This document shows, piece by piece, positions 1-61,652 of a stretch of 61,652 nucleotides of DNA. Below the pieces are notes generated by a model that saw only the letters and a list, made by a program, of their open reading frames with translations, was not told the origin of the DNA and made no database searches. Each line of letters opens with the position of its first letter. The stretch's first letter is position 1. The position numbers and the translations under genes are program-made. The DNA lies in the NCBI GenBank assembly GCA_903853805.1, contig CAINUN010000019.1, positions 1-61,652 on the forward strand, given 5' to 3'. This DNA is from an uncultured Bacteroidota bacterium. GTDB lineage: Bacteria; Bacteroidota; Bacteroidia; Chitinophagales; Chitinophagaceae.

Positions 1-46
1 AGTGAGTTCTTGAAATTGATAAACTAGTTCTTGAAAAAGTGAAACT
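1..46. repeat. Truncated 21-bp tandem repeat array (array E)
   Basis: Two consecutive 21-bp units (5-25 and 26-46) both begin AGTTCTTGAA and end AAACT. A weaker third unit follows. The unit junction forms the palindrome AACTAGTT. The array is cut by the window edge, so its true length is unknown. It has the same period as arrays A, B and C but a different core. The next gene downstream is a lipoprotein at 286. Confidence 0.55.
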
Positions 47-103
47 AGAATCACTTGGAGTGGAGTGGATGTGAAGTAGAGGGAAATTGGTATTTTTGGG
101 AGG

Positions 104-165
104 TTGAAGGAATGACGAAGATGCAATCTTCGCCAAACTGTTATGACAAGCTACTAAGAACTGAG
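104..165 (+). repeat. Dispersed hairpin repeat, copy 1
   Basis: A 62-bp repeat nearly identical to 179-240 and, in reverse orientation, to 1077-1130. It contains a short hairpin (CGAAGAT, 3-nt loop, ATCTTCG) followed by CGCCAAACTGTTATGACA. It looks like a REP-like intergenic element. Confidence 0.75.
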
Positions 166-178
166 TTTTTTTGTAAGA

Positions 179-240
179 TTGAAGGAAAGATGAAGATGCC
201 AGCTTCGCCAAACTGTAATGACAAACTACGAAGAACTGAG
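179..240 (+). repeat. Dispersed hairpin repeat, copy 2
   Basis: Second direct copy of the 62-bp element, starting 75 bp after copy 1. The hairpin arms are altered (GAAG/CTTC kept), while the CGCCAAACTGT segment and the GAAGAACTGAG end are conserved. Together with copy 1 it fills the region upstream of the lipoprotein gene at 286. Confidence 0.75.
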
Positions 241-285
241 TATATATTTGTTTTTGTAAGTATACCCTTTAAACAGTCTACAACT

Positions 286-1014
286 ATGAACAGAATTCTA
301 CAAACTTTGATTTTATTGACATTAACTTCGTGTGGACAAAATTCAAGTGACAATAAAACTATACAATCTAAGGATCCTTCTTCTATAAAGAACGATCATT
401 TGAAACAAGACACAAATTCTCTTTTCACTTTCACTAAAAAAAAGCATCAGACGTTTAATGAACCTGTTGAAACTTTACCAAGTGTTTTAAAAGCTTTTGT
501 TCCAAATGAATATGCTGTTATTAATGTTTCCACTGGGGACGCTAATCTTGACGGTTTAGCAGACAAGATTTTAGTCCTAAGAAAAAACACAGAAGAAACA
601 ACTTCTAATTACGCAGAAAACAAGCCCGATAAACGACCATTGCTATTGCTTTTAGGACAAGCTGACAAAACATACACTCTTGCTTTTAGGAATGATAATG
701 CTGTCTTATGCATTGACTGTGGCGGCGTTTTTGGTGACCCGTTCACAGGTACAACAATTAAAAAAGGTTATTTCTCAATAGAGCATGGAATTTCAGGTGG
801 AAAACATTGGGAAAGTGTAACTACCTTTAAGTTTGACAAAGCAAAAGGAAACTGGTTTCTCTATAAAGACCATTTCATAAGCTATAAACTAAATGAAAGT
901 AATGATGAAAATGCAGAAGCGTTGGTTAAAGAGATAGACACATTAGAGACAATAGAAAACTTTGGCATTGTGCCATTTGACAAGTATAATACTTATAGTG
1001 ACAAAGGATATTAA
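286..1014 (+). CDS. Lipoprotein with a calcium-loop-like motif
   Basis: Predicted 242-residue exported lipoprotein of unknown function. The frame is open further upstream to 55, but that part runs through the two hairpin repeats. The ATG at 286 gives a short signal sequence with the lipobox LTSC (Cys16), so I chose it. A segment around residues 90-105 reads GDANLDGLADK, which matches the DxNxDGxxD pattern of EF-hand-like or FG-GAP-like calcium loops. A conserved-looking block containing CIDCGGVFGDPF follows. I do not recognise a named family. The gene is alone, with repeat copies 1 and 2 on its left and an inverted copy on its right, so it may be an acquired cassette. Confidence 0.75.
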   Translation: MNRILQTLILLTLTSCGQNSSDNKTIQSKDPSSIKNDHLKQDTNSLFTFTKKKHQTFNEPVETLPSVLKAFVPNEYAVINVSTGDANLDGLADKILVLRKNTEETTSNYAENKPDKRPLLLLLGQADKTYTLAFRNDNAVLCIDCGGVFGDPFTGTTIKKGYFSIEHGISGGKHWESVTTFKFDKAKGNWFLYKDHFISYKLNESNDENAEALVKEIDTLETIENFGIVPFDKYNTYSDKGY

Positions 1015-1076
1015 GGCAGCAACTTCAGCTAGCGCATGCATGTAGTTAAGCTTTGTGTGGAGGGTGCTTGTGCTTC

Positions 1077-1130
1077 TCAGTTCTCAGTAGCTTGTCACAA
1101 CAGTTTGGCGAAGCATCTGCTTCGTCATTT
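1077..1130 (-). repeat. Dispersed hairpin repeat, copy 3 (inverted)
   Basis: Reverse-strand copy of the element at 104-165. The hairpin here is CGAAGCA-GA-TGCTTCG, so the arm sequence changed while pairing was kept (copy 1 has CGAAGAT/ATCTTCG). It sits between the lipoprotein gene and the 3' end of dnaB, pointing inward toward copies 1 and 2. Confidence 0.75.
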
Positions 1131-1146
1131 TGTTAAAAGCAAACCC

Positions 1147-2823
1147 TTAAAACGGCACATCATCCATGCCTTCTTGTGGTTTTTGCGGTGGTCGGCTAAA
1201 GTCCTCGTCGTCAAAACTAAAATTGTTGGCTTTAGAAGGTAGCGTTTGGAAACTACCCCCGCCTTGAATAAACATTTTAGAACCACCAAATTCGCTTATA
1301 TCTCTGTTTTTCAAACCCGCCCTTGGGTTGTCGGCAGGGTTAAAAGGTGGCTTACCGCCGCCGCCAAAATTATTGCCACCACCAAATCCGCCAAAACCAC
1401 CAAATCCTTCTTCTTCAATGTCCACAAACTTTTGGTATTCTTTTATAAAACGAAGCTTCACCGTATCGAGCGCACCGTTACGGTTTTTGGCAACATGAAT
1501 ATGCGTTTCGCCTTCCAAAGGGTTGCCCATTTCATCGTTGTTCAAACCATAATATTCGGGGCGATAGAGGAACATAACCATGTCGGCATCTTGTTCAATA
1601 GCACCCGATTCGCGGAGGTCGGACAGCTGTGGCACCTTGCTTTCCTTGCTGCGGGTTTCCACTGAACGATTTAACTGAGAAAGCGCAATGATGGGGATAG
1701 ACAATTCTTTGGCAAGGGCTTTTAAATCTCTCGAAATCTTAGAAATTTCTTGCTCGCGGTTGCCGCCTTTGTTCACATCAGCTTGCATCAATTGGAGGTA
1801 GTCAATCACAATCATTTGAATGTCGTGGCGCTGTTTCAAACGTCTTGCTTTGGCACGAAGTTCAAAGATATTGAGGGCAGCTTGGTCGTCAATATAAAGC
1901 GGCGCAGTGCTGAGTTTGGTCATGCGCTGCGTCATTTGAATAAACTCATGTTCTTGCATGCGCCCTTTGGTAATGGCGTCCATGCTCACTTCCGTAACAC
2001 AGGAAAGCATTCTTTTCACCAATTCGCCTGCACCCATTTCAAGAGAGAAAAAGGCAACAGGAAATGGTTTTTGAGCGTGCATGGCAGCATTCATAGCAAG
2101 ATTTAAACAAAAAGCCGTTTTACCCACGGAAGGACGTGCCGCAACAATGATAAGTGCATTGCTTTGCCAACCTGAAGTGAGTCTATCTAAACCTTTATAT
2201 CCCGTTGGTACACCCGTTACATCTTCTTGTTTGTTTTTGGCTTCTTCAATTTCCCGCACTGTATCGGCCATTACCGAACTCAGGCTTTTAAAGTTTTTAC
2301 GAAGGTGTTTGTCGGTAATTTCATAGAGTCCCGATTCTGCCTTATCCAACAAATCGAACACATCGGTGCTGTCTTCATAAGCATCTGCAATCACAGAACC
2401 CGAAATGCGAATCAATTCTCTTTGGATGAATTTCTCCATCACAATTCTTGCGTGTGCTTCCACGTGTGCGCTCGACAAAACAGTCATTGTCAATCGAGTC
2501 AAGAAATAGGCACCACCCACAATTTCCAATTCATTGCTCTTGCGGAGTTCTTCAGTAACCGTGAGTAAATCCACAGGCATACCTTTATCAAAAAGACGAC
2601 GAATAGCTGCGTACACTTTCTGGTGCGCATCCACATAAAAACATTCAGGGCTTTGAATGATTTCCAAGACTTCGGCAAGCTTTTCTTTTTCGAGCATCAC
2701 CGCTCCAAGAACAGCTTCTTCGAGATCGTTAGCTTGTGGTGGCACTTTCCCATAAACAAGGGTGTTTAGGTCTGGTTTTCTTGTTCTTGCAGCTCCGAAG
2801 TCTTTTTTGATATTAACAGCCAT
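1147..2823 (-). CDS. dnaB: Replicative DNA helicase DnaB
   Basis: Hexameric 5'-3' helicase that unwinds DNA at the replication fork and loads primase. The 558-residue protein has a DnaB N-terminal helical domain (about 27-130) and a RecA-like C-terminal domain from about 200. Walker A reads ARPSVGKTA (229-237), and a Walker B strand IVIDYLQLM lies near 340. The C-terminus carries a glycine/phenylalanine-rich linker (GFGGFGGFGGG) and a tail ending DDVPF. This makes it longer than the E. coli enzyme, and such a flexible tail is common in Bacteroidota DnaB. No intein is present. It is transcribed away from pheT across a 376-bp intergenic region that contains a perfect DnaA box. Confidence 0.97.
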   Translation of the reverse strand: MAVNIKKDFGAARTRKPDLNTLVYGKVPPQANDLEEAVLGAVMLEKEKLAEVLEIIQSPECFYVDAHQKVYAAIRRLFDKGMPVDLLTVTEELRKSNELEIVGGAYFLTRLTMTVLSSAHVEAHARIVMEKFIQRELIRISGSVIADAYEDSTDVFDLLDKAESGLYEITDKHLRKNFKSLSSVMADTVREIEEAKNKQEDVTGVPTGYKGLDRLTSGWQSNALIIVAARPSVGKTAFCLNLAMNAAMHAQKPFPVAFFSLEMGAGELVKRMLSCVTEVSMDAITKGRMQEHEFIQMTQRMTKLSTAPLYIDDQAALNIFELRAKARRLKQRHDIQMIVIDYLQLMQADVNKGGNREQEISKISRDLKALAKELSIPIIALSQLNRSVETRSKESKVPQLSDLRESGAIEQDADMVMFLYRPEYYGLNNDEMGNPLEGETHIHVAKNRNGALDTVKLRFIKEYQKFVDIEEEGFGGFGGFGGGNNFGGGGKPPFNPADNPRAGLKNRDISEFGGSKMFIQGGGSFQTLPSKANNFSFDDEDFSRPPQKPQEGMDDVPF

Positions 2824-3085
2824 TATAGTGCGCCTTTCTGTGGTTTTTTCAATCAGTTTTTGCTCTTTAAAATCCCTGAATAATGAAAGAGTTATTTCCT
2901 TTCAAGATTAATTGTGTGTTAAGGATTTTAGAAGAGGGCGACGAATGTAAACTTGAAATGTAAGAAGCTCAAAGTATATTTTGATAAAGTTGTTTGCCCT
3001 CACTTCACGTTCGTTTCACAAGTTTCTTCACATAAATTTCCTGAAAACATTTGGTTCTTCACAAAATCATTGGTGTTCTAACAGG

Positions 3086-3094
3086 TTATCCACA
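3086..3094 (+). promoter_or_regulatory. DnaA box (TTATCCACA)
   Basis: Perfect match to the consensus DnaA-binding 9-mer, located between dnaB and pheT. It may couple dnaB expression to DnaA. No clustered boxes or AT-rich unwinding element accompany it. Confidence 0.6.
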
Positions 3095-3172
3095 GCTTAT
3101 ACCCGAAATGATGTGAATACTTTATTCTGAAATGGATTTTGAAGGAAAGATGCAAATTCTTATTCGCGAGGT

Positions 3173-3180
3173 TATCTTTG
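3173..3180 (+). promoter_or_regulatory. Bacteroidota -7 promoter element for pheT
   Basis: TATCTTTG matches the TAnnTTTG -7 consensus, 19 bp before the pheT start codon. No well-spaced -33 TTTG was found, so only half of the promoter is supported. Confidence 0.5.
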
Positions 3181-3199
3181 AGCAAATTTTTACGTTTAG

Positions 3200-5596
3200 A
3201 TGATTATTTCCTACAAATGGCTATTGAATTATTTGCCGGAACCTTTGCCTGTTGAACAACTGAGTCAAATCCTTACTGATATTGGTTTAGAAGTGGAAAT
3301 TTTTGAGCCTGTTGAAGCGGTAAAAGGCAGCTTGAAAGGTTTGAAAATTGGAGAAGTTTTGACTTGCGAACAACACCCAAATGCCGATAAACTCAAGCTC
3401 ACCACCGTAAATGTTGGCGAAGAAAATGCACTGAAAATTGTGTGTGGTGCACCTAATGTTGCTGCAGGACAAAGAGTGGTGGTAGCTACTGTGGGCACAA
3501 CGGTTCATCCTACTGAAGGAGATTCTTTTTTAATCAAGAAAGCAAAAATCAGGGGCGAAGAAAGCGAAGGAATGATTTGTGCAGAAGACGAAATTGGATT
3601 GGGTAAAAGCCATGCAGGTATTATGATTTTGCCAGCAGATGCGCCTATTGGCATGTTGGCACAACAATATTTCAATGTTCCCGAAGCTGATTTTGCCATT
3701 CATATCGGACTTACTCCCAATCGCTCAGATGCTATGAGCCATATTGGTGTTGCAAGAGATATTTGTGCTTATTTATCTCACCATAAAAAGGCAAATTTCA
3801 GTGTGAAAATGCCTGACATCAACCTTGCTGCTCCTGAAAACACATCTCCTATCAATGTAAATATTGAAGCCAAAGAAGCTTGTCTTCGTTATGCCGGCAT
3901 CAGTATCAGTGGGGTGAAAATTGCCCCTTCTCCTGCTTGGTTGCAACAATATTTAAAAACCATTGAAGTACGATCCATCAACAATGTAGTGGACATTACC
4001 AATTTTGTTTTACATGAATTTGGACAACCATTGCATGCTTTTGATGCACTTAAAATCAAGGGCAAACAAGTCAATGTTTGTTTCCTTCAACAAAGCACTG
4101 CTTTTCAATCTTTGGATGAAAAAGAAAGGAAGCTGCAAGCAAATGATTTGATGATTTGCGACGAAACCGATGGCATGTGCATTGCCGGTGTATTTGGTGG
4201 GGCAAATAGCGGCGTAACTGATAACACTACCGATATTTTCTTAGAAAGTGCTTATTTCCATCCGACTTTCGTTCGCCGCACATCCATGCATCATGGCTTG
4301 AGAACAGATGCTGCCACTCACTTTGAAAAAGGGGTGGACATTAACAATGTAATCCCTGCGTTGCAGCGTGCAGCTCAATTAATTGCAGAAATTACCGGAG
4401 GAAAAATTGATTCTGAAATTGTAGATGTTTATCCGCAAAAAATAGAGCCTGTTAAAGTGACCATCAGTTATGGTTTCATTGAAAAGCTGAGTGGAAAATA
4501 TTATGCACCTCAAGCAGTGAAACAAATATTGTTAGCACTTGATTTTGTAATAGAAAATGAAACAGAAACTGCTTTGACAGTAGCTGTTCCAACTAATAAA
4601 GCGGATGTGTCTCAGCCCGCCGATATTGTGGAAGAGATTTTAAGAATTGATGGGTTAGACAATATTGCTATTCCTGAAAGGCTAAATATTTCATTGATGC
4701 CTACTAAGTTGACCGACCGTGGCATGAAGGAAAAGATATCTGATTTATTATGCGGAGAAGGGTTTCAAGAAATTGTTACCAATTCCATTGTCAACAGCAA
4801 ATATTATCCTGAAAGAACGGATTTAGTGCGCATGCTCAACAACCTCAGCAGCGAATTAGATGTGATGCGCCCTTCTATGTTGGAAAGTGGGTTGGAGGTG
4901 ATTCAATTCAACTGCAACCGCAAAAACAATGACTTAATGTTGTTTGAGTTTGGAAATACTTATAGGAAAGAAGAAAGTTATGTAGAAACCGCTCAATTGG
5001 CTTTATGGATTTCTGGCAATATTGTGAGCGGTCAATGGAATCAAAAGCCAGCAAGCTCCGATGCTTTTTACCTAAAAGGAATTCTTAAAAATTTGGCTGC
5101 TAAGACAGGCATTCAAAAAATAATGGAAACAGTTGAGGAAGGCAACATTACACTGAAAGCTAAGAATCAAGTGCTTGCTACCATTGAACAGGTTTCTAAA
5201 AAACGTTTATCGGAATTCGACATTAAACAAGATGTTTATTATGCTGTAATCAATTGGGGCAATTGGTACAAATTGGCAACAGCAAGTAAAATTCGTTACA
5301 CCGAAATTCCAAAGTTCCCTGCTGTAAAACGCGACTTAGCTTTGGTGTTGGACAAATCTGTTTCTTACCAAAAAATTAAAGAAACCACCGAACAACTCAA
5401 GCTCAATGGTTTGCAAGAGTTTGGTTTGTTTGATGTTTTTGAAAGTGAAAAAATTGGCGCTGATAAAAAGTCAATGGCTTTAAACTTCACGTTCCAATTA
5501 ACCGATAGAACGCTTACTGATACTGAAACCGACCAATTGATGCAACAGTTGATGAACGCATACAAAACAAAACTTCAAGCTCAAATTCGCGAATAA
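3200..5596 (+). CDS. pheT: Phenylalanine-tRNA ligase beta subunit
   Basis: Beta chain of the cytoplasmic (PheST)2 enzyme that charges tRNA-Phe; it binds tRNA and edits mischarged Tyr. At 798 residues it has the usual length of bacterial PheT. An N-terminal tRNA-binding (EMAP-II-like) domain spans about 40-150 (HPNADKLKLTTVNVG). The B3/B4 editing region is about 215-395, B5 about 400-480, the inactive synthetase core follows, and a C-terminal FDX-ACB anticodon-binding domain lies at about 704-798. pheS is not adjacent. It is the first gene of a tight operon with the coiled-coil gene (1-bp gap), the DUF6452 gene and the DUF6048 gene. Confidence 0.97.
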   Translation: MIISYKWLLNYLPEPLPVEQLSQILTDIGLEVEIFEPVEAVKGSLKGLKIGEVLTCEQHPNADKLKLTTVNVGEENALKIVCGAPNVAAGQRVVVATVGTTVHPTEGDSFLIKKAKIRGEESEGMICAEDEIGLGKSHAGIMILPADAPIGMLAQQYFNVPEADFAIHIGLTPNRSDAMSHIGVARDICAYLSHHKKANFSVKMPDINLAAPENTSPINVNIEAKEACLRYAGISISGVKIAPSPAWLQQYLKTIEVRSINNVVDITNFVLHEFGQPLHAFDALKIKGKQVNVCFLQQSTAFQSLDEKERKLQANDLMICDETDGMCIAGVFGGANSGVTDNTTDIFLESAYFHPTFVRRTSMHHGLRTDAATHFEKGVDINNVIPALQRAAQLIAEITGGKIDSEIVDVYPQKIEPVKVTISYGFIEKLSGKYYAPQAVKQILLALDFVIENETETALTVAVPTNKADVSQPADIVEEILRIDGLDNIAIPERLNISLMPTKLTDRGMKEKISDLLCGEGFQEIVTNSIVNSKYYPERTDLVRMLNNLSSELDVMRPSMLESGLEVIQFNCNRKNNDLMLFEFGNTYRKEESYVETAQLALWISGNIVSGQWNQKPASSDAFYLKGILKNLAAKTGIQKIMETVEEGNITLKAKNQVLATIEQVSKKRLSEFDIKQDVYYAVINWGNWYKLATASKIRYTEIPKFPAVKRDLALVLDKSVSYQKIKETTEQLKLNGLQEFGLFDVFESEKIGADKKSMALNFTFQLTDRTLTDTETDQLMQQLMNAYKTKLQAQIRE

Positions 5597-5597
5597 T

Positions 5598-5873
5598 ATG
5601 GAAGCCTTGCAAGTACTTAATGAAAAGATAGACTTGATGTTGAAAAAATATGCCGAACTCAAATCCGAAAACAAGAGTTTGAAAGACATTATTGCTCAAC
5701 AAACAAAGAGTATTGCAGAGCTCACTCAAAAACAACATGAGATGGAACAACAGGTACTATCAAAGCACATTGGTTTGCTCGATTTGCCTGAAGCAGATAA
5801 AGAAAAAATGAGAAAACAATTAGACACTGTGATTGGTGAAATTGATAAAATACTAAACACCATAAATGATTAG
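5598..5873 (+). CDS. Small coiled-coil protein (ZapB-like)
   Basis: A 91-residue, highly charged and helical protein. Leucine/isoleucine heptads run over about 5-55 (LNEKIDLMLKKYAEL), followed by a second helix. There is no signal peptide or membrane segment. Short coiled-coil proteins are common directly after pheT in Bacteroidota, often next to a ZapA homologue, and are thought to help organise the division ring. Here no zapA follows, so the division role is only inferred from position and shape. The start is one base after the pheT stop and the end overlaps the next gene by 8 bp, which suggests translational coupling. Confidence 0.8.
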   Translation: MEALQVLNEKIDLMLKKYAELKSENKSLKDIIAQQTKSIAELTQKQHEMEQQVLSKHIGLLDLPEADKEKMRKQLDTVIGEIDKILNTIND

Positions 5874-6354
5874 AATCCTCGGCGTTTTTTGTTGTCTTTT
5901 TTTCATTGTTGCTTGTCAAACACAGCGCGACCCTTGCCTCATACCCACAGATGTCAATATGCGTGTTAGAAGCATGAAAAAGCTAACAGATTCCACTTCA
6001 ACCGATTCGGTTTTGGTCAATCTAAACCTTACCGCCGTTGACAACGACACCCTGAAATATCTTTATCTCGGTGCTAAAAACATTAGCAGTTTCTTTGTTA
6101 GGCTCTCGCCAAAAACAGATAGTTGCCTGTATTTATTGCAGCCCGATTCTTCTATAAATTCCATCGACACGCTTCATTTTTATTATGGAAGGCAATTGAA
6201 ATTTCTTTCCAATGCTTGTGGCTATACTTATTTCTTCACCATCGACAGCGTTCATTTCACACAGCACAACATCGACACCATTCGAATTGTGAACCGAGAT
6301 GTGACCACCGATGTCAACACCAATCCTTTAGAGCATGTACAGATTTTCTTTTAG
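5866..6354 (+). CDS. DUF6452 family lipoprotein
   Basis: A 162-residue lipoprotein with lipobox IVAC (Cys17) right after a short hydrophobic leader. The mature part contains CLIPTDVNMRVRS and a late segment with the pattern LSNACGYTYFFTIDSV, typical of the Bacteroidota DUF6452 family as I know it. Function is unknown; it is probably anchored in the periplasm or outer membrane. It overlaps both the coiled-coil gene upstream (8 bp) and the DUF6048 gene downstream (20 bp). DUF6452 and DUF6048 genes are often neighbours, which suggests they work together. Confidence 0.8.
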   Translation: MIRILGVFCCLFFIVACQTQRDPCLIPTDVNMRVRSMKKLTDSTSTDSVLVNLNLTAVDNDTLKYLYLGAKNISSFFVRLSPKTDSCLYLLQPDSSINSIDTLHFYYGRQLKFLSNACGYTYFFTIDSVHFTQHNIDTIRIVNRDVTTDVNTNPLEHVQIFF

Positions 6355-6997
6355 CATCGTGTGCTTGTTCTTGTCTGTTGCTGTTTTTGCACAGAAAGAT
6401 TCTGTGGTGAAAAAAATCATTGAACCCAAACAAATCAGAATTGGACTCGACATCAGTCGCCCGATTTTAAATGCTTTTTACAATGACCGTTATGGCTACG
6501 AAGCTTCTGTTGATTATTATCGTGGCAACGAAAAATATTGGGTTTTAGAAGGCGGTTTTGGCGGCTCCAATATTGATTACGACAACCTAAAATACACAAG
6601 CAACAATTCCTTTCTTCGTTTTGGTTTTGAGAAAAGCATGGTGCCGCGTTTGTATAAAAGCGATTGGGATTACCTCTTTTTTGGTATGCGTTACGGGCTT
6701 GCTTTCATAAATAGAAGTGAAGCGAGTTTCACTACCAGCGACAATGTTTGGGGAACTACCCTAGGCACTGTTTCTTCTAAAAACTTCACCGGTCATTGGT
6801 TAGAAATTAATGGCGGCATTCGTGTAGAGATTTTTAAAAACATCTTTGCTGGCTACAACCTTCGCGCAAAGTTTATGCTCAACCAAAACCCGTTTAAAGA
6901 ACTCCCCCCTGCCTATGTTGCCGGTTATGGCAAAGGCGAAAAAGCCACCACTTTCGACCTCAATTTCTTTTTGTTGTATGCACTGAGGTGGAAGTGA
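6335..6997 (+). CDS. DUF6048 family outer-membrane protein
   Basis: A 220-residue exported protein with a signal peptide ending near VFAQKD. The alternating hydrophobic/aromatic strands that follow suit a small beta-barrel (YGYEASVDYYRGN, FLRFGFEKSMV, YLFFGMRYGLAF). The C-terminus FFLLYALRWK resembles an outer-membrane beta-signal. Sequence and position next to a DUF6452 lipoprotein fit the DUF6048 family, whose function is unknown. It is the last gene of the pheT operon. A strong bidirectional terminator lies about 60 bp downstream. Confidence 0.8.
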   Translation: MYRFSFSIVCLFLSVAVFAQKDSVVKKIIEPKQIRIGLDISRPILNAFYNDRYGYEASVDYYRGNEKYWVLEGGFGGSNIDYDNLKYTSNNSFLRFGFEKSMVPRLYKSDWDYLFFGMRYGLAFINRSEASFTTSDNVWGTTLGTVSSKNFTGHWLEINGGIRVEIFKNIFAGYNLRAKFMLNQNPFKELPPAYVAGYGKGEKATTFDLNFFLLYALRWK

Positions 6998-7055
6998 TTT
7001 TTCTTTAAAAAAGAACACAAAAACCATTTCATTAAAAGGTGTCTGAAATACTTTT

Positions 7056-7096
7056 AAAAAAGAAACGGTTGGCGCTTTGCCAACCGTTTCTTTTTT
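7056..7096. terminator. Bidirectional intrinsic terminator
   Basis: Perfect inverted repeat (arms AAAAAAGAAACGGTTGGC and its complement) with a 5-nt loop and T-runs on both strands. It ends the pheT operon on the plus strand and the gene at 7099-7464 on the minus strand. Confidence 0.92.
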
Positions 7097-7098
7097 CC

Positions 7099-7464
7099 TT
7101 AAGGATTTTTCTTTGCCTTTCTAACAGGCCTTTTATATTCGGTCTTCTTTTTAAGACCCAAACTTTGCAGTTCATTACTGCTTTTTCCAAATTGTGCAAT
7201 GACTTGGTCTTTAGCACCAAGAATGCCATTGTGCGCATCCCACTCTGCTTTTACAGCATTATCGCGGGCGGCTTTGTAAGCCGCAAATGCTTGTGCTTCT
7301 GCATCTATCATTGCATCTTTGGTTGCAAAAAGCGTAGTGAGTTTCACCACGGTGTAATCTGCATTTGCAGGAGTGTATCCTGTAATTTTTTTCAATGCAG
7401 CATTTGCTGCTACATCTGTTGCTAGCCTTTTTGGAGTAAGGCGTTTAGTTTCATCTTTAGCCAT
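7099..7464 (-). CDS. Small helical protein linked to 21-bp array A
   Basis: A 121-residue cytoplasmic protein without a signal peptide, rich in Ala and Lys, and predicted almost entirely helical. Landmarks are ITGYTPANADYTVVK (27-41), an Ala-rich helix with AAYKAARDNAVKAEWDAHN, and a basic tail (LGLKKKTEYKRPVRKAKKNP). I recall similar conserved hypothetical proteins in Bacteroidota but no assigned function. It resembles the N-terminal helical parts of the proteins at 25139 and 37875: long helix, second helix, then a short GL/GF-type turn and Pro. The gene is monocistronic, with its own promoter (7486-7519) and terminator (7056-7096). Array A starts about 105 bp upstream. The basic tail would suit nucleic-acid binding, but that is inference. 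Confidence 0.8.
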   Translation of the reverse strand: MAKDETKRLTPKRLATDVAANAALKKITGYTPANADYTVVKLTTLFATKDAMIDAEAQAFAAYKAARDNAVKAEWDAHNGILGAKDQVIAQFGKSSNELQSLGLKKKTEYKRPVRKAKKNP

Positions 7465-7485
7465 AATATAAAGGTTTGATTATCC

Positions 7486-7519
7486 TAAAGGTAAAATAAA
7501 CTACTTTGATTTGACCAAA
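7486..7519 (-). promoter_or_regulatory. Promoter of the array A gene
   Basis: Read on the minus strand: TTTG (7519-7516), a 22-bp spacer, then TACCTTTA (7493-7486), close to the Bacteroidota -33/-7 consensus. It lies between the gene start (7464) and array A, so the array is directly upstream of the promoter. Confidence 0.6.
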
Positions 7520-7568
7520 TTTTTCTTAGTTTTTTTTTGAAAAAATAAAGAAATCAGTTCATCCTCTA

Positions 7569-7778
7569 AAAGATTCATTCAATCTTCTTTTAGCATCGTT
7601 CAAAATTCCATTAGAAGCTTGCCTGCTTCCTTTAGAATCTTGCGTGCTTCCTTTAGAATCTCATGAGATTTCTTTAGAAGCTTACGTGCTTCCTTTAGAA
7701 TATTTAGAGATTCTTTTAGAATCATGGCTGCTTCCTTTAGAATCTTTAGAAATTCCTTTAGAATCTCGGCTGATTTTG
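7569..7778. repeat. 21-bp tandem repeat array A
   Basis: About ten units with an exact 21-bp period. TTTAGAA recurs at 7631, 7652, 7673, 7694, 7736 and 7757, and the variant TTTTAGAA lies in phase at 7715. The two units at the 7569 end are degenerate. Around the TTTA core the flanks form inverted arms, for example GATTC-TTTTA-GAATC near 7715. The rest of each unit varies. The array lies between the promoter of the minus-strand gene at 7464 and the DUF4160 gene. Open frames across it are a by-product of the 7-codon period. The last unit overlaps direct repeat R1 (7764-7785). Confidence 0.9.
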
Positions 7779-7785
7779 ATGGAAA
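7764..7785 (+). repeat. Direct repeat R1, left copy
   Basis: A 22-bp sequence (TCTCGGCTGATTTTGATGG plus AAA) repeated exactly at 8390-8411. This copy is the distal end of array A. Similarity continues more weakly for about 20 bp beyond both copies. Confidence 0.8.
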
Positions 7786-7895
7786 CGGTTAAGGGTTTTT
7801 GCTTCTTATGGAAGTTGTTTGTGAGAACATCACCAAGACAGAATTATCATTTTGATTTCTGTAAAAATCATAGTTTTGAATGAAATTAATGCTGA

Positions 7896-8150
7896 ATGCC
7901 AACTATCTTGTTTATATATGGATGGAGATTGTTTTTCTACTCAAATGAAGGGGCAGAACCTATTCATATTCATGCAGAGAAAGGGGATATGGAATGTAAG
8001 TTTTGGCTTTTAGTAGATGATGTGGAAATAAAAGAGGAATTTGCTTACAATATGAATCCAGCAGCTAAACGAGAAATAAAAAAAGTAATTTACCAACACT
8101 TCGATTTAATAGTGGAAGCTTGGAATAACCATTTCAATTCTAACCAATGA
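7896..8150 (+). CDS. DUF4160 domain protein
   Basis: An 84-residue cytoplasmic protein matching the DUF4160 pattern. It opens MPTILFIYGWRLFFYSNE, followed by the PIHIHAEKGD block (about 26-35) with its His and acidic residues, and ends in an amphipathic helix. DUF4160 proteins are usually paired with DUF2442 proteins, as here, with a 4-bp ATGA overlap. The pair has been suggested to behave like a toxin-antitoxin or mobile accessory module, but no mechanism is established. It lies between direct repeats R1 left and R1 right, so it is probably accessory DNA. Confidence 0.88.
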   Translation: MPTILFIYGWRLFFYSNEGAEPIHIHAEKGDMECKFWLLVDDVEIKEEFAYNMNPAAKREIKKVIYQHFDLIVEAWNNHFNSNQ

Positions 8151-8386
8151 TAGCAACACACAAAATAGAAACTTTGACTTTTTCAGAAGGTTGTTTACAT
8201 CTTTATATTGATGGCAAAAACATCTCCTTGCCATTAGAAAAGCTATCGAAAAAACTAAGTTTGGCATCTGATGTTGAGCGGAATTTATATTCCATTTCGC
8301 CTTCAGGCTATGGCATTCATTGGCCATTGATTGATGAAGACCTTTCTGTCAACGCTATCATCAATACAATATCCGCGCAATCGTAG
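8147..8386 (+). CDS. DUF2442 domain protein
   Basis: A 79-residue partner of the DUF4160 protein. The core contains LPLEKLSKKLSLAS and the ISPSGYGIHWPLIDEDLSV block (about 50-68), characteristic of DUF2442, in which the HWPxLDEDL motif is conserved. The start overlaps the DUF4160 stop by 4 bp, so translation is likely coupled. The last eight codons and the stop lie inside a 26-bp duplicate of the 3' end of the nucleoside transporter gene (direct repeat R2), so the natural C-terminus may have been replaced when that repeat formed. Confidence 0.85.
   Translation: MIATHKIETLTFSEGCLHLYIDGKNISLPLEKLSKKLSLASDVERNLYSISPSGYGIHWPLIDEDLSVNAIINTISAQS
8361..8386 (+). repeat. Direct repeat R2, left copy
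   Basis: A 26-bp sequence (begins TCAATACAATATCC, ends CAATCGTAG) matching 9193-9218 with one mismatch. The right copy is the authentic 3' end of the transporter gene. This left copy serves as the end of the DUF2442 gene. Confidence 0.85.
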
Positions 8387-8389
8387 GAT

Positions 8390-8411
8390 TCTCGGCTGAT
8401 TTTGATGGAAA
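8390..8411 (+). repeat. Direct repeat R1, right copy
   Basis: Exact 22-bp copy of 7764-7785, three bases after R2 left. The order R1-R2-R1-R2 suggests an ancestral tandem duplication. From here to 8568 there is no convincing gene; a perfect 12-bp palindrome GCTTGCGCAAGC lies at 8537-8548. Confidence 0.8.
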
Positions 8412-8568
8412 AAGGTTATGAGTTTTTTTCCTTTGTTGTTATGCTCACCAACAAACTACTCCTCTTTATTGCTGTGGTGATAATGCCAATAGCGGTGGAA
8501 AAGCACAAGCACGCTGCGCACAAAGCTAAACTGCATGCTTGCGCAAGCGGGGCAAGCTGGGTGATTAC

Positions 8569-9135
8569 TTATTCTTTAACAGGGGTATATTTGATTATAT
8601 TCCCAGAGCTATCAAATTCAATAATCGGAGGAACCATAATCCCTACTTTGTAATGCTCTATTTTTTTGATGTTGCCATTGAAAAAATAAGTTACATTAAT
8701 GCCATCTAATTTATTATCTCTATACATTCCTATACCTGCGCAATTACCATTTTTAAAATAAACCTTTACAGGTCCATCCTTAATCATTTTTGCCTTGTAA
8801 TCATTCTCTGCAAATACATGATTATCAGTATCGCTTAAAATTGTGACACTAGTTTTTGGTGTACAATAACCCTTTAATAAAACTTGATTAGGATAGTCTT
8901 TATCATACTGATAAAAACTATCCACAGGCATATCATCTTTAAAACATTGCACCATAAAAAGATTGCCATTTTCATAGTACAGTTCTTCTCTGCCATTTTT
9001 TTTACCATTCTCCATTTCGGTAATTGCTTGCAACTTTCTGCTTGGGAAATAAGTTTTAAACTTTTCTCTTTTGCTCTTTTGAAACGCACATCCAATAATT
9101 GCAAAAATAAAAAGCAGAAAAAAAAGATTTTTCAT
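8569..9135 (-). CDS. YwqK/MORN-like repeat lipoprotein
   Basis: A 188-residue lipoprotein with lipobox IIGC (Cys16). It has several copies of the YwqK/MORN-type pattern in which a strand is followed by a Gly-Lys or Gly-Asn turn (ENGKKNGREELYYENGNL, KDGPVKVYFKNGNC, LDGINVTYFFNGNIKK). Databases usually name such proteins toxin-antitoxin YwqK family antitoxin, but their real role is unclear. It is likely anchored to the cell envelope. The gene lies alone between R1 right and R2 right, so it looks like a cassette placed next to the transporter gene. Confidence 0.82.
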   Translation of the reverse strand: MKNLFFLLFIFAIIGCAFQKSKREKFKTYFPSRKLQAITEMENGKKNGREELYYENGNLFMVQCFKDDMPVDSFYQYDKDYPNQVLLKGYCTPKTSVTILSDTDNHVFAENDYKAKMIKDGPVKVYFKNGNCAGIGMYRDNKLDGINVTYFFNGNIKKIEHYKVGIMVPPIIEFDSSGNIIKYTPVKE

Positions 9136-9192
9136 AACAATTCTATTTGATTTTAAAAATTGCTTACAACCTTAAGTTTTTCACCAACACAA

Positions 9193-9218
9193 TCAATACA
9201 ATATCCCCGCAATCGTAG
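9193..9218 (+). repeat. Direct repeat R2, right copy
   Basis: The 3'-terminal 26 bp of the nucleoside transporter gene, including its stop codon. It is duplicated at 8361-8386 with one base difference. Confidence 0.85.
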
Positions 9219-10458
9219 CACTTAAATAAGAAGCCAACGTTCCGCAAAGAAGGGCTTTCATACCGAGTTTGGCAAGGTCGCTGCGGCGTTCGGGTGCAAG
9301 GGCACTAATGCCGCCAATTTGCATGCCCACACTACTAAAATTGGCAAAGCCACAAATAGCTACGGTCACAATCGTTAGTCCTTTAGGCGTAAGAATAGGC
9401 ACTGCCTTCGTGGTCATGCTGCTAAAAGCTACAAATTCGTTGATGGTTATTTTTTGTCCAAGAAGCGTGGCTGCGTTGTTTACATCGCTTATCGGAATGC
9501 CCATTGCCCATGCAAAAGGGTAGAAGATTTTAGAGAAAATAAAGTTGAGCGAGAGTTGCAAATCGTGGTTGAATAAATGTCCAATGTGCAGCAAACTCCA
9601 GTCAATCATCGCAATCAATGCAATGAAACCAATCAACATGGCCACCACATTCATGGCTATTTTAAAACCATCGCCCGCACCATGACTAATGGCATCAATG
9701 AGATTGCTGTAACCGCTTTTCACTTCGAGTTTCACATTGCCCATCGTTTGCGATTCTTCAGTTTCGGGGAAAACAATTTTAGCAATTACCAATGCACCCG
9801 GTGCTGCCATGAGGCTTGCAGCAATTAGTTGCGGAGTAATGTTGAGCCCTGCACGCATACCCATGTTGGCATACACAATCAAGATACCTCCAGCAATACA
9901 AGCAAGACTGCCACTCATAGAAGCGAGGAGTTCGCTTTGTGTCATCGTAGCTAGGTAAGGACGAATCATCACCTGCGCTTCAATTTGACCAACGAATGCA
10001 CTCGCCACATTGCTCAATGCTTCTGCACCACTTACCCTCATCACAAAGTTCATGGCTTTGGCAACCACAGAAACAATGCGTTGCATGATGCCGAGATAAT
10101 AAAAAATAGCAACGAGCACACACACCAAAATGATAGTAGCCGTGATATTGAAAGCAAACACAAACGTACCCGGATTGCGGAAGTCGGTGATTTGTCCGGT
10201 GAAATCGTAAGCACCTATGCCGCCATACACAAAGTTGGCACCTGTCTTAGCAAAGCCTTCGAGTTTTTCCATGCCTCGTCCGAGGAAAGTGAAAAACTGA
10301 TTGACCACAGGCACTTTAAAAACCAAGAAGCCAATAGCCGTTTGAAGGATAATGCCACTAACAACTAAGCGGTAGTTGATTCTTTTTTTATTGTTGGAAA
10401 ACAAGAAGGCAATTCCAAGAATAAGGACAACGCCTAAGAGACCGGTAAATCTTTGCAT
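9193..10458 (-). CDS. NupC/CNT family nucleoside transporter
   Basis: Inner-membrane concentrative nucleoside transporter that takes up nucleosides with H+ or Na+. The 421-residue length and 8-10 hydrophobic segments fit the CNT family. Family landmarks are visible: an N-terminal TM pair (FTGLLGVVLILGIAFLFS), the Nucleos_tra2 gate region with GQIEAQVMIRPYL, the EFVAFSSM segment and the late CGFANFSSVGMQIGG motif near 365-380. No operon partner is evident, as both flanks are lipoprotein or T9SS genes on the same strand with gaps. The last eight codons form one copy of direct repeat R2. Confidence 0.93.
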   Translation of the reverse strand: MQRFTGLLGVVLILGIAFLFSNNKKRINYRLVVSGIILQTAIGFLVFKVPVVNQFFTFLGRGMEKLEGFAKTGANFVYGGIGAYDFTGQITDFRNPGTFVFAFNITATIILVCVLVAIFYYLGIMQRIVSVVAKAMNFVMRVSGAEALSNVASAFVGQIEAQVMIRPYLATMTQSELLASMSGSLACIAGGILIVYANMGMRAGLNITPQLIAASLMAAPGALVIAKIVFPETEESQTMGNVKLEVKSGYSNLIDAISHGAGDGFKIAMNVVAMLIGFIALIAMIDWSLLHIGHLFNHDLQLSLNFIFSKIFYPFAWAMGIPISDVNNAATLLGQKITINEFVAFSSMTTKAVPILTPKGLTIVTVAICGFANFSSVGMQIGGISALAPERRSDLAKLGMKALLCGTLASYLSATIAGILY

Positions 10459-10531
10459 GGCTTAAAAGTAGAAATTTGAAACAAAAAAGGAAGGATTTTT
10501 TAAAAGGAAGCTCAAAATGTTATTGGCTTTC

Positions 10532-10567
10532 AAAAAAATGTTCCGGATATTTTTCAACACCCGGAAC
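10532..10567 (-). terminator. Intrinsic terminator of the SBBP T9SS gene
   Basis: Minus-strand hairpin with arms GTTCCGG/CCGGAAC (10567-10561 and 10546-10540) and a 14-nt loop. A T-run follows (A-run at 10532-10538 on the plus strand). It lies just past the stop at 10599. Confidence 0.75.
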
Positions 10568-10598
10568 GTAATTTAAAGAAACAAGCATGCTCGCCCTA

Positions 10599-12281
10599 TT
10601 ACTCAATAACAAACTTATGAGTAGCAACAGTTTCGCCATTTTGCTGAAGGCGAATGAAATAAACATTCTTAGAAAGGTTTTCAGTATTCAAATTGAATGA
10701 GTTGCCGTTTAAATTGTCCATTGAATAAACAACTTCACCCAAGGTATTATACACTAATAACGAACCATTTTTAACATTGAAATTGGTTTGTAAAACCAGA
10801 TTTGTGGTTACAGGATTTGGATAAAGAATGGAATTAGAAACATTCACTTCATCAATACCCAAAGTAGCATCTAATTTAGCAATAAACATATCGGCAACAC
10901 CAGCGTTGGCAAGAGTGCTATTGCCAAAAACGACACTACTATTTTGAAAATTCCCAGTGATGTATGCGTTACCCAAAGCATCTGTTGATATGCTTTGAGT
11001 AGTACCTTTAGTAGCGTATGATTTCACCCAGTATTCAATGCCATTACTATTCAATTTCAAAATAAACTCATTGCCATCAACATTGGTTTTAGTCAGATTT
11101 ATTGAACCAAAAGTAATTGTGTTGCTATGAATGACTCCGTTGTAATAACAATTACCACTCACATCAACTGCAATACAGTTGCTACCATCTAAACCTAAGT
11201 CACCACCATAGTTTTTCACCCATTGAACAGCACCAGCACTATTGAGTTTAGCAACAAATTGATTGGTATTATTTGCAACAGGACGAGTAATCAAGATAGC
11301 ATCAAAAAGAATATTATCACTACGATAATCACCTGTTATCCAACTATTCCCTTGAGCATCTGTAACTAACCCTTTAAACAACTCGTCTGCATTACCACCC
11401 ATTCCTTTCAGCCACTTAATGTTACCAAAAGAATCATACTTAGCAACATACATATCGTTAGTGCCGTCGGTGGTATCGTTTGAAACAGTAAGTGTGTCAG
11501 CATAGATAATTTCGCTGGAAAAGCCACCTGCAACATAGAAATTGCTATTTTGATCAATGCCTATATTATTTACAAAATCATCGCCAAATCCGCCAATACT
11601 TTTACACCAAACGTTATTCCCTGAAGCATCAAATTTTGCAATAAACCCTTCACTAGGACCAGCTGAGGTGCTTGTTACGAAATTTCCATCAAAATGAAGA
11701 GTATCATCACTGAAACTACCAACGATTGTACAACCTCCGTTAGGCAAAGCAGCAACATCTTTTCCAATATCGGTATTCCCATTTCCCCCAAATCCCTTAG
11801 CCCAAAGTACATTACCAAGATTATCCAATTTTAAGAGAAAAACATTACCATTAGAATTTGAAGAATGATTAACCATTGTTCCGTTAAAATCGATGGTTGT
11901 ACTTGTAAAATAGCCTGTTACATAACAGTTACCCACAGCATCAAATGCAATACTGCTACCAACATCATAACCATTTCCGCCAAAAGACTTAGCCCATAGC
12001 ACAGTGCCATTTGCATCATACTTAGTCACAAAGATATCAGGTGTACCCGTAGAATAATTAGTGAGATTCATAGGACCAAAAGTGATTGAAGAGCTACTAT
12101 ACCCGCCAGTTACATAACTGTTTCCACTAACATCTACTTTTACAGAGCTACCAAAGTCAAATTGATTCCCCCCAGCTTTTTGGGACCAATTCCAATTTGG
12201 TGCCTGAGCATTCAATTTGAAAGCAAGAAAAAAGATGCTAGTTAAAATGAAAAGTCCAGAGAGAAGTAACGTTTTTTTCAT
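10599..12281 (-). CDS. SBBP beta-propeller protein, T9SS type A cargo
   Basis: Predicted 560-residue secreted surface protein. The frame extends upstream to 12422, but the ATG at 12281 gives a standard signal peptide (MKKTLLLSGLFILTS, ending near LNAQA), so I start there. The body is a series of SBBP-type repeats (variants of VTGYFTSTTIDFNG and FVAKLNSAGAVQWVKNYGG), expected to form a beta-propeller. The last about 75 residues are a T9SS type A sorting domain (LYPNPVTTNLVLQ, GEVVYSMDN, KNVYFIRLQQNGE, THKFVIE), which directs export and surface attachment. It is divergent from the TonB receptor. A related cargo gene occurs at 38739. Confidence 0.92.
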   Translation of the reverse strand: MKKTLLLSGLFILTSIFFLAFKLNAQAPNWNWSQKAGGNQFDFGSSVKVDVSGNSYVTGGYSSSSITFGPMNLTNYSTGTPDIFVTKYDANGTVLWAKSFGGNGYDVGSSIAFDAVGNCYVTGYFTSTTIDFNGTMVNHSSNSNGNVFLLKLDNLGNVLWAKGFGGNGNTDIGKDVAALPNGGCTIVGSFSDDTLHFDGNFVTSTSAGPSEGFIAKFDASGNNVWCKSIGGFGDDFVNNIGIDQNSNFYVAGGFSSEIIYADTLTVSNDTTDGTNDMYVAKYDSFGNIKWLKGMGGNADELFKGLVTDAQGNSWITGDYRSDNILFDAILITRPVANNTNQFVAKLNSAGAVQWVKNYGGDLGLDGSNCIAVDVSGNCYYNGVIHSNTITFGSINLTKTNVDGNEFILKLNSNGIEYWVKSYATKGTTQSISTDALGNAYITGNFQNSSVVFGNSTLANAGVADMFIAKLDATLGIDEVNVSNSILYPNPVTTNLVLQTNFNVKNGSLLVYNTLGEVVYSMDNLNGNSFNLNTENLSKNVYFIRLQQNGETVATHKFVIE

Positions 12282-12430
12282 TTTCAAAAATACCTGATGA
12301 CTGTGCAGGCAAACACTTTTTATATGAGTAATACATGAAACTCCGCAAAATTCACCAATTCCAAATCCACAATCAATGACTTTGGTTATGTTATTTAGAT
12401 AAAGTGTTAAATATATTTTCACACTTTAGT

Positions 12431-12462
12431 TTTGGGCTAAGAACATTCAACTTTTATCTTTG
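12431..12462 (+). promoter_or_regulatory. Bacteroidota promoter of the TonB receptor gene
   Basis: TTTG (12431-12434), a 20-bp spacer and TATCTTTG (12455-12462): a perfect match to the Bacteroidota -33/-7 consensus, 44 bp before the start codon. Confidence 0.82.
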
Positions 12463-12506
12463 TCGGAATTGATTTCATACCTTCAAAAAAAATCCCAAGC
12501 AGCTTT

Positions 12507-14846
12507 ATGCAACGTGCTATAATCTTTCTTTTATTTTTATTTTGCTTTCAGATTTCAAATGCACAAACAGGTAGCATCAAAGGATTTGTTTATGAAAAAT
12601 CAACAGGAGAACCAATTAGTTATACAAATGTAGTCGTTAGAGGGACAACTATCGGCGTTCAAACTGACCTTAATGGGTTCTTTTCTATCTCTCAAGTACC
12701 CATAGGAAAGCATGTAATATGGACAACTTTACTTGGCTTTGACACAGCTTATGCAACTGTTGTTGTAATAGCAAATGATGTTTCTTCCCATAAACTATAC
12801 CTCAACGAAAAAAGTGTTTCATTAAAGGACTTTGAAGTTACTGCTCATAAAACAGAGAAGATGACTCAAGTAAATGCAGGGGCTACAACAATTACACCAA
12901 GAGAGATGAAACTGCTACCAAGTACTGGAGGAGAGCCTGACTTGGCACAATATTTACAAGTAATGCCAGGAGTCGTTTTCACAGGTGACCAAGGTGGGCA
13001 GCTTTACATTAGGGGGGGGTCTCCTGCCCAAACAGGAATATTATTAGATGGTGTTACCATTTATAATCCTTTTCATTCTATAGGATTGTTTTCAGTTTTT
13101 GAGACAGACGCTATTAGAAACGTTGAAGTGCAATCTGCTGGATTTAATGTTCTATATGGCAATCGTACGAGTGCAATCCTTGACATAAGAACAAAAGACG
13201 GAAATAAAAACAGATTCGCTGGAAAAGTTTCAGTGTCACCTATTATGTTCCGCACAATGATTGAAGGTCCTATTTCAAAAGCTAAATCAGAGTCAGGAGG
13301 TAGTATTAGCTATTTGATTTCATATAAAAGAAGTCATCTTGAAGAAACTACTAAACCCCTCTATGGTGGGTTTGGAAAGGCATTTAAGTATGGGTTACCT
13401 TACGGGTTCAGTGACCTTTACGGCAAGATTACATTTAATGGTGAAAATGGCAGTAAACTTAATCTCTTCACATTCAATTTTGATGACAATGCAAGTGCAT
13501 TAAACAGTGAAGGAATTGAAACGGCTAACTTCAATTGGAATGCAAAGGGTTATGGACTAACCTTTGTAGTAACGCCAGGAAACTCTGCTGCGTTAATAAG
13601 TGGCAAACTAGTTAAATCTTCGTACGATATAAATTCTTTTGAAACTGCCTTTAATAATCGCCAAAGAAGAAGTGGTATTGATGGTTTTGAAGGCGGAATT
13701 GACTTTACTTATTTTTTGCCAGGCTATAGCCAAATAAAATATGGTATGGAAGTAAGCGGACTCTCAACCTCACTTAATTATTTAAACTCGGCAAATGTCT
13801 CAACAGTTCTTGACAGAAGAAATACAATGGGTTCTATGTTTTTTATGTTCCGCAAAAACTTCAATGAAAAGTTGATTATTGAACCTGGTATACGAACACA
13901 GTATTACTCTTCCCTTTCAAAATTTACATTTGAACCAAGAATTGGCATGAAATACAATGCAAGTCATAACTTGAGGTTTAAAGCTGCTACTGGACTATAT
14001 TCTCAAAACATCATCAGCACAAAATCTGACATTGATATTGTTAACTTCTTCACGGGATTTTTATTAAGTCCTGATGAAGAGGTGAAGGATACTAAAGGGG
14101 CTGTTCTAAAAAACAATTTACAAACTGCATATCATATTATTTGCGGCATCGAATATGATTACAAAGATTTTGAATTCAATCTTGAGCCTTGGTATAAATA
14201 TTTTGGTCAAAACATTGAACTAAACCGAGCAAAACTCACTATTAATGACCCTGATTTTATTTCAGGAGACGGAAAAGCTGTTGGCATTGATCTCACGGCT
14301 AAATACTCAAAAGGAAGACTATTCTTATGGAGTGTATTTTCTTATCAAAAAGTCACCTACACTACTTTAGTTGCTAAAAGCATATTAGATAATCCAACAG
14401 TGCAAACTTACCCACCTCCTTTTGACCGTCGTTTCAATATGAATATTGTAAGCTCTTACAATGCTGGTAAAAAGCACGATATTGAATTGTCATTGCGATA
14501 CAATCTTGGTTCACCTTTCCCATTTACCCAAACCCAAGGGTTCTATGAGAACCTAAACCTTTCGTTAAGTGGTGTTAATGCTAATGTCAACCAACAAAAT
14601 GGCAATCTTGGAATTGTTTATGCCGACCAAATTAATGGAGGCAGACTCTCTTACTACCATCGTCTTGACTTATCCGTTAAGAAGAAGTTTGAAATTTCAA
14701 AGAACAACAATATTGAAACTACTTTTAGCGTTACTAATGTTTATAACAGGAATAATATTTTTTATATCGAAAGAACTTCCAACAAAAATAGCAGACAATA
14801 CCAATTTCCAATTTTTCCGAGTGTGAATGTGACTTGGAATTTTTAA
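12507..14846 (+). CDS. TonB-dependent receptor with carboxypeptidase-like domain
   Basis: Outer-membrane, TonB-energised importer of an unknown ligand, 779 residues. In order: signal peptide (1-19, ends SNAQ), a CarboxypepD_reg-like Ig domain (about 23-105, with GFVYEKSTGEPISYTNVVV), a plug domain (about 120-225, with GGSPAQTGILLDGVTIYNP), and a beta-barrel to the C-terminus (ends SVNVTWNF). No SusD partner follows. Instead the next genes encode a TPR protein and another barrel, and the close spacing suggests one operon of four or five envelope genes. A G8 tract at 13012-13019 in the plug codons is a possible slippage site. Confidence 0.93.
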   Translation: MQRAIIFLLFLFCFQISNAQTGSIKGFVYEKSTGEPISYTNVVVRGTTIGVQTDLNGFFSISQVPIGKHVIWTTLLGFDTAYATVVVIANDVSSHKLYLNEKSVSLKDFEVTAHKTEKMTQVNAGATTITPREMKLLPSTGGEPDLAQYLQVMPGVVFTGDQGGQLYIRGGSPAQTGILLDGVTIYNPFHSIGLFSVFETDAIRNVEVQSAGFNVLYGNRTSAILDIRTKDGNKNRFAGKVSVSPIMFRTMIEGPISKAKSESGGSISYLISYKRSHLEETTKPLYGGFGKAFKYGLPYGFSDLYGKITFNGENGSKLNLFTFNFDDNASALNSEGIETANFNWNAKGYGLTFVVTPGNSAALISGKLVKSSYDINSFETAFNNRQRRSGIDGFEGGIDFTYFLPGYSQIKYGMEVSGLSTSLNYLNSANVSTVLDRRNTMGSMFFMFRKNFNEKLIIEPGIRTQYYSSLSKFTFEPRIGMKYNASHNLRFKAATGLYSQNIISTKSDIDIVNFFTGFLLSPDEEVKDTKGAVLKNNLQTAYHIICGIEYDYKDFEFNLEPWYKYFGQNIELNRAKLTINDPDFISGDGKAVGIDLTAKYSKGRLFLWSVFSYQKVTYTTLVAKSILDNPTVQTYPPPFDRRFNMNIVSSYNAGKKHDIELSLRYNLGSPFPFTQTQGFYENLNLSLSGVNANVNQQNGNLGIVYADQINGGRLSYYHRLDLSVKKKFEISKNNNIETTFSVTNVYNRNNIFYIERTSNKNSRQYQFPIFPSVNVTWNF

Positions 14847-14854
14847 ACACAATC

Positions 14855-17800
14855 ATGAGTAGACCCGACAAAAAATATTTCCTTCATATTCTTAAAAGCC
14901 TAGTCATAATTATATGTACGGGCTTTTCTGTTCATGGGCAAGAGCATTCTGTTTTTCATTCAAATCAAAATGAATTTCGGCTAGCTCAAGAACAATTTGA
15001 TCAAGGGAATTATAGGCTGGCATTGCAAACTATTGAGCTTTGTAACAAAGATAATCTTTCCCAACTCATTCCTAACTCAATAAATGAAACGGAACAAGCA
15101 AAGTTTATAAGAGTTGTTTCTAAACTAAAATTAGACAAGGAAAATGCTGTGAAAGATGCCAAAACTTTCATGAATGAAACAGGCAATGTAGCATTACAAG
15201 AAAGGGCAGCATACTATCTTGGACAATATTTTTTCAAGAAAGAAAGACTTGCAGAAGCCATTCCTTTTTATGAACAAGCCAAAATTGACAACCTAACAAA
15301 TACTGAAATTATAGACTTAAAATTTGAGTTGGCTTATTGCTATTTCAACAATAAAATTTTTGAAAAAGCAGAGCAAATGTTTGCTAGCATAAAAGATGTA
15401 AAAGCAAAGTATTATTCAGCGGGAAATTATTACTATGGTTTGTTAGCTTATAATTTTGGCAGGTTTGATGAAGCATTAAGTAGTTTTAGATTAGTGGAAA
15501 AAGAACAACAATATGCTAAAATCGTACCTTATTATATCGCTGAAATTTACTACTTCAAAGGAGATAGAAAAACGGCATTAGAACTCACACAAAAACTCAT
15601 TGAGCAAAAAGAAAAACTTTTTTACGACAACGAATTGTATTTGCTTTCAGCACAAATACTTTTTGAGGATCAAGACTTTAAAAAAGCGATTCCATTCTTC
15701 GAGCACTACTATGATAATATTGACAAAATAAGAAAGGAAGAACTTTATGAAATGGCTTATAGCTATTACAAAGTAAGTGATTGGAAAAGTGCTGTTGAAA
15801 AATTCAAACCATTAAGTATTCAACAAGATTCGTTGGGACAAACAGCAATGTACTTATTGGGAGATTGTTACTTAAAAATGAATGATCGAAAGAATGCTAA
15901 AAATGCTTTTGGAATTTGTTCCGACATGAATTTTAATGACGGTATTAGAGAAGCTGCATTGTTACTCTATGGTAAACTTTCCTTTGAAATGGGCAACCAT
16001 GAAATTGCCATGAACAGTTTCAACACATTGTTGACTGATTATCCAAAATCAACATTTAAAACCGAATCAAAAACACTTGTAGGGGAGATTTTAGTACGAG
16101 CAAATGATTATGCAGCCGCATACAATTCACTCAAAGATGCTAAAGAAAAGAACTCAGCATATTGGGCAGTTTGGCAAAAAGCAACTCTTGGATATGGCTT
16201 ACAAGAATTAAAAAAGGGGAACCTTGCTACAGCAGATACTATGTTTTCCCTTTCCTTGTTGCAACCAACTGATAAAGCTAGAGAAGCAGTGGCATATTTT
16301 TGGAAAGCAGACATTGACTATGGACAAAAGCGTTATATAGATGCTGTTGAAAATCTTAAAATATTTATCAAGAAAGCTGAAGGAACCGAGAAAAACATTC
16401 AACGAATTAGTAAGCAAGCAACACTTTCAAATGCCTACCTAAATCTTGGCTATGCTTCTATGGAATTGGAAGATTATAAAGAAGCAAAAGACTATTTCTC
16501 AAAAACATCACAACCAGAAAATGAAACTGACCCAGAGATAAAAATTAATGCAACAATTCGCGAAGCAGATGCTTCATTCATGCAAAAAGGATATAAAGAA
16601 GCTGCGCGTTTGTACGAAAAAGTGATTGATGCAAATGTTCCTGAAGCTGATTATGCGCGCATTCAAAAAGCAATCATATTCGGATTACAAGGAAAGCCTT
16701 CTGAGAAAATAAAAATGTTGCAAACTATAGTTGACAATACAAATTCTCAATACAATTTTGAAGCAAGATTTGAGTTGGCAAATACTTACATGGAAGAAGA
16801 CAAGTTCCAACATTCGATTAATTTGTTGGCACCAATCATTGAGCAAAAAGATTCAAGAAGCAATTTTCCTGTGAAGGCTTTAATGAAAACAGGATTTGCT
16901 TATGAGCAACTGAAAAACGATACAAAAGCCACCGAAATATATAGAAGAGTTCTAGCTGAATACCCAACGTCTAAGGAAAAGTATGAAGCACTCAATGCTT
17001 TGAAATCCATTTACATCGAGCACAATCATCCTGAATCTTACACTAGTCTTTTAAACGAATTCAATTTACCTGAAGTGGGAAGCGCTACCATTGATTCTAC
17101 TTATTATTCAGCAGCAGAAGCGCAAATAGCGAATGAAAATTGGGTAGCAGCAAAAGCTGCATTAATGCTTTATCTAAAGAAATTTCAGAATGGCATATTT
17201 GCTACCAAAGCCAATTACTATATAGGCGAAAGTCATTACCAATTAAATGAATTGGATGAGGCCATAAATTCATTTGACGATGTTTTGAAGTTGACATGGA
17301 ACGAGTTTACAGAAACAAGTGCAAAACGTGCAGCTGATATTTCTTTCAATGACAAAAAGTATGAGCAAGCCATGAAGTATTTCGTGGTGTTACGCAGTAG
17401 TTCAATGAGTAAAGAAATGTTACAACAGGCATATCTTGGAATGACTTACACTGCATTTTACCAAAACGATTTCAAAACTTCAATGAGTTATGCCGACACC
17501 GTTCTTTCCATTCCTGATTTGCCAATTAATACATCTAACGAAGTATTGTTTTTGAAAGCAAAAATTTATCAACAACAAGGAAAAGCATCAGAGGCAATGA
17601 ATATCTACAATCGTTTGAAAGATTATGATGGTACATCTATTGCTCCTGAAATTCATTATAGAATCGCAGAACTTTTTTTCAAGCAAAACAAATTGAAAGA
17701 TGCGGAAAGCGAAGCAGCAAAAGCGACGGAAGCAAGTGTTGAGAATAATTATTTTGTGGATAAAGCTTGGTTATTGATTGTGGATATCTTGTTGAAAGAG

Positions 17801-17941
17801 AAAGACTATTTCAATGCAAAAGCAACCTTACAAAGCATTATCAAAAACACTAAAAATGCTGACTTGAAAAAAGAAGCCAAACAAAAGCTAGAGGACGTAA
17901 AACGATTGGAAAAACAACAAAGCAAATTAAAAGATGAGTAA
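14855..17941 (+). CDS. Exported tetratricopeptide repeat protein
   Basis: A large (about 1028 residues) periplasmic or outer-membrane-associated scaffold made of many TPR units; for example AAYYLGQYFFKKERLAEAIPFYEQA and later ANYYIGESHYQLNELDEAI match the TPR helix pattern. An in-frame ATG exists at 14834, but the ATG at 14855 lies just past the receptor stop and gives a better signal peptide (hydrophobic LVIIICTGFSVHGQ), so I prefer it. The end overlaps the next gene by 8 bp. In Bacteroidota, TPR proteins of this size recur next to a receptor-like barrel and an HU-CCDC81/SPOR protein; the joint function is not known to me. Confidence 0.88.
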   Translation: MSRPDKKYFLHILKSLVIIICTGFSVHGQEHSVFHSNQNEFRLAQEQFDQGNYRLALQTIELCNKDNLSQLIPNSINETEQAKFIRVVSKLKLDKENAVKDAKTFMNETGNVALQERAAYYLGQYFFKKERLAEAIPFYEQAKIDNLTNTEIIDLKFELAYCYFNNKIFEKAEQMFASIKDVKAKYYSAGNYYYGLLAYNFGRFDEALSSFRLVEKEQQYAKIVPYYIAEIYYFKGDRKTALELTQKLIEQKEKLFYDNELYLLSAQILFEDQDFKKAIPFFEHYYDNIDKIRKEELYEMAYSYYKVSDWKSAVEKFKPLSIQQDSLGQTAMYLLGDCYLKMNDRKNAKNAFGICSDMNFNDGIREAALLLYGKLSFEMGNHEIAMNSFNTLLTDYPKSTFKTESKTLVGEILVRANDYAAAYNSLKDAKEKNSAYWAVWQKATLGYGLQELKKGNLATADTMFSLSLLQPTDKAREAVAYFWKADIDYGQKRYIDAVENLKIFIKKAEGTEKNIQRISKQATLSNAYLNLGYASMELEDYKEAKDYFSKTSQPENETDPEIKINATIREADASFMQKGYKEAARLYEKVIDANVPEADYARIQKAIIFGLQGKPSEKIKMLQTIVDNTNSQYNFEARFELANTYMEEDKFQHSINLLAPIIEQKDSRSNFPVKALMKTGFAYEQLKNDTKATEIYRRVLAEYPTSKEKYEALNALKSIYIEHNHPESYTSLLNEFNLPEVGSATIDSTYYSAAEAQIANENWVAAKAALMLYLKKFQNGIFATKANYYIGESHYQLNELDEAINSFDDVLKLTWNEFTETSAKRAADISFNDKKYEQAMKYFVVLRSSSMSKEMLQQAYLGMTYTAFYQNDFKTSMSYADTVLSIPDLPINTSNEVLFLKAKIYQQQGKASEAMNIYNRLKDYDGTSIAPEIHYRIAELFFKQNKLKDAESEAAKATEASVENNYFVDKAWLLIVDILLKEKDYFNAKATLQSIIKNTKNADLKKEAKQKLEDVKRLEKQQSKLKDE

Positions 17942-19559
17942 ACAAAATTTCAAGACAATATTGAGTGTATTTGCTATTTTGTTTTTTACTCAATATTGCA
18001 AAGCACAAAACGATTCGTTGCTTAAACCAACAACTATTGAAGTTATTCAGTCTTACAAACCGGAACTGAAGCAAGTTCCTAAGCCTGAATTTCATCCATC
18101 ATTACCGCCAAAAGACACAAGTAAACCAAACCTGAAATACGAAATACCACAACAAACTTTGTATTATAGTTACACTTCTTTACCACTTCGTCCTTTGGCT
18201 TTGGGAAAAGATACAACTCAATTACCACCGTCAAGTTATGTGAAATTTGGAGTTGGCAATTTTTCTACACTTTACCTTGATGGTGGTACGACAAGGCTTC
18301 ATGGAAAGAATTATGAAACTTCCATTCACTTACATCATTTATCACAAGATGGAATGATTGCCAATCAACAAATTTCATTGAGTGGCATGGAAGCAGAAGG
18401 CAGTTTTCATCATAGTGAACACAGTTTTTTCTGCAATTTGACCTTATGGCGAAATGTCTATCATTATTATGGTTACGACCACGATGTTTACAAATTCAAT
18501 GAATCAGCTGTAAGGCAACAATTCAGTGGATTTGATTTCAAAGCAGCCGCCAAAAACGACTTCAAAAACAACTTGGGAATTGACTACAAACCTTCAATTG
18601 CATTTAGTCATATTGCTGATGCTTATTCTACCTTAGAAAGAAACCTAATCGTTGATGCTCCATTTACCAAATCACTTGCTTCAAATACAACAGTTGGCGC
18701 AGGAATCAACGGAAATTTTGTTTTTTATTCTTCTAACAATTACGAATACAATAACAACTTGGTTCGCTTCAGTGCATTTGGCGATTTTATAAAGAATAAA
18801 TTTCAACTTCATGCTGGATTATATCCAACCTTCAGTATGGAAAAGTCATTTTTGATGCCTGCTTTCAGCATATCATTTGGCTTACCAAAAATCCAATCAA
18901 GAATATCAATTGGAATGGAAAACAGCTTGAAACAAAACACTTTTAAACAACTCAGTAATTACAACCCTTACTTGTTTACTTCTTACTCCATAACACCAAC
19001 TAAAGTAACTGAATTGTATAGTTTACTTCAATCGGAAATTGAAGATCATTATTTATTCAGTGCAAGATTTTCATGGAAACAAATAGAAAACCTACCTGAA
19101 TTCCTTAATGACTTTGCCGACCAAAAGCAATTCTATGTTGTGAATGACACGATGGTTAGATCTGTATGTTTTAACACTTCTATGCACTATCAAGTTGCCA
19201 ATACTTTTTCTTTGGGAGGTTCATTTACTTACAACTATTACTACAAACATAGTTTCGACAAAGTTTGGCATGAACCCGCACTTTCATTTTTGGTGGACAT
19301 GAAATATCACCCAAGAAAGAAATTTTGGATGACATCATACATGAATTTGATAGCTAAAAACTATGCGTTGAATTCATTACATGAGACAATTCAGCTTGAT
19401 CCAATATTTGATATGGGTATTGGTGCTGAATATGCATTACGGTCAAAATTTTCTTTGTTCTTCAATGCACAAAATCTTTTGAACAACAAATATGAACGAT
19501 GGTATCATTACCAAACTTATGGCTTCAATGTTTTTGGAGGAATAAGACTAAAATTCTAA
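17934..19559 (+). CDS. TonB-receptor-like outer-membrane barrel
   Basis: A 541-residue outer-membrane beta-barrel protein with a signal peptide (ends YCKAQ). A proline-rich segment follows (KPELKQVPKPEFHPSLPPKD). The remainder resembles the barrel part of TonB-dependent receptors but lacks a recognisable plug, including the terminal YHYQTYGFNVFGGIRLKF strand. It overlaps the TPR gene by 8 bp, so the two are probably made together and may form a complex across the periplasm. The absent plug argues against active transport on its own. Confidence 0.85.
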   Translation: MSKQNFKTILSVFAILFFTQYCKAQNDSLLKPTTIEVIQSYKPELKQVPKPEFHPSLPPKDTSKPNLKYEIPQQTLYYSYTSLPLRPLALGKDTTQLPPSSYVKFGVGNFSTLYLDGGTTRLHGKNYETSIHLHHLSQDGMIANQQISLSGMEAEGSFHHSEHSFFCNLTLWRNVYHYYGYDHDVYKFNESAVRQQFSGFDFKAAAKNDFKNNLGIDYKPSIAFSHIADAYSTLERNLIVDAPFTKSLASNTTVGAGINGNFVFYSSNNYEYNNNLVRFSAFGDFIKNKFQLHAGLYPTFSMEKSFLMPAFSISFGLPKIQSRISIGMENSLKQNTFKQLSNYNPYLFTSYSITPTKVTELYSLLQSEIEDHYLFSARFSWKQIENLPEFLNDFADQKQFYVVNDTMVRSVCFNTSMHYQVANTFSLGGSFTYNYYYKHSFDKVWHEPALSFLVDMKYHPRKKFWMTSYMNLIAKNYALNSLHETIQLDPIFDMGIGAEYALRSKFSLFFNAQNLLNNKYERWYHYQTYGFNVFGGIRLKF

Positions 19560-19582
19560 ACAATTATTACGCTGCCTGATTT

Positions 19583-19590
19583 TACCTTTG
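19583..19590 (+). promoter_or_regulatory. -7 promoter element for the HU/SPOR gene
   Basis: TACCTTTG matches TAnnTTTG 37 bp before the start codon at 19628. A clear -33 element is not visible, so this may be an internal operon promoter. Confidence 0.5.
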
Positions 19591-19627
19591 ATTAATTATC
19601 TTACAGCGCGAACTAAGGGACATCATC

Positions 19628-20659
19628 ATGGATGTAGTAAAATACATAGGACTCTATTTACTGAAAAACCATCATGTTAACATTCATGGGTTAGGCAATC
19701 TTGAATTGCGCACAATTCCTGCAAAACATGATGGCGAAGCTATTGTTCCCACTAATCAAGAAATTGCCTTGACCTCTTCAGGTTCAATTGATGATAATCT
19801 TGCCAATTTTATTGCCAACAACGAACAAATGAGCATTAGCAAAGCGCTGAATGCCCTACGTGAGTTCAGCTTACAAGCAAAAACAGAGTTACAAGAAGGA
19901 AAAGAAATAGTTATTCCGGCAATTGGAAAATTCAAAGAGATAAATGGCAAAACAGTATTCTTGATGAACGCTGCTTTTCAGTTTACTTCTTCAAAAATAA
20001 CAGTAGTCAAAACAGGTAAGAAATTAGTAGTTGATCCTATTCTTGGTGCTGGATATTTCCAACATCAAAGACCTTATCAAGTGCAACAAACTATTACTCA
20101 AGACCCATTCTTTCAACAACAAACACAACCACAATATCAAGAACCCAATTATCAACAAGCACCACCACCAGATGATTATTACGAGCAGCCAAATAAAAGC
20201 AACATCAACTGGTCAAGAGTCATTATTGCTTTGGTAATTTTGATAGCTATTATTTTTGGCGCTTATTTTTTAGTTAGTTTAATGAGTGGTACAGAAACCA
20301 AACGTCGAGTTATAATGCCTGCTCCTCAAGTTTCTGAAACTGCTGTTTCTCCTAACGACACACTACCACAAGACACCTCAATTGAGGCAATGAACAACAC
20401 ACCTGATGGCAAAGGCATTACATTCGATGTGCGTATGTTTGCATATAGCGACATTACCAATGCAAGAAATAAAATGAAGGAACTTCAAGACCAAGGATAC
20501 ACAGGTACTTATCTTGACCAAACCCCTGATTCAAGTTTTACATTTGTTTTGATTCCTTTAGAAAATATATCTCCTGCAGATACTGCCTCACTTATGGATT
20601 CTTTAAGGAAACTAAACCCTCTCCATCCGATGAAAGTAGGGATTTATAGATTCCGATAA
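19628..20659 (+). CDS. HU-CCDC81 and SPOR domain membrane protein
   Basis: A 343-residue inner-membrane protein. The cytoplasmic N-terminus has two HU-like CCDC81-type domains (about 1-55, with NIHGLGNLELR, and about 60-130, with VIPAIGKFKEINGKTVFL). A Gln/Pro-rich linker runs to about 192. One transmembrane helix (about 196-219) precedes a periplasmic region ending in a SPOR-like domain (about 265-342) that could bind denuded peptidoglycan. This Bacteroidota-specific architecture could link DNA or a cytoplasmic partner to the septal wall; that is inference from the domains. It follows the TPR and barrel genes on the same strand with 68 bp between. Confidence 0.9.
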   Translation: MDVVKYIGLYLLKNHHVNIHGLGNLELRTIPAKHDGEAIVPTNQEIALTSSGSIDDNLANFIANNEQMSISKALNALREFSLQAKTELQEGKEIVIPAIGKFKEINGKTVFLMNAAFQFTSSKITVVKTGKKLVVDPILGAGYFQHQRPYQVQQTITQDPFFQQQTQPQYQEPNYQQAPPPDDYYEQPNKSNINWSRVIIALVILIAIIFGAYFLVSLMSGTETKRRVIMPAPQVSETAVSPNDTLPQDTSIEAMNNTPDGKGITFDVRMFAYSDITNARNKMKELQDQGYTGTYLDQTPDSSFTFVLIPLENISPADTASLMDSLRKLNPLHPMKVGIYRFR

Positions 20660-20829
20660 TTAATTGCCAAAAACCAAATTACCTGATTTAATAATTCAAT
20701 ATTATTATCCCTTTCGTTTATCTAAATACTCTATTATTTAAGATGAACCTTGTGTAAAAACTCAATTTGCTAAAGCATTTTTGAATTACTAACTTCACAA
20801 CATTATTCAAGAATTGCAAAATCAATTTG

Positions 20830-23238
20830 ATGAAAAACTATTTTTTATTGCTTCTACTTGTGGCTTCCTTACAAACAAAGGCACAATTTAACTATACGCT
20901 TACAGGAAGTCCAGTGAATATTACTGGTTGGACTATTGGTGGCAGCGCTGCAGTTTCGGGCGCTAATGTGGTTTTGACCCCTTCAACTACATCGCAAGCA
21001 GGCTATATTTATTATACAACGCCTGTAAACCTTACGGGTTGTTCTCAGTTTACAGTAACGTTTGATTTTCAAGTAACCAATAGTAGTTCTAGTCCTGCGG
21101 ATGGGATTGCGTTTTGGTATATTACCAATCCCCCATCGGGATTTACGGTGGGGAGTGGCATTGGTTTGCCAACGAATCCTAACGGACTTGTTTTGGTATT
21201 AGACACTTATGATAATGATGGTAACGTGAACAATCCTCTTGTTTCGCTTCGCTATTTGAGTAGTACCAATTATGTTGAAGGCTCAACAACGGGGCTTATT
21301 GGAACGGATGTGTTGTATCAATCTTTCATCACCAATTCATCTTGGCATAATTGTGTGCTTACCTATAATAATGGTGCAATGACTGTGGCTTTTGATGGCA
21401 ATCCACCCATTATTTCAGGGAATTATAGCATAGCCATCAATGGTTATTTTGGTTTCAGTGCCTCTACAGGTGCAGCATGGAGTACACATAGCATAAAGAA
21501 CGTGTCGATAACTGGGAATACACTCGTGCCACCTGTTGCAAACTCTCCGGTATCTTTTTGTCAGTATGCAACAGCAACTGCGTTGACAGCTACAGGCACA
21601 AGTTTAAATTGGTATACAACTCCACTTGGCGGAACAGCTCTTGGTGCTGCACCTATACCAAATACTGCAGTTGCAGGAACCTATTATTGGTATGTTAGTC
21701 AAACAATTCCCGGATGTGGAGAAAGCAACAGAGATACTGTAGAAGTGGTGATTAAACCAAAACCAACATCCCCTGTTTTGAACTATAAAAACATTTATTG
21801 CGCAGGAGAAACTTTTGTTCCTTTTGTAGCCCCTAATACTATTTGGTACACATCTTTAACAGGAGGAACTGGAACACTTGTTCCTCCCACCATCAATACC
21901 AATGTTACCGGAACTCATACTTATTATGTTAGTCAAGTAGTGAATGGGTGCGAAAGCGATAGGTCAATTATTACTGTTCAAGTATTATCTAGCCCTAAAG
22001 TTAATTTTAGTTATACGGTAAAATATGGTTGCCATGGCGATACTGTTACTTTTACAAACCTATCTACGAATGCCATAAGTTACCATTGGGATTTTGGTGA
22101 TGGCACGGGCGATACCGCATTTAATCAAGTACATATTTATCCAACACAAGGCACTTATAAAGTGAAATTGAAAGCATTGAATGCTAATGGATGTAGAGAC
22201 TCTATGACCAAGACCTTAAACCTAGTGCATTTGCTAGATGCTAAGTTTAAACCAGATGATGATACCATTTGTAATGGCGGGTTTGTGACATTTACTAACC
22301 AATCTACAGTTGGACCTGTTTCTGCCTTCTATTGGGATTTTGGAGACGGACAAAAAGATAGTACAATTAGTCCGGTTCATGTATTTGCAAACCCAGGAAT
22401 TTATGTAGTAAGGCTCATCGCTAAGAACTACAACCTTGTTGATTGTATGGATACTGCCTACCACACCATTCTTGTAGACTCAACCCCTGAGGTTTCCTTT
22501 GTGATGAGTGATAGTGTATTGTGTGAAGGAAAGAAAATAGCTTTTCTTGGACTATTCACACAAAATGGAAGTAAAGGTATAGAATGGTCTTTTGGCGATG
22601 CTGCAGTGGTGTATGTTCAAAACCCTATTCAACACACATTTGATACTACAGGTCAATTTACGATTCAATTGCATGCTGTTTATAGAGCTTGCGGCAATAT
22701 TGACTTCACAAAGAGTATTCAAATAAAACCATTCCCATCACTCGACCTTGGACCTGATACGAGTATGTGTCCTAATGCAGCTCCTTTACTCTTAATCAAC
22801 AAAGCGGCTAACAACGTAACCGGTCCTATTACTTGGAGATGGAATACGGGTGAAACATCTGATGCGATTTTTGCATTGCATCCTGGAATTTATACTGCCA
22901 ATATGAATATGGATGGCTGCGCTACCAATGATAGCATTGAAGTGTTTAAAGATTGCTACTTAGATATTCCAAATGCATTTTCACCGGATGGTAATGGCGA
23001 AAACGATTATTTCCTTCCACGACAATTGTTGTCGAAAGGAGTTACTAATTTTAAAATGAGCATTTATAACCGTTGGGGTCAGTTGCTTTTTGAAACAACT
23101 AAAATTGATGGCAGAGGTTGGGACGGTAAGTTCAATGATCAACTACAACCGATGGGTGTTTATGTTTATAAAATCACTGTAGATTATAAAACAGACAACC
23201 ACGAAGAATATACAGGCAACCTTACTTTGATTCACTAA
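20830..23238 (+). CDS. Lectin/PKD surface protein, T9SS type B cargo
   Basis: A secreted 802-residue protein. It has a signal peptide (ends TKAQF), then an L-type (legume) lectin-like domain (about 20-215, with PADGIAFWYI and FGFSAS). Two Ig-like segments follow that contain the phrase TYYWYVSQ or a variant. Three PKD domains come next (WDFGDGTGD, WDFGDGQKD and WSFGDAAVV). The C-terminal CHU_C-type gliding-motility domain (about 715-802) has IPNAFSPDGNGENDYF, IYNRWGQLLFE and GVYVYKITVDY. That domain is a T9SS type B sorting signal, so the protein should be exported and attached to, or released from, the cell surface, where it may bind polysaccharide. I use the ATG at 20830 rather than the TTG before it. 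Confidence 0.93.
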   Translation: MKNYFLLLLLVASLQTKAQFNYTLTGSPVNITGWTIGGSAAVSGANVVLTPSTTSQAGYIYYTTPVNLTGCSQFTVTFDFQVTNSSSSPADGIAFWYITNPPSGFTVGSGIGLPTNPNGLVLVLDTYDNDGNVNNPLVSLRYLSSTNYVEGSTTGLIGTDVLYQSFITNSSWHNCVLTYNNGAMTVAFDGNPPIISGNYSIAINGYFGFSASTGAAWSTHSIKNVSITGNTLVPPVANSPVSFCQYATATALTATGTSLNWYTTPLGGTALGAAPIPNTAVAGTYYWYVSQTIPGCGESNRDTVEVVIKPKPTSPVLNYKNIYCAGETFVPFVAPNTIWYTSLTGGTGTLVPPTINTNVTGTHTYYVSQVVNGCESDRSIITVQVLSSPKVNFSYTVKYGCHGDTVTFTNLSTNAISYHWDFGDGTGDTAFNQVHIYPTQGTYKVKLKALNANGCRDSMTKTLNLVHLLDAKFKPDDDTICNGGFVTFTNQSTVGPVSAFYWDFGDGQKDSTISPVHVFANPGIYVVRLIAKNYNLVDCMDTAYHTILVDSTPEVSFVMSDSVLCEGKKIAFLGLFTQNGSKGIEWSFGDAAVVYVQNPIQHTFDTTGQFTIQLHAVYRACGNIDFTKSIQIKPFPSLDLGPDTSMCPNAAPLLLINKAANNVTGPITWRWNTGETSDAIFALHPGIYTANMNMDGCATNDSIEVFKDCYLDIPNAFSPDGNGENDYFLPRQLLSKGVTNFKMSIYNRWGQLLFETTKIDGRGWDGKFNDQLQPMGVYVYKITVDYKTDNHEEYTGNLTLIH

Positions 23239-23253
23239 AGAATAAATGATAGT

Positions 23254-23292
23254 AAAACTAAAGGCTGTCTATTGAGGCAGCCTTTAGTTTTT
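23254..23292. terminator. Bidirectional intrinsic terminator
   Basis: A perfect 14-bp inverted repeat (AAAACTAAAGGCTG and its complement) with a 10-nt loop and T-runs on both sides. It lies between the convergent T9SS cargo and methyltransferase genes. Confidence 0.92.
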
Positions 23293-23300
23293 ATAAGTGA

Positions 23301-23912
23301 TTAGCGCTTCTTTAGCTTATACACATAATGGTGCATCATGGTAGGAAACGGACGCACCGAGCCCTGAAACTCAATGCTCAAACCTTGGCGTTCAAATTCC
23401 TTGAGGTAATGACTATGGTAGCGGAAATTGAGCGGAACAGGCACGCCTTCTTTCATTTTATTCAACAAGAAATCTTCGGTGGAGATGTAGAGTTTATCTA
23501 AGAAATTGATGGCCATTTCTTCTACCAAAATCACATAACCGTCTTTCTTTACCACGCGCACCAATTCACTAAGGAAAAACTCAGGGTCGGGGGTGTGGTG
23601 AAGGGTGGCTAATGCAAGGGCGCCATCAAAACTATTGTCGGCAGCAGGAATTTCTTTGGTGCTGCTTAGTTTAAAATCAAGGCGTTTGTCGGCAAGAATT
23701 TCGTCAGTAAGGTTTTGGTCGCGAATGATGTCTAAGCCTGTAACTTTAAGATGGGGCAAATGACCGAGTAACTGAATAGCCGTGTACATATTGCCACAAC
23801 CAAAATCGAGCAAATGAGCGCCATCGGGAATAAGGGGTGCAAGGTATTGTGCAAACGTAATGGAACGCTGACGCGTGAGTTTTTTATAAACAGGAAGATT
23901 GGCTATAAACAT
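23301..23912 (-). CDS. Class I SAM-dependent methyltransferase
   Basis: A 203-residue cytoplasmic methyltransferase of the Methyltransf_11 type. Motif I reads LLDFGCGNMYTAIQLL (about 35-50), the acidic motif II is GLDIIRD, and motif IV is SFDGALALATLHHTPDPE (about 108-125), followed by LVRVVKKDGYVILVEE. These bind S-adenosylmethionine. The substrate cannot be told from the sequence. The DGALALATLHH pattern is common to small-molecule and lipid methyltransferases such as UbiE-like enzymes. The gene stands alone, convergent with the cargo gene and 149 bp from the next lipoprotein. Confidence 0.9.
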   Translation of the reverse strand: MFIANLPVYKKLTRQRSITFAQYLAPLIPDGAHLLDFGCGNMYTAIQLLGHLPHLKVTGLDIIRDQNLTDEILADKRLDFKLSSTKEIPAADNSFDGALALATLHHTPDPEFFLSELVRVVKKDGYVILVEEMAINFLDKLYISTEDFLLNKMKEGVPVPLNFRYHSHYLKEFERQGLSIEFQGSVRPFPTMMHHYVYKLKKR

Positions 23913-23978
23913 GTGGCTGTTCTTGGAAAGTGGGCAAAGATAATGGTCGTGAGGCGTAAAGTGGTGAAGAGGTTGCTA

Positions 23979-23996
23979 CGCCAAACTGTTTTGACA
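23979..23996 (+). repeat. Dispersed hairpin repeat, degenerate copy 5
   Basis: CGCCAAACTGTTTTGACA differs by one base from the conserved segment of copy 1 (within 104-165). The hairpin half is degenerate. A second weak match (AAACTGTTTTGAGTAACTACT pattern) lies at about 24028-24048. It is left of the lipoprotein at 24062-24712. Confidence 0.5.
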
Positions 23997-24061
23997 GACT
24001 ATGGCGAGCTAGGGGCGAAAAAGGCGGAAACTGTTTTGAGTAACTACTGCGCTGGAATTGT

Positions 24062-24712
24062 TTAACGATGTTTATTTATTTCATCAAAATCCTTTGCCAG
24101 TGAATCTTCATTATGGAATCGAGCACGAATTGGTGTGTTTCTAATTTCAGTAATTATTTTGTTCCCTTCTTCAAATAATTCAACCCATTCTGAAGAATTG
24201 TTTTCAATATTACTCATTTGTTCTGTCGCTACAAACTTCCCTTTATTAGTCAGAAAATAAAACTTAATTCCATTTTTGTCGGGTAATGGGGTAGTTTCTG
24301 TTTTTATCGTTTTACCTAAATGATGCCCAGCATTGTTAATAAATTCAATTGTTGCTTGTTTTACTTTTTCATGTTCACCACCGCCAAAGAAACCTCCACC
24401 AGAACTTAAATACAATTTCGCATCGCCAGAAAGAAATGAAACAAATGTTGCCGTGCCTTTACCAAAATCCCAGTCCATAACAACTCCATAAACCTTTGTC
24501 TTGTCATTAGGTAATTGAACATCAATTTGGTCAGTGGTAACTCCAAGAGCCAAACCCCTCATACCTTCGTAAGCCGACATTTTGGCTATTTGATTAATAG
24601 TATCGGCACTTGCCAGTTTTTTTTGATTGTATCCAGGTGATTTTATGCTACATGATGAAATGTAAAAAACCATTACTGCTATAACTAAAAGCCTTATAAA
24701 GTTAGTAAACAT
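24062..24712 (-). CDS. Lipoprotein of unknown function
   Basis: A 216-residue lipoprotein with lipobox ISSC (Cys21). Residues about 45-130 contain GMRGLALGVTTDQI, VVMDWDFGKGTATFVSFLSGDAKLY-type strands and a Gly-rich turn (SSGGGFFGGG). A helical segment follows (KVKQATIEFINNAG), then a strand pair KFYFLTNKGKF. I do not recognise a characterised family. It lies on the minus strand between a degenerate hairpin repeat (left) and an inverted copy (right), the same layout as the lipoprotein at 286, so it may be an acquired cassette. Confidence 0.75.
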   Translation of the reverse strand: MFTNFIRLLVIAVMVFYISSCSIKSPGYNQKKLASADTINQIAKMSAYEGMRGLALGVTTDQIDVQLPNDKTKVYGVVMDWDFGKGTATFVSFLSGDAKLYLSSGGGFFGGGEHEKVKQATIEFINNAGHHLGKTIKTETTPLPDKNGIKFYFLTNKGKFVATEQMSNIENNSSEWVELFEEGNKIITEIRNTPIRARFHNEDSLAKDFDEINKHR

Positions 24713-24734
24713 TTTATGTTTGATTTAATTTTCC

Positions 24735-24763
24735 ACTGTTTGTCGAAGATTTCATCTTCGTCC
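24735..24763 (-). repeat. Dispersed hairpin repeat, copy 4 (inverted)
   Basis: The minus strand contains CGAAGAT-GAA-ATCTTCG followed by ACAAACAGT, matching the 5' half of copy 1 over about 29 nt with about three mismatches. It sits 22 bp upstream of the lipoprotein start codon. Confidence 0.65.
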
Positions 24764-24814
24764 TACCCCCCAAATATACACCCCTTTACATCCATTTTTC
24801 CTCTTTTTACCATC

Positions 24815-25039
24815 AATGCCGCATTTATACCCCCAAATACAGCATATGCCTCAACCAATGCCGCATCGATACACATAAATGCCGCATTTGCCTCGAACAA
24901 TGGCGCATGGAGAACTATAAATGCCGCATTTGCCCTTATCAATTTCGCATGGATGCCTATCAATGCCGCATTTGTCCTCACCAATACCACATTGAAGCTT
25001 TTCAATGGCGCATTTATGATTACCAATGTCGCATTGTAG
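24815..25039. repeat. 21-bp tandem repeat array B
   Basis: Eleven units with an exact 21-bp period, starting at 24815 and every 21 bp to 25025. The best-conserved part is AATGCCGCATTTG, whose centre AATGC-C-GCATT is a palindrome with a single central base. The rest of each unit varies, mainly pyrimidine-rich CCNTNA-like. Long open frames across it on both strands reflect the 7-codon period and are not genes. The array ends about 40 bp before the promoter of the gene at 25139. Confidence 0.92.
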
Positions 25040-25076
25040 GTTTTTCTTACCAGAAAAATATTTTTGAATGGGGTTG

Positions 25077-25107
25077 TTGTATATTTAAATACTGTTTTTT
25101 AACTTTG
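25077..25107 (+). promoter_or_regulatory. Promoter of the array B gene
   Basis: TTG (25077-25079), a 20-bp spacer and TAACTTTG (25100-25107) match the Bacteroidota consensus. It is located between array B and the start codon at 25139. Confidence 0.65.
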
Positions 25108-25138
25108 ATTTATTGTTAAATCATAAAAAAGTTACTCA

Positions 25139-25816
25139 ATGAAAATGCTCAAAATTAAACCAACGTTGGATTTTCTTCATTTTAAAACTTCCGACAAAAT
25201 TGCGAAGGGAAAAAACATCATCAATGGCGTTACAGCACAACTTGCGAAGTTGCCTAACCTGCCACATACTGTTGCGCAATTGACAGGATTTAACTCCGAC
25301 CTTGACGCTAAAAACCAAGCGGCGGCTAGTGGCGACCGTGTGGCTATTGCCCAAAAAATTGCATCCGAAAAAACATGGAACACTAATTTTAGAGACACCG
25401 CCAATTATGTAAACTATGTGGCCAATGGCGATAAAATATTAATAGAAGCTTGCGGCTTTGATGCTACAAGTGGCGAAGCCGCAGACCCAATTCCTGCTGC
25501 ACTTGTTACTAATTTTGAGGCAATCCCCGTGCTTCGTCAGTCAGGCGTTGTTGAGCTTTCATGCGATGGACAAGCCAAGCCCCACAGCAACTTTTTGTTT
25601 GCGTTAGCTCCCGCAAATGCTACGGTTACTCAAGATGGAAATACACTTGTGCTCACCACAGCTACGGGTGAAACTTTTTACGTCGTTCCAGATACGCATC
25701 ATCATGTGTTGATAGAAGGTTTGACACCGAGCGTTGTAATGAATGCATATGTAGCAGCGTTTAACACAGTGGGTACGGGTCCGGTGTCGGATGCTGTTCA
25801 GGTGAAACCACAGTAA
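25139..25816 (+). CDS. Helical plus FN3-like protein linked to array B
   Basis: A 225-residue cytoplasmic protein without a signal peptide. The N-terminal about 115 residues look helical (KIAKGKNIINGVTAQLAKL, then LDAKNQAAASGDRVAIAQKI and NTNFRDTANYVNYVANG), followed by the turn ACGFDATSGEAADPIP. The C-terminal about 90 residues look like a fibronectin type III domain, ending with HVLIEGLTPSVVMNAYVAAF and TGPVSDAV. I recall similar conserved hypothetical proteins in Bacteroidota and other phyla without known function. The gene is monocistronic with its own promoter and terminator. It shares fold order with the protein at 37875 and, for the helical part, with that at 7099. Confidence 0.82.
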   Translation: MKMLKIKPTLDFLHFKTSDKIAKGKNIINGVTAQLAKLPNLPHTVAQLTGFNSDLDAKNQAAASGDRVAIAQKIASEKTWNTNFRDTANYVNYVANGDKILIEACGFDATSGEAADPIPAALVTNFEAIPVLRQSGVVELSCDGQAKPHSNFLFALAPANATVTQDGNTLVLTTATGETFYVVPDTHHHVLIEGLTPSVVMNAYVAAFNTVGTGPVSDAVQVKPQ

Positions 25817-25851
25817 AGTTTTAATAAACACAAAGACATCAAAGGATATAC

Positions 25852-25887
25852 AAAGACCACAATGCTTCATCAGTTTGTGGTCTTTTC
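25852..25887 (+). terminator. Intrinsic terminator of the array B gene
   Basis: An 11-bp inverted repeat (AAAGACCACAA and complement) with a 12-nt loop, followed by TTTTC. It lies 36 bp past the stop codon. Beyond it, to 26023, is the low-complexity phrase ctttgtgtcttagcatctc, a type of degenerate intergenic sequence often seen in Bacteroidota. Confidence 0.85.
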
Positions 25888-26023
25888 TTTTCATAAAAAA
25901 CTTAGCGTTCATCGTGTCTTCTTAGAGTGCTTTGTGGTATAAAAAACTTTGTGTCTTAGCATCTCTGCGGTTTTTTGTCATTGCTAACGACTTTCTATTA
26001 TTTTTACGCCTCATAATCATCTT

Positions 26024-27964
26024 ATGCAACAAGCGCTTTCTTTTTCGGAATCGAAATTTTGGAAAATAGGTTTCTTTATCATCAGTGCCCTTATCCTCGT
26101 CCTCATGCCCATGCTCAGTCATAGCTACGGACAAAGCGGGGATGAATGGTTGCAAATAGAATACGGTCAGCACATATGGAACTACTTTTTTCATGCCGAC
26201 CCACGCGCACTGAACTATGACGATATGAGCCTGCAATACCAAGGGCAGCAATTTTATGGCGGCTTCTTCGATTTCATTATGGAGATATTCCATCATTGGT
26301 TTCCGGCAATTCCGTTGTTGTTGTTACGCCATTTTTTCAATGCACTCATGGGCGCGTTGTTGATGGTATTCACCGGTTTGTTTGCACAAAGACTCAGCAA
26401 ACAGTGGTCGGTGGGTTTGATAGCCTTGTTGTTCATCATTTTCTCGCCGCGCATTTTTGGCGAAAGCATGAATAACCCGAAGGATATTCCGGTGGCTTGC
26501 GGCTTCATCATTGGCATGTATTCTTGGCTGGCATTGATGCAAGATTTCCCTAAAAAACACTTGCGAAATGCGTTGGGCATTGCCATCGGTTTTGGCATCA
26601 CTTTCGGCGTTCGTTCGGCGGCGGGTTTGTTGCAAATAGGCTATTTCTGCATCATGAGTTTGCTCTATTATTTTACTAATAAAGACTTTAAAGCCCTGCT
26701 CGTTGCCGACAATAATAAGCTCTTGAAAAAAGGAATTTTAATTGCAGCAGTAGCGGTGATGATTGGATATATCATTGGTTTGCTCACTTGGCCTTGGGGT
26801 TTACAATCGCCCCTCTCTCACCCCATAGAATCACTCAAAGAAATGACCAATCGTAGCGTGACGTTGCGTGTGTTTTTCGAAGGAGTCTTTCGCCCAAATA
26901 GCAACCAACCTTGGTACTATGAGTTGAAGTGGATAATGATTTCAAACCCTGCCATTGTGGTGGCATCGGTGGGTTTGTTTTTAGGGCTGTGGTTGAAGGC
27001 AAAGAAAGAATACGGATTCTTCGCTGCTTCGTTTTTATTGTTTGCGGCTTTCTTTACTCCGCTTTATATGATTTATAAAAAATCGAGTGTACACGACACA
27101 TGGCGTCACTTGTTTTTCATCTATCCGTTTTGGGTGACAATGGCTGCCTTAGGTTTGAACCTAGTGAGTGGATTTATCAAAAACAAACAAGCACAGTTCA
27201 TACCATTTATTGTGGCGGTACTTGGGCTTACCCCTGCAATAGCTTGGACCATCAAAGAACATCCGAATCAGTATGTTTACTTCAATGAATTTGTAGGCGG
27301 TATTGCTGGTGCCAATGGTTATTATGATACCGATTATTACCAAAACACCGGTTTGCAATCTGCCGATTGGATAATCAAAAACGCCAAGAAGATTCCGGGT
27401 AAGAAAATCACCGTAGCTTCTAATATGCTAGGCTTCGACAAATACTTTGCAAAAGACACTAGTTGGATATCTTGGTATTATGTTCGTTACAACGACCGAC
27501 ATCAAAAAGACTGGGATTATTATGTTAACTATTCGCGTTATGTATCTGCCGAACAACTCCAAAATGGTAAATGGCCACCAACCAATGCCTCCTATATGGT
27601 GAAAGCAGGTGGTGTGGCAATAGGTGCTGTTCTAGAAAGAAAAAGCAAAGCAGGCATCGATGCTTTTGCAGCCTTGCAACAAAAAGATTTTGCAAAAGCA
27701 GCAACACTCTATGCCGAATGTACCAAAGCCGACCCTACAGATGAAAATGCTTTAGCCAACTATGCAATTGCATTAGCATCAACAGGCAATTTGGATGGTG
27801 CCATTCAAGCCATGAATCAAGCCGTAACCCTCGATGCAGGACGTGGAGATTTTTACCAAATGTTAGCACAGATTTATCAAGCAAAAGGCGACCAAGCAAA
27901 TGCGCAACAAGCAATGAACAATGCCAATGCTATCATGATGAGAGAGCAGGAAAATCAGGAGTAG
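26024..27964 (+). CDS. GT39-like membrane protein with C-terminal TPR
   Basis: A 646-residue integral membrane protein. It has about ten or eleven hydrophobic segments over residues 15-410, with an early extracytoplasmic motif SGDEWLQIEYGQH (about 38-50). It has the layout of GT-C glycosyltransferases (GT39/ArnT-like), where the first loop carries an acidic catalytic residue and the sugar donor is lipid-linked. A soluble region follows. The last about 100 residues form two or three TPR units (KDFAKAATLYAECTKADP, NLDGAIQAMNQAVTLD). It may transfer a sugar to a lipid or protein; the substrate is unknown. Monocistronic, with 161 bp before the liaF-like operon. Confidence 0.8.
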   Translation: MQQALSFSESKFWKIGFFIISALILVLMPMLSHSYGQSGDEWLQIEYGQHIWNYFFHADPRALNYDDMSLQYQGQQFYGGFFDFIMEIFHHWFPAIPLLLLRHFFNALMGALLMVFTGLFAQRLSKQWSVGLIALLFIIFSPRIFGESMNNPKDIPVACGFIIGMYSWLALMQDFPKKHLRNALGIAIGFGITFGVRSAAGLLQIGYFCIMSLLYYFTNKDFKALLVADNNKLLKKGILIAAVAVMIGYIIGLLTWPWGLQSPLSHPIESLKEMTNRSVTLRVFFEGVFRPNSNQPWYYELKWIMISNPAIVVASVGLFLGLWLKAKKEYGFFAASFLLFAAFFTPLYMIYKKSSVHDTWRHLFFIYPFWVTMAALGLNLVSGFIKNKQAQFIPFIVAVLGLTPAIAWTIKEHPNQYVYFNEFVGGIAGANGYYDTDYYQNTGLQSADWIIKNAKKIPGKKITVASNMLGFDKYFAKDTSWISWYYVRYNDRHQKDWDYYVNYSRYVSAEQLQNGKWPPTNASYMVKAGGVAIGAVLERKSKAGIDAFAALQQKDFAKAATLYAECTKADPTDENALANYAIALASTGNLDGAIQAMNQAVTLDAGRGDFYQMLAQIYQAKGDQANAQQAMNNANAIMMREQENQE

Positions 27965-27997
27965 AAGTAGGTCGTGAGTCAAAAGCTTTATAGTGAC

Positions 27998-28081
27998 TTA
28001 CGACTTATGCAATGTTCCTTCACCGACTATTTCCCTCTATTCACCGACAGTCTCTCTTGTTTAGCCGAGCATTGTTTGGCA
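27998..28081. repeat. Degenerate 21-bp repeat array F
   Basis: Four consecutive 21-bp blocks start at 27998, 28019, 28040 and 28061. The middle two share TTCACCGAC exactly, and the outer two keep TTACGAC and TTAGCCGAG. It lies upstream of the liaF-like gene, and its last block contains the -33 element. It is much weaker than arrays A-C and could be chance plus one short duplication. Confidence 0.4.
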
Positions 28082-28106
28082 TGGCAAGTAGGGAATGCTA
28101 TTTTTA
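28075..28106 (+). promoter_or_regulatory. Promoter of the liaF-lytS operon
   Basis: TTTG (28075-28078), a 20-bp spacer and TATTTTTA (28099-28106) give a good -33/-7 arrangement, 20 bp before the start codon at 28127. Confidence 0.6.
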
Positions 28107-28126
28107 CATCATAAAATAATGACCTT

Positions 28127-28870
28127 ATGAACAATCCAAATAACCCTCAAAGTGACACTCAAAAAAAAGCGCTCTTTGGGCTGATCATTCTCTTATTAGG
28201 GGTGGGTTTGTTGCTAAAAACAATGGGCTTATTTTCTTTTTTAAGAATTAGCATTACATGGCCTGTTATACTCATTGCAGTTGGTTTTTTCGTTGGTGTT
28301 CAAAAGAAGTTTACCAACAATGCTTGGTGGATATTAATACTGATAGGTGCAATTAATCTTATTCCGCGATTTTCTTTTTATGTAGGTGATCATTATGTTC
28401 GTTCAAAAGAATTGATCATCCCTGCTTTCTTCATTATTGGCGGGATATTTATGATTCTTCGACCTAAAAGAAACTATGCTAATTTCAACCCAAAATTTCA
28501 GCAACGATTTACTCCCACCGGAAGCAATACGTTAAATACCGATGTGGTTTTTGGAGGCAGAAAAGAAATTATTACAAGCAAAGATTTTCAAGGCGGAAAT
28601 GTAACAGCAACTTTCGGTGGCTGCGAAATCAACTTACTACAAGCAGATGCAACACAATCTATTATTGAACTTACGGTTCGTGCAACATTTGGAGGCATTG
28701 AAGTCATAGTCCCATCGCATTGGGATGTGAAAAGCGAAGTGGAAACCATCTTTGGAAGCACTCAAGACGAAAGGAGCATTAGAATGCAGGATACTCATAT
28801 TGAGAATAAAAAGACACTCATTCTTAGAGGGAGTTGTGTGTTTGGAAGCGTAGAAATCAAATCCATTTAA
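28127..28870 (+). CDS. LiaF-like envelope-stress membrane protein
   Basis: A 247-residue inner-membrane protein. Four hydrophobic segments lie at about 14-110 (a LiaI/LiaF-type transmembrane region, with ALFGLIILLLGVGLLLKTMG). A C-terminal soluble beta-rich domain (about 130-247) carries repeated FGG turns (DVVFGGRKEI, TATFGGCEI, RATFGGIEVIVP), as in the LiaF C-terminal domain. LiaF proteins restrain a sensor kinase until cell-wall stress occurs. Here the gene is first in an operon with a DUF4288 gene and a LytS/LytTR two-component pair, so the same logic is likely with a different kinase class. The antibiotic-response role is inferred from family knowledge. Confidence 0.9.
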   Translation: MNNPNNPQSDTQKKALFGLIILLLGVGLLLKTMGLFSFLRISITWPVILIAVGFFVGVQKKFTNNAWWILILIGAINLIPRFSFYVGDHYVRSKELIIPAFFIIGGIFMILRPKRNYANFNPKFQQRFTPTGSNTLNTDVVFGGRKEIITSKDFQGGNVTATFGGCEINLLQADATQSIIELTVRATFGGIEVIVPSHWDVKSEVETIFGSTQDERSIRMQDTHIENKKTLILRGSCVFGSVEIKSI

Positions 28871-28882
28871 ATTGCTGCAACC

Positions 28883-29194
28883 ATGAAACATTATACCGCA
28901 CAAATCATTTATCGTATCCTTTGTGAAGGCGTTTTTACAGAACAATATGAAGAACAGTGGCGTTTAATTGTAGCTACTGACGAGCGGAATGCTTTGGAAG
29001 AAGCCAGAAATATTGGAGCACAGGATGCCCAGTCTTTTGTCGACCGTCATGGTAGAATGATGGAATGGCAGATGATAGCCGTCAAAGATTTGCAACCATG
29101 CGAATTTCATAATGGCGCCTTGCTTTTTTCCACTGTAATAGACATGCAAACTATTGCAGCACCTATTTGGTCTTCTGAAACTGTAGTTTCTTGA
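28883..29194 (+). CDS. DUF4288 domain protein
   Basis: A 103-residue cytoplasmic protein matching DUF4288. It opens with YTAQIIYRILCEG and continues with EQWRLIVATDERNALEEARNIG and MEWQMIAVKDLQPC. Such proteins are small, mixed alpha/beta and of unknown function. The stop codon overlaps the TTG start of the histidine kinase gene (TTGA), so the two are probably translated together. Its place between the LiaF-like protein and the kinase suggests a role as an accessory of that signalling system. Confidence 0.85.
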   Translation: MKHYTAQIIYRILCEGVFTEQYEEQWRLIVATDERNALEEARNIGAQDAQSFVDRHGRMMEWQMIAVKDLQPCEFHNGALLFSTVIDMQTIAAPIWSSETVVS

Positions 29195-30210
29195 ACCTTT
29201 TAAGAAATATCAGTTTTTGGTTGCCAGTGCTACTTTCCATTATTGTAGCATTGGTTTTTTCACTGTTTCTTCATTACGTTGGACTTTCGTGGTATCTCGC
29301 TGCCAATGATGGTGTAACTTCTTCAATTTTGTTAATGGTTGCTTCGTTTACAGGCATTCGTACTGTGAATAGTTACCCAACAAAATTGGGCTTATTTTTT
29401 TATGCTTTGGTTATAGGCTTGTTGTGTGCTTATGCCACTTGGTTTGTCAACGAAACTGTGCTTAAATGGTGGCTTTGGTATGACAAAGATTATGTGGCTT
29501 GGTTTCATCAAACCAAATATGTTCGGCTATTTATTTTTTTACTTACTTCCGGTTGGATGCTCACACATGCTGCACTGAAAAGAAAAACTGAAGTGCTCGA
29601 GAGTCAATTTCGGGACATAAGAGATGCTGCCACTCTTCATCGAGAAGCAGAACTTTTTAAACTTCGTCAGCAACTACAGCCACACTTCCTGTATAATAGT
29701 CTCAATTCCATTAGTGCGCTAATCATGATTTTTCCGGATAAGGCACAAGAGATGATTGGCAAATTGTCTGATTTTTTACGCAATTCTGTGAAGCGGGAAG
29801 GAAGAGAACAAATTCCTATTCGAGAAGAGTTGGAGTATATCGAGGCATACCTATCTATTGAAGCTATTCGTTTTGGCGACAGATTGAAAGTAGTATATAA
29901 TTCCCAATATACCGAGAAAGCCAATATACCGCCATTCATCCTTCAACCATTATTAGAAAACGCTATCAAATTTGGAGTGTATGGTCATACAGGTGAAGTC
30001 AATATTGGAATGCAAATTATACTTGAAGGTGGCTATTTAGTTGTAAGAGTAGACAATCCGTTTGATGCAGATAATCGTCCGCCAACTGGTACTGGCTTTG
30101 GATTAGAAGGCATTCAACGTAGGCTTTTTTTAATATACGGAAGAACAGATTTACTAGAAACAAGACGAGATACCAATCATTTTATCACACTGCTCAAAAT
30201 CCCCCAATAA
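29191..30210 (+). CDS. LytS-family sensor histidine kinase
   Basis: A 339-residue membrane sensor kinase of the His_kinase (PF06580) type. About four transmembrane segments lie in residues 8-130, followed by a short coiled linker. The phosphoacceptor box is LQPHFLYNSLNSI with His165. The HATPase part has the N-box LLENAIKFGVYGH and a Gly-rich TGFGLEGIQRR. The start is a TTG at 29191 that overlaps the DUF4288 stop; no ATG lies nearby in frame. It should phosphorylate the LytTR regulator encoded 3 bp downstream. Together with the LiaF-like protein it probably senses envelope stress. Confidence 0.92.
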   Translation: MNLLRNISFWLPVLLSIIVALVFSLFLHYVGLSWYLAANDGVTSSILLMVASFTGIRTVNSYPTKLGLFFYALVIGLLCAYATWFVNETVLKWWLWYDKDYVAWFHQTKYVRLFIFLLTSGWMLTHAALKRKTEVLESQFRDIRDAATLHREAELFKLRQQLQPHFLYNSLNSISALIMIFPDKAQEMIGKLSDFLRNSVKREGREQIPIREELEYIEAYLSIEAIRFGDRLKVVYNSQYTEKANIPPFILQPLLENAIKFGVYGHTGEVNIGMQIILEGGYLVVRVDNPFDADNRPPTGTGFGLEGIQRRLFLIYGRTDLLETRRDTNHFITLLKIPQ

Positions 30211-30213
30211 CAC

Positions 30214-30951
30214 ATGCACAAAGTAATCATCGTGGATGACGAACCATTGGCAAGGCAATTGATCAAAGCATATTTACAATCATTTTTAGATATGGAAGTG
30301 GTGGCTGAATGTGGCGATGGTTTCGAAGGGTTTAAAGCCATTCAGCAACATCAACCCCATCTTGTTTTCTTAGATGTGCAAATGCCCAAAGTAAATGGAT
30401 TTGAAATGTTGGAGCTCATTGATAATCCTCCTTCCGTCATCTTCACTACTGCCTTCGATGAGTTTGCGTTAAAGGCGTTTGAAGCACATGCAATTGATTA
30501 TTTGTTGAAACCCATTAATAAAGAAAGGTTTGCCAAAGCCATTCTTAAATTTCAAACACAGGCAATTCAAACTCAAAAACCAGCACTAGAAAATTTGGTG
30601 CAGGAAAAAGTGTATGAAGGATACCAACACCGCATTGTAGTGAAAGACAATGGACTCATCCGCATCATACCTTCACAAGACATTCATTATATAGAAGCTA
30701 GCGATGATTATATTCGCATCTACACTAAGGATGCACATTACCTTAAAAAAAGCACGCTCACATTAGTTGAACAAACCCTCGACCCCAAACATTTTGTACG
30801 CGTTCATCGTTCCTATTTCATTCCTGTGGCACAATTGCTTCGCATCGAACCCTACGAAAAAGACAGCCATATTGCCCTCCTGCATTGCGGCGCAAAAGTG
30901 ACTGTGAGCAAAACTGGAATGGCAAAATTGAAGGCACTGTTGGGATGGTAA
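30214..30951 (+). CDS. LytTR-family response regulator
   Basis: A 245-residue cytoplasmic transcription factor. The receiver domain (about 2-120) has acidic residues IVDDE (6-10), phosphoacceptor Asp54 (VFLDVQMPK), Thr near TTAFDEFALKAF and Lys in YLLKPI. The LytTR DNA-binding domain (about 140-245) has IHYIEASDDYIRIYT and FVRVHRSYFIPVAQ. It is the cognate partner of the LytS-type kinase upstream. Target promoters cannot be told from this window. Confidence 0.95.
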   Translation: MHKVIIVDDEPLARQLIKAYLQSFLDMEVVAECGDGFEGFKAIQQHQPHLVFLDVQMPKVNGFEMLELIDNPPSVIFTTAFDEFALKAFEAHAIDYLLKPINKERFAKAILKFQTQAIQTQKPALENLVQEKVYEGYQHRIVVKDNGLIRIIPSQDIHYIEASDDYIRIYTKDAHYLKKSTLTLVEQTLDPKHFVRVHRSYFIPVAQLLRIEPYEKDSHIALLHCGAKVTVSKTGMAKLKALLGW

Positions 30952-31045
30952 CACAAAGATTTGCTTGTGCCTGAAGGTTTTTTTTTACCTCAATTATTTT
31001 TTTTGCTTTCAAACTTCTCAACTTACTTTTACTTTGTTGCCTGCA

Positions 31046-31783
31046 ATGAAACTGCATTATTTTCTTCCTAGCATCAAAGGCATTCCAGTATTGATGTATC
31101 ATAGAGTGGTGCCCAATGAACAAGATGGGCTAACAGTATCGACACAACAACTGCGCGAGCAATGGAATTACCTCAAGCAAAATGGATATAAATCGCTCAG
31201 CCTTCAAACTTTTTATGACATCCTTTGCGGCAAACTACCATTCACTGAAAAGCTAGTTTTACTCACTTTTGACGATGGCTATCGAAACAACCTTATTTAC
31301 ATGAAGCCATTGTTGGAAGAATTTGGATTTTATGCTGCCATCTTCATCATCGGAGATGCAATTGCCGAAGGTCAACAGCCTACTTATCCAGATTTAATGA
31401 ATGCAGCTGAGTTAAAACAGTTTGACAGTAATAAAGTGTCGTTTGCTCTACATGGCTTTCATCATGAAAGCTTTAAAGAAACCCCAATTCCCGAATTAAA
31501 AGAAACGATTCTGAAAAGCATTTCTACATTTCAAGAAAACAAATTGCCATTCTATCCTGCACTTGCTTATCCATATGGAGCTAGACCTGAAGGTAGTTCC
31601 TTTAAAGAATTAAAAAAATGGATGAAAGATCAAGGTATTCAAATGGCTTTTAGAATTGGTAACAAGCCAGCAAAAATGCCTACCAATGATGCCTATGAAA
31701 TCAAGCGAATTGACATTCGCGGTAGCGATAGCCTAGAAGACTTTGCCATCAAACTCAAAAAAGGAAAACTCAAACCTTTCTAA
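31046..31783 (+). CDS. Polysaccharide deacetylase (NodB/CE4-like)
   Basis: A 245-residue metal-dependent deacetylase of the NodB homology fold, acting on N- or O-acetyl groups of sugars. The NodB motif 1 LTFDDGYRNN and a second metal motif ALHGFHHESF (HxxxH) are visible. The late block LAYPYGARPEG is the usual motif 3 region. A longer frame exists with a TTG start at 30965, but the ATG at 31046 begins MKLHYFLPSIKGIPVLMYH, the normal start of this family, so I use it. There is no signal peptide, so it may act in the cytoplasm or on a lipid-linked substrate. Convergent with mqnA (4-bp overlap of the 3' ends). Confidence 0.88.
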   Translation: MKLHYFLPSIKGIPVLMYHRVVPNEQDGLTVSTQQLREQWNYLKQNGYKSLSLQTFYDILCGKLPFTEKLVLLTFDDGYRNNLIYMKPLLEEFGFYAAIFIIGDAIAEGQQPTYPDLMNAAELKQFDSNKVSFALHGFHHESFKETPIPELKETILKSISTFQENKLPFYPALAYPYGARPEGSSFKELKKWMKDQGIQMAFRIGNKPAKMPTNDAYEIKRIDIRGSDSLEDFAIKLKKGKLKPF

Positions 31784-32544
31784 GGAATCATTTTTAAAAA
31801 CCGTTGTAAACCTTTTCTTTTTTCTTCATCAAGAAGGTAATGAATGTTGTAGGTGAAATACGTTTTTAAATCATAAAAAGGATAAGCAATAGCGTCGACA
31901 ATTTCGTCAAGATGCGCTAATCCAACTGCATTAGCTTCATTAAATTGTTGTAAGAAAGCTTCGTGCAAATCTTTATTAGTAACCCAAGCCGCAAATACAA
32001 ATGGAAGTCCTGTAAAATCTTTCCAAGCTCTTGAAAGGTCATACACAAATTCGAAACTATAAAGTTGTTCCAAAGCTCTATCGCCAATAATTACTGCTGC
32101 AGTAGTGCCTTTGATTTCATAAATAAAGTTGTCACTAGCTTGCTTGAAAATCACCTTCTTTCCCCAGTGTTTTTCAAGAAGAATTTGTGCCAAGATCACA
32201 GAAGTTCTCGACTGATAATCGAGTAAAACTTCTTCTACTTCTTCAATGGGCACTGCACTGAAAATGGCAACTGAAGCTACTTCGCCATCAGCGGCGATTC
32301 CATAATCACCTACAATTCTTGCTCCTTCAATTTCTCTTATGGCAGCCACGGGTAATAGTGCCATGTCTATTTCTCCAATCTTTAGTTTATGAGCCAACTG
32401 TGAAGGAAATTCTAAACTCAGCTCCATTTTCTTTATCATGTCAGAACTCTTTAACCCATACAATAATGGTTTAGTATTCAAATAACTTACAGCACCAACT
32501 TTTATTTTGCCTACCAAGGTTTTACTTTTGGCCAAATGTAACAC
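31780..32544 (-). CDS. mqnA: Chorismate dehydratase MqnA
   Basis: First enzyme of the futalosine pathway: it dehydrates chorismate to 3-enolpyruvylbenzoate on the way to menaquinone. The 254-residue length and motifs fit: VGAVSYLNTKPLLYGL at the start, EIDMALLPVAAI, and a YDLSRAWKDFTGLPFVFAAW segment near 185-205. The start is uncertain. Position 32544 is GTG, and a TTG at 32517 would begin right before the conserved KIKVGAVSYLN. The divergent rnhA gene begins only 11 bp away from the upstream choice. No other mqn gene is in the window. Confidence 0.93.
   Translation of the reverse strand: MLHLAKSKTLVGKIKVGAVSYLNTKPLLYGLKSSDMIKKMELSLEFPSQLAHKLKIGEIDMALLPVAAIREIEGARIVGDYGIAADGEVASVAIFSAVPIEEVEEVLLDYQSRTSVILAQILLEKHWGKKVIFKQASDNFIYEIKGTTAAVIIGDRALEQLYSFEFVYDLSRAWKDFTGLPFVFAAWVTNKDLHEAFLQQFNEANAVGLAHLDEIVDAIAYPFYDLKTYFTYNIHYLLDEEKRKGLQRFLKMIP
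32523..32530 (+). promoter_or_regulatory. -7 element of rnhA
   Basis: TACTTTTG is a perfect TAnnTTTG element 25 bp before the rnhA ATG. It falls inside mqnA if the GTG start is used, but is intergenic if mqnA starts at 32517, which favours the shorter mqnA. Confidence 0.5.
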
Positions 32545-32555
32545 AAGCTTTTTTG

Positions 32556-33011
32556 ATGTCGAATCAATTAATCATATACACAGATGGCTCCTCGAGGGGA
32601 AATCCTGGTCCGGGCGGATATGGAGTCATACTTCAATGGGGAACCGCTTACAAAGAATTTGCTCAAGGCTATAGGCTCACAACTAACAATCGCATGGAAC
32701 TCATGGCAGTGATTGTGGCTTTGCAGGCACTCAAGAAAAACAATTTAACAATAAAGATTTACACCGACTCACAGTATGTAGTCAACGCTGTTGAAAAAGG
32801 ATGGTTGAATAATTGGTTACGAACAAGTTTTAAAGGAAAGAAAAATGCAGATTTATGGAGTCAGTATGCACAACTTGCTAAACAACATCAAGTGAATTTT
32901 ACTTGGGTAAAAGGGCATGCCGATAACCTGCACAACAATCGTTGTGACACCTTAGCAACTGAAGCTGCTTTAAGTGGAAATTGGATTGAAGATGTGGGTT
33001 ATGAAAACTGA
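32556..33011 (+). CDS. rnhA: Ribonuclease HI
   Basis: Cytoplasmic nuclease that cuts RNA in RNA-DNA hybrids (R-loops, primers). The 151-residue length is typical. The catalytic acids Asp10 (IIYTDGSSRGNPGPGG), Glu48 (NNRMELMAV), Asp71 (YTDSQYV) and Asp131 (NRCDTLA) are all present, with His121 in VKGHAD. I use the ATG at 32556 rather than the TTG just before it. Its 3' end is one base from the convergent gene at 33013. Confidence 0.96.
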   Translation: MSNQLIIYTDGSSRGNPGPGGYGVILQWGTAYKEFAQGYRLTTNNRMELMAVIVALQALKKNNLTIKIYTDSQYVVNAVEKGWLNNWLRTSFKGKKNADLWSQYAQLAKQHQVNFTWVKGHADNLHNNRCDTLATEAALSGNWIEDVGYEN

Positions 33012-33012
33012 A

Positions 33013-33621
33013 TTATTCAGCAACCTGCTCAGTTGTTTCAATCTTAAACGTCTTTTGTCTTAATCTTCCTATCAAAACTTTGATAGCAAAACCAAAATAT
33101 GGGCGTTGAGAATTGAGATCAGCAAAATAGGAAAGAGAATAACCTGTTTTGGTAGTGCACTTTCTGATGTATTCTATTTCTAGAGGAATTGAAGGAGCGA
33201 AAAAACTTTTTTCTTGATAATCGCCACCTACTTCTACGGTAGGGTTAACAATATCGCCTCTTTTATGACCACTTGTAAATCCTAATCCACCGGAAATGTG
33301 TGTTTGCCATTTTTGTCCTTTAATCACCTTTCCAATCATCAAGCCTAGACTTGAAAAATGTTCTTTAGGATTTGGTCCTATATAATCGAACTCTTTACTT
33401 GAAATAAAACGAAGCTTGAATGCAATCGAGTTTTGTTGAACATTGAAACCTAACATTATACCTGTGCCTGAACTTGGTTCACTATTACCTCCTGAAAAAT
33501 AGATGCCATAGCCTACATCTAACCAACAACTATCCTGTTTAAGGTTTATTGATTGACCGTTAGAAGCAATGCTACAAAATATGCTTGCAAGAATTAGAAT
33601 AAAGGATTGTTTCATGTTCAT
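33013..33621 (-). CDS. Exported barrel-like protein of unknown function
   Basis: A 202-residue protein with a clear signal peptide (MNMKQSFILILASIFCS, ending SNGQ). Alternating strands follow (CWLDVGYGIYFSGGN, GTGIMLGFNVQQNSIAFKLRF, HISGGLGFTSG), suggesting a small outer-membrane beta-barrel. The last about 25 residues are basic and charged rather than a beta-signal. I recognise no named family. Monocistronic, with its start 131 bp from the divergent DUF5916 gene. Confidence 0.7.
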   Translation of the reverse strand: MNMKQSFILILASIFCSIASNGQSINLKQDSCWLDVGYGIYFSGGNSEPSSGTGIMLGFNVQQNSIAFKLRFISSKEFDYIGPNPKEHFSSLGLMIGKVIKGQKWQTHISGGLGFTSGHKRGDIVNPTVEVGGDYQEKSFFAPSIPLEIEYIRKCTTKTGYSLSYFADLNSQRPYFGFAIKVLIGRLRQKTFKIETTEQVAE

Positions 33622-33752
33622 TTTCTGTTGTTTTTCAAAAATAAAACTCTTGATCTATTCGGCAAAGTATTTAGCTAATGAAATAGAAGATTGTTAAAGT
33701 TACTTTTCAAAGTAGCAGAATTCAACTTACTGCCTTTATTTTTATTCTTCCA

Positions 33753-36173
33753 ATGAACACACGACTCGCCCTTTTATTATTATGCCTAATTTTTACTACT
33801 AAATCAATGGCAGATGAAGATACTAAACTTCATGCGCTGCGCATTCAACAAGCACCTAAACTCGATGGGAAACCGGATGATGATTGCTGGAAAAAAGCTA
33901 AATCAATTGAACTTCAATATCAATTTGAGCCAAAGCCTGGTGACAAACCTACTGAACGCACAGAAGTAAAAATAGTTTATGACAACACTGCTGTTTATCT
34001 TTTAGCTCTTTGTTACGATAAGCACCTCGATAGTATTCAACATATTTTAACTAGTAGAGGAACTGTATGGGGTAACACGGAATGTGTTTATATCTTTCTA
34101 GATACTTATCATGATGGACAAAATGCTTTTGGGTTTGGGGTATCAATTGATAATGTTCAAGATGATTTTAAAGCAACAGATGGTGGAAGAAATATTGATG
34201 GTAGTTGGGATGCTGTTTGGGAAAGCAAAACAGGTTTAATTGAAAATGGTTGGGTTGCCGAAATCAAAATCCCCTACTCTGCTATTCGTTTCCCAAAGAA
34301 AGATATTCAAGATTGGGTTTGTGATTTTACTAGAGAAATTCTAAGGAAGAAAGAACTCATAGGTTGGTGTACTACACCACCAACAACTCCTGCTTTCGTT
34401 CCTTTTTTGCGCATAATTGATGGTGTAGAAAAAATAGTTCCTCCTCTTCGGCTTTCGCTTTCTCCTTATGCTTCGGGTTATTATCTCACGCAAGGAAATG
34501 CTACGAGCCAATCTTTTCATGGAGGAGCCGACATAAAATATGGCATCAACGAAAGCTTTACACTCGACATGACGTTGATTCCCGATTTTGGTCAGGTTGT
34601 GTCCGACCAAAAAGTGAAGAACCTCACGCCTTATGAAGTGCAGTATCAGGAACGTCGTCCGTTTTTTTTGGAAGGCTCGGAGTTGTTTAGCAAAAACGAC
34701 CTTTTCTATTCAAGAAGAATTGGTGATTTGTCGGATTTCAATTCTTATCGGCATAATGACTCAGGCTATGTTGCCAACAACCCTCCTGAACAAACACAAT
34801 TGCTCAACGCTTTTAAAATAAGTGGAAAGACAAAAGGTAACCTTGCTATTGGTTTGTTCAATGCCGTGACCGATAACCTTCGTGTTGATGCTACTAATAC
34901 TCAAAACAACGTCAAAGAAATTCTTTATGAACCACTCACCAACTTCAACATTTTGGTACTTGACCAAACATTGAAAAACAATTCCCACTTAGGCTTCATC
35001 AATACTAATGTTACACGCACAGCAAAAGGCAATGATGCCAATGTAACAGGTCTTGATTTAAAACTATTGAACAAGGCAAATACTTATCAATTTTCGCTAC
35101 AAGAAAACAACAGCAACATTTTTGTAAAGAACGGAGGCGATATCAAAAGCGCAGAAGTTGTGTCGGGAAATAGAATTAATACCGGCTTCGCAAAAATCAC
35201 AGGAATGTGGCAATGGGGTTATGGTGCCAATGTGGTGAGCAATACCTACAACACCAACGACATGGGTTATCTTGCCAAGAACAATTTTATCCACCACAAT
35301 GCCTACTTGCGGCAGTTTATCACCAAGCCTTTTTGGCATTTCTTGAATATGAATAGTGGTTTGTTCTTAGATTATGAAACTCAATACGAGGGTAACAAAT
35401 TTGCTTATGTTCAAGTTGGGGCAAGAAACAAAGTGGATTGGAAGAATTACATGACTATGGTAACTTATTTCTGGGCAAACCCCACTGTTCAAAAAGATTA
35501 TTACGAACCCCGTTCAAGTGGCTGGCATTTCAATATTCCTCGTCAATACCAAACAGGAATTTATTTCTCTCCAGACTATCGAAAAACACTAGCTATTGAT
35601 TGTGGCTTGAACTATAAATGGCTCGACGAGAAGAATCGTTATGTGCTCGATTTCAATTTTGCACCAAGACTAAAACTGAGCAATAAATTTCTGTTGGTTT
35701 ACAATTACTACAATGCCTATAGCAGTAATAACTATGGCTATGTTGGCAATGATGGGAGTAATATTTATTTTGGAAGAAGAGACGTAAAAGAAATCAGCAA
35801 TTCGTTTTATCTGAGTTATGTCTTTACCAACAAAATGTCTTTATCGCTCAATGCAAGACACTATTGGAGTGGCGGCAGATATGACCAATACTACACCCTT
35901 CAAAATGACGGGGATTTGCAAGCGACTAACCAAAACCTAAGTGCCGACTTTGACTACAATGCTTGGACAATGGATGCGGTGTTCTCCATGCAGTTTGCTC
36001 CCGGTAGTTATCTTACACTTGCTTGGAAAAACCTTGCCGACTATGATGGTGTGCTGCCCAAATTTGCCTATGCCGATAATTGGAACACTACCTTCAACCA
36101 ACAACTTGCCAATTCTTTTTCCATCAAAATGCTTTATTACCTCGATGTAAATAATTGGCGAAGGAAAGCATAA
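33753..36173 (+). CDS. CBM9-like and DUF5916 outer-membrane protein
   Basis: An 806-residue exported protein with a signal peptide (ends SMADE). The first about 210 residues form a carbohydrate-binding family 9-like domain (APKLDGKPDDDCWKKA, TAVYLLALCYD, GWVAEIKIPYSAIRFP). The rest is the DUF5916 beta-barrel-like region (LDMTLIPDFGQVVSDQKVKN, ERRPFFLEGSELF) with a typical terminal strand region. DUF5916 proteins are frequent in Bacteroidota and thought to sit in the outer membrane; the ligand is unknown. Monocistronic, and its end is 2 bp from the convergent dusB. Confidence 0.9.
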   Translation: MNTRLALLLLCLIFTTKSMADEDTKLHALRIQQAPKLDGKPDDDCWKKAKSIELQYQFEPKPGDKPTERTEVKIVYDNTAVYLLALCYDKHLDSIQHILTSRGTVWGNTECVYIFLDTYHDGQNAFGFGVSIDNVQDDFKATDGGRNIDGSWDAVWESKTGLIENGWVAEIKIPYSAIRFPKKDIQDWVCDFTREILRKKELIGWCTTPPTTPAFVPFLRIIDGVEKIVPPLRLSLSPYASGYYLTQGNATSQSFHGGADIKYGINESFTLDMTLIPDFGQVVSDQKVKNLTPYEVQYQERRPFFLEGSELFSKNDLFYSRRIGDLSDFNSYRHNDSGYVANNPPEQTQLLNAFKISGKTKGNLAIGLFNAVTDNLRVDATNTQNNVKEILYEPLTNFNILVLDQTLKNNSHLGFINTNVTRTAKGNDANVTGLDLKLLNKANTYQFSLQENNSNIFVKNGGDIKSAEVVSGNRINTGFAKITGMWQWGYGANVVSNTYNTNDMGYLAKNNFIHHNAYLRQFITKPFWHFLNMNSGLFLDYETQYEGNKFAYVQVGARNKVDWKNYMTMVTYFWANPTVQKDYYEPRSSGWHFNIPRQYQTGIYFSPDYRKTLAIDCGLNYKWLDEKNRYVLDFNFAPRLKLSNKFLLVYNYYNAYSSNNYGYVGNDGSNIYFGRRDVKEISNSFYLSYVFTNKMSLSLNARHYWSGGRYDQYYTLQNDGDLQATNQNLSADFDYNAWTMDAVFSMQFAPGSYLTLAWKNLADYDGVLPKFAYADNWNTTFNQQLANSFSIKMLYYLDVNNWRRKA

Positions 36174-36175
36174 TC

Positions 36176-37159
36176 TTATTCTTCCATTTTTCTTGCAAGA
36201 AGGTCTTCAAAAACTGCTTCGATGCTTTCGGTGCTATCGCAAGTGACAAGCCTGTTGCGAAACTCTTTGATGTGTGATAAGCCTTTCAAGTAATTGCTGT
36301 AATGACGCCGCATTTCAAGAATGCCTACTACATTTCCCTTCCATTTCACGGAGCCATAAAGATGTTTTTTGCAAGCTTCAATGCGCTCTTCAAGCGTGGG
36401 TGGTGGCAGTAATGCTCCTGTTTCGAAAAAGTGTTTTATTTCTCTAAAAATCCAAGGGTAACCAATGGCAGCCCTGCCAATCATGATGCCGTCAACGCCG
36501 TATCTGTTTTTATATTCCAATGCTTTTTGCGGACTGTCCACATCGCCATTGCCGAAAATAGGGATTTGAATGCGTGGGTTGTTTTTCACTTTTGCTATCA
36601 ATGTCCAATCGGCTTCGCCTTTGTATAATTGTGCACGAGTGCGCCCATGAATAGTGAGTGCTTTGATGCCTACATCTTGTAGTCGCTCGGCCACTTCTTC
36701 AATGTTTTTGGTGTTGTCGTCCCAACCAAGTCGGGTTTTTACGGTTACGGGTAATGAGGTGTTTTTCACTACCGATGCGGTGAGCCTTACCATTAAATCT
36801 ATATCCTTCAACACGCCGGCACCGGCACCTTTACACACTACTTTTTTTACGGGACAGCCAAAGTTAATATCTAACAGGTCGGGGTTAGTAGCGTCTATGA
36901 TGCGAGCCGACAAGCCCATAGCTTCTTCGTCTCCACCAAATATTTGAATGCCAATGGGGCGTTCATAGTCGAAGATGTCGAGCTTTTGACGGCTTTTAAC
37001 GGCATCTCGAATCAATCCTTCTGAAGATATAAACTCTGTGTACATGAGGTCGGCGCCATGTTCCTTGCACACGGCCCGAAAAGGAGGGTCGCTCACATCT
37101 TCCATAGGGGCAAGCAATAGTGGGAAATTGCCAAGCTCAATTGTATCTATTTTCACCAT
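36176..37159 (-). CDS. dusB: tRNA-dihydrouridine synthase DusB
   Basis: FMN-dependent enzyme that reduces uridine to dihydrouridine in the tRNA D-loop. The protein from the ATG at 37159 is 327 residues, the normal DusB length. Landmarks are LLLAPMEDVSDPPFR (13-27), catalytic Cys109 in NFGCPVKKVVCKGAGAG, VKTRLGWDD, TIHGRTRAQLYKG and IPIFGNGDVDSPQKAL. The frame is open for 94 more codons upstream through a 14-bp repeat and part of array C, but that extension has no Dus homology and is rejected. The gene is likely transcribed from the repeat-rich region at 37160-37418. Confidence 0.95.
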   Translation of the reverse strand: MVKIDTIELGNFPLLLAPMEDVSDPPFRAVCKEHGADLMYTEFISSEGLIRDAVKSRQKLDIFDYERPIGIQIFGGDEEAMGLSARIIDATNPDLLDINFGCPVKKVVCKGAGAGVLKDIDLMVRLTASVVKNTSLPVTVKTRLGWDDNTKNIEEVAERLQDVGIKALTIHGRTRAQLYKGEADWTLIAKVKNNPRIQIPIFGNGDVDSPQKALEYKNRYGVDGIMIGRAAIGYPWIFREIKHFFETGALLPPPTLEERIEACKKHLYGSVKWKGNVVGILEMRRHYSNYLKGLSHIKEFRNRLVTCDSTESIEAVFEDLLARKMEE

Positions 37160-37203
37160 GAACGCGCAAAGATAAGTTTTCAGTTGGCTGATAATGGTTA
37201 GTA

Positions 37204-37245
37204 GTTGTTGGTTGATAGTTGTTGGTTGATAGTTGTTGGTTAATA
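37204..37245. repeat. 14-bp tandem repeat
   Basis: Three consecutive 14-bp units (GTTGTTGGTTGATA, same, GTTGTTGGTTAATA) with partial units on both sides, just upstream of dusB. Sequence of the same flavour occurs at 40446-40489. From 37246 to 37418 I see no gene. Confidence 0.75.
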
Positions 37246-37418
37246 GTTGTTTGTATATGGAATGAAGTAAGCAACCTAACATTTTAGGGGAAAAATCCTG
37301 CAGCAAATGGGGTGAAATCCCTTTTTTTTCAACCAAATCTTCGTCCAAACTTTGCAGCGTAAACCGTTTGAATACTTCCCATTCAGGCATGAGCAGCAAA
37401 GGAATACATAGGGCAATT

Positions 37419-37817
37419 AGCAACAAGCTTGGGGCTACCACCTACAAACAAGAGGCTTGTGCCCAAAAGATTCCAGTTAAAGCCCAAACTATTCGGGCTA
37501 CAGCCCAAAATGCTCAGGTTACAGCCCATAATACTTCGGCTAAAGCCCACAACCAAGGGGCTAAAGCCCAAAACTTTTGGGTTGCAGCCCACAAGCGAGG
37601 GGCTAAAGCCCAAAACCTTCCGGTCATAGCCCACAATGCTCGGGCTAAAGCCCACAACCAAGGGGCTGAAGCCCAAATGTCTCCGGTTATAGCCCACAAT
37701 CTTCGGGCTTCAGCCCACCCACCGTCGGGCATCGCCCAAATGATTTGGGATTGAGCCCAAACCGTTTGGGCGGCAGCCCACGACCTTCTTGGTTGTGAAA
37801 AAACACTACGGGCAGCA
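37419..37817. repeat. 21-bp tandem repeat array C
   Basis: About nineteen units with an exact 21-bp period. GCCCA starts 16 consecutive units from 37461 to 37776 at exactly 21-bp spacing, except that a few have GCCCA followed by C or A. Each unit pairs GCCC with a GGGC or GGTT about 13 bp later, so it contains inverted half-sites; one unit (from 37755) is the near-perfect palindrome GCCCAAACCGTTTGGGC. Edge units (37419-37460 and 37797-37817) are degenerate. The array ends 58 bp before the gene at 37875. It is clearly GC-richer than its surroundings. Confidence 0.95.
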
Positions 37818-37874
37818 ACCCAACGTGTTCATTATCAATAAATTATCATTAAAAATTAAAAATCAATCTTTTAT

Positions 37875-38546
37875 ATGCCACACAATGGTCCTTTTCCTAG
37901 CAAAGAAGCCGATCGTAATAGCTATTACAATGCAGCGGCTCCTTATATTTTAGTACCTGCCAACACCACTCGTTTTGGTGTTTCGGCAACTAATAAAAAC
38001 AATTTAACTACGGGACTTGCCTCTTGGAACACAGCTTTTGGACTGACGCAAAACCCTGATACCTGCACCAAAACGGCTATTGAAAACAAAAATGTAGCCG
38101 ATAAAAACATGCAAACGGTGATGCGTGCCATTTTTAACGACATACCCGAAAGTGTGTTGACCAATCAAGACCGCACCACGCTCAATTTGCCTGTTACCGA
38201 CAAGCATAGTACACCGGCACCTGTGCCTAGCACAAGGCCAAATGTGATGATTAATGCTGCCAATCGTTTGGAGCATGGCTTGAGTGTGAAGGACGAAAGC
38301 ACACCCAATAGCAGTGCCAAACCCGATGGCGTGCGTGGCTGTCAAATTTGGATGAAAGTGGGCGGCGAAGCCCCTGCCGATGTAAAGGAAATGAGGTATG
38401 TAGCCACTATTACCAAGTCGCCTTTTATCAATCATTTTGATGGAGCAGATGCAGGCAAAGTGATTTACTATTGGGCAAGATGGGAAAACACCCGCAGCGA
38501 AACCGGACCATGGAGTACGATGGTTGCAGCAACGGTTGTTGCTTAA
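37875..38546 (+). CDS. Helical plus FN3-like protein linked to array C
   Basis: A 223-residue cytoplasmic protein without a signal peptide. The N-terminal about 100 residues look helical (LASWNTAFGLTQNPDTCTK, AIENKNVADKNMQTVMRAIF, VLTNQDRTTLNLPVTDKH). A Pro-rich link STPAPVPSTRP leads to a C-terminal beta region with KPDGVRGCQIWMKVGGEAP, an FDGADAGKVIYYWARWEN strand pair and TGPWSTMVAATV, which resembles an FN3 domain. I recall closely similar conserved hypothetical proteins in several phyla, all uncharacterised. The gene is monocistronic with a terminator at 38553. No consensus promoter is visible between array and gene. Confidence 0.85.
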   Translation: MPHNGPFPSKEADRNSYYNAAAPYILVPANTTRFGVSATNKNNLTTGLASWNTAFGLTQNPDTCTKTAIENKNVADKNMQTVMRAIFNDIPESVLTNQDRTTLNLPVTDKHSTPAPVPSTRPNVMINAANRLEHGLSVKDESTPNSSAKPDGVRGCQIWMKVGGEAPADVKEMRYVATITKSPFINHFDGADAGKVIYYWARWENTRSETGPWSTMVAATVVA

Positions 38547-38552
38547 CCCCCC

Positions 38553-38590
38553 AAAGCCGCAGCAGCAAACAAGCCACTGCGGCTTTTTTT
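38553..38590 (+). terminator. Intrinsic terminator of the array C gene
   Basis: A 10-bp inverted repeat (AAAGCCGCAG/CTGCGGCTTT) with a 14-nt loop, followed by a T-run. It starts 7 bp after the stop codon. Confidence 0.9.
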
Positions 38591-38636
38591 ATGAATAAAT
38601 GTTCTTAAATTTACTTTTTCTTTAAAAACGGAGGTT

Positions 38637-38735
38637 ATGAAAAAAGGATTGTTGGTGTTGATTTGTTTGAAGGGGTTGATGCCCCATGTAATTGGGATTA
38701 CCAACTTTCAACCATTACCTAAAAATGGTCATTAA
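38637..38735 (+). CDS. Possible 32-residue peptide before a T9SS gene
   Basis: ATG at 38637 preceded by GGAGG with 2-7 bp spacing, an unusually strong Shine-Dalgarno for Bacteroidota. The peptide starts MKKGLLVLICLKGLM, like the beginning of a signal peptide, and stops 3 bp before the start codon of the cargo gene at 38739. It may be a leader peptide, a decayed signal sequence of a former gene, or chance. Confidence 0.3.
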   Translation: MKKGLLVLICLKGLMPHVIGITNFQPLPKNGH

Positions 38736-38738
38736 TGT

Positions 38739-40442
38739 ATGAACATTCAAAAACTTATTGCGTTTGTTTTTATCTTAATACCGACAATTGTATTGGCACA
38801 AACACCAAGTTGGGTATGGGGAATTAATAGCAATTGTATTAGCAATGACGAAGCCAATGTTATTACCCACGACAAGGCAGGCAATGTTTTTGTTGCTGGT
38901 CTGTTTTCTGGAACTATGCAATTAGATACATTCATGCTCAACTCAATGGGTGGTAATGATGTGTTTATAGCTAAATATGCTAACAATGGCACACTGCTTT
39001 GGGCTAAAAGCGGGGGTAGTAATGCGGATGAAACTGTTAGAGCCATAACTATTGATACCTCAGGCAATATATACATGACAGGTTCGTTTGGCGGTCATAT
39101 TATTTATCCAGTTTCATATACTGATACCGCTTATTTTTCTGATAGTAGCATAGTCAGTAAAGCCAATATGGATATTTATCTTATTAGCTATACGCCGAAT
39201 GGAAACATTCGATGGTTAAGAGATTATGGAAGTAAATACAATGATGTAGGTAAAATACTTACTTGTAACCAAAATAACCAAATAATTTTTAGTGGTGAGT
39301 TTTCTCGTTATAATGGTTCTCCTCCAATATATGACTCACTTCAGATTGATAACACAATGCTATATGCAATAAATGGGGAATCATTTATTATAAAAATGAG
39401 TGTCAATGCTAATGTTCAAAATTGTCAGCAATTTAAAATTGATATTTCAGGGCTTTCAATTGTCAAAGAAAATAAACCATGTATTATCAGTTACATTGGA
39501 TTTGGCTCAACAACTATTGACAATGTTACAATTAGTAGTATTTCTGCTGGCACAGTAAATGGAGGGTTTGCCATTATTATGTTGGACTCATCATTTCATG
39601 CAATATGGGGAAAGGTTTTCGGTGGACAAAATTCTGGTGGCAGCATTTGGGGTGAAGTTAATCCAATATCTATTGCATATGATGGCAATACTGGGGTATA
39701 TTTTCTTGGTTCTTATAAAGAATGTAGTTTGATAATACAAAATGCTATAGGATTACAATATGAACTAACATTTCATAACATTCTAGCTAAACTTGATACT
39801 AATGGACAACTTCAATGGATAAAATCATTTTTGGGTTATAGTGATTTTGATGCAGCAGAAAGTTTGTATTTGGATGAAAATCAAAATGTTTTTTTAGCAG
39901 GTTATTTTAAATACAAAGGATATTTCGAAAATGACACATTGCTTTCAACTGGTGTAGAAGATGCTTTTATTGCAAAATATGATAGCCTTGGAACAGAACA
40001 ATGGGCGATGAATATGGGCGGTAATAACACAGACGAGGGTATTGCCATTACTGGAACCGATGACGGCAGTCTTTATGTTTCCGGGCTTTTTTATAGTAGT
40101 GTTTTTAGTTATCAAGGTCATAGTATTAGTAACACGGGTGGTAGCGATATGTTTGTGGCTAAACTCTCCCAAACCACAGGCATCAGCAATGAACCTGACC
40201 AAGTAAAAGCAGAGGTCTATCCTAACCCTGCGAATGAAACCATCTACCTCAAAAGCAAGGATGCAATAGCGGCTATTAAGGTTTATGACATCACCGGAAA
40301 GATGGTGAGAGAAATGAAGTATGAAATACCCACAACAAATACAAGCCTTGATGTGCGGGGCTTAATTGATGGGATGTATTTTATGGAAGCTACTGCCAAA
40401 GGCAAAGTGCCTTTGATGGAAAAGATGGTTATTAGTCATTAA
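38739..40442 (+). CDS. SBBP-repeat protein, T9SS type A cargo
   Basis: A 567-residue secreted protein with a signal peptide (MNIQKLIAFVFILIPTIV, ending LAQT). It has SBBP-type beta-propeller repeats (NVFVAGLFSGTMQL, DVFIAKYANNGTLLWAKSGG, DAFIAKYDSLGTEQWAMNMGG). The C-terminal about 75 residues are a T9SS type A sorting domain (VYPNPANETIYL, IKVYDITGKMVREM, IDGMYFMEATAKG). It is related in architecture to the gene at 10599-12281. It follows the array C gene after a terminator, so it should have its own promoter, which I cannot pin down. A second, broken CTD lies just downstream. Confidence 0.92.
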   Translation: MNIQKLIAFVFILIPTIVLAQTPSWVWGINSNCISNDEANVITHDKAGNVFVAGLFSGTMQLDTFMLNSMGGNDVFIAKYANNGTLLWAKSGGSNADETVRAITIDTSGNIYMTGSFGGHIIYPVSYTDTAYFSDSSIVSKANMDIYLISYTPNGNIRWLRDYGSKYNDVGKILTCNQNNQIIFSGEFSRYNGSPPIYDSLQIDNTMLYAINGESFIIKMSVNANVQNCQQFKIDISGLSIVKENKPCIISYIGFGSTTIDNVTISSISAGTVNGGFAIIMLDSSFHAIWGKVFGGQNSGGSIWGEVNPISIAYDGNTGVYFLGSYKECSLIIQNAIGLQYELTFHNILAKLDTNGQLQWIKSFLGYSDFDAAESLYLDENQNVFLAGYFKYKGYFENDTLLSTGVEDAFIAKYDSLGTEQWAMNMGGNNTDEGIAITGTDDGSLYVSGLFYSSVFSYQGHSISNTGGSDMFVAKLSQTTGISNEPDQVKAEVYPNPANETIYLKSKDAIAAIKVYDITGKMVREMKYEIPTTNTSLDVRGLIDGMYFMEATAKGKVPLMEKMVISH

Positions 40443-40445
40443 TAT

Positions 40446-40489
40446 GGTTGATGGTTAATGGTTGATAGTTATTAGTTGATAGTTGATGG
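40446..40489. repeat. GGTTGATAGTT-type degenerate repeat
   Basis: Imperfect repeats of GGTTGATGG, GGTTAATGG and GTTGATAGTT directly after a T9SS cargo stop codon. Similar in style to the 14-bp repeat at 37204-37245. It is followed by a CTD remnant and then, to 40902, by small repeats and a hairpin. Confidence 0.55.
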
Positions 40490-40512
40490 TTGTGTCAGAA
40501 TAACAACCGACC

Positions 40513-40614
40513 ACTCGTCACTGAAAATTGATATGAAAGGTTTTTCAAGCGGCGTTTATCTTATAAATTCGAAAACGGAAAAGAAATCGAAACCACGAAA
40601 ATTATGAAACAATA
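40513..40614 (+). pseudogene. Remnant of a T9SS type A C-terminal domain
   Basis: Translation in one frame gives SLKIDMKGFSSGVYLINSKT and, after a one-base shift near 40583, EIETTKIMKQ followed by a stop at 40612-40614. This is the classic last-strand ending of type A CTDs (FSSGVYLI, then a polar turn, then TTKIMKQ). No upstream gene is joined to it: the cargo gene before it has its own intact CTD and stop. After the remnant there is aatcctgaaaatccgat-type filler to 40680. Confidence 0.7.
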
Positions 40615-40708
40615 AAAATCCTGAAAATCCGATAATCCTGAAAACGCGTACTGAACGTAGTCGAAGTATCATGATTCAGACAAAAAGTTATGCAGCCAAC
40701 ACACCTGT

Positions 40709-40760
40709 TGCGAATGTCCCTTGCTCCTCACAAAAAGGCTTGGCAAAGGAGACATTCGCA
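40709..40760. repeat. Long intergenic hairpin
   Basis: A 52-bp imperfect inverted repeat with perfect outer arms TGCGAATGTC/GACATTCGCA and partially paired inner parts (CCTTGC versus GGCAAAGG). There is no T-run, so it does not look like an ordinary terminator. It lies in the 460-bp gap between a cargo gene and the DUF4105 gene. Confidence 0.55.
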
Positions 40761-40902
40761 GAACTCAAAAAGAAACAGTAAAAGTGGTGAAGGAGTAATG
40801 TGTTTGCATGTTTTTGTGTCTGCATGTTATTGTAAAACCAAAGACACTGAACTACAAAAAAACAATAAGGATAACATTGGTCTTTTCACGAGATTTGCCA
40901 AG

Positions 40903-42066
40903 ATGTATCGTTCCTTTTTACTTTCATTTTTATTATTACTCTCTTCCTTAGGAGGTTTTGCCGAAACCCCATCACATTTGCGCATTAGTCTGCTTACATG
41001 CGGCACCGGCAAAGAAGCATGGGAAACTTTTGGACATACGGCTGTGCGTGTTACGGATAGTACAACAGGGGAAGATGTGGTGTTTAACTATGGAATGTTT
41101 AATGGTTTTGGCGATGGCTTCTTATTGCAATTCGTTAGGGGTAAACTACCTTATTATGTTGCCTATTATCCCTATCAATCTTTCTTACAAGAATACCGCG
41201 ATTATGGAAGAAGTGTGAGCGAACAAGAATTGACATTAAGCGATTCGATAAAAACTAGCATCCGAAATTTTCTTTTAGAAAACTGCCAAGAACGCAACAA
41301 GTATTACAAGTACGATTTCTTTTTCGACAATTGTGCCACTCGCATCCGCGATATATTTCCAACTGTTTTAGGGAAAGAATTTCATTACGGCAATGTACTG
41401 CCTACTGAAAAAAAACTAAGTTTTCGAAACATCATCAATCAATATTTCTATGCCGTTCATTGGCAGCGATTTGGGGTGAATCTTGTGTTGGGCAGTAAGA
41501 TAGATAAGGCAATGACCAATGATGAAATCATGTTCTTGCCCGATTTCTTAAGCGATGGTGTTGCTAAAGGAACCTTATCGAATCAACCAATTGCGAAGGC
41601 AAAGCAGTTATTAGTCATAGGCAATGAACCCGAAAAAGCAGGATGGAATGAACCTATGTTGGTGATGTTAGCTTTGCTAGGACTTACCTTAGTAGGGTTT
41701 CGTTACAAGAAATGGAACCTTGTGATGAACTTTTTATTGTTGTTTTTTACAGGCTTATTGGGTTGTGTCATCCTCATTATGTGGTTTGCCACCGATCATC
41801 AAACCTGCCAAAACAATTACAATCTACTTTGGGCATTGCCCACCAATCTTTTGCTAGCCTTTTTGCCTAAGAAAAACAAAGACCGATATGCCTTGGTGGC
41901 AATCCTTTTGTTGCTGGTCGCAATGTTGGTTCATTTAACGAAGATTCAAGAAATGCCACTCACGGAATTGAGTCCTTTACTCTTAGCTTTGCTGCTGTCC
42001 TACGGTTCCATATATCGTCACCATCAATCATCAGGTTCAAATCATGCGCTCACGACACATACATAG
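40903..42066 (+). CDS. DUF4105 (Lnb-like) membrane protein
   Basis: Predicted 387-residue envelope protein. I start at the ATG 40903 because it gives a signal peptide (MYRSFLLSFLLLLSSLGG, ending FAETP); the open frame upstream to 40690 covers the intergenic hairpin. Residues about 22-190 are a DUF4105/Lnb N-terminal periplasmic domain (ISLLTCGTGKEAWETFGHTAVRV, VFNYGMFNGF, YKYDFFFDNCATRIRD). The DNCATRIRD box with its Cys and Arg is conserved in the family and suggests peptidase-like chemistry. About five hydrophobic segments follow. It is the first gene of a three-gene run with the hydrolase and a T9SS type B protein. Confidence 0.9.
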   Translation: MYRSFLLSFLLLLSSLGGFAETPSHLRISLLTCGTGKEAWETFGHTAVRVTDSTTGEDVVFNYGMFNGFGDGFLLQFVRGKLPYYVAYYPYQSFLQEYRDYGRSVSEQELTLSDSIKTSIRNFLLENCQERNKYYKYDFFFDNCATRIRDIFPTVLGKEFHYGNVLPTEKKLSFRNIINQYFYAVHWQRFGVNLVLGSKIDKAMTNDEIMFLPDFLSDGVAKGTLSNQPIAKAKQLLVIGNEPEKAGWNEPMLVMLALLGLTLVGFRYKKWNLVMNFLLLFFTGLLGCVILIMWFATDHQTCQNNYNLLWALPTNLLLAFLPKKNKDRYALVAILLLLVAMLVHLTKIQEMPLTELSPLLLALLLSYGSIYRHHQSSGSNHALTTHT

Positions 42067-42853
42067 TGGTCCTTCCAGTTTTTTAAGGTATAGACATAAG
42101 GGTGAAGGCAATGCATTATTGTTATTACATGGATTCCCAGAAAATGGTGATTTATGGGTGAAAATTGGGGAAAGACTAAGTAAAGATTACAGGGTTATCA
42201 TACCAGATATTCCTGGAAGTGGTAAAAGCAAATTGGAACAAGAAAATGTTTCTCTATTCAATCTCGGGTTAGGCATTTATGACATCTGCATTACTGAAGA
42301 GATTGAAAAAGTGGTGTTAATCGGTCATTCTATGGGTGGTTATATCAACCTAGCCATTGCAGATTTTTTTCCTGAGAGAGTTGTAGGGCTTTCCTTAGTT
42401 CATTCCACTGCAAAAGCAGATAGTGAAGAGAAAAAGGAAACAAGAAGAAAAACCATTAAACTTATAGAAAAAGGAGGCAAGAAGCCCTTTGTGCAGCAAA
42501 TGATCCCCTCGCTTTTCTCTGAAAGTTATAAGAAAAAACACCCTGAGAAAATAGAGGCTCAAATAGAAAGTGGATTGGCAATGAAAGACGAAAGTATGAT
42601 TGCCTATTACAAAGCCATAATGATGCGACCTGACAGTAGGGATGTATTAAAAAATGCGCCCTTCCCCGTGCAAATGATTTTAGGCGAAGAAGATAATTTA
42701 TTGCCAATAAACAGTATGACACAACAAACTCACCTTTCCAACGTTAACTTTGTGTCAATCTATCCACAATGCGGACACATGAGCATGTTGGAACAACCCG
42801 AAAAACTCTATAACGACCTAAAAATGTTTGCTGATTACTGCTATCGTTCATGA
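42044..42853 (+). CDS. Alpha/beta hydrolase
   Basis: A 269-residue cytoplasmic hydrolase of the alpha/beta fold. The oxyanion region is LLLHGFPENGDLW (27-39), the nucleophile elbow is GHSMGG with Ser96, the acid is in LGEEDNLLP (about 223-231) and the base is His in CGHMSMLEQPE (about 251). Substrate unknown; likely an ester or similar small molecule. It overlaps the end of the DUF4105 gene by 23 bp and the start of the PKD protein by 4 bp, so these genes are probably co-transcribed. An internal start is possible, but no better ATG precedes the conserved RYRHKGEGNALLLLHG. Confidence 0.92.
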   Translation: MRSRHIHSGPSSFLRYRHKGEGNALLLLHGFPENGDLWVKIGERLSKDYRVIIPDIPGSGKSKLEQENVSLFNLGLGIYDICITEEIEKVVLIGHSMGGYINLAIADFFPERVVGLSLVHSTAKADSEEKKETRRKTIKLIEKGGKKPFVQQMIPSLFSESYKKKHPEKIEAQIESGLAMKDESMIAYYKAIMMRPDSRDVLKNAPFPVQMILGEEDNLLPINSMTQQTHLSNVNFVSIYPQCGHMSMLEQPEKLYNDLKMFADYCYRS

Positions 42854-44787
42854 ACCCAATCAAGAAAATAGCGCTCCCTTTTTTACTATCCTTTCTTTTG
42901 ATTGGGATAAAAGCTTATGCCACCCACATAGTTGGTGGAGAAATGACCTATCAATGCCTTGGGGATGACCCTCAAAATAGCAACAAGTCGATTTATGAAA
43001 TCACCTTTAACCTATATGAAGATTGCTTACATGGCAACCCCGATGCCATTCATGATGACAACCCTACCCATTTAAGAGTTTTCGTTGATGGTTTTACTTA
43101 TGATGACATTACCCTTCAAGCATACGGCACCTTTATCGTACCCTATAATTTTAGCAATGAGTGCATCATTAATATTCCACAAATTTGTTTACAGCAAAGG
43201 ATTTTTAAGACAACCATTTCAATTCCTAAAGGAAAAATAGCTGATGTCGTTTATCAAGATTGTTGCCGAAATAATGCAATCGTCAATGTTCGTATTCCTG
43301 GCGAATCGGGCGCAGTATTTATGTGTACCATCAATACGCTTTTGACCGAATGCAACAAGAGTGCAACGTTTAAAAATTATCCTCCACAAATCATTTGCAA
43401 CAAAATTCCACTTGTATATGACCATTCTGCAACAGACCCCGATGGTGATTCATTGAGTTATGAATTTTGCACTGCAGATATGGGCGTTGTTTACAAAGAT
43501 TGGGTTCATAGCGGCTATTTTGTAACACACCCCCCACCCTATTCTTCTCTTAGGTATTCGGCAGGATATACCTATTCAAGACCAATAGGTGGCAAGCCTT
43601 TGATTCAAATTAACCCCCAAACAGGATTAATCACCGGTTCTCCTAATATTCTAGGAAGATTTGTAGTGACTGTCTGTTGTCATGAATGGAGAAACGGCGT
43701 ATTAATCAATACTGTAAAGCGCGACTTTCAGTTTGAAGTTACTGATTGTTCCAAGGCAGTTGTTGCAGATATTCCTCAGTATTCCGACGAGCCGAATACT
43801 TATGTGGTAGAATGTAAATCTTTCACGGTTCATTTTGACAATACAAGTAAAGGTGGCTTTGCCTATAAATGGGATTTTGGCGTAGCTGGATTACAAGACG
43901 ATACTTCGAACCTTTTCTCTCCAACCTATACCTATCCCGATACAGGTACTTACATCGTAAAATTATTAGTGAACAAAGGCTCTACATGCCCCGACAGTAT
44001 TGAACGATTAGTGAAAATCTACCCCTACTTCGGCGCAGGATTTACCTTTAATGGTGTTTGTCCACGCATTCCTATTTCATTTTTCGATTCATCGTGGAGT
44101 AGCACCGTTTATAAACCTAATAACTGGTTATGGAATTTTGGTGATGGAGATTCAGCCTTTGTGCAAAACCCACAACATTATTTTGAACAAGGCGGCAACT
44201 ACCAAGTTGTATTGATTGCCAACAATGCAAAGGGATGCATTGACACCGCAGCAAAAGCAGTAACCGTAGAGTACTTTGAAGGCTTTGCGGGTAACGACAC
44301 AATTATTGTCAAAGGAGAAAGCATCAATTTCAATGCAAGTGGTGGTGGTTCTTATACATGGACTCCAGCTACCAACTTAAACAACCCCAACATTGGCAAC
44401 CCTACAGGTTATTATCCCGACACTGGCCACTATTATTATATAGTGCACATTACAAGTCCAAGCAATTTGTGCGCTGAAGATGATTCTATCAATGTATGGG
44501 TGGTTGATCAGGGATCTTTGTTTTTGCCCACTGCCTTTTCTCCTAATGGTGATGGCAGAAATGATGTATTTAAACCCATTGCCATTGGTTACGGACTTAT
44601 TAACTACTTCCGAGTTTTTAATCGTTGGGGCGAGCAGGTTTTTTACTCCACCCACATGAACGAAGGTTGGGATGGCAACTGGAAAGGAGAACCCTGTGAC
44701 GTAGGAACCTATTATTGGATTATTGAAGCCACCGATAGGTTTGGGAAAATAGCGCAGCTTAAAGGAGACGTGACCCTACTTCGATAA
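42850..44787 (+). CDS. PKD-domain surface protein, T9SS type B cargo
   Basis: A 645-residue secreted protein. Signal peptide (about 1-24, ends KAYA), then a Cys-rich Bacteroidota N-terminal region starting THIVGGEMTYQCLGDD. Two PKD-like domains follow (WDFGVAGLQDD; WNFGDGDSAFVQNP), then a CHU_C-type gliding-motility domain (about 555-645: LPTAFSPNGDGRNDVF, VFNRWGEQVFYS, VGTYYWIIEATD). The last is the T9SS type B signal. THIVGGEM is a recurrent start of mature large surface proteins in this phylum. It overlaps the hydrolase gene by 4 bp. The partner of the two genes upstream is uncertain. Confidence 0.93.
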   Translation: MNPIKKIALPFLLSFLLIGIKAYATHIVGGEMTYQCLGDDPQNSNKSIYEITFNLYEDCLHGNPDAIHDDNPTHLRVFVDGFTYDDITLQAYGTFIVPYNFSNECIINIPQICLQQRIFKTTISIPKGKIADVVYQDCCRNNAIVNVRIPGESGAVFMCTINTLLTECNKSATFKNYPPQIICNKIPLVYDHSATDPDGDSLSYEFCTADMGVVYKDWVHSGYFVTHPPPYSSLRYSAGYTYSRPIGGKPLIQINPQTGLITGSPNILGRFVVTVCCHEWRNGVLINTVKRDFQFEVTDCSKAVVADIPQYSDEPNTYVVECKSFTVHFDNTSKGGFAYKWDFGVAGLQDDTSNLFSPTYTYPDTGTYIVKLLVNKGSTCPDSIERLVKIYPYFGAGFTFNGVCPRIPISFFDSSWSSTVYKPNNWLWNFGDGDSAFVQNPQHYFEQGGNYQVVLIANNAKGCIDTAAKAVTVEYFEGFAGNDTIIVKGESINFNASGGGSYTWTPATNLNNPNIGNPTGYYPDTGHYYYIVHITSPSNLCAEDDSINVWVVDQGSLFLPTAFSPNGDGRNDVFKPIAIGYGLINYFRVFNRWGEQVFYSTHMNEGWDGNWKGEPCDVGTYYWIIEATDRFGKIAQLKGDVTLLR

Positions 44788-44801
44788 TACAAATTAGGAA
44801 A

Positions 44802-44833
44802 TTGTATTTTCTGCTTGGGAGTTTTTACCTTCG
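44802..44833 (+). promoter_or_regulatory. Promoter of the MaoC-like gene
   Basis: TTG (44802-44804), a 21-bp spacer and TACCTTCG (44826-44833) approximate the Bacteroidota -33/-7 pair, 17 bp before the ATG at 44851. Confidence 0.45.
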
Positions 44834-44850
44834 CGGCAAATTTTTATTTT

Positions 44851-45261
44851 ATGCTACAAGTTGGTGACGAATTCCGTCATAAATTCAGTTACACTCAAGA
44901 AGATGTTGACCTATTTGCCAAAGTAAGTGGTGACACCAATCCCCTACATATTGACCCTCAAGCGGGCAAGGAAAGCATGTTTGGAAGAAACATCATTCAT
45001 GGTTTCTTAGGTGCAAGTGTGTTCACAAAGATTTTTGGAGCGCTTTGGTATGTTGATGGTCATGTTTATCTCAATCAATCATTAAAATGGTTGAAGCCTA
45101 TGTTTACTGACACGGCTTATGAAGCAGTGGTGAAAGTGAAAGAGATTTTCCCTGAAAAAAACAGAGTGCTATATGAGTGCGCTGTTTATGATGTTGCAAG
45201 CGGCGACCAAACAATTGCAGGTGAAGCTATGTTGTTGAACAAGAAGCAATATGTTTGGTAA
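44851..45261 (+). CDS. MaoC-family (R)-enoyl-CoA hydratase
   Basis: A 136-residue hot-dog-fold protein. The motif DTNPLHIDPQAGKESMFGRNIIHG (about 31-54) carries the Asp and His of the (R)-specific enoyl-CoA hydratase active site. It would hydrate trans-2-enoyl-CoA in fatty-acid or related metabolism. The frame could start at a TTG (44815), but the ATG at 44851 begins MLQVGDEFRHKFSYTQEDVD, the family's normal start. Monocistronic, with a terminator at 45288. Confidence 0.92.
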   Translation: MLQVGDEFRHKFSYTQEDVDLFAKVSGDTNPLHIDPQAGKESMFGRNIIHGFLGASVFTKIFGALWYVDGHVYLNQSLKWLKPMFTDTAYEAVVKVKEIFPEKNRVLYECAVYDVASGDQTIAGEAMLLNKKQYVW

Positions 45262-45287
45262 TTAGTTTTTTCTAAAAAATTTTAGAG

Positions 45288-45325
45288 GCACTTATTCGTT
45301 TTTTGAGTAAGTGCTTTTATTTTTG
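45288..45325 (+). terminator. Intrinsic terminator after the MaoC-like gene
   Basis: A 10-bp stem GCACTTATTC/GAGTAAGTGC (one G-T wobble) with a T-rich loop, followed by TTTTATTTTT. Confidence 0.85.
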
Positions 45326-45409
45326 GAGAAGTTCATTCAAATTTTCTTTTCTCGGAAAGAAAAAAATCTAACAATTAGTATCATCTTTGTTTACACATTA
45401 CAACGGCAA

Positions 45410-46369
45410 ATGAAAACGATTTTATACCTACTTAGTTTTGTTTTAGTTTTTTCAACTACAGTGAATGCACAACGAATTGATCGCACTGCATTAGGTGAAA
45501 AAGTATTGAAACATGTGGACAGTGTTGGCAAGATGGAAGGCTATCTCCTTAGAGACATTGTTAGCAAACTTTATCGCAGAGATTTTAATGAAGTGGAAAT
45601 CACTTATGCCATTTATTCTTGGATTGCTAAGAACATAACTTACAATACACAGGAATATCATCATCCTCGCACAGCTAACAGCACCTCTTCAATGGCATTG
45701 ATGAGAAGAAGCACTACGAGTCAAGGATATGCCATTTTATTTAAAGACATGTGTGCAAATGCCCACATTGAAAGTGTAATTGTTGATGGTAAAGCAAAAC
45801 CAAATCCTGCGGCAATTGACAATGCAAGAAGGCTGATGAAGCACTATTGGAATGTTGTAAAAATAAAGGGCACTGAATATTATGTTGATGCTGCATTTGG
45901 CGCAGGTTATTTTGATAGCCGTGTTCGAAATTTTGAAAAAGAATTTACTGATGCTTGGTGCTTTGCTGATAGAAGATTGTTTTGCCTAAGCCATGTACCT
46001 AACGATAAGAAGTCACCTTATGTAGATGTGCCAATTAACCCAACACGCTATCTTCAAGCTCCAATAGTATATGGTGCTGCATTGCGCGATGGCATTTATT
46101 TTCCTGAGAAAACAAGAGGTTTACTAAAAGGTCGTCAAGGTGATTGTAAACGCATGATTTTTGATTTAGCTAGACCAGAAGAAATATCAAGAGCCTCTGT
46201 AATTGCAGATGGAAAAGAAATTACCACTGATTATTATGTAGTTGGCAATAGAATGTATGTGGATGTTCCTTTCCCTAAACAAGGAAGCTACCCACTTATT
46301 ATTTCTTTAAACGGTAAACAGGCTTTTGGCTTTAATGTAGAAGCCAAACCAAGCAAAAAGAGAAGATAA
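45410..46369 (+). CDS. Transglutaminase-like protein, catalytic Cys replaced
   Basis: A 319-residue exported protein. I start at the ATG 45410 because it gives a signal peptide (MKTILYLLSFVLVFS, ending NAQR); the frame upstream has none. Residues about 55-185 resemble the transglutaminase core: ITYAIYSWIAKNITYN, MALMRRSTTSQGYAILFKDMC, HYWNVVKIKGTEYYVDAAFGAG. In active relatives the turn before GYA is KxVCxGYA; here it is TTSQGYA, so the nucleophilic Cys is Ser. The His of HYWNVV and the Asp of YVDAAFG are kept. The protein may therefore be a pseudoenzyme or have altered chemistry. The C-terminal about 100 residues form a separate beta-rich domain. Confidence 0.85.
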   Translation: MKTILYLLSFVLVFSTTVNAQRIDRTALGEKVLKHVDSVGKMEGYLLRDIVSKLYRRDFNEVEITYAIYSWIAKNITYNTQEYHHPRTANSTSSMALMRRSTTSQGYAILFKDMCANAHIESVIVDGKAKPNPAAIDNARRLMKHYWNVVKIKGTEYYVDAAFGAGYFDSRVRNFEKEFTDAWCFADRRLFCLSHVPNDKKSPYVDVPINPTRYLQAPIVYGAALRDGIYFPEKTRGLLKGRQGDCKRMIFDLARPEEISRASVIADGKEITTDYYVVGNRMYVDVPFPKQGSYPLIISLNGKQAFGFNVEAKPSKKRR

Positions 46370-46393
46370 TTTTAGCACACACAAACGAATATT

Positions 46394-46936
46394 ATGGAAT
46401 TAGGTATTGGCTCCAAAGTTGAACACCCACACTTTGGAAGAGGCGTGGTAGTGGAAACTGCTACCGAATTTTACTCCATTTGGTTTAAGACACAGAACAC
46501 AACAAAGCAAGTCAGTAAAGAATATAAAGACTTGCGCATTATTGAAAGTATTGAGGGTGCCAACGATAATATTGGCAATACCCTTTCCTTAATTGAAATT
46601 GAAACAGCTTTAGAACATGTTCTTGATCGTCGTTTACACGAATTTCAAATGGTGCCAATGGCCAACAAATGGAACAACGGCAACTTAATATTGAAGCCTG
46701 CCGACGATAGCCTTCAAACAAAAGAATTGCCTATCGAAGTTTTCTTTCACAAGATTGTGATGGTGCGCGACAGAATTCGTTTGATTGAACAGAAAATCAA
46801 TGCTCACAAAGTGTTGACTGATGAAGAAAAAGTGGACTTGCAACAATACATCACAGGTGTCTATGGGTCTTTGACCACTTTCAACGTGTTGTTTAGAGAA
46901 ACACACCACCAATTTAAAGGAAGCAGTAAAGAGTAA
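46394..46936 (+). CDS. Conserved protein with a Tudor-like N-terminus
   Basis: A 180-residue cytoplasmic protein. The first about 45 residues (GSKVEHPHFGRGVVVETAT, FYSIWFK) resemble the small SH3/Tudor-like barrel found at the C-terminus of UvrD/PcrA helicases. The rest is mostly helical (IEIETALEHVLDRRL, VMVRDRIRLIEQKINA) with a conserved-looking PMANKWNNGNLILKP strand. I recall this as a Bacteroidota-wide conserved hypothetical protein. The Tudor-like part suggests binding to RNA polymerase or nucleic acid, by analogy only. It follows the transglutaminase-like gene by 24 bp and may be co-transcribed. Confidence 0.82.
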   Translation: MELGIGSKVEHPHFGRGVVVETATEFYSIWFKTQNTTKQVSKEYKDLRIIESIEGANDNIGNTLSLIEIETALEHVLDRRLHEFQMVPMANKWNNGNLILKPADDSLQTKELPIEVFFHKIVMVRDRIRLIEQKINAHKVLTDEEKVDLQQYITGVYGSLTTFNVLFRETHHQFKGSSKE

Positions 46937-46977
46937 CTGCTTTGATTTTTTCAAAACAATAATCATACTTTAGCTTA

Positions 46978-47703
46978 ATGTCGAAAAAGAATTGTCTGCG
47001 TTTAATAGGGTTACTGGTTATTGTACCTTTTCTTTTCTTTTCTTCTTGCCAAAAAAAAGAAGACTACCCAATTACTGAAAAACCTTTGCTTTATGGTTTT
47101 CTTTCAGCCATTCAAAATCAAGAAAAACTCATTAGCGGAAGCGACACGCTTACTGTCATCAACCAAATGGGTTATGCTAGATTTTTAGGTGACCCAAATA
47201 TTCCCAATGTATTTGTAGATGCAGGCATTGTAACCTTAAATGATTCTGAGTTAACCAAAGACGTCAACAATCAATACTTAAAAATTGCCAACAACCTTCA
47301 ACTAGATAATGCTATTCATTGGAAAGTTGCTGGTGCAGGCATCCTCCCTTCCTTCAGTTTTAATGACACCATTTTCTTTCCTTCTTACATAGGTGCCCTT
47401 CCTTCTATTGTTGATAAAAACGCAGGACTCAATTTATTGCTCGATACGTCAACTGTGAAAGGTGCTGATTCTGTGAGGATATATATTGATGATGGTGGCA
47501 ACAATATTGTTCAAAAAACATTTTCAGCTACCGCAGGAAATATTCAAATAATGCCTTCCGACCTTTCAGTATTGAATACGGTCAATAACCAAACCGCCTA
47601 TTTAGGCATCTATCCTTACGCAGGGAAACTGAAAAGCATTTCCAATAAAGGTTTCTATTTTATTCGTGAAGCAAGAAGAGGACAGTCGGTGAATATATAT
47701 TAG
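46978..47703 (+). CDS. Lipoprotein of unknown function
   Basis: A 241-residue lipoprotein with lipobox FSSC (Cys24) after the hydrophobic LLVIVPFLFF. The mature part is beta-rich (LLYGFLSAIQNQEK, ARFLGDPNIPNVFVDAGIVTLN, IYPYAGKLKSISNKGFYF) and resembles Ig-like or plug-type exported proteins. I recognise no specific family. It is 41 bp after the Tudor-like protein gene and may end that transcript. A hairpin at 47731-47770 follows. Confidence 0.75.
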   Translation: MSKKNCLRLIGLLVIVPFLFFSSCQKKEDYPITEKPLLYGFLSAIQNQEKLISGSDTLTVINQMGYARFLGDPNIPNVFVDAGIVTLNDSELTKDVNNQYLKIANNLQLDNAIHWKVAGAGILPSFSFNDTIFFPSYIGALPSIVDKNAGLNLLLDTSTVKGADSVRIYIDDGGNNIVQKTFSATAGNIQIMPSDLSVLNTVNNQTAYLGIYPYAGKLKSISNKGFYFIREARRGQSVNIY

Positions 47704-47730
47704 TCAACACGCTTTCTTTGTCTTTTGTTG

Positions 47731-47770
47731 TTTTGTGTCTTTGGTTTTTCGAAAATACGCAGACACAAAA
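47731..47770. terminator. Possible terminator between convergent genes
   Basis: A 10-bp stem TTTTGTGTCT/AGACACAAAA with a 20-nt loop, between the lipoprotein and the convergent T9SS gene. The large loop makes it only moderately convincing. Confidence 0.45.
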
Positions 47771-47781
47771 ACACGCAAACA

Positions 47782-49371
47782 CTATTCTTTTATCACCTTT
47801 TCGCTCTTCACCAACTCCATGTCTTTGTTGAAAACTTGCACAAGGTACATACCAGTAGGAAGCTGTGCAAGACTCACCTCATTACTGCTTTGTGCTGCCA
47901 CCACTTTTTGCCCAATAAGGTTATAGACTGCTATTGTAGGCTCTGTGATGCCTTTTATAGTGATACTGCTTGTAGTGGGGTTGGGAGAGATAGAGATGGA
48001 GTAAGTGGGAAATTTAATATTCTCAACAGAAAGAACTATAAAAGGATATCCAAAAGTATCATTAGCTTTTACATAATATACAAGCTCTTCTTCTGGGCCA
48101 TTATCACCTATTGTAGAAATATTCTTTGTTTTGAATCGAGTTAAACCTAATCCCTCTGTTTCTGTGTATGTAAATATTGTTCCACCTTCAAAAAAGCATC
48201 CCATAAAATTCATAGATGAATTCACAAAAGAAGATTCATTCAAATCGTTTTTTTGTCTTCTCCCTTGGAAAAAATGGGGAGTACCTTCCATGTATGTAAC
48301 TGTTGAATCTAAAGACCTTGCTCGATAATCAATGGGGCGTATCATATCAGAATAACCAACATTAGGTTTAAAAAATAAAGAGTCAGACGTATAAGTATCT
48401 GGCATACTAATAGGTGCGTTTAGGGGATAAGATACATCATAAACACCGTGATAAGAGGCATAGGAAGTACCTGCTTGAGCATGATCGTAAACTATAAATA
48501 CAGAATCTAAAACCTGGTAAGTTACAGAATCGGTTGAAAGTTGTTTTGACAAAATAATACTCTTTCTTTTATAATGGTCTGTGGGAGAATATCCAAATTC
48601 TACAGCAGCATAATGATGAATACGACCTTCGTAACCAAATTCATCATTGACATCAAAGTTGTACATGTCACCACTTGATAATAACTTATTACCAGGACCA
48701 TATTGATATCCAGTACAATAAATGGGGTAGCAAATAGATTGCCCTCCTGTTGGTGGAAGCTTAGGGTTGAGAAAATAGAAATAAAATCCTTTCTGCATGC
48801 CATGCTCTTTGCTTAGTGTAAGACTATAAGTATTTATCCAATTACAAGAAATGGGGTTATTATTATTATCTACAACCTCCAAATGAATTTCTTTAAGAGA
48901 ATCAATTACCCCAAACAACATTGCTGTGTAAACATTTGTAACAGTGGCTTTGATAATATTTCCATTGAATGAATTAGCGAATGTCCAAGTTGAGTTCAAT
49001 GGTTCATAAGGTTTCACAATCAATGTATCCCCTGTATAAGTGATGAAATAATAGTTGTTATTTGAAATAACAACCGGTAATCCAAGCCATCCTGTATCTT
49101 TTACTTGACATCTACCTTGATGATATTTCCAAATTGAGTAAGTGCTATTACAATAACAATCAGGGTTTGTAATTCGATAATTCCAAAGCAATGAATCACC
49201 ATTTGGTGTAGTGGTGATTGAATCAATACTTATTGCAGCATAAATTGATACAGTATCATCGCAGTAACAATTAAACAAAGGTATTTTCTCATGTTGTAAG
49301 AGCCTCCAGTTTTGTCCCCAAGCAAAACTCCCCACCATCATCACCGCCACAAAGAGTATTAGTTTCCTCAT
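47782..49371 (-). CDS. Secreted protein, T9SS type A cargo, behind array D
   Basis: A 529-residue exported protein with a signal peptide (MRKLILFVAVMMVGSFAWGQ). The body (about 20-450) is Cys-containing and beta-rich (CYCDDTVSIYAAISIDS, NPDCYCNSTYSIWKYHQG, VVDNNNNPISCNW) without a family I can name. The last about 75 residues are a T9SS type A sorting domain (ISISPNPTTSSITIKG, IAVYNLIGQKVVAA, GMYLVQVFNKDME). It is the only gene next to array D, which begins about 80 bp upstream of its start codon, with a TACCTTTA -7 element in between. Confidence 0.9.
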   Translation of the reverse strand: MRKLILFVAVMMVGSFAWGQNWRLLQHEKIPLFNCYCDDTVSIYAAISIDSITTTPNGDSLLWNYRITNPDCYCNSTYSIWKYHQGRCQVKDTGWLGLPVVISNNNYYFITYTGDTLIVKPYEPLNSTWTFANSFNGNIIKATVTNVYTAMLFGVIDSLKEIHLEVVDNNNNPISCNWINTYSLTLSKEHGMQKGFYFYFLNPKLPPTGGQSICYPIYCTGYQYGPGNKLLSSGDMYNFDVNDEFGYEGRIHHYAAVEFGYSPTDHYKRKSIILSKQLSTDSVTYQVLDSVFIVYDHAQAGTSYASYHGVYDVSYPLNAPISMPDTYTSDSLFFKPNVGYSDMIRPIDYRARSLDSTVTYMEGTPHFFQGRRQKNDLNESSFVNSSMNFMGCFFEGGTIFTYTETEGLGLTRFKTKNISTIGDNGPEEELVYYVKANDTFGYPFIVLSVENIKFPTYSISISPNPTTSSITIKGITEPTIAVYNLIGQKVVAAQSSNEVSLAQLPTGMYLVQVFNKDMELVKSEKVIKE

Positions 49372-49391
49372 AACCTTAGTTTTTATTCCCC

Positions 49392-49399
49392 TAAAGGTA
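49392..49399 (-). promoter_or_regulatory. -7 element of the array D T9SS gene
   Basis: Minus-strand TACCTTTA, the same -7 octamer as in front of the array A gene, 20 bp before the start codon. The -33 part is not clear. Confidence 0.5.
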
Positions 49400-49453
49400 T
49401 CATTTGTCCGTAAAAAATATAGTTTTTAGGTGCTTGGAGGGCTTGATATCTTG

Positions 49454-49672
49454 TAGAAATGCCGTCCGTGTAGCCCGTGAACCTTTCTAAATCATGTAGA
49501 AACCCTGCCAGTGTAGCCCGCGAACCTTCTACAATATTTAGAAACCCTGCCAGCCTAGCCCGCGAACCTTTCTACATTATTTAGAAACCCTGCCAGTGCA
49601 GCCCGCGAACCTTTCTACATTATTTAGAAACCTTGCCAGCCTAACGGGTGAGGCTTTTATATGATTTAGGTG
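49454..49672. repeat. 42/43-bp tandem repeat array D
   Basis: Five units starting at 49454, 49497, 49539, 49582 and 49625 (periods 43, 42, 43, 43), each beginning TAGAAA and containing CTGCCAG, TAGCCCGCGAACC and TTTCTA. The TAGAAA and TTTCTA parts are inverted arms. The unit is about twice 21 bp. The array lies upstream of the minus-strand T9SS gene at 49371. From 49673 to 49738 nothing else stands out. Confidence 0.88.
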
Positions 49673-49738
49673 GTTTGCTGGGGTTGCCGTTTGCCATTTT
49701 CCCTAAAAGCAGAGGAGTATTGGATGGGTAAAATTTAC

Positions 49739-49767
49739 AAAAGCCGCCTCGAATGAAGCGGCTTTTT
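49739..49767. terminator. Intrinsic terminator
   Basis: A 9-bp stem AAAAGCCGC/GCGGCTTTT with a 10-nt loop and T/A-runs on both strands. On the minus strand it ends the LemA/TPM operon. Confidence 0.85.
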
Positions 49768-49801
49768 AGTATTTAGAAATTAGAACTTCGGATTTAGAAC
49801 T

Positions 49802-50575
49802 TTACCAGCTTCCACTCGCTCCACCGCCGCCAAAACCGCCGCCGCCGAAGCCACCAAAGCCACCGCTACTTCCGCCCGAGTCGCCACCGCCAAAACCACC
49901 TAAGCCGTTACCCAACATCGACCCTATAAGGAAGCCACTGCCAAAACCTCTTCTTCCACCGCCGCCACCACCGCCTATTCTTGATAGCAACCAAAGAATA
50001 AACAAGATGAACAATATCACTTTGATAAGCGAAGGTTTACCATGTTGTCGGGCATCGTTGGCGTCTGCTTTATATTCTCCTTTCGTAGCCGCAATAATTG
50101 CATCTGTGCCGTTACTAAACCCTTCGTAGAATTGACCTTCTTTAAACGCAGGAACAATTTCATTGCGAATAATTCGTCCACATTGCACGTCGGTCAAAGC
50201 ACCTTCAAGACCATAACCAGTAGAGATATTGATTTTATGGTCGTCCATTGAAGCCAAAAGAAGAACGCCGTTGTTCTTTGCCTTCTCGCCAATACCCCAT
50301 CTGTTAGCAAGCTCCACAGCATACTGCTCCACTTCATAATCACCAAGATTTTTAATGGTAATAATGGTGATTTGGGTAGAAGTTGTTTGAGCAAAATCTT
50401 CGAGCTTTTGTTCTAGTTCGCTTTGCTCGGTTTCATTCAATACACCCGCAAAATCATTCACCAAACGTGGTGGATTGGATTTTTCGGGAAAGTCTTTATC
50501 GCCTGCAAAAACAGTAGCTGCAAAGAAGAATACGGCTGCTAATGAAAGCAGTATCTTGGATAGGTAATTGCTCAT
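49802..50575 (-). CDS. TPM domain protein with Gly-rich tail
   Basis: A 257-residue exported membrane protein of the TPM_phosphatase (YgcG-like) family. Signal peptide (1-24, ends VFAG), then a TPM domain (about 38-165: LVNDFAGVLNETEQSELEQKL, YAVELANRWGIG, INISTGYGLEGALTD). A transmembrane helix follows (about 183-198), then a Gly/Phe/Ser-rich tail ending GASGSW. TPM domains have been linked to membrane protein repair and acid phosphatase activity. It overlaps the second TPM gene by 4 bp, in an operon with lemA. Confidence 0.92.
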   Translation of the reverse strand: MSNYLSKILLSLAAVFFFAATVFAGDKDFPEKSNPPRLVNDFAGVLNETEQSELEQKLEDFAQTTSTQITIITIKNLGDYEVEQYAVELANRWGIGEKAKNNGVLLLASMDDHKINISTGYGLEGALTDVQCGRIIRNEIVPAFKEGQFYEGFSNGTDAIIAATKGEYKADANDARQHGKPSLIKVILFILFILWLLSRIGGGGGGGRRGFGSGFLIGSMLGNGLGGFGGGDSGGSSGGFGGFGGGGFGGGGASGSW

Positions 50576-51030
50576 TTGCCAAATACAATTTCGTCGGGTA
50601 ATTCATTTTCATTCACTGTTCCTGTAAAAGGAAAATGAATGGCTAAAACCTTTCCTAGTTCTTGCACACATTCTTCTAATCCTTTGGCAAATGCACCGTT
50701 TCTTAAATGTGATTGCAACTTGAAGGCGGCGCCTTGCCAAAATTCGGCGCCCCCAGCAAGTTTGTAAATATTTTCATCGCCCAACAAAGCAAACTGTTTG
50801 TCTTCCGTAGCCAAATAAACAAGTACGGCATTGCGGTTTTCAGTTTGGTGCATGTTCATGCTGCCAAACAATTCTTGTGCACGTTGCATGGCATCTACGT
50901 AAGAGCAATGCGATTCTACATACACGCGAATTTCGCCGGTGGTTGTTGCTTCCGCTTTTTTTACAGCTGCAACAATAAAATCCTGTTCAGCTTTTGGGAG
51001 CAGCTGCTTTGGTTTTCGGAAAAAAAACAT
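50572..51030 (-). CDS. TPM domain protein, soluble
   Basis: A 152-residue protein with a TPM domain covering nearly all of it (FIVAAVKKAEATTTGEIRVYVE, RNAVLVYLATEDKQFALLGD). No signal peptide or membrane helix is seen, unlike its neighbour. In Bacteroidota the three-gene order lemA, short TPM, long TPM is common, and the proteins may act together at the membrane. The start is 17 bp after the lemA stop. Confidence 0.9.
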   Translation of the reverse strand: MFFFRKPKQLLPKAEQDFIVAAVKKAEATTTGEIRVYVESHCSYVDAMQRAQELFGSMNMHQTENRNAVLVYLATEDKQFALLGDENIYKLAGGAEFWQGAAFKLQSHLRNGAFAKGLEECVQELGKVLAIHFPFTGTVNENELPDEIVFGK

Positions 51031-51047
51031 GCTAGTTTGGTTGTTTT

Positions 51048-51638
51048 TTAGAATTGAACCTGTGGCACTTTTTGTGCAGCTTGGTCGGCTTCAAACATAC
51101 CTTTTGTTTGGAAACCCATCATGCCGGCAAGCAAATTGTTAGGGAAAATGCGCAGTTGCGTGTTGTATTCTTGTACTGCATCATTAAAGCCTTTTCGAGC
51201 AACAGTAATTCTGTTTTCTGTGCCTTCGAGTTGTACTTGCAAATCGCGGAAAGCCTCAGTAGCACGAAGTTCAGGATATTTTTCGCTCACTACCATCAAG
51301 CGTCCAAGAGCTTGGCTCAATTCGCCTTGTGCTGCTTGGAATTCCTTCATTTTTTCAGGTGTAATTTTATTAGGATCCACTTGAATAGATGTTGCTCTTG
51401 CGCGTGCATTAATTACATCAGTCAAGGTTTTTTGCTCGAAGTTGGCAGCACCTTTTACGGTGTTTACGAGGTTAGGGACGAGGTCGGAGCGGCGTTGGTA
51501 TTGGTTTTGCACTTCACCCCATTTGCTTTTTGAGTTTTCGTCGAGGGTAACAAGGCTTTTTTGAACATTGCAGGTCATAAAGCCAAGAATAAGTATCAAT
51601 CCGAGGATGATGACTAAGATAAGAGAACCTTTTTTCAT
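51048..51638 (-). CDS. lemA: LemA family protein
   Basis: A 196-residue membrane-anchored protein. An N-terminal hydrophobic helix (SLILVIILGLILILGFM) is followed by the helical LemA domain: NVQKSLVTLDENSKSKWGEV, YQRRSDLVPNLVNTVKG, RITVARKGFNDAVQEYN, and the end FEADQAAQKVPQVQF. Function is not established, but the gene is regularly linked to TPM-domain genes, as here. It is the first gene of a minus-strand operon; its upstream region is 202 bp to kynU. Confidence 0.95.
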   Translation of the reverse strand: MKKGSLILVIILGLILILGFMTCNVQKSLVTLDENSKSKWGEVQNQYQRRSDLVPNLVNTVKGAANFEQKTLTDVINARARATSIQVDPNKITPEKMKEFQAAQGELSQALGRLMVVSEKYPELRATEAFRDLQVQLEGTENRITVARKGFNDAVQEYNTQLRIFPNNLLAGMMGFQTKGMFEADQAAQKVPQVQF

Positions 51639-51816
51639 TGAGATTTAAAAATTTGAAACAAAATTAGGGGAATGTGCAGATGCAGCAATGTGAAAAAACT
51701 GGTAAATATGTGGTATTGTTTGGAGCAAAGGCTACGAAAAACATCCCTCTTATTCAAATACTGAATTTAAAACAGTATTTAATCTAATTGCTTTATGCAT
51801 TTTAACGAGCACAGCT

Positions 51817-51824
51817 TACTTTTG
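51817..51824 (+). promoter_or_regulatory. -7 element of kynU
   Basis: TACTTTTG is a perfect TAnnTTTG element 16 bp before the kynU ATG. The -33 part is poor. Confidence 0.5.
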
Positions 51825-51840
51825 CGCACAAAGTTTTAGC

Positions 51841-53103
51841 ATGCCCACAACCTACGAAGCTAGTTTAGCTTTTGCACAGAGTTTAGATCAAGTTGATGTT
51901 TTTTATCCTTTCCGCGAGCGATTTTTATTCCCTCAACACAATGGAAAAGATGTGCATTATTTCTGTGGGAATTCACTTGGCTTGCAACCTAAAAGTGTTG
52001 GCTATTTGATGGATATGGAATTGGCAGATTGGGCAGAGCATGGTGTAGAAGGTCATTTTAGGGCAAGAAATCCTTGGTTGTCTTACCATAAACTTTTTTC
52101 AGAAAGACTTTCAAAAATAGTGGGCGCTAAACCAACTGAAGTGGTAGCAGCCAATACTTTAACTGTGAATCTTCATCTCCTCATGATTTCATTTTATCGC
52201 CCTACACAAACGCGCTATAAAATCATCATGGAAGCAGGTGCTTTCCCTAGCGATCAATATGCTATGGAAACACAAGCTATGATGCATGGCTTCGACCCTA
52301 ACGATGCAATTATAGAATTGACTCCAAGAACTGGGGAATACATTCTTAGAGAAGAAGACATTCTAAAAGTAATAGAAGATGCAGGTGATAGTCTTGCTGT
52401 GATAATGATGGGTGGTGTAAATTATTATACTGGTCAGTTGTTCAACATGAAAAAGATTACCGAAGTAGCGCATCGTGTCGGTGCTTATGTAGGTTTCGAT
52501 TTAGCACATGCTGTGGGCAATGTTCCACTTCATCTCCATGACTGGAATGTTGACTTTGCTTGTTGGTGTTCCTACAAATATTTAAATTCAGGACCAGGAG
52601 GCGTAGGCGGTATTTTTGTAAATGAACATCATGCTTCTAACCAAAAAGTTTTTCGACTTGCAGGTTGGTGGGGCAATGACGAGGCAACACGTTTCAAAAT
52701 GCAAAAAGGATTTGTACCCACAAAAACTGCCGAAAGTTGGCAGATGAGTAATGCCCCTGTCTTCAACATGGTAGCGCATCATGCTTCGCTCGATATTTAT
52801 GATAAAACTAGTGTGAGTGCATTGCGAGAAAAAAGCGAAGAACTCACGGGTTATTGCACGTTTCTTTTGAATCAATTGACAAACCTTCCTTTTACCATTA
52901 TTACTCCTTCAAATCCAAACGAACGGGGTTGTCAACTCAGTTTGTTGTTTCATGAAAAAGGGAAAGAGATTTTTGATAAACTATCTCAAAATGGTGTGAT
53001 TGCAGATTGGCGCGAACCGAATGTGATTCGTATTGCACCTGTACCATTGTACAACACCTTTGAAGATGTGTATCGTTTTTATGAGATTTTGAAAACTTGC
53101 TAA
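51841..53103 (+). CDS. kynU: Kynureninase
   Basis: PLP enzyme that cleaves L-kynurenine or 3-hydroxykynurenine to (hydroxy)anthranilate and alanine, in tryptophan breakdown or NAD synthesis. At 420 residues it has full length. Motifs: YFCGNSLGLQP (40-50), the aspartate FDLAHAVGN (219-227), and Schiff-base Lys246 in CSYKYLNSGPGG, as in the aminotransferase class V family. The neighbour ribF is 18 bp downstream, so they may be co-transcribed, although the pathways differ. No other kyn gene is in the window. Confidence 0.96.
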   Translation: MPTTYEASLAFAQSLDQVDVFYPFRERFLFPQHNGKDVHYFCGNSLGLQPKSVGYLMDMELADWAEHGVEGHFRARNPWLSYHKLFSERLSKIVGAKPTEVVAANTLTVNLHLLMISFYRPTQTRYKIIMEAGAFPSDQYAMETQAMMHGFDPNDAIIELTPRTGEYILREEDILKVIEDAGDSLAVIMMGGVNYYTGQLFNMKKITEVAHRVGAYVGFDLAHAVGNVPLHLHDWNVDFACWCSYKYLNSGPGGVGGIFVNEHHASNQKVFRLAGWWGNDEATRFKMQKGFVPTKTAESWQMSNAPVFNMVAHHASLDIYDKTSVSALREKSEELTGYCTFLLNQLTNLPFTIITPSNPNERGCQLSLLFHEKGKEIFDKLSQNGVIADWREPNVIRIAPVPLYNTFEDVYRFYEILKTC

Positions 53104-53121
53104 ACATTAAAGCAACTTTTC

Positions 53122-54051
53122 ATGGCAATATTTTTTCAGAACGAACCATTACCGCAGTTTCAAAACGCTGTAATTACTATCGGTACTTTCGATGGTGTTC
53201 ATTTAGGGCACCAACAAATTTTGCAGCATGTAGTTGATCGTGCTAAGGCAGTAAATGGCGAAAGTGTAGTCATTACATTCGAGCCTCACCCTAGAAGATT
53301 ACTATTTCCTGACAAGCCATTAAAATTGCTAACGTCGCTTTCTGTAAAGTTGGATTTGTTACAACAATCGGGCATTAAACATGTAGTAATTGTTCCCTTC
53401 ACACGAGATTTTTCTGAGCTTACTGCAAAAGAATATATCGAAGAGTTTTTGGTGAATAAATTCAAACCTCATTCCATTGTCATTGGCTATGACCATCATT
53501 TTGGTCATGACCGTTCAGGCAATATTGATTTATTGAAAACATTACAGCAACAAAACCATTACCGACTTGAAGAGATTCCAGTGCATTTGATTCAAGAAGC
53601 TTCTGTAAGTTCAACAAAAATACGAATGGCTTTGATGTTAGGGAAAATTGAAGAAGCCAACGAAATGCTCGGACGAAAATTTTCGTTGAAAGGTATTGTT
53701 ATTAAAGGCGATCAACGTGGAAGAATTCTTGGCTTCCCTACTGCGAATATAAAGCTCGTGCAAGAAGATTTATTAGTGCCTTCTAATGGGGTTTATGTTG
53801 TTCATGCTGTTTGGAAAGGTAATCATTTAAAAGGCATGATGAATATTGGCTATAACCCTACATTCTTCATCGAAAAAAAGCAAAATATAGAAGTACATCT
53901 CTTCGATTTCAATAATGAAATTTATGGAGAAGAGCTTGAAGTGCAATTGATATCTTTCTTACGTGAAGAACAAAAATTTCCATCTTTAGACGAATTGAAA
54001 ATGCAATTGAAAGAAGACGAAAAAAAAAGTAGAATTATTTTAGAAAAATAA
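53122..54051 (+). CDS. ribF: Bifunctional riboflavin kinase/FAD synthetase
   Basis: Makes FMN from riboflavin and then FAD, using ATP. The 309-residue protein has the usual length. The N-terminal FAD synthetase (about 10-165) has TIGTFDGVHLGHQQ with the nucleotide-binding HxGH, and the motif SSTKIRMAL near 172-180. The C-terminal riboflavin kinase (about 185-305) has RGRILGFPTANI and NIGYNPTFF. It closely follows kynU, possibly because kynurenine metabolism uses flavin enzymes, but this is inference. It ends at a bidirectional terminator. Confidence 0.97.
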   Translation: MAIFFQNEPLPQFQNAVITIGTFDGVHLGHQQILQHVVDRAKAVNGESVVITFEPHPRRLLFPDKPLKLLTSLSVKLDLLQQSGIKHVVIVPFTRDFSELTAKEYIEEFLVNKFKPHSIVIGYDHHFGHDRSGNIDLLKTLQQQNHYRLEEIPVHLIQEASVSSTKIRMALMLGKIEEANEMLGRKFSLKGIVIKGDQRGRILGFPTANIKLVQEDLLVPSNGVYVVHAVWKGNHLKGMMNIGYNPTFFIEKKQNIEVHLFDFNNEIYGEELEVQLISFLREEQKFPSLDELKMQLKEDEKKSRIILEK

Positions 54052-54083
54052 AAGGGGCTGAATTTTCAACCCCTTCATTTTTT
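54051..54083. terminator. Bidirectional terminator between ribF and hsp20
   Basis: Inverted repeat AAGGGGCTGAA/TTCAACCCCTT with one mismatch and a short loop, flanked by A- and T-runs. It lies between convergent genes. Confidence 0.75.
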
Positions 54084-54085
54084 GT

Positions 54086-54529
54086 TTAGCTGATTTTGAT
54101 TTCTTGAGCAGTCACTACTTCATTTTCCTTTTTAGGAAGCGTAATGTTTAATATACCGTCATTGTACTTTGCAGTAATTCCAGCAACATTGATTTTGTCG
54201 TTGAGTGAGAAACTCCTTTTGAAAGTTTGCATTTTGTATTCTTTTCTTAACCACTTTCCTTTTTCTTCTGATTGTTCTTCTTTGTGCTCATAAGAAATGT
54301 GCAACACATTCTTTTCAACATTTAACTTGAACTCATCTTTATTAAAGCCAGGAGCCATAACATGAAGCTCAAAAGCATTCTCAGTTTCTTGAACATTTAC
54401 TGGGATAGGAGCTGTTTCTTTCCAAGCATCTTCTATCATTAAATTTTGAAACCCATTTTGGAAAATATCTTCCATTAATCCGCCAAAAGTTCTTGGCATT
54501 TGTCCGAAATTTGATTTTGTTGTTATCAT
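54086..54529 (-). CDS. Hsp20/alpha-crystallin small heat-shock protein
   Basis: A 147-residue cytoplasmic holdase chaperone that binds unfolding proteins in large oligomers. The alpha-crystallin domain (about 45-130) includes NAFELHVMAPGFNKDEFKL and KRSFSLNDKINVAGITAKYN, then GILNITLPKK near 122-131, containing the conserved GILxIxxPK motif. The N-terminus has the usual Phe-rich short segment. The gene is alone. I found no clear heat-shock promoter or CIRCE-type repeat in the region to 54821, which otherwise shows only AT-rich sequence. Confidence 0.95.
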   Translation of the reverse strand: MITTKSNFGQMPRTFGGLMEDIFQNGFQNLMIEDAWKETAPIPVNVQETENAFELHVMAPGFNKDEFKLNVEKNVLHISYEHKEEQSEEKGKWLRKEYKMQTFKRSFSLNDKINVAGITAKYNDGILNITLPKKENEVVTAQEIKIS

Positions 54530-54821
54530 AATTTTATGTTTTAGTTTGTTCTCTTTTCCGCAAACTATTTACCAACTAAAAACTTATGCCAGATTGGCTT
54601 TCCAACGAAATGAGTCCAAACATTTTGTCTTGAAACATTCAAAATAACAAGACAATTAGTCTGATTTATTATTCATTAAAAGGGGAAATAATTAGTTGGT
54701 TAAAATAAAATTTAAAAGAAAATTTTTTTTTTCAAAAACCAGATTATCTTTACCATGAACTATTCCAATCCAACCCACTACGAAACGCTAAAAACAATTT
54801 AAATTTCTAACAAAAAAATTG

Positions 54822-54965
54822 ATGGAAAACTTCGTTGATGCATTTGAGTTAACCGACGTAATTGTAGCAGTTTGTATTTTTCTGCTTGGTTATCTCATAG
54901 GCAGAGTTTCTGGTCGTGCAAGATCTAACAGGAAAACCAACTCATCTTCTTGGGATGGGAAATAA
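54822..54965 (+). CDS. Small single-pass membrane peptide
   Basis: A 47-residue frame starting MENFVDAFELTDVIVAVC. It has one hydrophobic helix (about 12-30, DVIVAVCIFLLGYLIG) followed by a basic tail with RVSGRARSNRK. A TATCTTTA element (54745-54752) sits 69 bp upstream. The length, membrane segment and positive-inside tail are plausible for a real small protein, but I know no homologue. It lies between hsp20 (divergent) and the FIST gene (same strand, 101 bp downstream). Confidence 0.5.
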   Translation: MENFVDAFELTDVIVAVCIFLLGYLIGRVSGRARSNRKTNSSSWDGK

Positions 54966-55066
54966 TCTGCTGTAGATATCCCTTTAATACTTTGCTTATT
55001 CCTTTGTAATTTTTGTCTTATTTATTGACATAAAGGAGTATTTTTATCTTGAAAATTTCATTCTTT

Positions 55067-56200
55067 ATGAAAATCGAACAAGCTCACTTCGAAAAAGGAA
55101 ATTGGTATGACCTAAAAGCAGAAAATCCTCATGCTCACCTCGTTCTCGCTTTTGGTAATCGCTTTATTTTAGAAGACAAAGCAATTTTTGATAAGATAAA
55201 AAATCAATTTCCAAAAGCAGAGATTGTTTTAGGTTCTACATCAGGTGAAATATATGCCGATGGTGTAAAAGACGAATCAGTTCATGTTACTTCAATAGAA
55301 TTTGAGAACGCTTGCGTTACTTGTATTACTACTAATATACAAAGTCTTGGTGATAGTAAAGCCACAGGCATTTTTCTTGCACAATCGTTGAAAAAAGAAG
55401 GCTTGAGAATGGTATTCATTCTTTCTGATGGAGGCATTGTTAATGGAACAGAACTTGTTCATAGTTTTTCTGAAGAACTGAAAATGGATATACCTATCAC
55501 CGGTGGACTTGCTGGCGACGGCGATTTATTTACAAGAACATTGGTTGGACTTAATACGACCCCAGAATCAGGTAATGTAGTTGCAATTGGATTTTACGGC
55601 GAAAATTTAGTAATAGGCACAGGCATGATGGGTGGATGGGAAGTATTTGGAATTGAAAGAGAAGTGACACGTTCAGAAAAAAATGTCCTTTACGAAATAG
55701 ATGGTAAATCTGCCCTTGATCTTTATAAAATTTATCTTGGAAAATATGCCGACGAATTGCCAGGCGCAGCCTTACTTTTCCCCTTGGCATTAAAAACAAG
55801 TGACAAAGATTATCTTGTAAGAACCATTCTTTCTATTGATGAAAATAATAAGTCAATGACTTTTGCTGGTAATATTCCTCAAGGTTCTAAAGTAAGGATG
55901 ATGAAAGCGAATATTGACCGATTAATTGACAGTGTTACATATGCTGCACATCATTCTTCAAAGGGCTTTGAAAACACATCACCAGAACTAGCCTTGCTCA
56001 TAAGTTGTGTAGGTCGAAAAATAGTATTAGGGCCACGCGTTGACGAAGAAATTGCTTCTGCAAGGGAAATTTTTGGAAGTAATACCAAAATCGCTGGCTT
56101 CTATTCCTATGGTGAAATCTCTCCGTTTAATAACAGTGTGAAATGTGAATTACATAACCAATCAATGACCATTATTACATTATCAGAACAAAAGCAATAA
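55067..56200 (+). CDS. FIST-domain sensory protein
   Basis: A 377-residue cytoplasmic protein with FIST_N (about 30-220) and FIST_C (about 225-355) domains. FIST_N includes LVLAFGNRFIL, VLGSTSGEIYADG and GLAGDGDLFTRT; FIST_C includes YEIDGKSALDLYKIYLG, LALLISCVGRKIVLG and KIAGFYSYGEISPFN. FIST domains are thought to bind small ligands such as amino acids and often feed signalling enzymes. No kinase or cyclase lies next to it here. I use the ATG at 55067 rather than the TTG at 55049. A partial promoter (TTG at 55025, TATCTTG at 55045) is upstream. Confidence 0.93.
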   Translation: MKIEQAHFEKGNWYDLKAENPHAHLVLAFGNRFILEDKAIFDKIKNQFPKAEIVLGSTSGEIYADGVKDESVHVTSIEFENACVTCITTNIQSLGDSKATGIFLAQSLKKEGLRMVFILSDGGIVNGTELVHSFSEELKMDIPITGGLAGDGDLFTRTLVGLNTTPESGNVVAIGFYGENLVIGTGMMGGWEVFGIEREVTRSEKNVLYEIDGKSALDLYKIYLGKYADELPGAALLFPLALKTSDKDYLVRTILSIDENNKSMTFAGNIPQGSKVRMMKANIDRLIDSVTYAAHHSSKGFENTSPELALLISCVGRKIVLGPRVDEEIASAREIFGSNTKIAGFYSYGEISPFNNSVKCELHNQSMTIITLSEQKQ

Positions 56201-56272
56201 AATCGCAAATAGGTTTATAAAATTGTGCCTTTTTCTTGTTATTTTTCGTTTTCGAAATATTTTCCCCACTAA

Positions 56273-59200
56273 ATGAAAATCTCAAAACTCCTTATCGCTA
56301 ACCGCGGCGAAATTGCTGTACGCATTTCCCGTGCAGCCACTGAATTGCATATCCCAACCGTTGCTATTTATACTTATGAAGACCGCTATTCATTGCACCG
56401 TTACAAAGCCGATGAAGCCTATCAAGTAGGAGAAGATGATGAACCATTGAAGCCCTATTTAGATATTGAAGCCATTATTTACATAGCAAAAGATTGTGGT
56501 GCAAATGCTATTCACCCAGGCTATGGCTTTCTTTCAGAGAACGCAACCTTTGCTCAAAAATGTGCCGACAACGGAATTTTGTTTGTCGGACCAAGCCCTG
56601 AAGCGATGGCAGCACTTGGAGATAAAGTAAGTGCAAAAACGGTAGCTAAAACCGCCAATATCCCATTAATTGAAAGCAATATCGATGCACTGATTGATGA
56701 AACAATTGCATTAAACGAAGCAACACGAATTGGCTACCCACTAATGTTGAAAGCTGCTGCTGGTGGTGGTGGAAGAGGTATGCGTGTAGTGAGAAATGAA
56801 GAAGACCTGAAAAAGGCATTTCATGAGGCAAGAAGCGAAGCCAAAAATGCTTTTGGAGATGATACGGTCTTCCTTGAAAAATTTGTTGAAAACCCAAAGC
56901 ATATTGAAGTGCAAATTGCTGCTGACAGGCACGGCAATATTGTTCATCTTTATGAAAGAGACTGTTCGGTTCAACGTCGCTTTCAAAAAGTAGTAGAGGT
57001 TGCCCCGTCTATCAATTTGAAAGCTAGCACTCGCGAAAAGCTTTATGAGTATGCTATTCGAATTGCGGCAGCTGTTCAATACAATAATCTTGGCACCGTA
57101 GAATTTTTAGTAGATGCCGCCGAAAATATTTATTTCATTGAAGTAAATCCACGCATTCAGGTGGAACATACAGTTACTGAAATGATTACTGGAGTTGATT
57201 TGATAAAGACACAATTGTTTATTGCATCAGACTACAAACTCTCTGACCCTGAAATAGGTTTAGTTGACCAAAAAAGTATTTTAAAAAATGGTTTCGCCAT
57301 ACAATGCCGCATCACCACAGAAGACCCAGTCAATAATTTCAAACCAGATTATGGAACGCTTTTAACTTATAGAAACGCTACTGGATTTGGGGTTCGATTG
57401 GATGAAGGCAGCACCTATCCGGGAATGAAGATTAGCCCTTTCTTCGATAGCATGTTGGTGAAGGTGAGCACGCACGGAAAAAACATGGACGAAGCCGCAC
57501 AAAAAATGCATCGTGCCTTACGTGAGTTTCGGATTCGAGGTGTAAAAAACAATATTCAGTTTCTTGAAAATTTGATAACCAATCAAGATTTCATTGAGGG
57601 AAAAGCTACCGTAAATTTCATTCAGGAACACCCCGAATTGTTGCAATTTTCGGAACGACAAGATAGAGGCACTAAGATGCTTAATTTCTTGGCAGATATC
57701 ACTGTGAATGGCAATCCTGATGTAAAAATAAAAGACAATTACAAGTCCTTTGAGAAACCAATAATCCCACATTACGACCACAATAGTGCTTATCCAAAAG
57801 GTACGAAAGATTTATTGACAGAATTAGGACCGGATGCATTTACAAAATGGTTAAAAGCAGAGCAGAAAATTCAATATACTGATACTACGCTTCGAGATGG
57901 GCATCAATCCTTATTAGCTACCCGAATGCGTACTCATGATATGCTTAAAGTATCGGAAGCATTTGCAAGATTGCATCCTCAAACTTTTAGTATGGAAGTT
58001 TGGGGGGGTGCTACTTTTGATGTTTGTATTCGTTTTTTGAAAGAAGACCCTTGGCAGCGTTTAAAACTCATCAGAAAAGCAGTCCCTAATGTTCTGTTGC
58101 AAATGCTCATTCGTGGCATGAACGGAGTGGGTTACGCTGCATATCCCGATAATCTAATTGAAAAATTTGTTGCGCAATCTTGGGAAAATGGCGTGGATAT
58201 TTTTCGCATTTTCGACTCCTTAAATTGGATGGAAAACGTAGCTCCATGTATTGACATGGTTCGCAAAAAAACTAATGGTTTAGCGGAAGGTTCTTTGTGT
58301 TACACTGGTGATATATTAGACCCGAAAAGAACTAAATACACACTTGAATACTATGTTCGCTTAGCAAAGGATTTGGAAAATGCAGGCGCCCATATCTTAG
58401 GCATCAAAGACATGAGTGGCTTGTTAAAACCTTATGCTGCAAAAGAGCTAATATCCGCATTAAAAGATGCCGTAAAAATCCCTATTCATCTTCATACACA
58501 CGATACGTCTTCATTACAACCTGCGACCTACTTGATGGCAATTGACGCAGGAGTAGATGTGGTGGATTGTTCTTTGGGTGCGTTATCAGGACTGACATCG
58601 CAACCAAATTTCAACGCTGTTGTGGAAATGATGAAATTCCACGAGCGAGAAAATCCATATGATATCAAATCCTTGAATCAGTTTTCAGATTATTGGGAAG
58701 CAGTTCGGGAATATTATTACCCTTTCGAATCGGGACTGAAAGCAAGTGCAGCCGACGTATTTCGCCATGAAATTCCTGGTGGACAATATTCCAATTTGAA
58801 ACCACAAGCTATAGCCCTTGGCTTGGGAGATAAGTTTGATGAAATCAAAGAGATGTACGTGAGCGTCAATGAGATGTTTGGCGACATTGTAAAGGTTACC
58901 CCAAGCTCTAAAGTAGTAGGCGACCTTGCACAATTTATGGTTGCCAATAATCTTTCCCCCGAAGATATATACACTAAAGGTGAGAATATTTCTTTCCCTG
59001 AATCTGTACAGCAGTTTTTTATGGGAGAAATTGGACAGCCTGAAGGTGGTTTTCCAGAAAAATTACAACGCATCATTTTAAAAGATAAAAATCCTTTAAC
59101 AGTTCGCCCGGGAACCCTTACAAAGCCTATTGATTTTGATACAGAATTTCAAGAGTTTCAAAAGCAATTTGGAGGAGATTTAACCCTACTCGATTTTCTA

Positions 59201-59713
59201 TCTTACAAGTTCTATCCAAAAGTTTATGAAGAAGGGTTACAGTTTTGGCGGGAATATGGCGACATATCCGAAGTGACTACGCCTATCTTTTTCTACGGAA
59301 TGAAAATGGGAGAAGACACCACCATTGAAATAGCCAAAGGAAAAACCTTGCTCATTCGTTTATTAAGCATCGGTCCAGTTGATGAACATGGAAAACGAAC
59401 CGTTTTCTTCAAGCTCAATGGGCAAACGCGCAATGTGGAGGTGCAAGATAAATCCATCAAAGTAGAGCATAAAGAAAATCGAAAATTGGATAAATCCAAT
59501 GAAAATCAAATTGGTGCTCCATTACAAGGAATGCTTTCTAAACTTTTAGTGAAAGAAGGCGAACAGGTGAAGAAAAACCAACCGCTTTTTATCATTGAAG
59601 CCATGAAGATGGAAACTGTGATTACAGTACCACATGATTGTAAAATCCAGCTCATAGAATTGAAAGCAGGCACCTTAGTGAGCACAGGTGATTTGGTGAT
59701 GGAATTGGGTTAA
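56273..59713 (+). CDS. pyc: Pyruvate carboxylase
   Basis: Biotin enzyme that makes oxaloacetate from pyruvate, bicarbonate and ATP, replenishing the TCA cycle. The 1146-residue single chain has all domains in order. Biotin carboxylase (about 1-460) has KAAAGGGGRGMRVV and FIEVNPRIQVEHTVTEM. The carboxyltransferase (about 530-800) starts at DTTLRDGHQSLLATR (near 537) and contains the metal-binding HLHTHDTSS. The allosteric/PYC_OADA region follows, and then the biotinyl domain with EAMKMET, Lys1112 being the biotin site. Monocistronic; it ends 2 bp from the convergent PorT-like gene. Confidence 0.97.
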   Translation: MKISKLLIANRGEIAVRISRAATELHIPTVAIYTYEDRYSLHRYKADEAYQVGEDDEPLKPYLDIEAIIYIAKDCGANAIHPGYGFLSENATFAQKCADNGILFVGPSPEAMAALGDKVSAKTVAKTANIPLIESNIDALIDETIALNEATRIGYPLMLKAAAGGGGRGMRVVRNEEDLKKAFHEARSEAKNAFGDDTVFLEKFVENPKHIEVQIAADRHGNIVHLYERDCSVQRRFQKVVEVAPSINLKASTREKLYEYAIRIAAAVQYNNLGTVEFLVDAAENIYFIEVNPRIQVEHTVTEMITGVDLIKTQLFIASDYKLSDPEIGLVDQKSILKNGFAIQCRITTEDPVNNFKPDYGTLLTYRNATGFGVRLDEGSTYPGMKISPFFDSMLVKVSTHGKNMDEAAQKMHRALREFRIRGVKNNIQFLENLITNQDFIEGKATVNFIQEHPELLQFSERQDRGTKMLNFLADITVNGNPDVKIKDNYKSFEKPIIPHYDHNSAYPKGTKDLLTELGPDAFTKWLKAEQKIQYTDTTLRDGHQSLLATRMRTHDMLKVSEAFARLHPQTFSMEVWGGATFDVCIRFLKEDPWQRLKLIRKAVPNVLLQMLIRGMNGVGYAAYPDNLIEKFVAQSWENGVDIFRIFDSLNWMENVAPCIDMVRKKTNGLAEGSLCYTGDILDPKRTKYTLEYYVRLAKDLENAGAHILGIKDMSGLLKPYAAKELISALKDAVKIPIHLHTHDTSSLQPATYLMAIDAGVDVVDCSLGALSGLTSQPNFNAVVEMMKFHERENPYDIKSLNQFSDYWEAVREYYYPFESGLKASAADVFRHEIPGGQYSNLKPQAIALGLGDKFDEIKEMYVSVNEMFGDIVKVTPSSKVVGDLAQFMVANNLSPEDIYTKGENISFPESVQQFFMGEIGQPEGGFPEKLQRIILKDKNPLTVRPGTLTKPIDFDTEFQEFQKQFGGDLTLLDFLSYKFYPKVYEEGLQFWREYGDISEVTTPIFFYGMKMGEDTTIEIAKGKTLLIRLLSIGPVDEHGKRTVFFKLNGQTRNVEVQDKSIKVEHKENRKLDKSNENQIGAPLQGMLSKLLVKEGEQVKKNQPLFIIEAMKMETVITVPHDCKIQLIELKAGTLVSTGDLVMELG

Positions 59714-59715
59714 TG

Positions 59716-60393
59716 TCAGAAGATATACATTAACCTCAATGCCCAAAGATTATTGAATTGCTCTGAACGACCATAACCCGGAGGGATATCTTTTCTGATG
59801 GGCATGATAGAATATTGGAAACGTAAATTGAGAAACAAGCCACCTTTTAAATGTAGGTTACCTGCTAAAATAAAATTGACGTCTCCTTTGAAAAACTTAA
59901 AGGTATCGGTTTCAACAGGTCGTGGTCCACTTCCATCATCAACTACTATTTCTTCTTTTGAAGAAAGTAATTGAGAATAGGAAAACCCAGCTCCAAAATG
60001 ACTTTTCCTTTTGTCGAAATAATTAATCTGTAGCGGTATCTCTACGTAATTCAAATTGATTTTGTAAGTGTTGATATAAACACCTGACCAACCACTTTCT
60101 TGAACTCTGTTTCCTCTGCTTCCTTTTTGTGAATACAATAACTCCATACTCAATGCAAGTTCTTCATCAAGCCTTGCATACATAATACCGCCAACATTAA
60201 GGCCTGCCTTATGATAACCTGCATAACTATCCCCATCTACTTGAGAAAAATTCCCGCCCAAAAGCAAGCCTCCAAAAAAAGTATGTGGGTCTTCCACATA
60301 ATAACTTGAAGGGTTCTGTGCTTTCAATAATAAGGGTGAATAATTAAATAAAAGTGCAAAAACTATTGCTGCTATTTTTTGTAATTTGCCCAT
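59716..60393 (-). CDS. PorT-like outer-membrane barrel
   Basis: A 225-residue exported protein with a signal peptide (MGKLQKIAAIVFALLFNYS, ending LKAQ). Alternating strands are typical of the PorT/outer-membrane beta-barrel family (TFFGGLLLGGNFSQVDGD, KAGLNVGGIMYARLDEEL, YVEIPLQINYF), with an aromatic end NLWALRLMYIF. Function unknown; PorT itself belongs to the T9SS, but this general barrel fold is broadly used. Its start codon is only 14 bp from the divergent gene at 60408. Confidence 0.85.
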   Translation of the reverse strand: MGKLQKIAAIVFALLFNYSPLLLKAQNPSSYYVEDPHTFFGGLLLGGNFSQVDGDSYAGYHKAGLNVGGIMYARLDEELALSMELLYSQKGSRGNRVQESGWSGVYINTYKINLNYVEIPLQINYFDKRKSHFGAGFSYSQLLSSKEEIVVDDGSGPRPVETDTFKFFKGDVNFILAGNLHLKGGLFLNLRFQYSIMPIRKDIPPGYGRSEQFNNLWALRLMYIF

Positions 60394-60407
60394 CGAACCT
60401 GTGAAAA

Positions 60408-60716
60408 ATGAGCTTCAAATATACTCCAAACACTTTAAAGAAATTAGAACAGCTACTTGATGAGGCACGTTATATTGTGCGTTATGAAAAGGGGAATTTC
60501 AATTCAGGTTATTGTATTTTGGAAGAAAGAAGAGTTGTAGTAATCAATAAATTTCTGAATATTGAAGGTCGAATAAATGCATTAATTGAAATCTTACCTA
60601 CTGTCAATATTATTCAAGAAGATTTAAGTGGAGAAATGATAAAGTGGTGGAAACAACTTCAAGAAAATGCTGTCAATGAAAATGATTCTTCGGTACAAAC
60701 TCAAATGGAATTGTAA
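60408..60716 (+). CDS. Conserved small protein of unknown function
   Basis: A 102-residue cytoplasmic protein: FKYTPNTLKKLEQLLDEARYIVRYEKGNFNSGYC, then EERRVVVINKFLNIEGRINALIEIL and a helical acidic tail. I recall similar conserved proteins in Bacteroidota next to PhnP-like genes. No function is known to me. Its stop abuts the GTG start of the next gene, so they are probably translated together. Confidence 0.82.
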   Translation: MSFKYTPNTLKKLEQLLDEARYIVRYEKGNFNSGYCILEERRVVVINKFLNIEGRINALIEILPTVNIIQEDLSGEMIKWWKQLQENAVNENDSSVQTQMEL

Positions 60717-61481
60717 GTGAAAGTTACTTTTCTTGGAACTGGCACATCACAAGGTGTTCCACTTATTGGTTGTAATTGTGAAGTGTGTATTTCTGATGAC
60801 AAGAGGAATAACAGACTTAGAAGTTCCCTAATGATTGAAACAGATGGTGTACTATTCGTTATTGACACCGGACCAGATTTTAGGTATCAAATGTTGCGCA
60901 GCAATACACGCCATTTAGATAGTATTTTATTTACTCATAGTCACAAAGACCATATTGCTGGATTGGATGATGTTCGTGCTTTCAATTATTTTTCTCAAAA
61001 ACCGATAGACGTTTTTGCTACAATTGAAACACAACATGCATTAAGAAGAGAGTATGCCTATATTTTTGAGAATCCAAACTACCCAGGAATACCGCAAATT
61101 CACTTGAATACCATTCAAGACTATGAAACCTTTGACATGTTTGGAGTAACTATTACACCAATTAAGGTACGCCATTATCAAATGGAAGTGTTGGGGTTTA
61201 GAATAAAAGACTTCACATACATTACTGATGCTAATTTCATCGAAGAAAAAGAACTTGAAAAAATCAAGGGGAGTAAAGCCTTTGTTCTCAACGCGCTTCG
61301 CCATGAAAAGCATATTTCCCACTTTACTCTTTCTGAAGCTATTGAGATTGCAGAGAAAATTAACCCTACTCAAACCTACTTCACACACATTAGTCATCAA
61401 TTAGGTTTACATGATGTTATAGATGCTTCATTACCTAAAGGAATGAACCTTGCTTATGATGGCTTAATACTTAGTCTATAA
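60717..61481 (+). CDS. PhnP-like MBL-fold metallohydrolase
   Basis: A 254-residue metallo-beta-lactamase-fold hydrolase with a GTG start directly after the previous stop. Motif 1 is THSHKDHIAGLDD (73-85), giving the HxHxDH metal ligands, with further ligands in the TYITDANFIEEKE and THISHQLGLHD regions. The N-terminal GCNCEVC cluster is typical of the PhnP-like subgroup, which includes cyclic phosphodiesterases. No phn genes are nearby, so the substrate is open. It pairs with the 102-residue gene upstream. Confidence 0.9.
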   Translation: MKVTFLGTGTSQGVPLIGCNCEVCISDDKRNNRLRSSLMIETDGVLFVIDTGPDFRYQMLRSNTRHLDSILFTHSHKDHIAGLDDVRAFNYFSQKPIDVFATIETQHALRREYAYIFENPNYPGIPQIHLNTIQDYETFDMFGVTITPIKVRHYQMEVLGFRIKDFTYITDANFIEEKELEKIKGSKAFVLNALRHEKHISHFTLSEAIEIAEKINPTQTYFTHISHQLGLHDVIDASLPKGMNLAYDGLILSL

Positions 61482-61652
61482 TCTCTTCAGTTTCTTAACT
61501 GTTCGTTATCCACTTACAAATTTCCTGTTAAGTCAAGCTATTTGCTTGCACCATCGCTTCTTCCGTCTAATCTTTGCCCTGTCAAACCGAAAAAACAAAA
61601 AAAGGCGAGACACGAAAAAAATTAAACCCGTTTACGCGAAATGTCACGACGG
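61482..61652. other. Window end, no gene seen
   Basis: The last 171 bp contain no supported ORF. A DnaA-box-like 9-mer (TTATCCACT) lies at 61506-61514, one mismatch from consensus. Confidence 0.3.

Follow-up and report, generated by a model that had tools for sequence, protein, structure and literature searches.

Iterons of plasmid origins are repeats spaced about two helical turns apart that lie beside the gene of the protein that binds them. A second described arrangement is the ParR-parC centromere of plasmids with type II partition, in which the repeats of pSK41 are 20 bp long and recognition between ParR families is cognate-only (PMC9426499). In type III toxin-antitoxin loci (ToxIN), too, a small gene adjoins an array of tandem repeats, and closely related proteins have conserved repeats (PMC5086642). 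Here we describe three loci that resemble these systems, found in 61,652 nt of an uncultured Bacteroidota bacterium of the Chitinophagaceae (contig CAINUN010000019.1, assembly GCA_903853805.1); we refer to this whole stretch as the window.

As in ParR-parC, a small protein is encoded beside a repeat array, to which it would bind. Unlike in ParR-parC, there is no actin-like (ParM) or ParA NTPase among the window neighbors scanned, the folds predicted for one member each of families F1 and F3 are helical bundles (with a fibronectin type III domain, fn3, in F1) rather than the ribbon-helix-helix of ParR, and array modules occur at many loci per chromosome with the side of the array set by the family. 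Iterons differ in that no Rep protein family was matched here and that the modules occupy many chromosomal loci. In type III systems the repeats measure 34-36 nt and sit in the RNA, the toxin is an endoribonuclease, and a terminator separates the array from the gene, whereas here we find periods of 20-22 or 41-44 bp, no match to a toxin family, and no hairpin covariation. The first-pass annotation of this DNA knew of no described system of such design, and a literature search, mainly of open-access journals and without preprints, likewise gave no description of such arrays or of the function of DUF6261, another array-linked family; the one paper found to name DUF6261 concerns another subject. 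The features of the window are as follows.

Probable terminator of gene A, about 7056-7098, minus strand: long stem with an A/T run, read from the sequence
Gene A, 7099-7464, minus strand: family F4, 121 aa, with a basic tail at the C-terminus; its array lies upstream
Array A, 7576..7785 (extended limits), no strand: 21-bp tandem array, palindromic core TTCCTTTAGAA
Array B, 24809..25039 (extended limits), no strand: 21/42-bp tandem array, palindromic core AATGCCGCATT
Bacteroidota-type -7 box TAACTTTG, 25100-25107, plus strand: between array B and gene B
Gene B, 25139-25816, plus strand: family F1, 225 aa, helical N-terminal domain and C-terminal fibronectin type III domain
Probable terminator of gene B, about 25855-25885, plus strand: read from the sequence
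Array C, 37413..37790 (extended limits), no strand: 21-bp tandem array, palindromic core GGGCTaaAGCCCA
Gene C, 37875-38546, plus strand: family F2, 223 aa, profile-related to F1
Terminator of gene C, 38553-38590, plus strand: flagged by a simple scan, stem 38571-38585

The three arrays that the annotation had reported with a 21-bp period were recovered by Tandem Repeats Finder (7605-7766, 24811-25044, and 37461-37718; periods of 21, 42, or 63 bp), and no other place in the window scores as high at 21 bp (five-unit match scores 0.76, 0.69, and 0.68 for A, B, and C). At periods of 19, 20, 22, 23, 24, 30, and 33 bp the window-wide best score was 0.40-0.45; high scores occur elsewhere in the window at 14 bp (0.74), 15 bp (0.61), and 17 bp (0.54). 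The cores had been read as palindromic yet unrelated, which we confirmed: consensus palindromy of A, B, and C beats column-shuffled controls (z 4.1, 4.1, and 3.7; 0 of 300 shuffles each), and the cores are mutually unrelated in sequence. Array units are partly conserved throughout, rather than identical repeats with unique spacers as in CRISPR, and no cas family scored above chance among the proteins scanned (we take two weak CARF-model matches, E 0.005, as chance).

All three arrays lie upstream of their own genes, which stand alone by their coordinates, as expected from the monocistronic reading. Behind the genes, where the annotation had placed terminators, terminator stems can be read at all three loci; the simple scan flags gene C only, because the T-run of gene A is itself paired within the stem and the loop of gene B exceeds the allowed length. 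Of the promoters claimed at A and B, the one at B has a Bacteroidota-type -7 box; this box has the consensus TAnnTTTG, of which A matches, by eye, only five of the six fixed bases, and C has no such box. A family scan of five neighboring window genes gave DUF6048, MORN, TPR/PMT, Por_Secre_tail, and one protein with no match. The gene adjoining C is dusB-like (named by eye). Protein B alone scored 13.4 bits against fn3 (PF00041), under the cut-off of 25, and a single-sequence scan of the genome contigs with protein B found no relatives. The window proteins did not match the DUF6261 profile (PF19775) and fall outside that family, to which a protein elsewhere in the same genome belongs (L056:4572-5300; 101.5 bits, cut-off 27).

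Homologues of the three genes form small-protein families present in many Bacteroidota. Because fn3 is part of the profile used to search genomes for F1, some of the weak matches may represent nothing but that domain. We found that seven families (F1-F5, DUF6261, and F7) carry an array of 20-22 or 41-44 bp period on a family-specific side, counting proteins less than 90% identical, with a score threshold of 0.52 and 600 bp on each side. Arrays were upstream at 33/47 F1 loci (downstream 1/46), 23/25 F2 loci (1/25), 4/4 F4 loci (0/4), 5/11 DUF6261 loci (0/11), and 10 of the 18 testable F7 loci (none downstream), and were downstream at 55/60 F3 loci (upstream 1/61; best 80 of 304 relatives, on which all F3 statistics rest) and 9/13 F5 loci (upstream 1/13). 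Random genes had an array upstream in 3/240 and downstream in 1/240 cases in family-bearing genomes, and in 3/174 and 3/174 cases in family-free genomes; against the 240, enrichment is significant throughout (Fisher p 3e-6 to 4e-53). Every family but F3 counts its own discovery locus, and the F7 numbers come from 20 loci read among part of the matches listed, with redundancy left in. We dropped F1 rows that were fn3-only segments or fragments (L029, L030, L032, L035-L037, L040, L043, L047, L054, L055), cut at a contig start (L049, L078), or repeats of the same gene (L003, L004); F2 rows that were duplicates (L146, L173) or broken or fragmentary (L159, L160); and one F5 row for which the wrong frame had been chosen (L291). 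An enrichment of arrays beside homologues in other genomes, the check proposed with the annotation, was thus obtained strongly (for F2, 23/25 against 3/240 random genes).

The pairing is not constant. No above-threshold array was found at 14/47 F1, 6/11 DUF6261, and 8/18 testable F7 loci. Conversely, 16 of 26 arrays in 754 kb of the same genome have no F1-F4 gene within 700 bp (a gene of F5, F6, F7, or DUF6261 is near five of these, and the other 11 have no such neighbor), in a census of five stretches chosen for holding F1 genes and hence biased in its ratios. Nor is an upstream array the general layout, since those of F3 and F5 lie downstream.

Periods of 20-22 or 41-44 bp account for 139 of 140 above-threshold family-side calls when 15-60 bp is scanned (F3 being the best 80 of 304 relatives), a count that includes as 21 bp one F1 locus, L079, that is truly a 7-bp repeat; DUF6261 arrays have a period of 41-42 bp. 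A coding explanation (21 bp being seven codons) was rejected because periods of 20, 22, 41, 43, and 44 bp occur too. Palindromy proved to be a property of the family: at p<0.05 it was found in 26/42 F1, 13/25 F2, 2/4 F4, 7/9 F5, and 7/8 DUF6261 arrays, compared to 6/74 for F3 (best 80 of 304 relatives) and 0/10 for F7. It is thus frequent (52-88%) in F1, F2, F5, and DUF6261 and, in F3 and F7, no commoner than chance predicts; among the F1 and F2 arrays, about 40-50% fall below significance, and in 21-bp arrays elsewhere in the same genome palindromy is not constant. In F3, core similarity is 0.34 where the proteins are 40% identical and climbs to 0.89 where they are 90% identical, a trend seen on the same strand alone (null 0.29-0.36; best 80 of 304 relatives). 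Part of the unit conservation could be an effect of concerted evolution within arrays.

The proteins of F1-F4, taken alone, are basic (median pI 8.5-9.6). The F1 profile matches solved fn3 domains (best E 6e-38), 12 of 21 F1 members match PF00041 at E<=0.01, and one F1 member is predicted to fold as a helical bundle with fn3, the domain through which its Foldseek matches come. The predicted fold of one F3 member is a helical bundle of two four-helix modules, in keeping with the homology of the two F3 halves (E 4.6e-11, with E of at least 0.12 in five shuffled controls). This F3 model had no PDB match below E 0.09, and no known DNA-binding fold was recognized in the F1 and F3 models. The putative rule that asymmetric arrays go with doubled proteins is drawn from F3 only, because F7 proteins have no detectable duplication though their arrays are asymmetric. 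By eye, the helical core of F7 is about twice the length of a single module, which may hint at doubling.

On balance we consider it somewhat more probable than not that each locus is a self-contained gene-array pair whose small protein binds its own array in a centromere-like or chromosome-organizing role. Each comprises a small-protein gene and about 5-20 copies of a DNA site on the family-specific side, spaced by two helix turns, or four in DUF6261. The factor bound would most likely be the linked protein: one homodimer per palindromic unit in F1, F2, F5, and probably F4, and a single two-module chain on each asymmetric unit in F3. Proteins so bound would all sit on one face of the DNA, could touch, and may build a compact nucleoprotein structure. 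The array would then function in the manner of the ParR-parC centromeres of plasmids, but with neither a partner NTPase nor a recognized DNA-binding fold, as a centromere-like or chromosome-organizing site that possibly also regulates the gene. Of the three options that the annotation had offered, a helically phased binding array is the best supported, because almost every period is 20-22 or 41-44 bp and the units lack hairpin covariation; the promoter-side role and universal palindromy were not borne out, since an array that lies downstream in F3 and F5 is not simply a promoter-side element.

The gene-array pairing appears to be a type of genetic module that has not been described. More tentatively, and at somewhat less than even odds, we postulate that Bacteroidota hold a large undescribed class of self-recognizing gene-array modules, in which several protein families have each evolved private two- or four-turn codes, palindromic for homodimers and asymmetric for internally doubled proteins, many of them orthogonal on one chromosome and serving as address tags, mini-centromeres, or competing selfish elements. 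If so, several unnamed protein families would gain a first clue to what they do, and nature would supply orthogonal pairs for protein-DNA recognition, with each protein's target written beside its gene so that the recognition code could be read by comparison. It would also raise the question of why some Bacteroidota chromosomes bear many centromere-like arrays, and it may account for some of the assembly breaks in such genomes.

An RNA version, in which transcription of the array within a 5' or 3' untranslated region yields a repeat RNA that the protein binds, in the style of type III toxin-antitoxin systems, draws on the layout of an array with a small gene but seems to us unlikely. At 7/24 F2 loci (1.8 expected) the array is preceded by a promoter-like box, so some arrays may be transcribed, but F1 has no such excess (3/35 against 2.3 expected). 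F3 arrays start a median of 42 nt past the stop codon and are followed by a terminator in 12/69 cases (1.2 expected), yet in 16/69 a terminator precedes the array (1.0 expected; all from the best 80 of 304 relatives). Between array and gene in F1 and F2 a terminator occurs at 4/52 loci (1.4 expected). Against RNA binding, the units show no hairpin covariation: complementary pairs within units number 1554 (1559 expected) and z is 1.3 and 1.6 between neighboring units, and with pairing at expectation we rejected RNA hairpin arrays as the main reading. The periods match helical turns, many cores are DNA-type palindromes, an Rfam search of the window gave no match, and scans with Pfam, NCBIfam, and PADLOC matched no endoribonuclease toxin or other toxin family. 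A general nucleoid protein or intrinsic DNA curvature could instead read the phased arrays while the linked protein acts otherwise, and the two-turn phasing common to families with different cores fits this; however, a general reader needs a shared motif, and most cores within one genome are unrelated (among 35 arrays, 8 of 595 pairs exceed the 99.9% null), leaving a motif read by one nucleoid protein unsupported, and symmetry tracks the protein family. We regard this account as very unlikely.

That the arrays are neutral or selfish satellites, expanding by slippage or recombination and hitchhiking beside genes, is quite unlikely in our estimation. Arrays do occur without a family gene and several sit at contig ends, but the family-specific side and enrichment, the tracking of protein family by symmetry and of protein identity by core similarity, and the confinement of periods to helical turns argue against this account. 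Array C also has a diverged partial duplicate elsewhere (G000:C16, about 85571-85906), where no such gene is present. In a 233-bp gapless BLAST match, 5 of 27 differences fall in core columns (11.7 expected, P 0.006), or 5 of 21 without one unit with clustered changes (9.1 expected, P 0.053); including units outside the collinear part, 6 of 54 substitutions are in the core (21.5 ± 3.2 expected). The weakness of the collinear-part test is a point for the satellite account, and these counts only suggest selection on the core of C after duplication. Finally, it is highly improbable that the arrays are recombination or insertion sites moving the gene as a cassette. The distribution is patchy, neither array nor family gene lies upstream of the dusB-like gene in 12 readable relatives (14 looked at), and a tyrosine-recombinase-like gene (by eye) adjoins locus L066. 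However, no recombinase was found among the nearby window genes scanned, one F3 query had no match in plasmid or phage records, and no clean empty site was found at the dusB-like gene, because the neighborhood is rearranged.

In a scan of F3 for protein residues that track the array core, the top column adjoined the disordered linker. An F3 gene followed downstream by a 21-bp array is present on one viral contig.

The three 21-bp tandem arrays described by the first-pass annotation are all present, and they are the three best 21-bp periodicities in the window.

7099-7464, minus strand: gene A, family F4
7576-7785: array A
24809-25039: array B
25139-25816, plus strand: gene B, family F1
37413-37790: array C
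37875-38546, plus strand: gene C, family F2

The cores were said to be palindromic and unrelated to one another; consensus units of all three arrays do exceed column-shuffled controls in palindromy, and there is no sequence relation between the cores TTCCTTTAGAA, AATGCCGCATT and GGGCTaaAGCCCA. The genes beside the arrays are ordinary open frames. The proposed terminators held in part: one is readable 3' of each gene, but a simple scan flags that of gene C alone. Beside array A, at 7896-8386, are two small adjoining open frames that we take to resemble a DUF4160 and DUF2442 pair.

Pairing between arrays and small-protein families was scored over 600 bp on each side of the gene, with a five-unit score of at least 0.52, periods of 15-60 bp, and proteins less than 90% identical, redundant loci being kept in F7. 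We found the pairing itself, a family-specific side, a helical-turn period and a symmetry that goes with the family.

Distribution, linked arrays and palindromic arrays (p < 0.05) by family. Each pairing count except that of F3 takes in the family's own discovery locus, and palindromy counts take in some arrays below the pairing threshold.
Family; genomes; arrays upstream; arrays downstream; palindromic
F1; 56/247 of the class; 33/47; 1/46; 26/42
F2; 10/149; 23/25; 1/25; 13/25
F3; 16/149; 1/61; 55/60; 6/74
F4; 2/149; 4/4; 0/4; 2/4
F5; 10/119; 1/13; 9/13; 7/9
F6; 3/149 (two matches weak); –; 3/3 (21-bp arrays); –
F7; 18/149; 10/18 testable loci; none; 0/10
DUF6261; 4/149; 5/11; 0/11; 7/8
Random genes, family-bearing genomes; –; 3/240; 1/240; –
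Random genes, family-free genomes; –; 3/174; 3/174; –

Pairing is incomplete in F1 (33/47), F7 (10/18) and DUF6261 (5/11). Of the 140 period calls made for arrays lying on the family side, 139 fall at 20-22 or 41-44 bp, one of the 139 (locus L079) being really a 7-bp repeat. Random stretches of family-bearing genomes hold two-turn arrays at three places. Two of them adjoin an F3 and an F2 gene, each on the side expected of its family, and no gene of either family stands beside the third.

F1 joins a helical N-terminal domain to an fn3 domain. Its profile relation to F2 spans most of the F2 length (E 2.8e-8), and F1 is present in 10/10 F2-bearing genomes against a base rate of 56/247. A relation also links F4 with the C-terminal half of F3 (E 4e-6). 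Profile comparison of F1 with F3 and with F4 shows none. For F3, a 241-aa family designated 'ETGH', the species-level genome collection yields 304 relatives; among the best 80, whose loci were fetched, are records from Flavobacterium, Pedobacter, Draconibacterium, Breznakibacter and Ignavibacteria. A downstream 21-bp array (score 0.61) also accompanies an F3 gene on an IMG/VR contig (L289), possibly a prophage or host fragment.

The linked protein is best read, we infer, as the reader of its own array: it would bind there, one dimer or pseudo-dimer would sit on each unit, all on one helix face, and together they would build a nucleoprotein structure, for which we likewise infer a cellular role. 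The nearest known design is ParR on parC (PMC9426499), although the NTPase of that system is missing among the window neighbours scanned, and its ribbon-helix-helix fold from the modelled F1 and F3 members. The array periods correspond to two or four helical turns, and an origin in codons was rejected because periods of 20, 22, 41, 43 and 44 bp also occur. The array lies 15 to 536 bp from the start codon, a variability that argues against a classical activator site. Within units of palindromic arrays, 1554 complementary pairs were counted against 1559 expected, so that the unit halves vary independently, and the same test on neighbour-unit geometry gave z 1.3 and 1.6; these results fit a dimer on two half-sites, not hairpins. 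A type III toxin-antitoxin layout (PMC5086642) does not agree with the arrays in repeat length or with the proteins in toxin family, nor does the hairpin test of array units lend it support.

Palindromy follows the family. F3, whose arrays are asymmetric, is internally duplicated (E 4.6e-11; at least 0.12 in five shuffled controls), and its structure model shows two four-helix modules with a disordered linker between, an arrangement consistent with a pseudo-dimer bound at an asymmetric site. No internal duplication was detected in F1, F2, F5, F7 or DUF6261, and F7, with asymmetric arrays and no detectable duplication, is unexplained by the pseudo-dimer idea. Core similarity in F3 was 0.34, 0.36, 0.44, 0.63 and 0.89 at protein identities of 40, 50, 60, 70 and 90%, a trend that holds on the same strand only (shuffled null 0.29-0.36). 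Because common descent adds to this trend, its minimum reading is co-inheritance and its maximum is co-evolution. A scan of F3 for residues tracking the array core gave no clear specificity residues; its top column lies next to the disordered linker.

A second array with the array C core, an orphan partial duplicate, lies elsewhere in the genome (contig C16, ~85571-85906; L059:5571-5906), flanked by two unrelated genes named by eye as TonB-type and GAF-type. BLAST aligned 233 bases gap-free with 27 differences. The nine most conserved columns hold 5 of these against an expectation of 11.7 (P 0.006); once a single unit whose changes cluster is left out, they hold 5/21 against 9.1 (P 0.053). At most, this suggests that core and spacing are under selection.

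A TAnnTTTG box occurs within 150 bp before the start in 29/78 F3 genes (6.8 expected), with 26/32 boxes at 35-59 bp. It is not clearly enriched before F1, F2 and F4 genes (7/79; 4.0 expected). Upstream of the arrays themselves it is enriched for F2 (7/24; 1.8 expected) and not for F1 (3/35; 2.3 expected). Given the F2 enrichment, some arrays may be transcribed.

Four further gene B relatives were found in the same genome (3.52 Mb in 106 contigs, of which the window is one), all four with 21-bp arrays upstream. The closest (86% identical) has a related core, in which a symmetric change has turned AATGCCGCATT into AGTGCCGCACT; the cores of the other three are unrelated. In the 754 kb surveyed, picked partly for family genes, 21 bp is the commonest tandem period (27 rows), followed by 12 bp (18) and 42 bp (8). 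Within this sample, 10/13 F1-F4 genes have an array within 700 bp; 10/26 arrays have such a gene that near and 16/26 do not, 5 of the 16 lying near an F5, F6, F7 or DUF6261 gene. The array-gene pairing first proposed stands at the window loci, but many arrays in this genome are without a recognised partner gene. Four 21-bp arrays without a recognised F1-F7 neighbour (L057:12537-12897, L010:14957-15368, L072:2099-2269 and L016:16436-16675) may mark further families or relics; one of them abuts a Cro/C1-type HTH gene (HTH_26).

A 43-bp repeat (~four helical turns) stands in four copies at 49468-49643 of the window and carries the inverted motif TTTCTA..TAGAAA. The gene downstream of it encodes 529 aa with a secretion-tail domain, and beside the repeat no small helical gene was recognised. 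At the left end (5-48) a 21-bp unit, AGTTCTTGAAAAAGAGAAACT, occurs twice; read on the opposite strand, it nearly matches the array unit beside an F5 gene at the start of contig C10 (L015:10-194). The assembly may have split two adjoining contigs at this array. Heptamer or 14-bp tandem repeats of the GTTGATAGTT type, at 37192-37261 and 40444-40492, form a second intergenic repeat class met several times in this genome, of the same general sort as the 7-bp VNTR loci described in Flavobacterium psychrophilum (PMC4501049).
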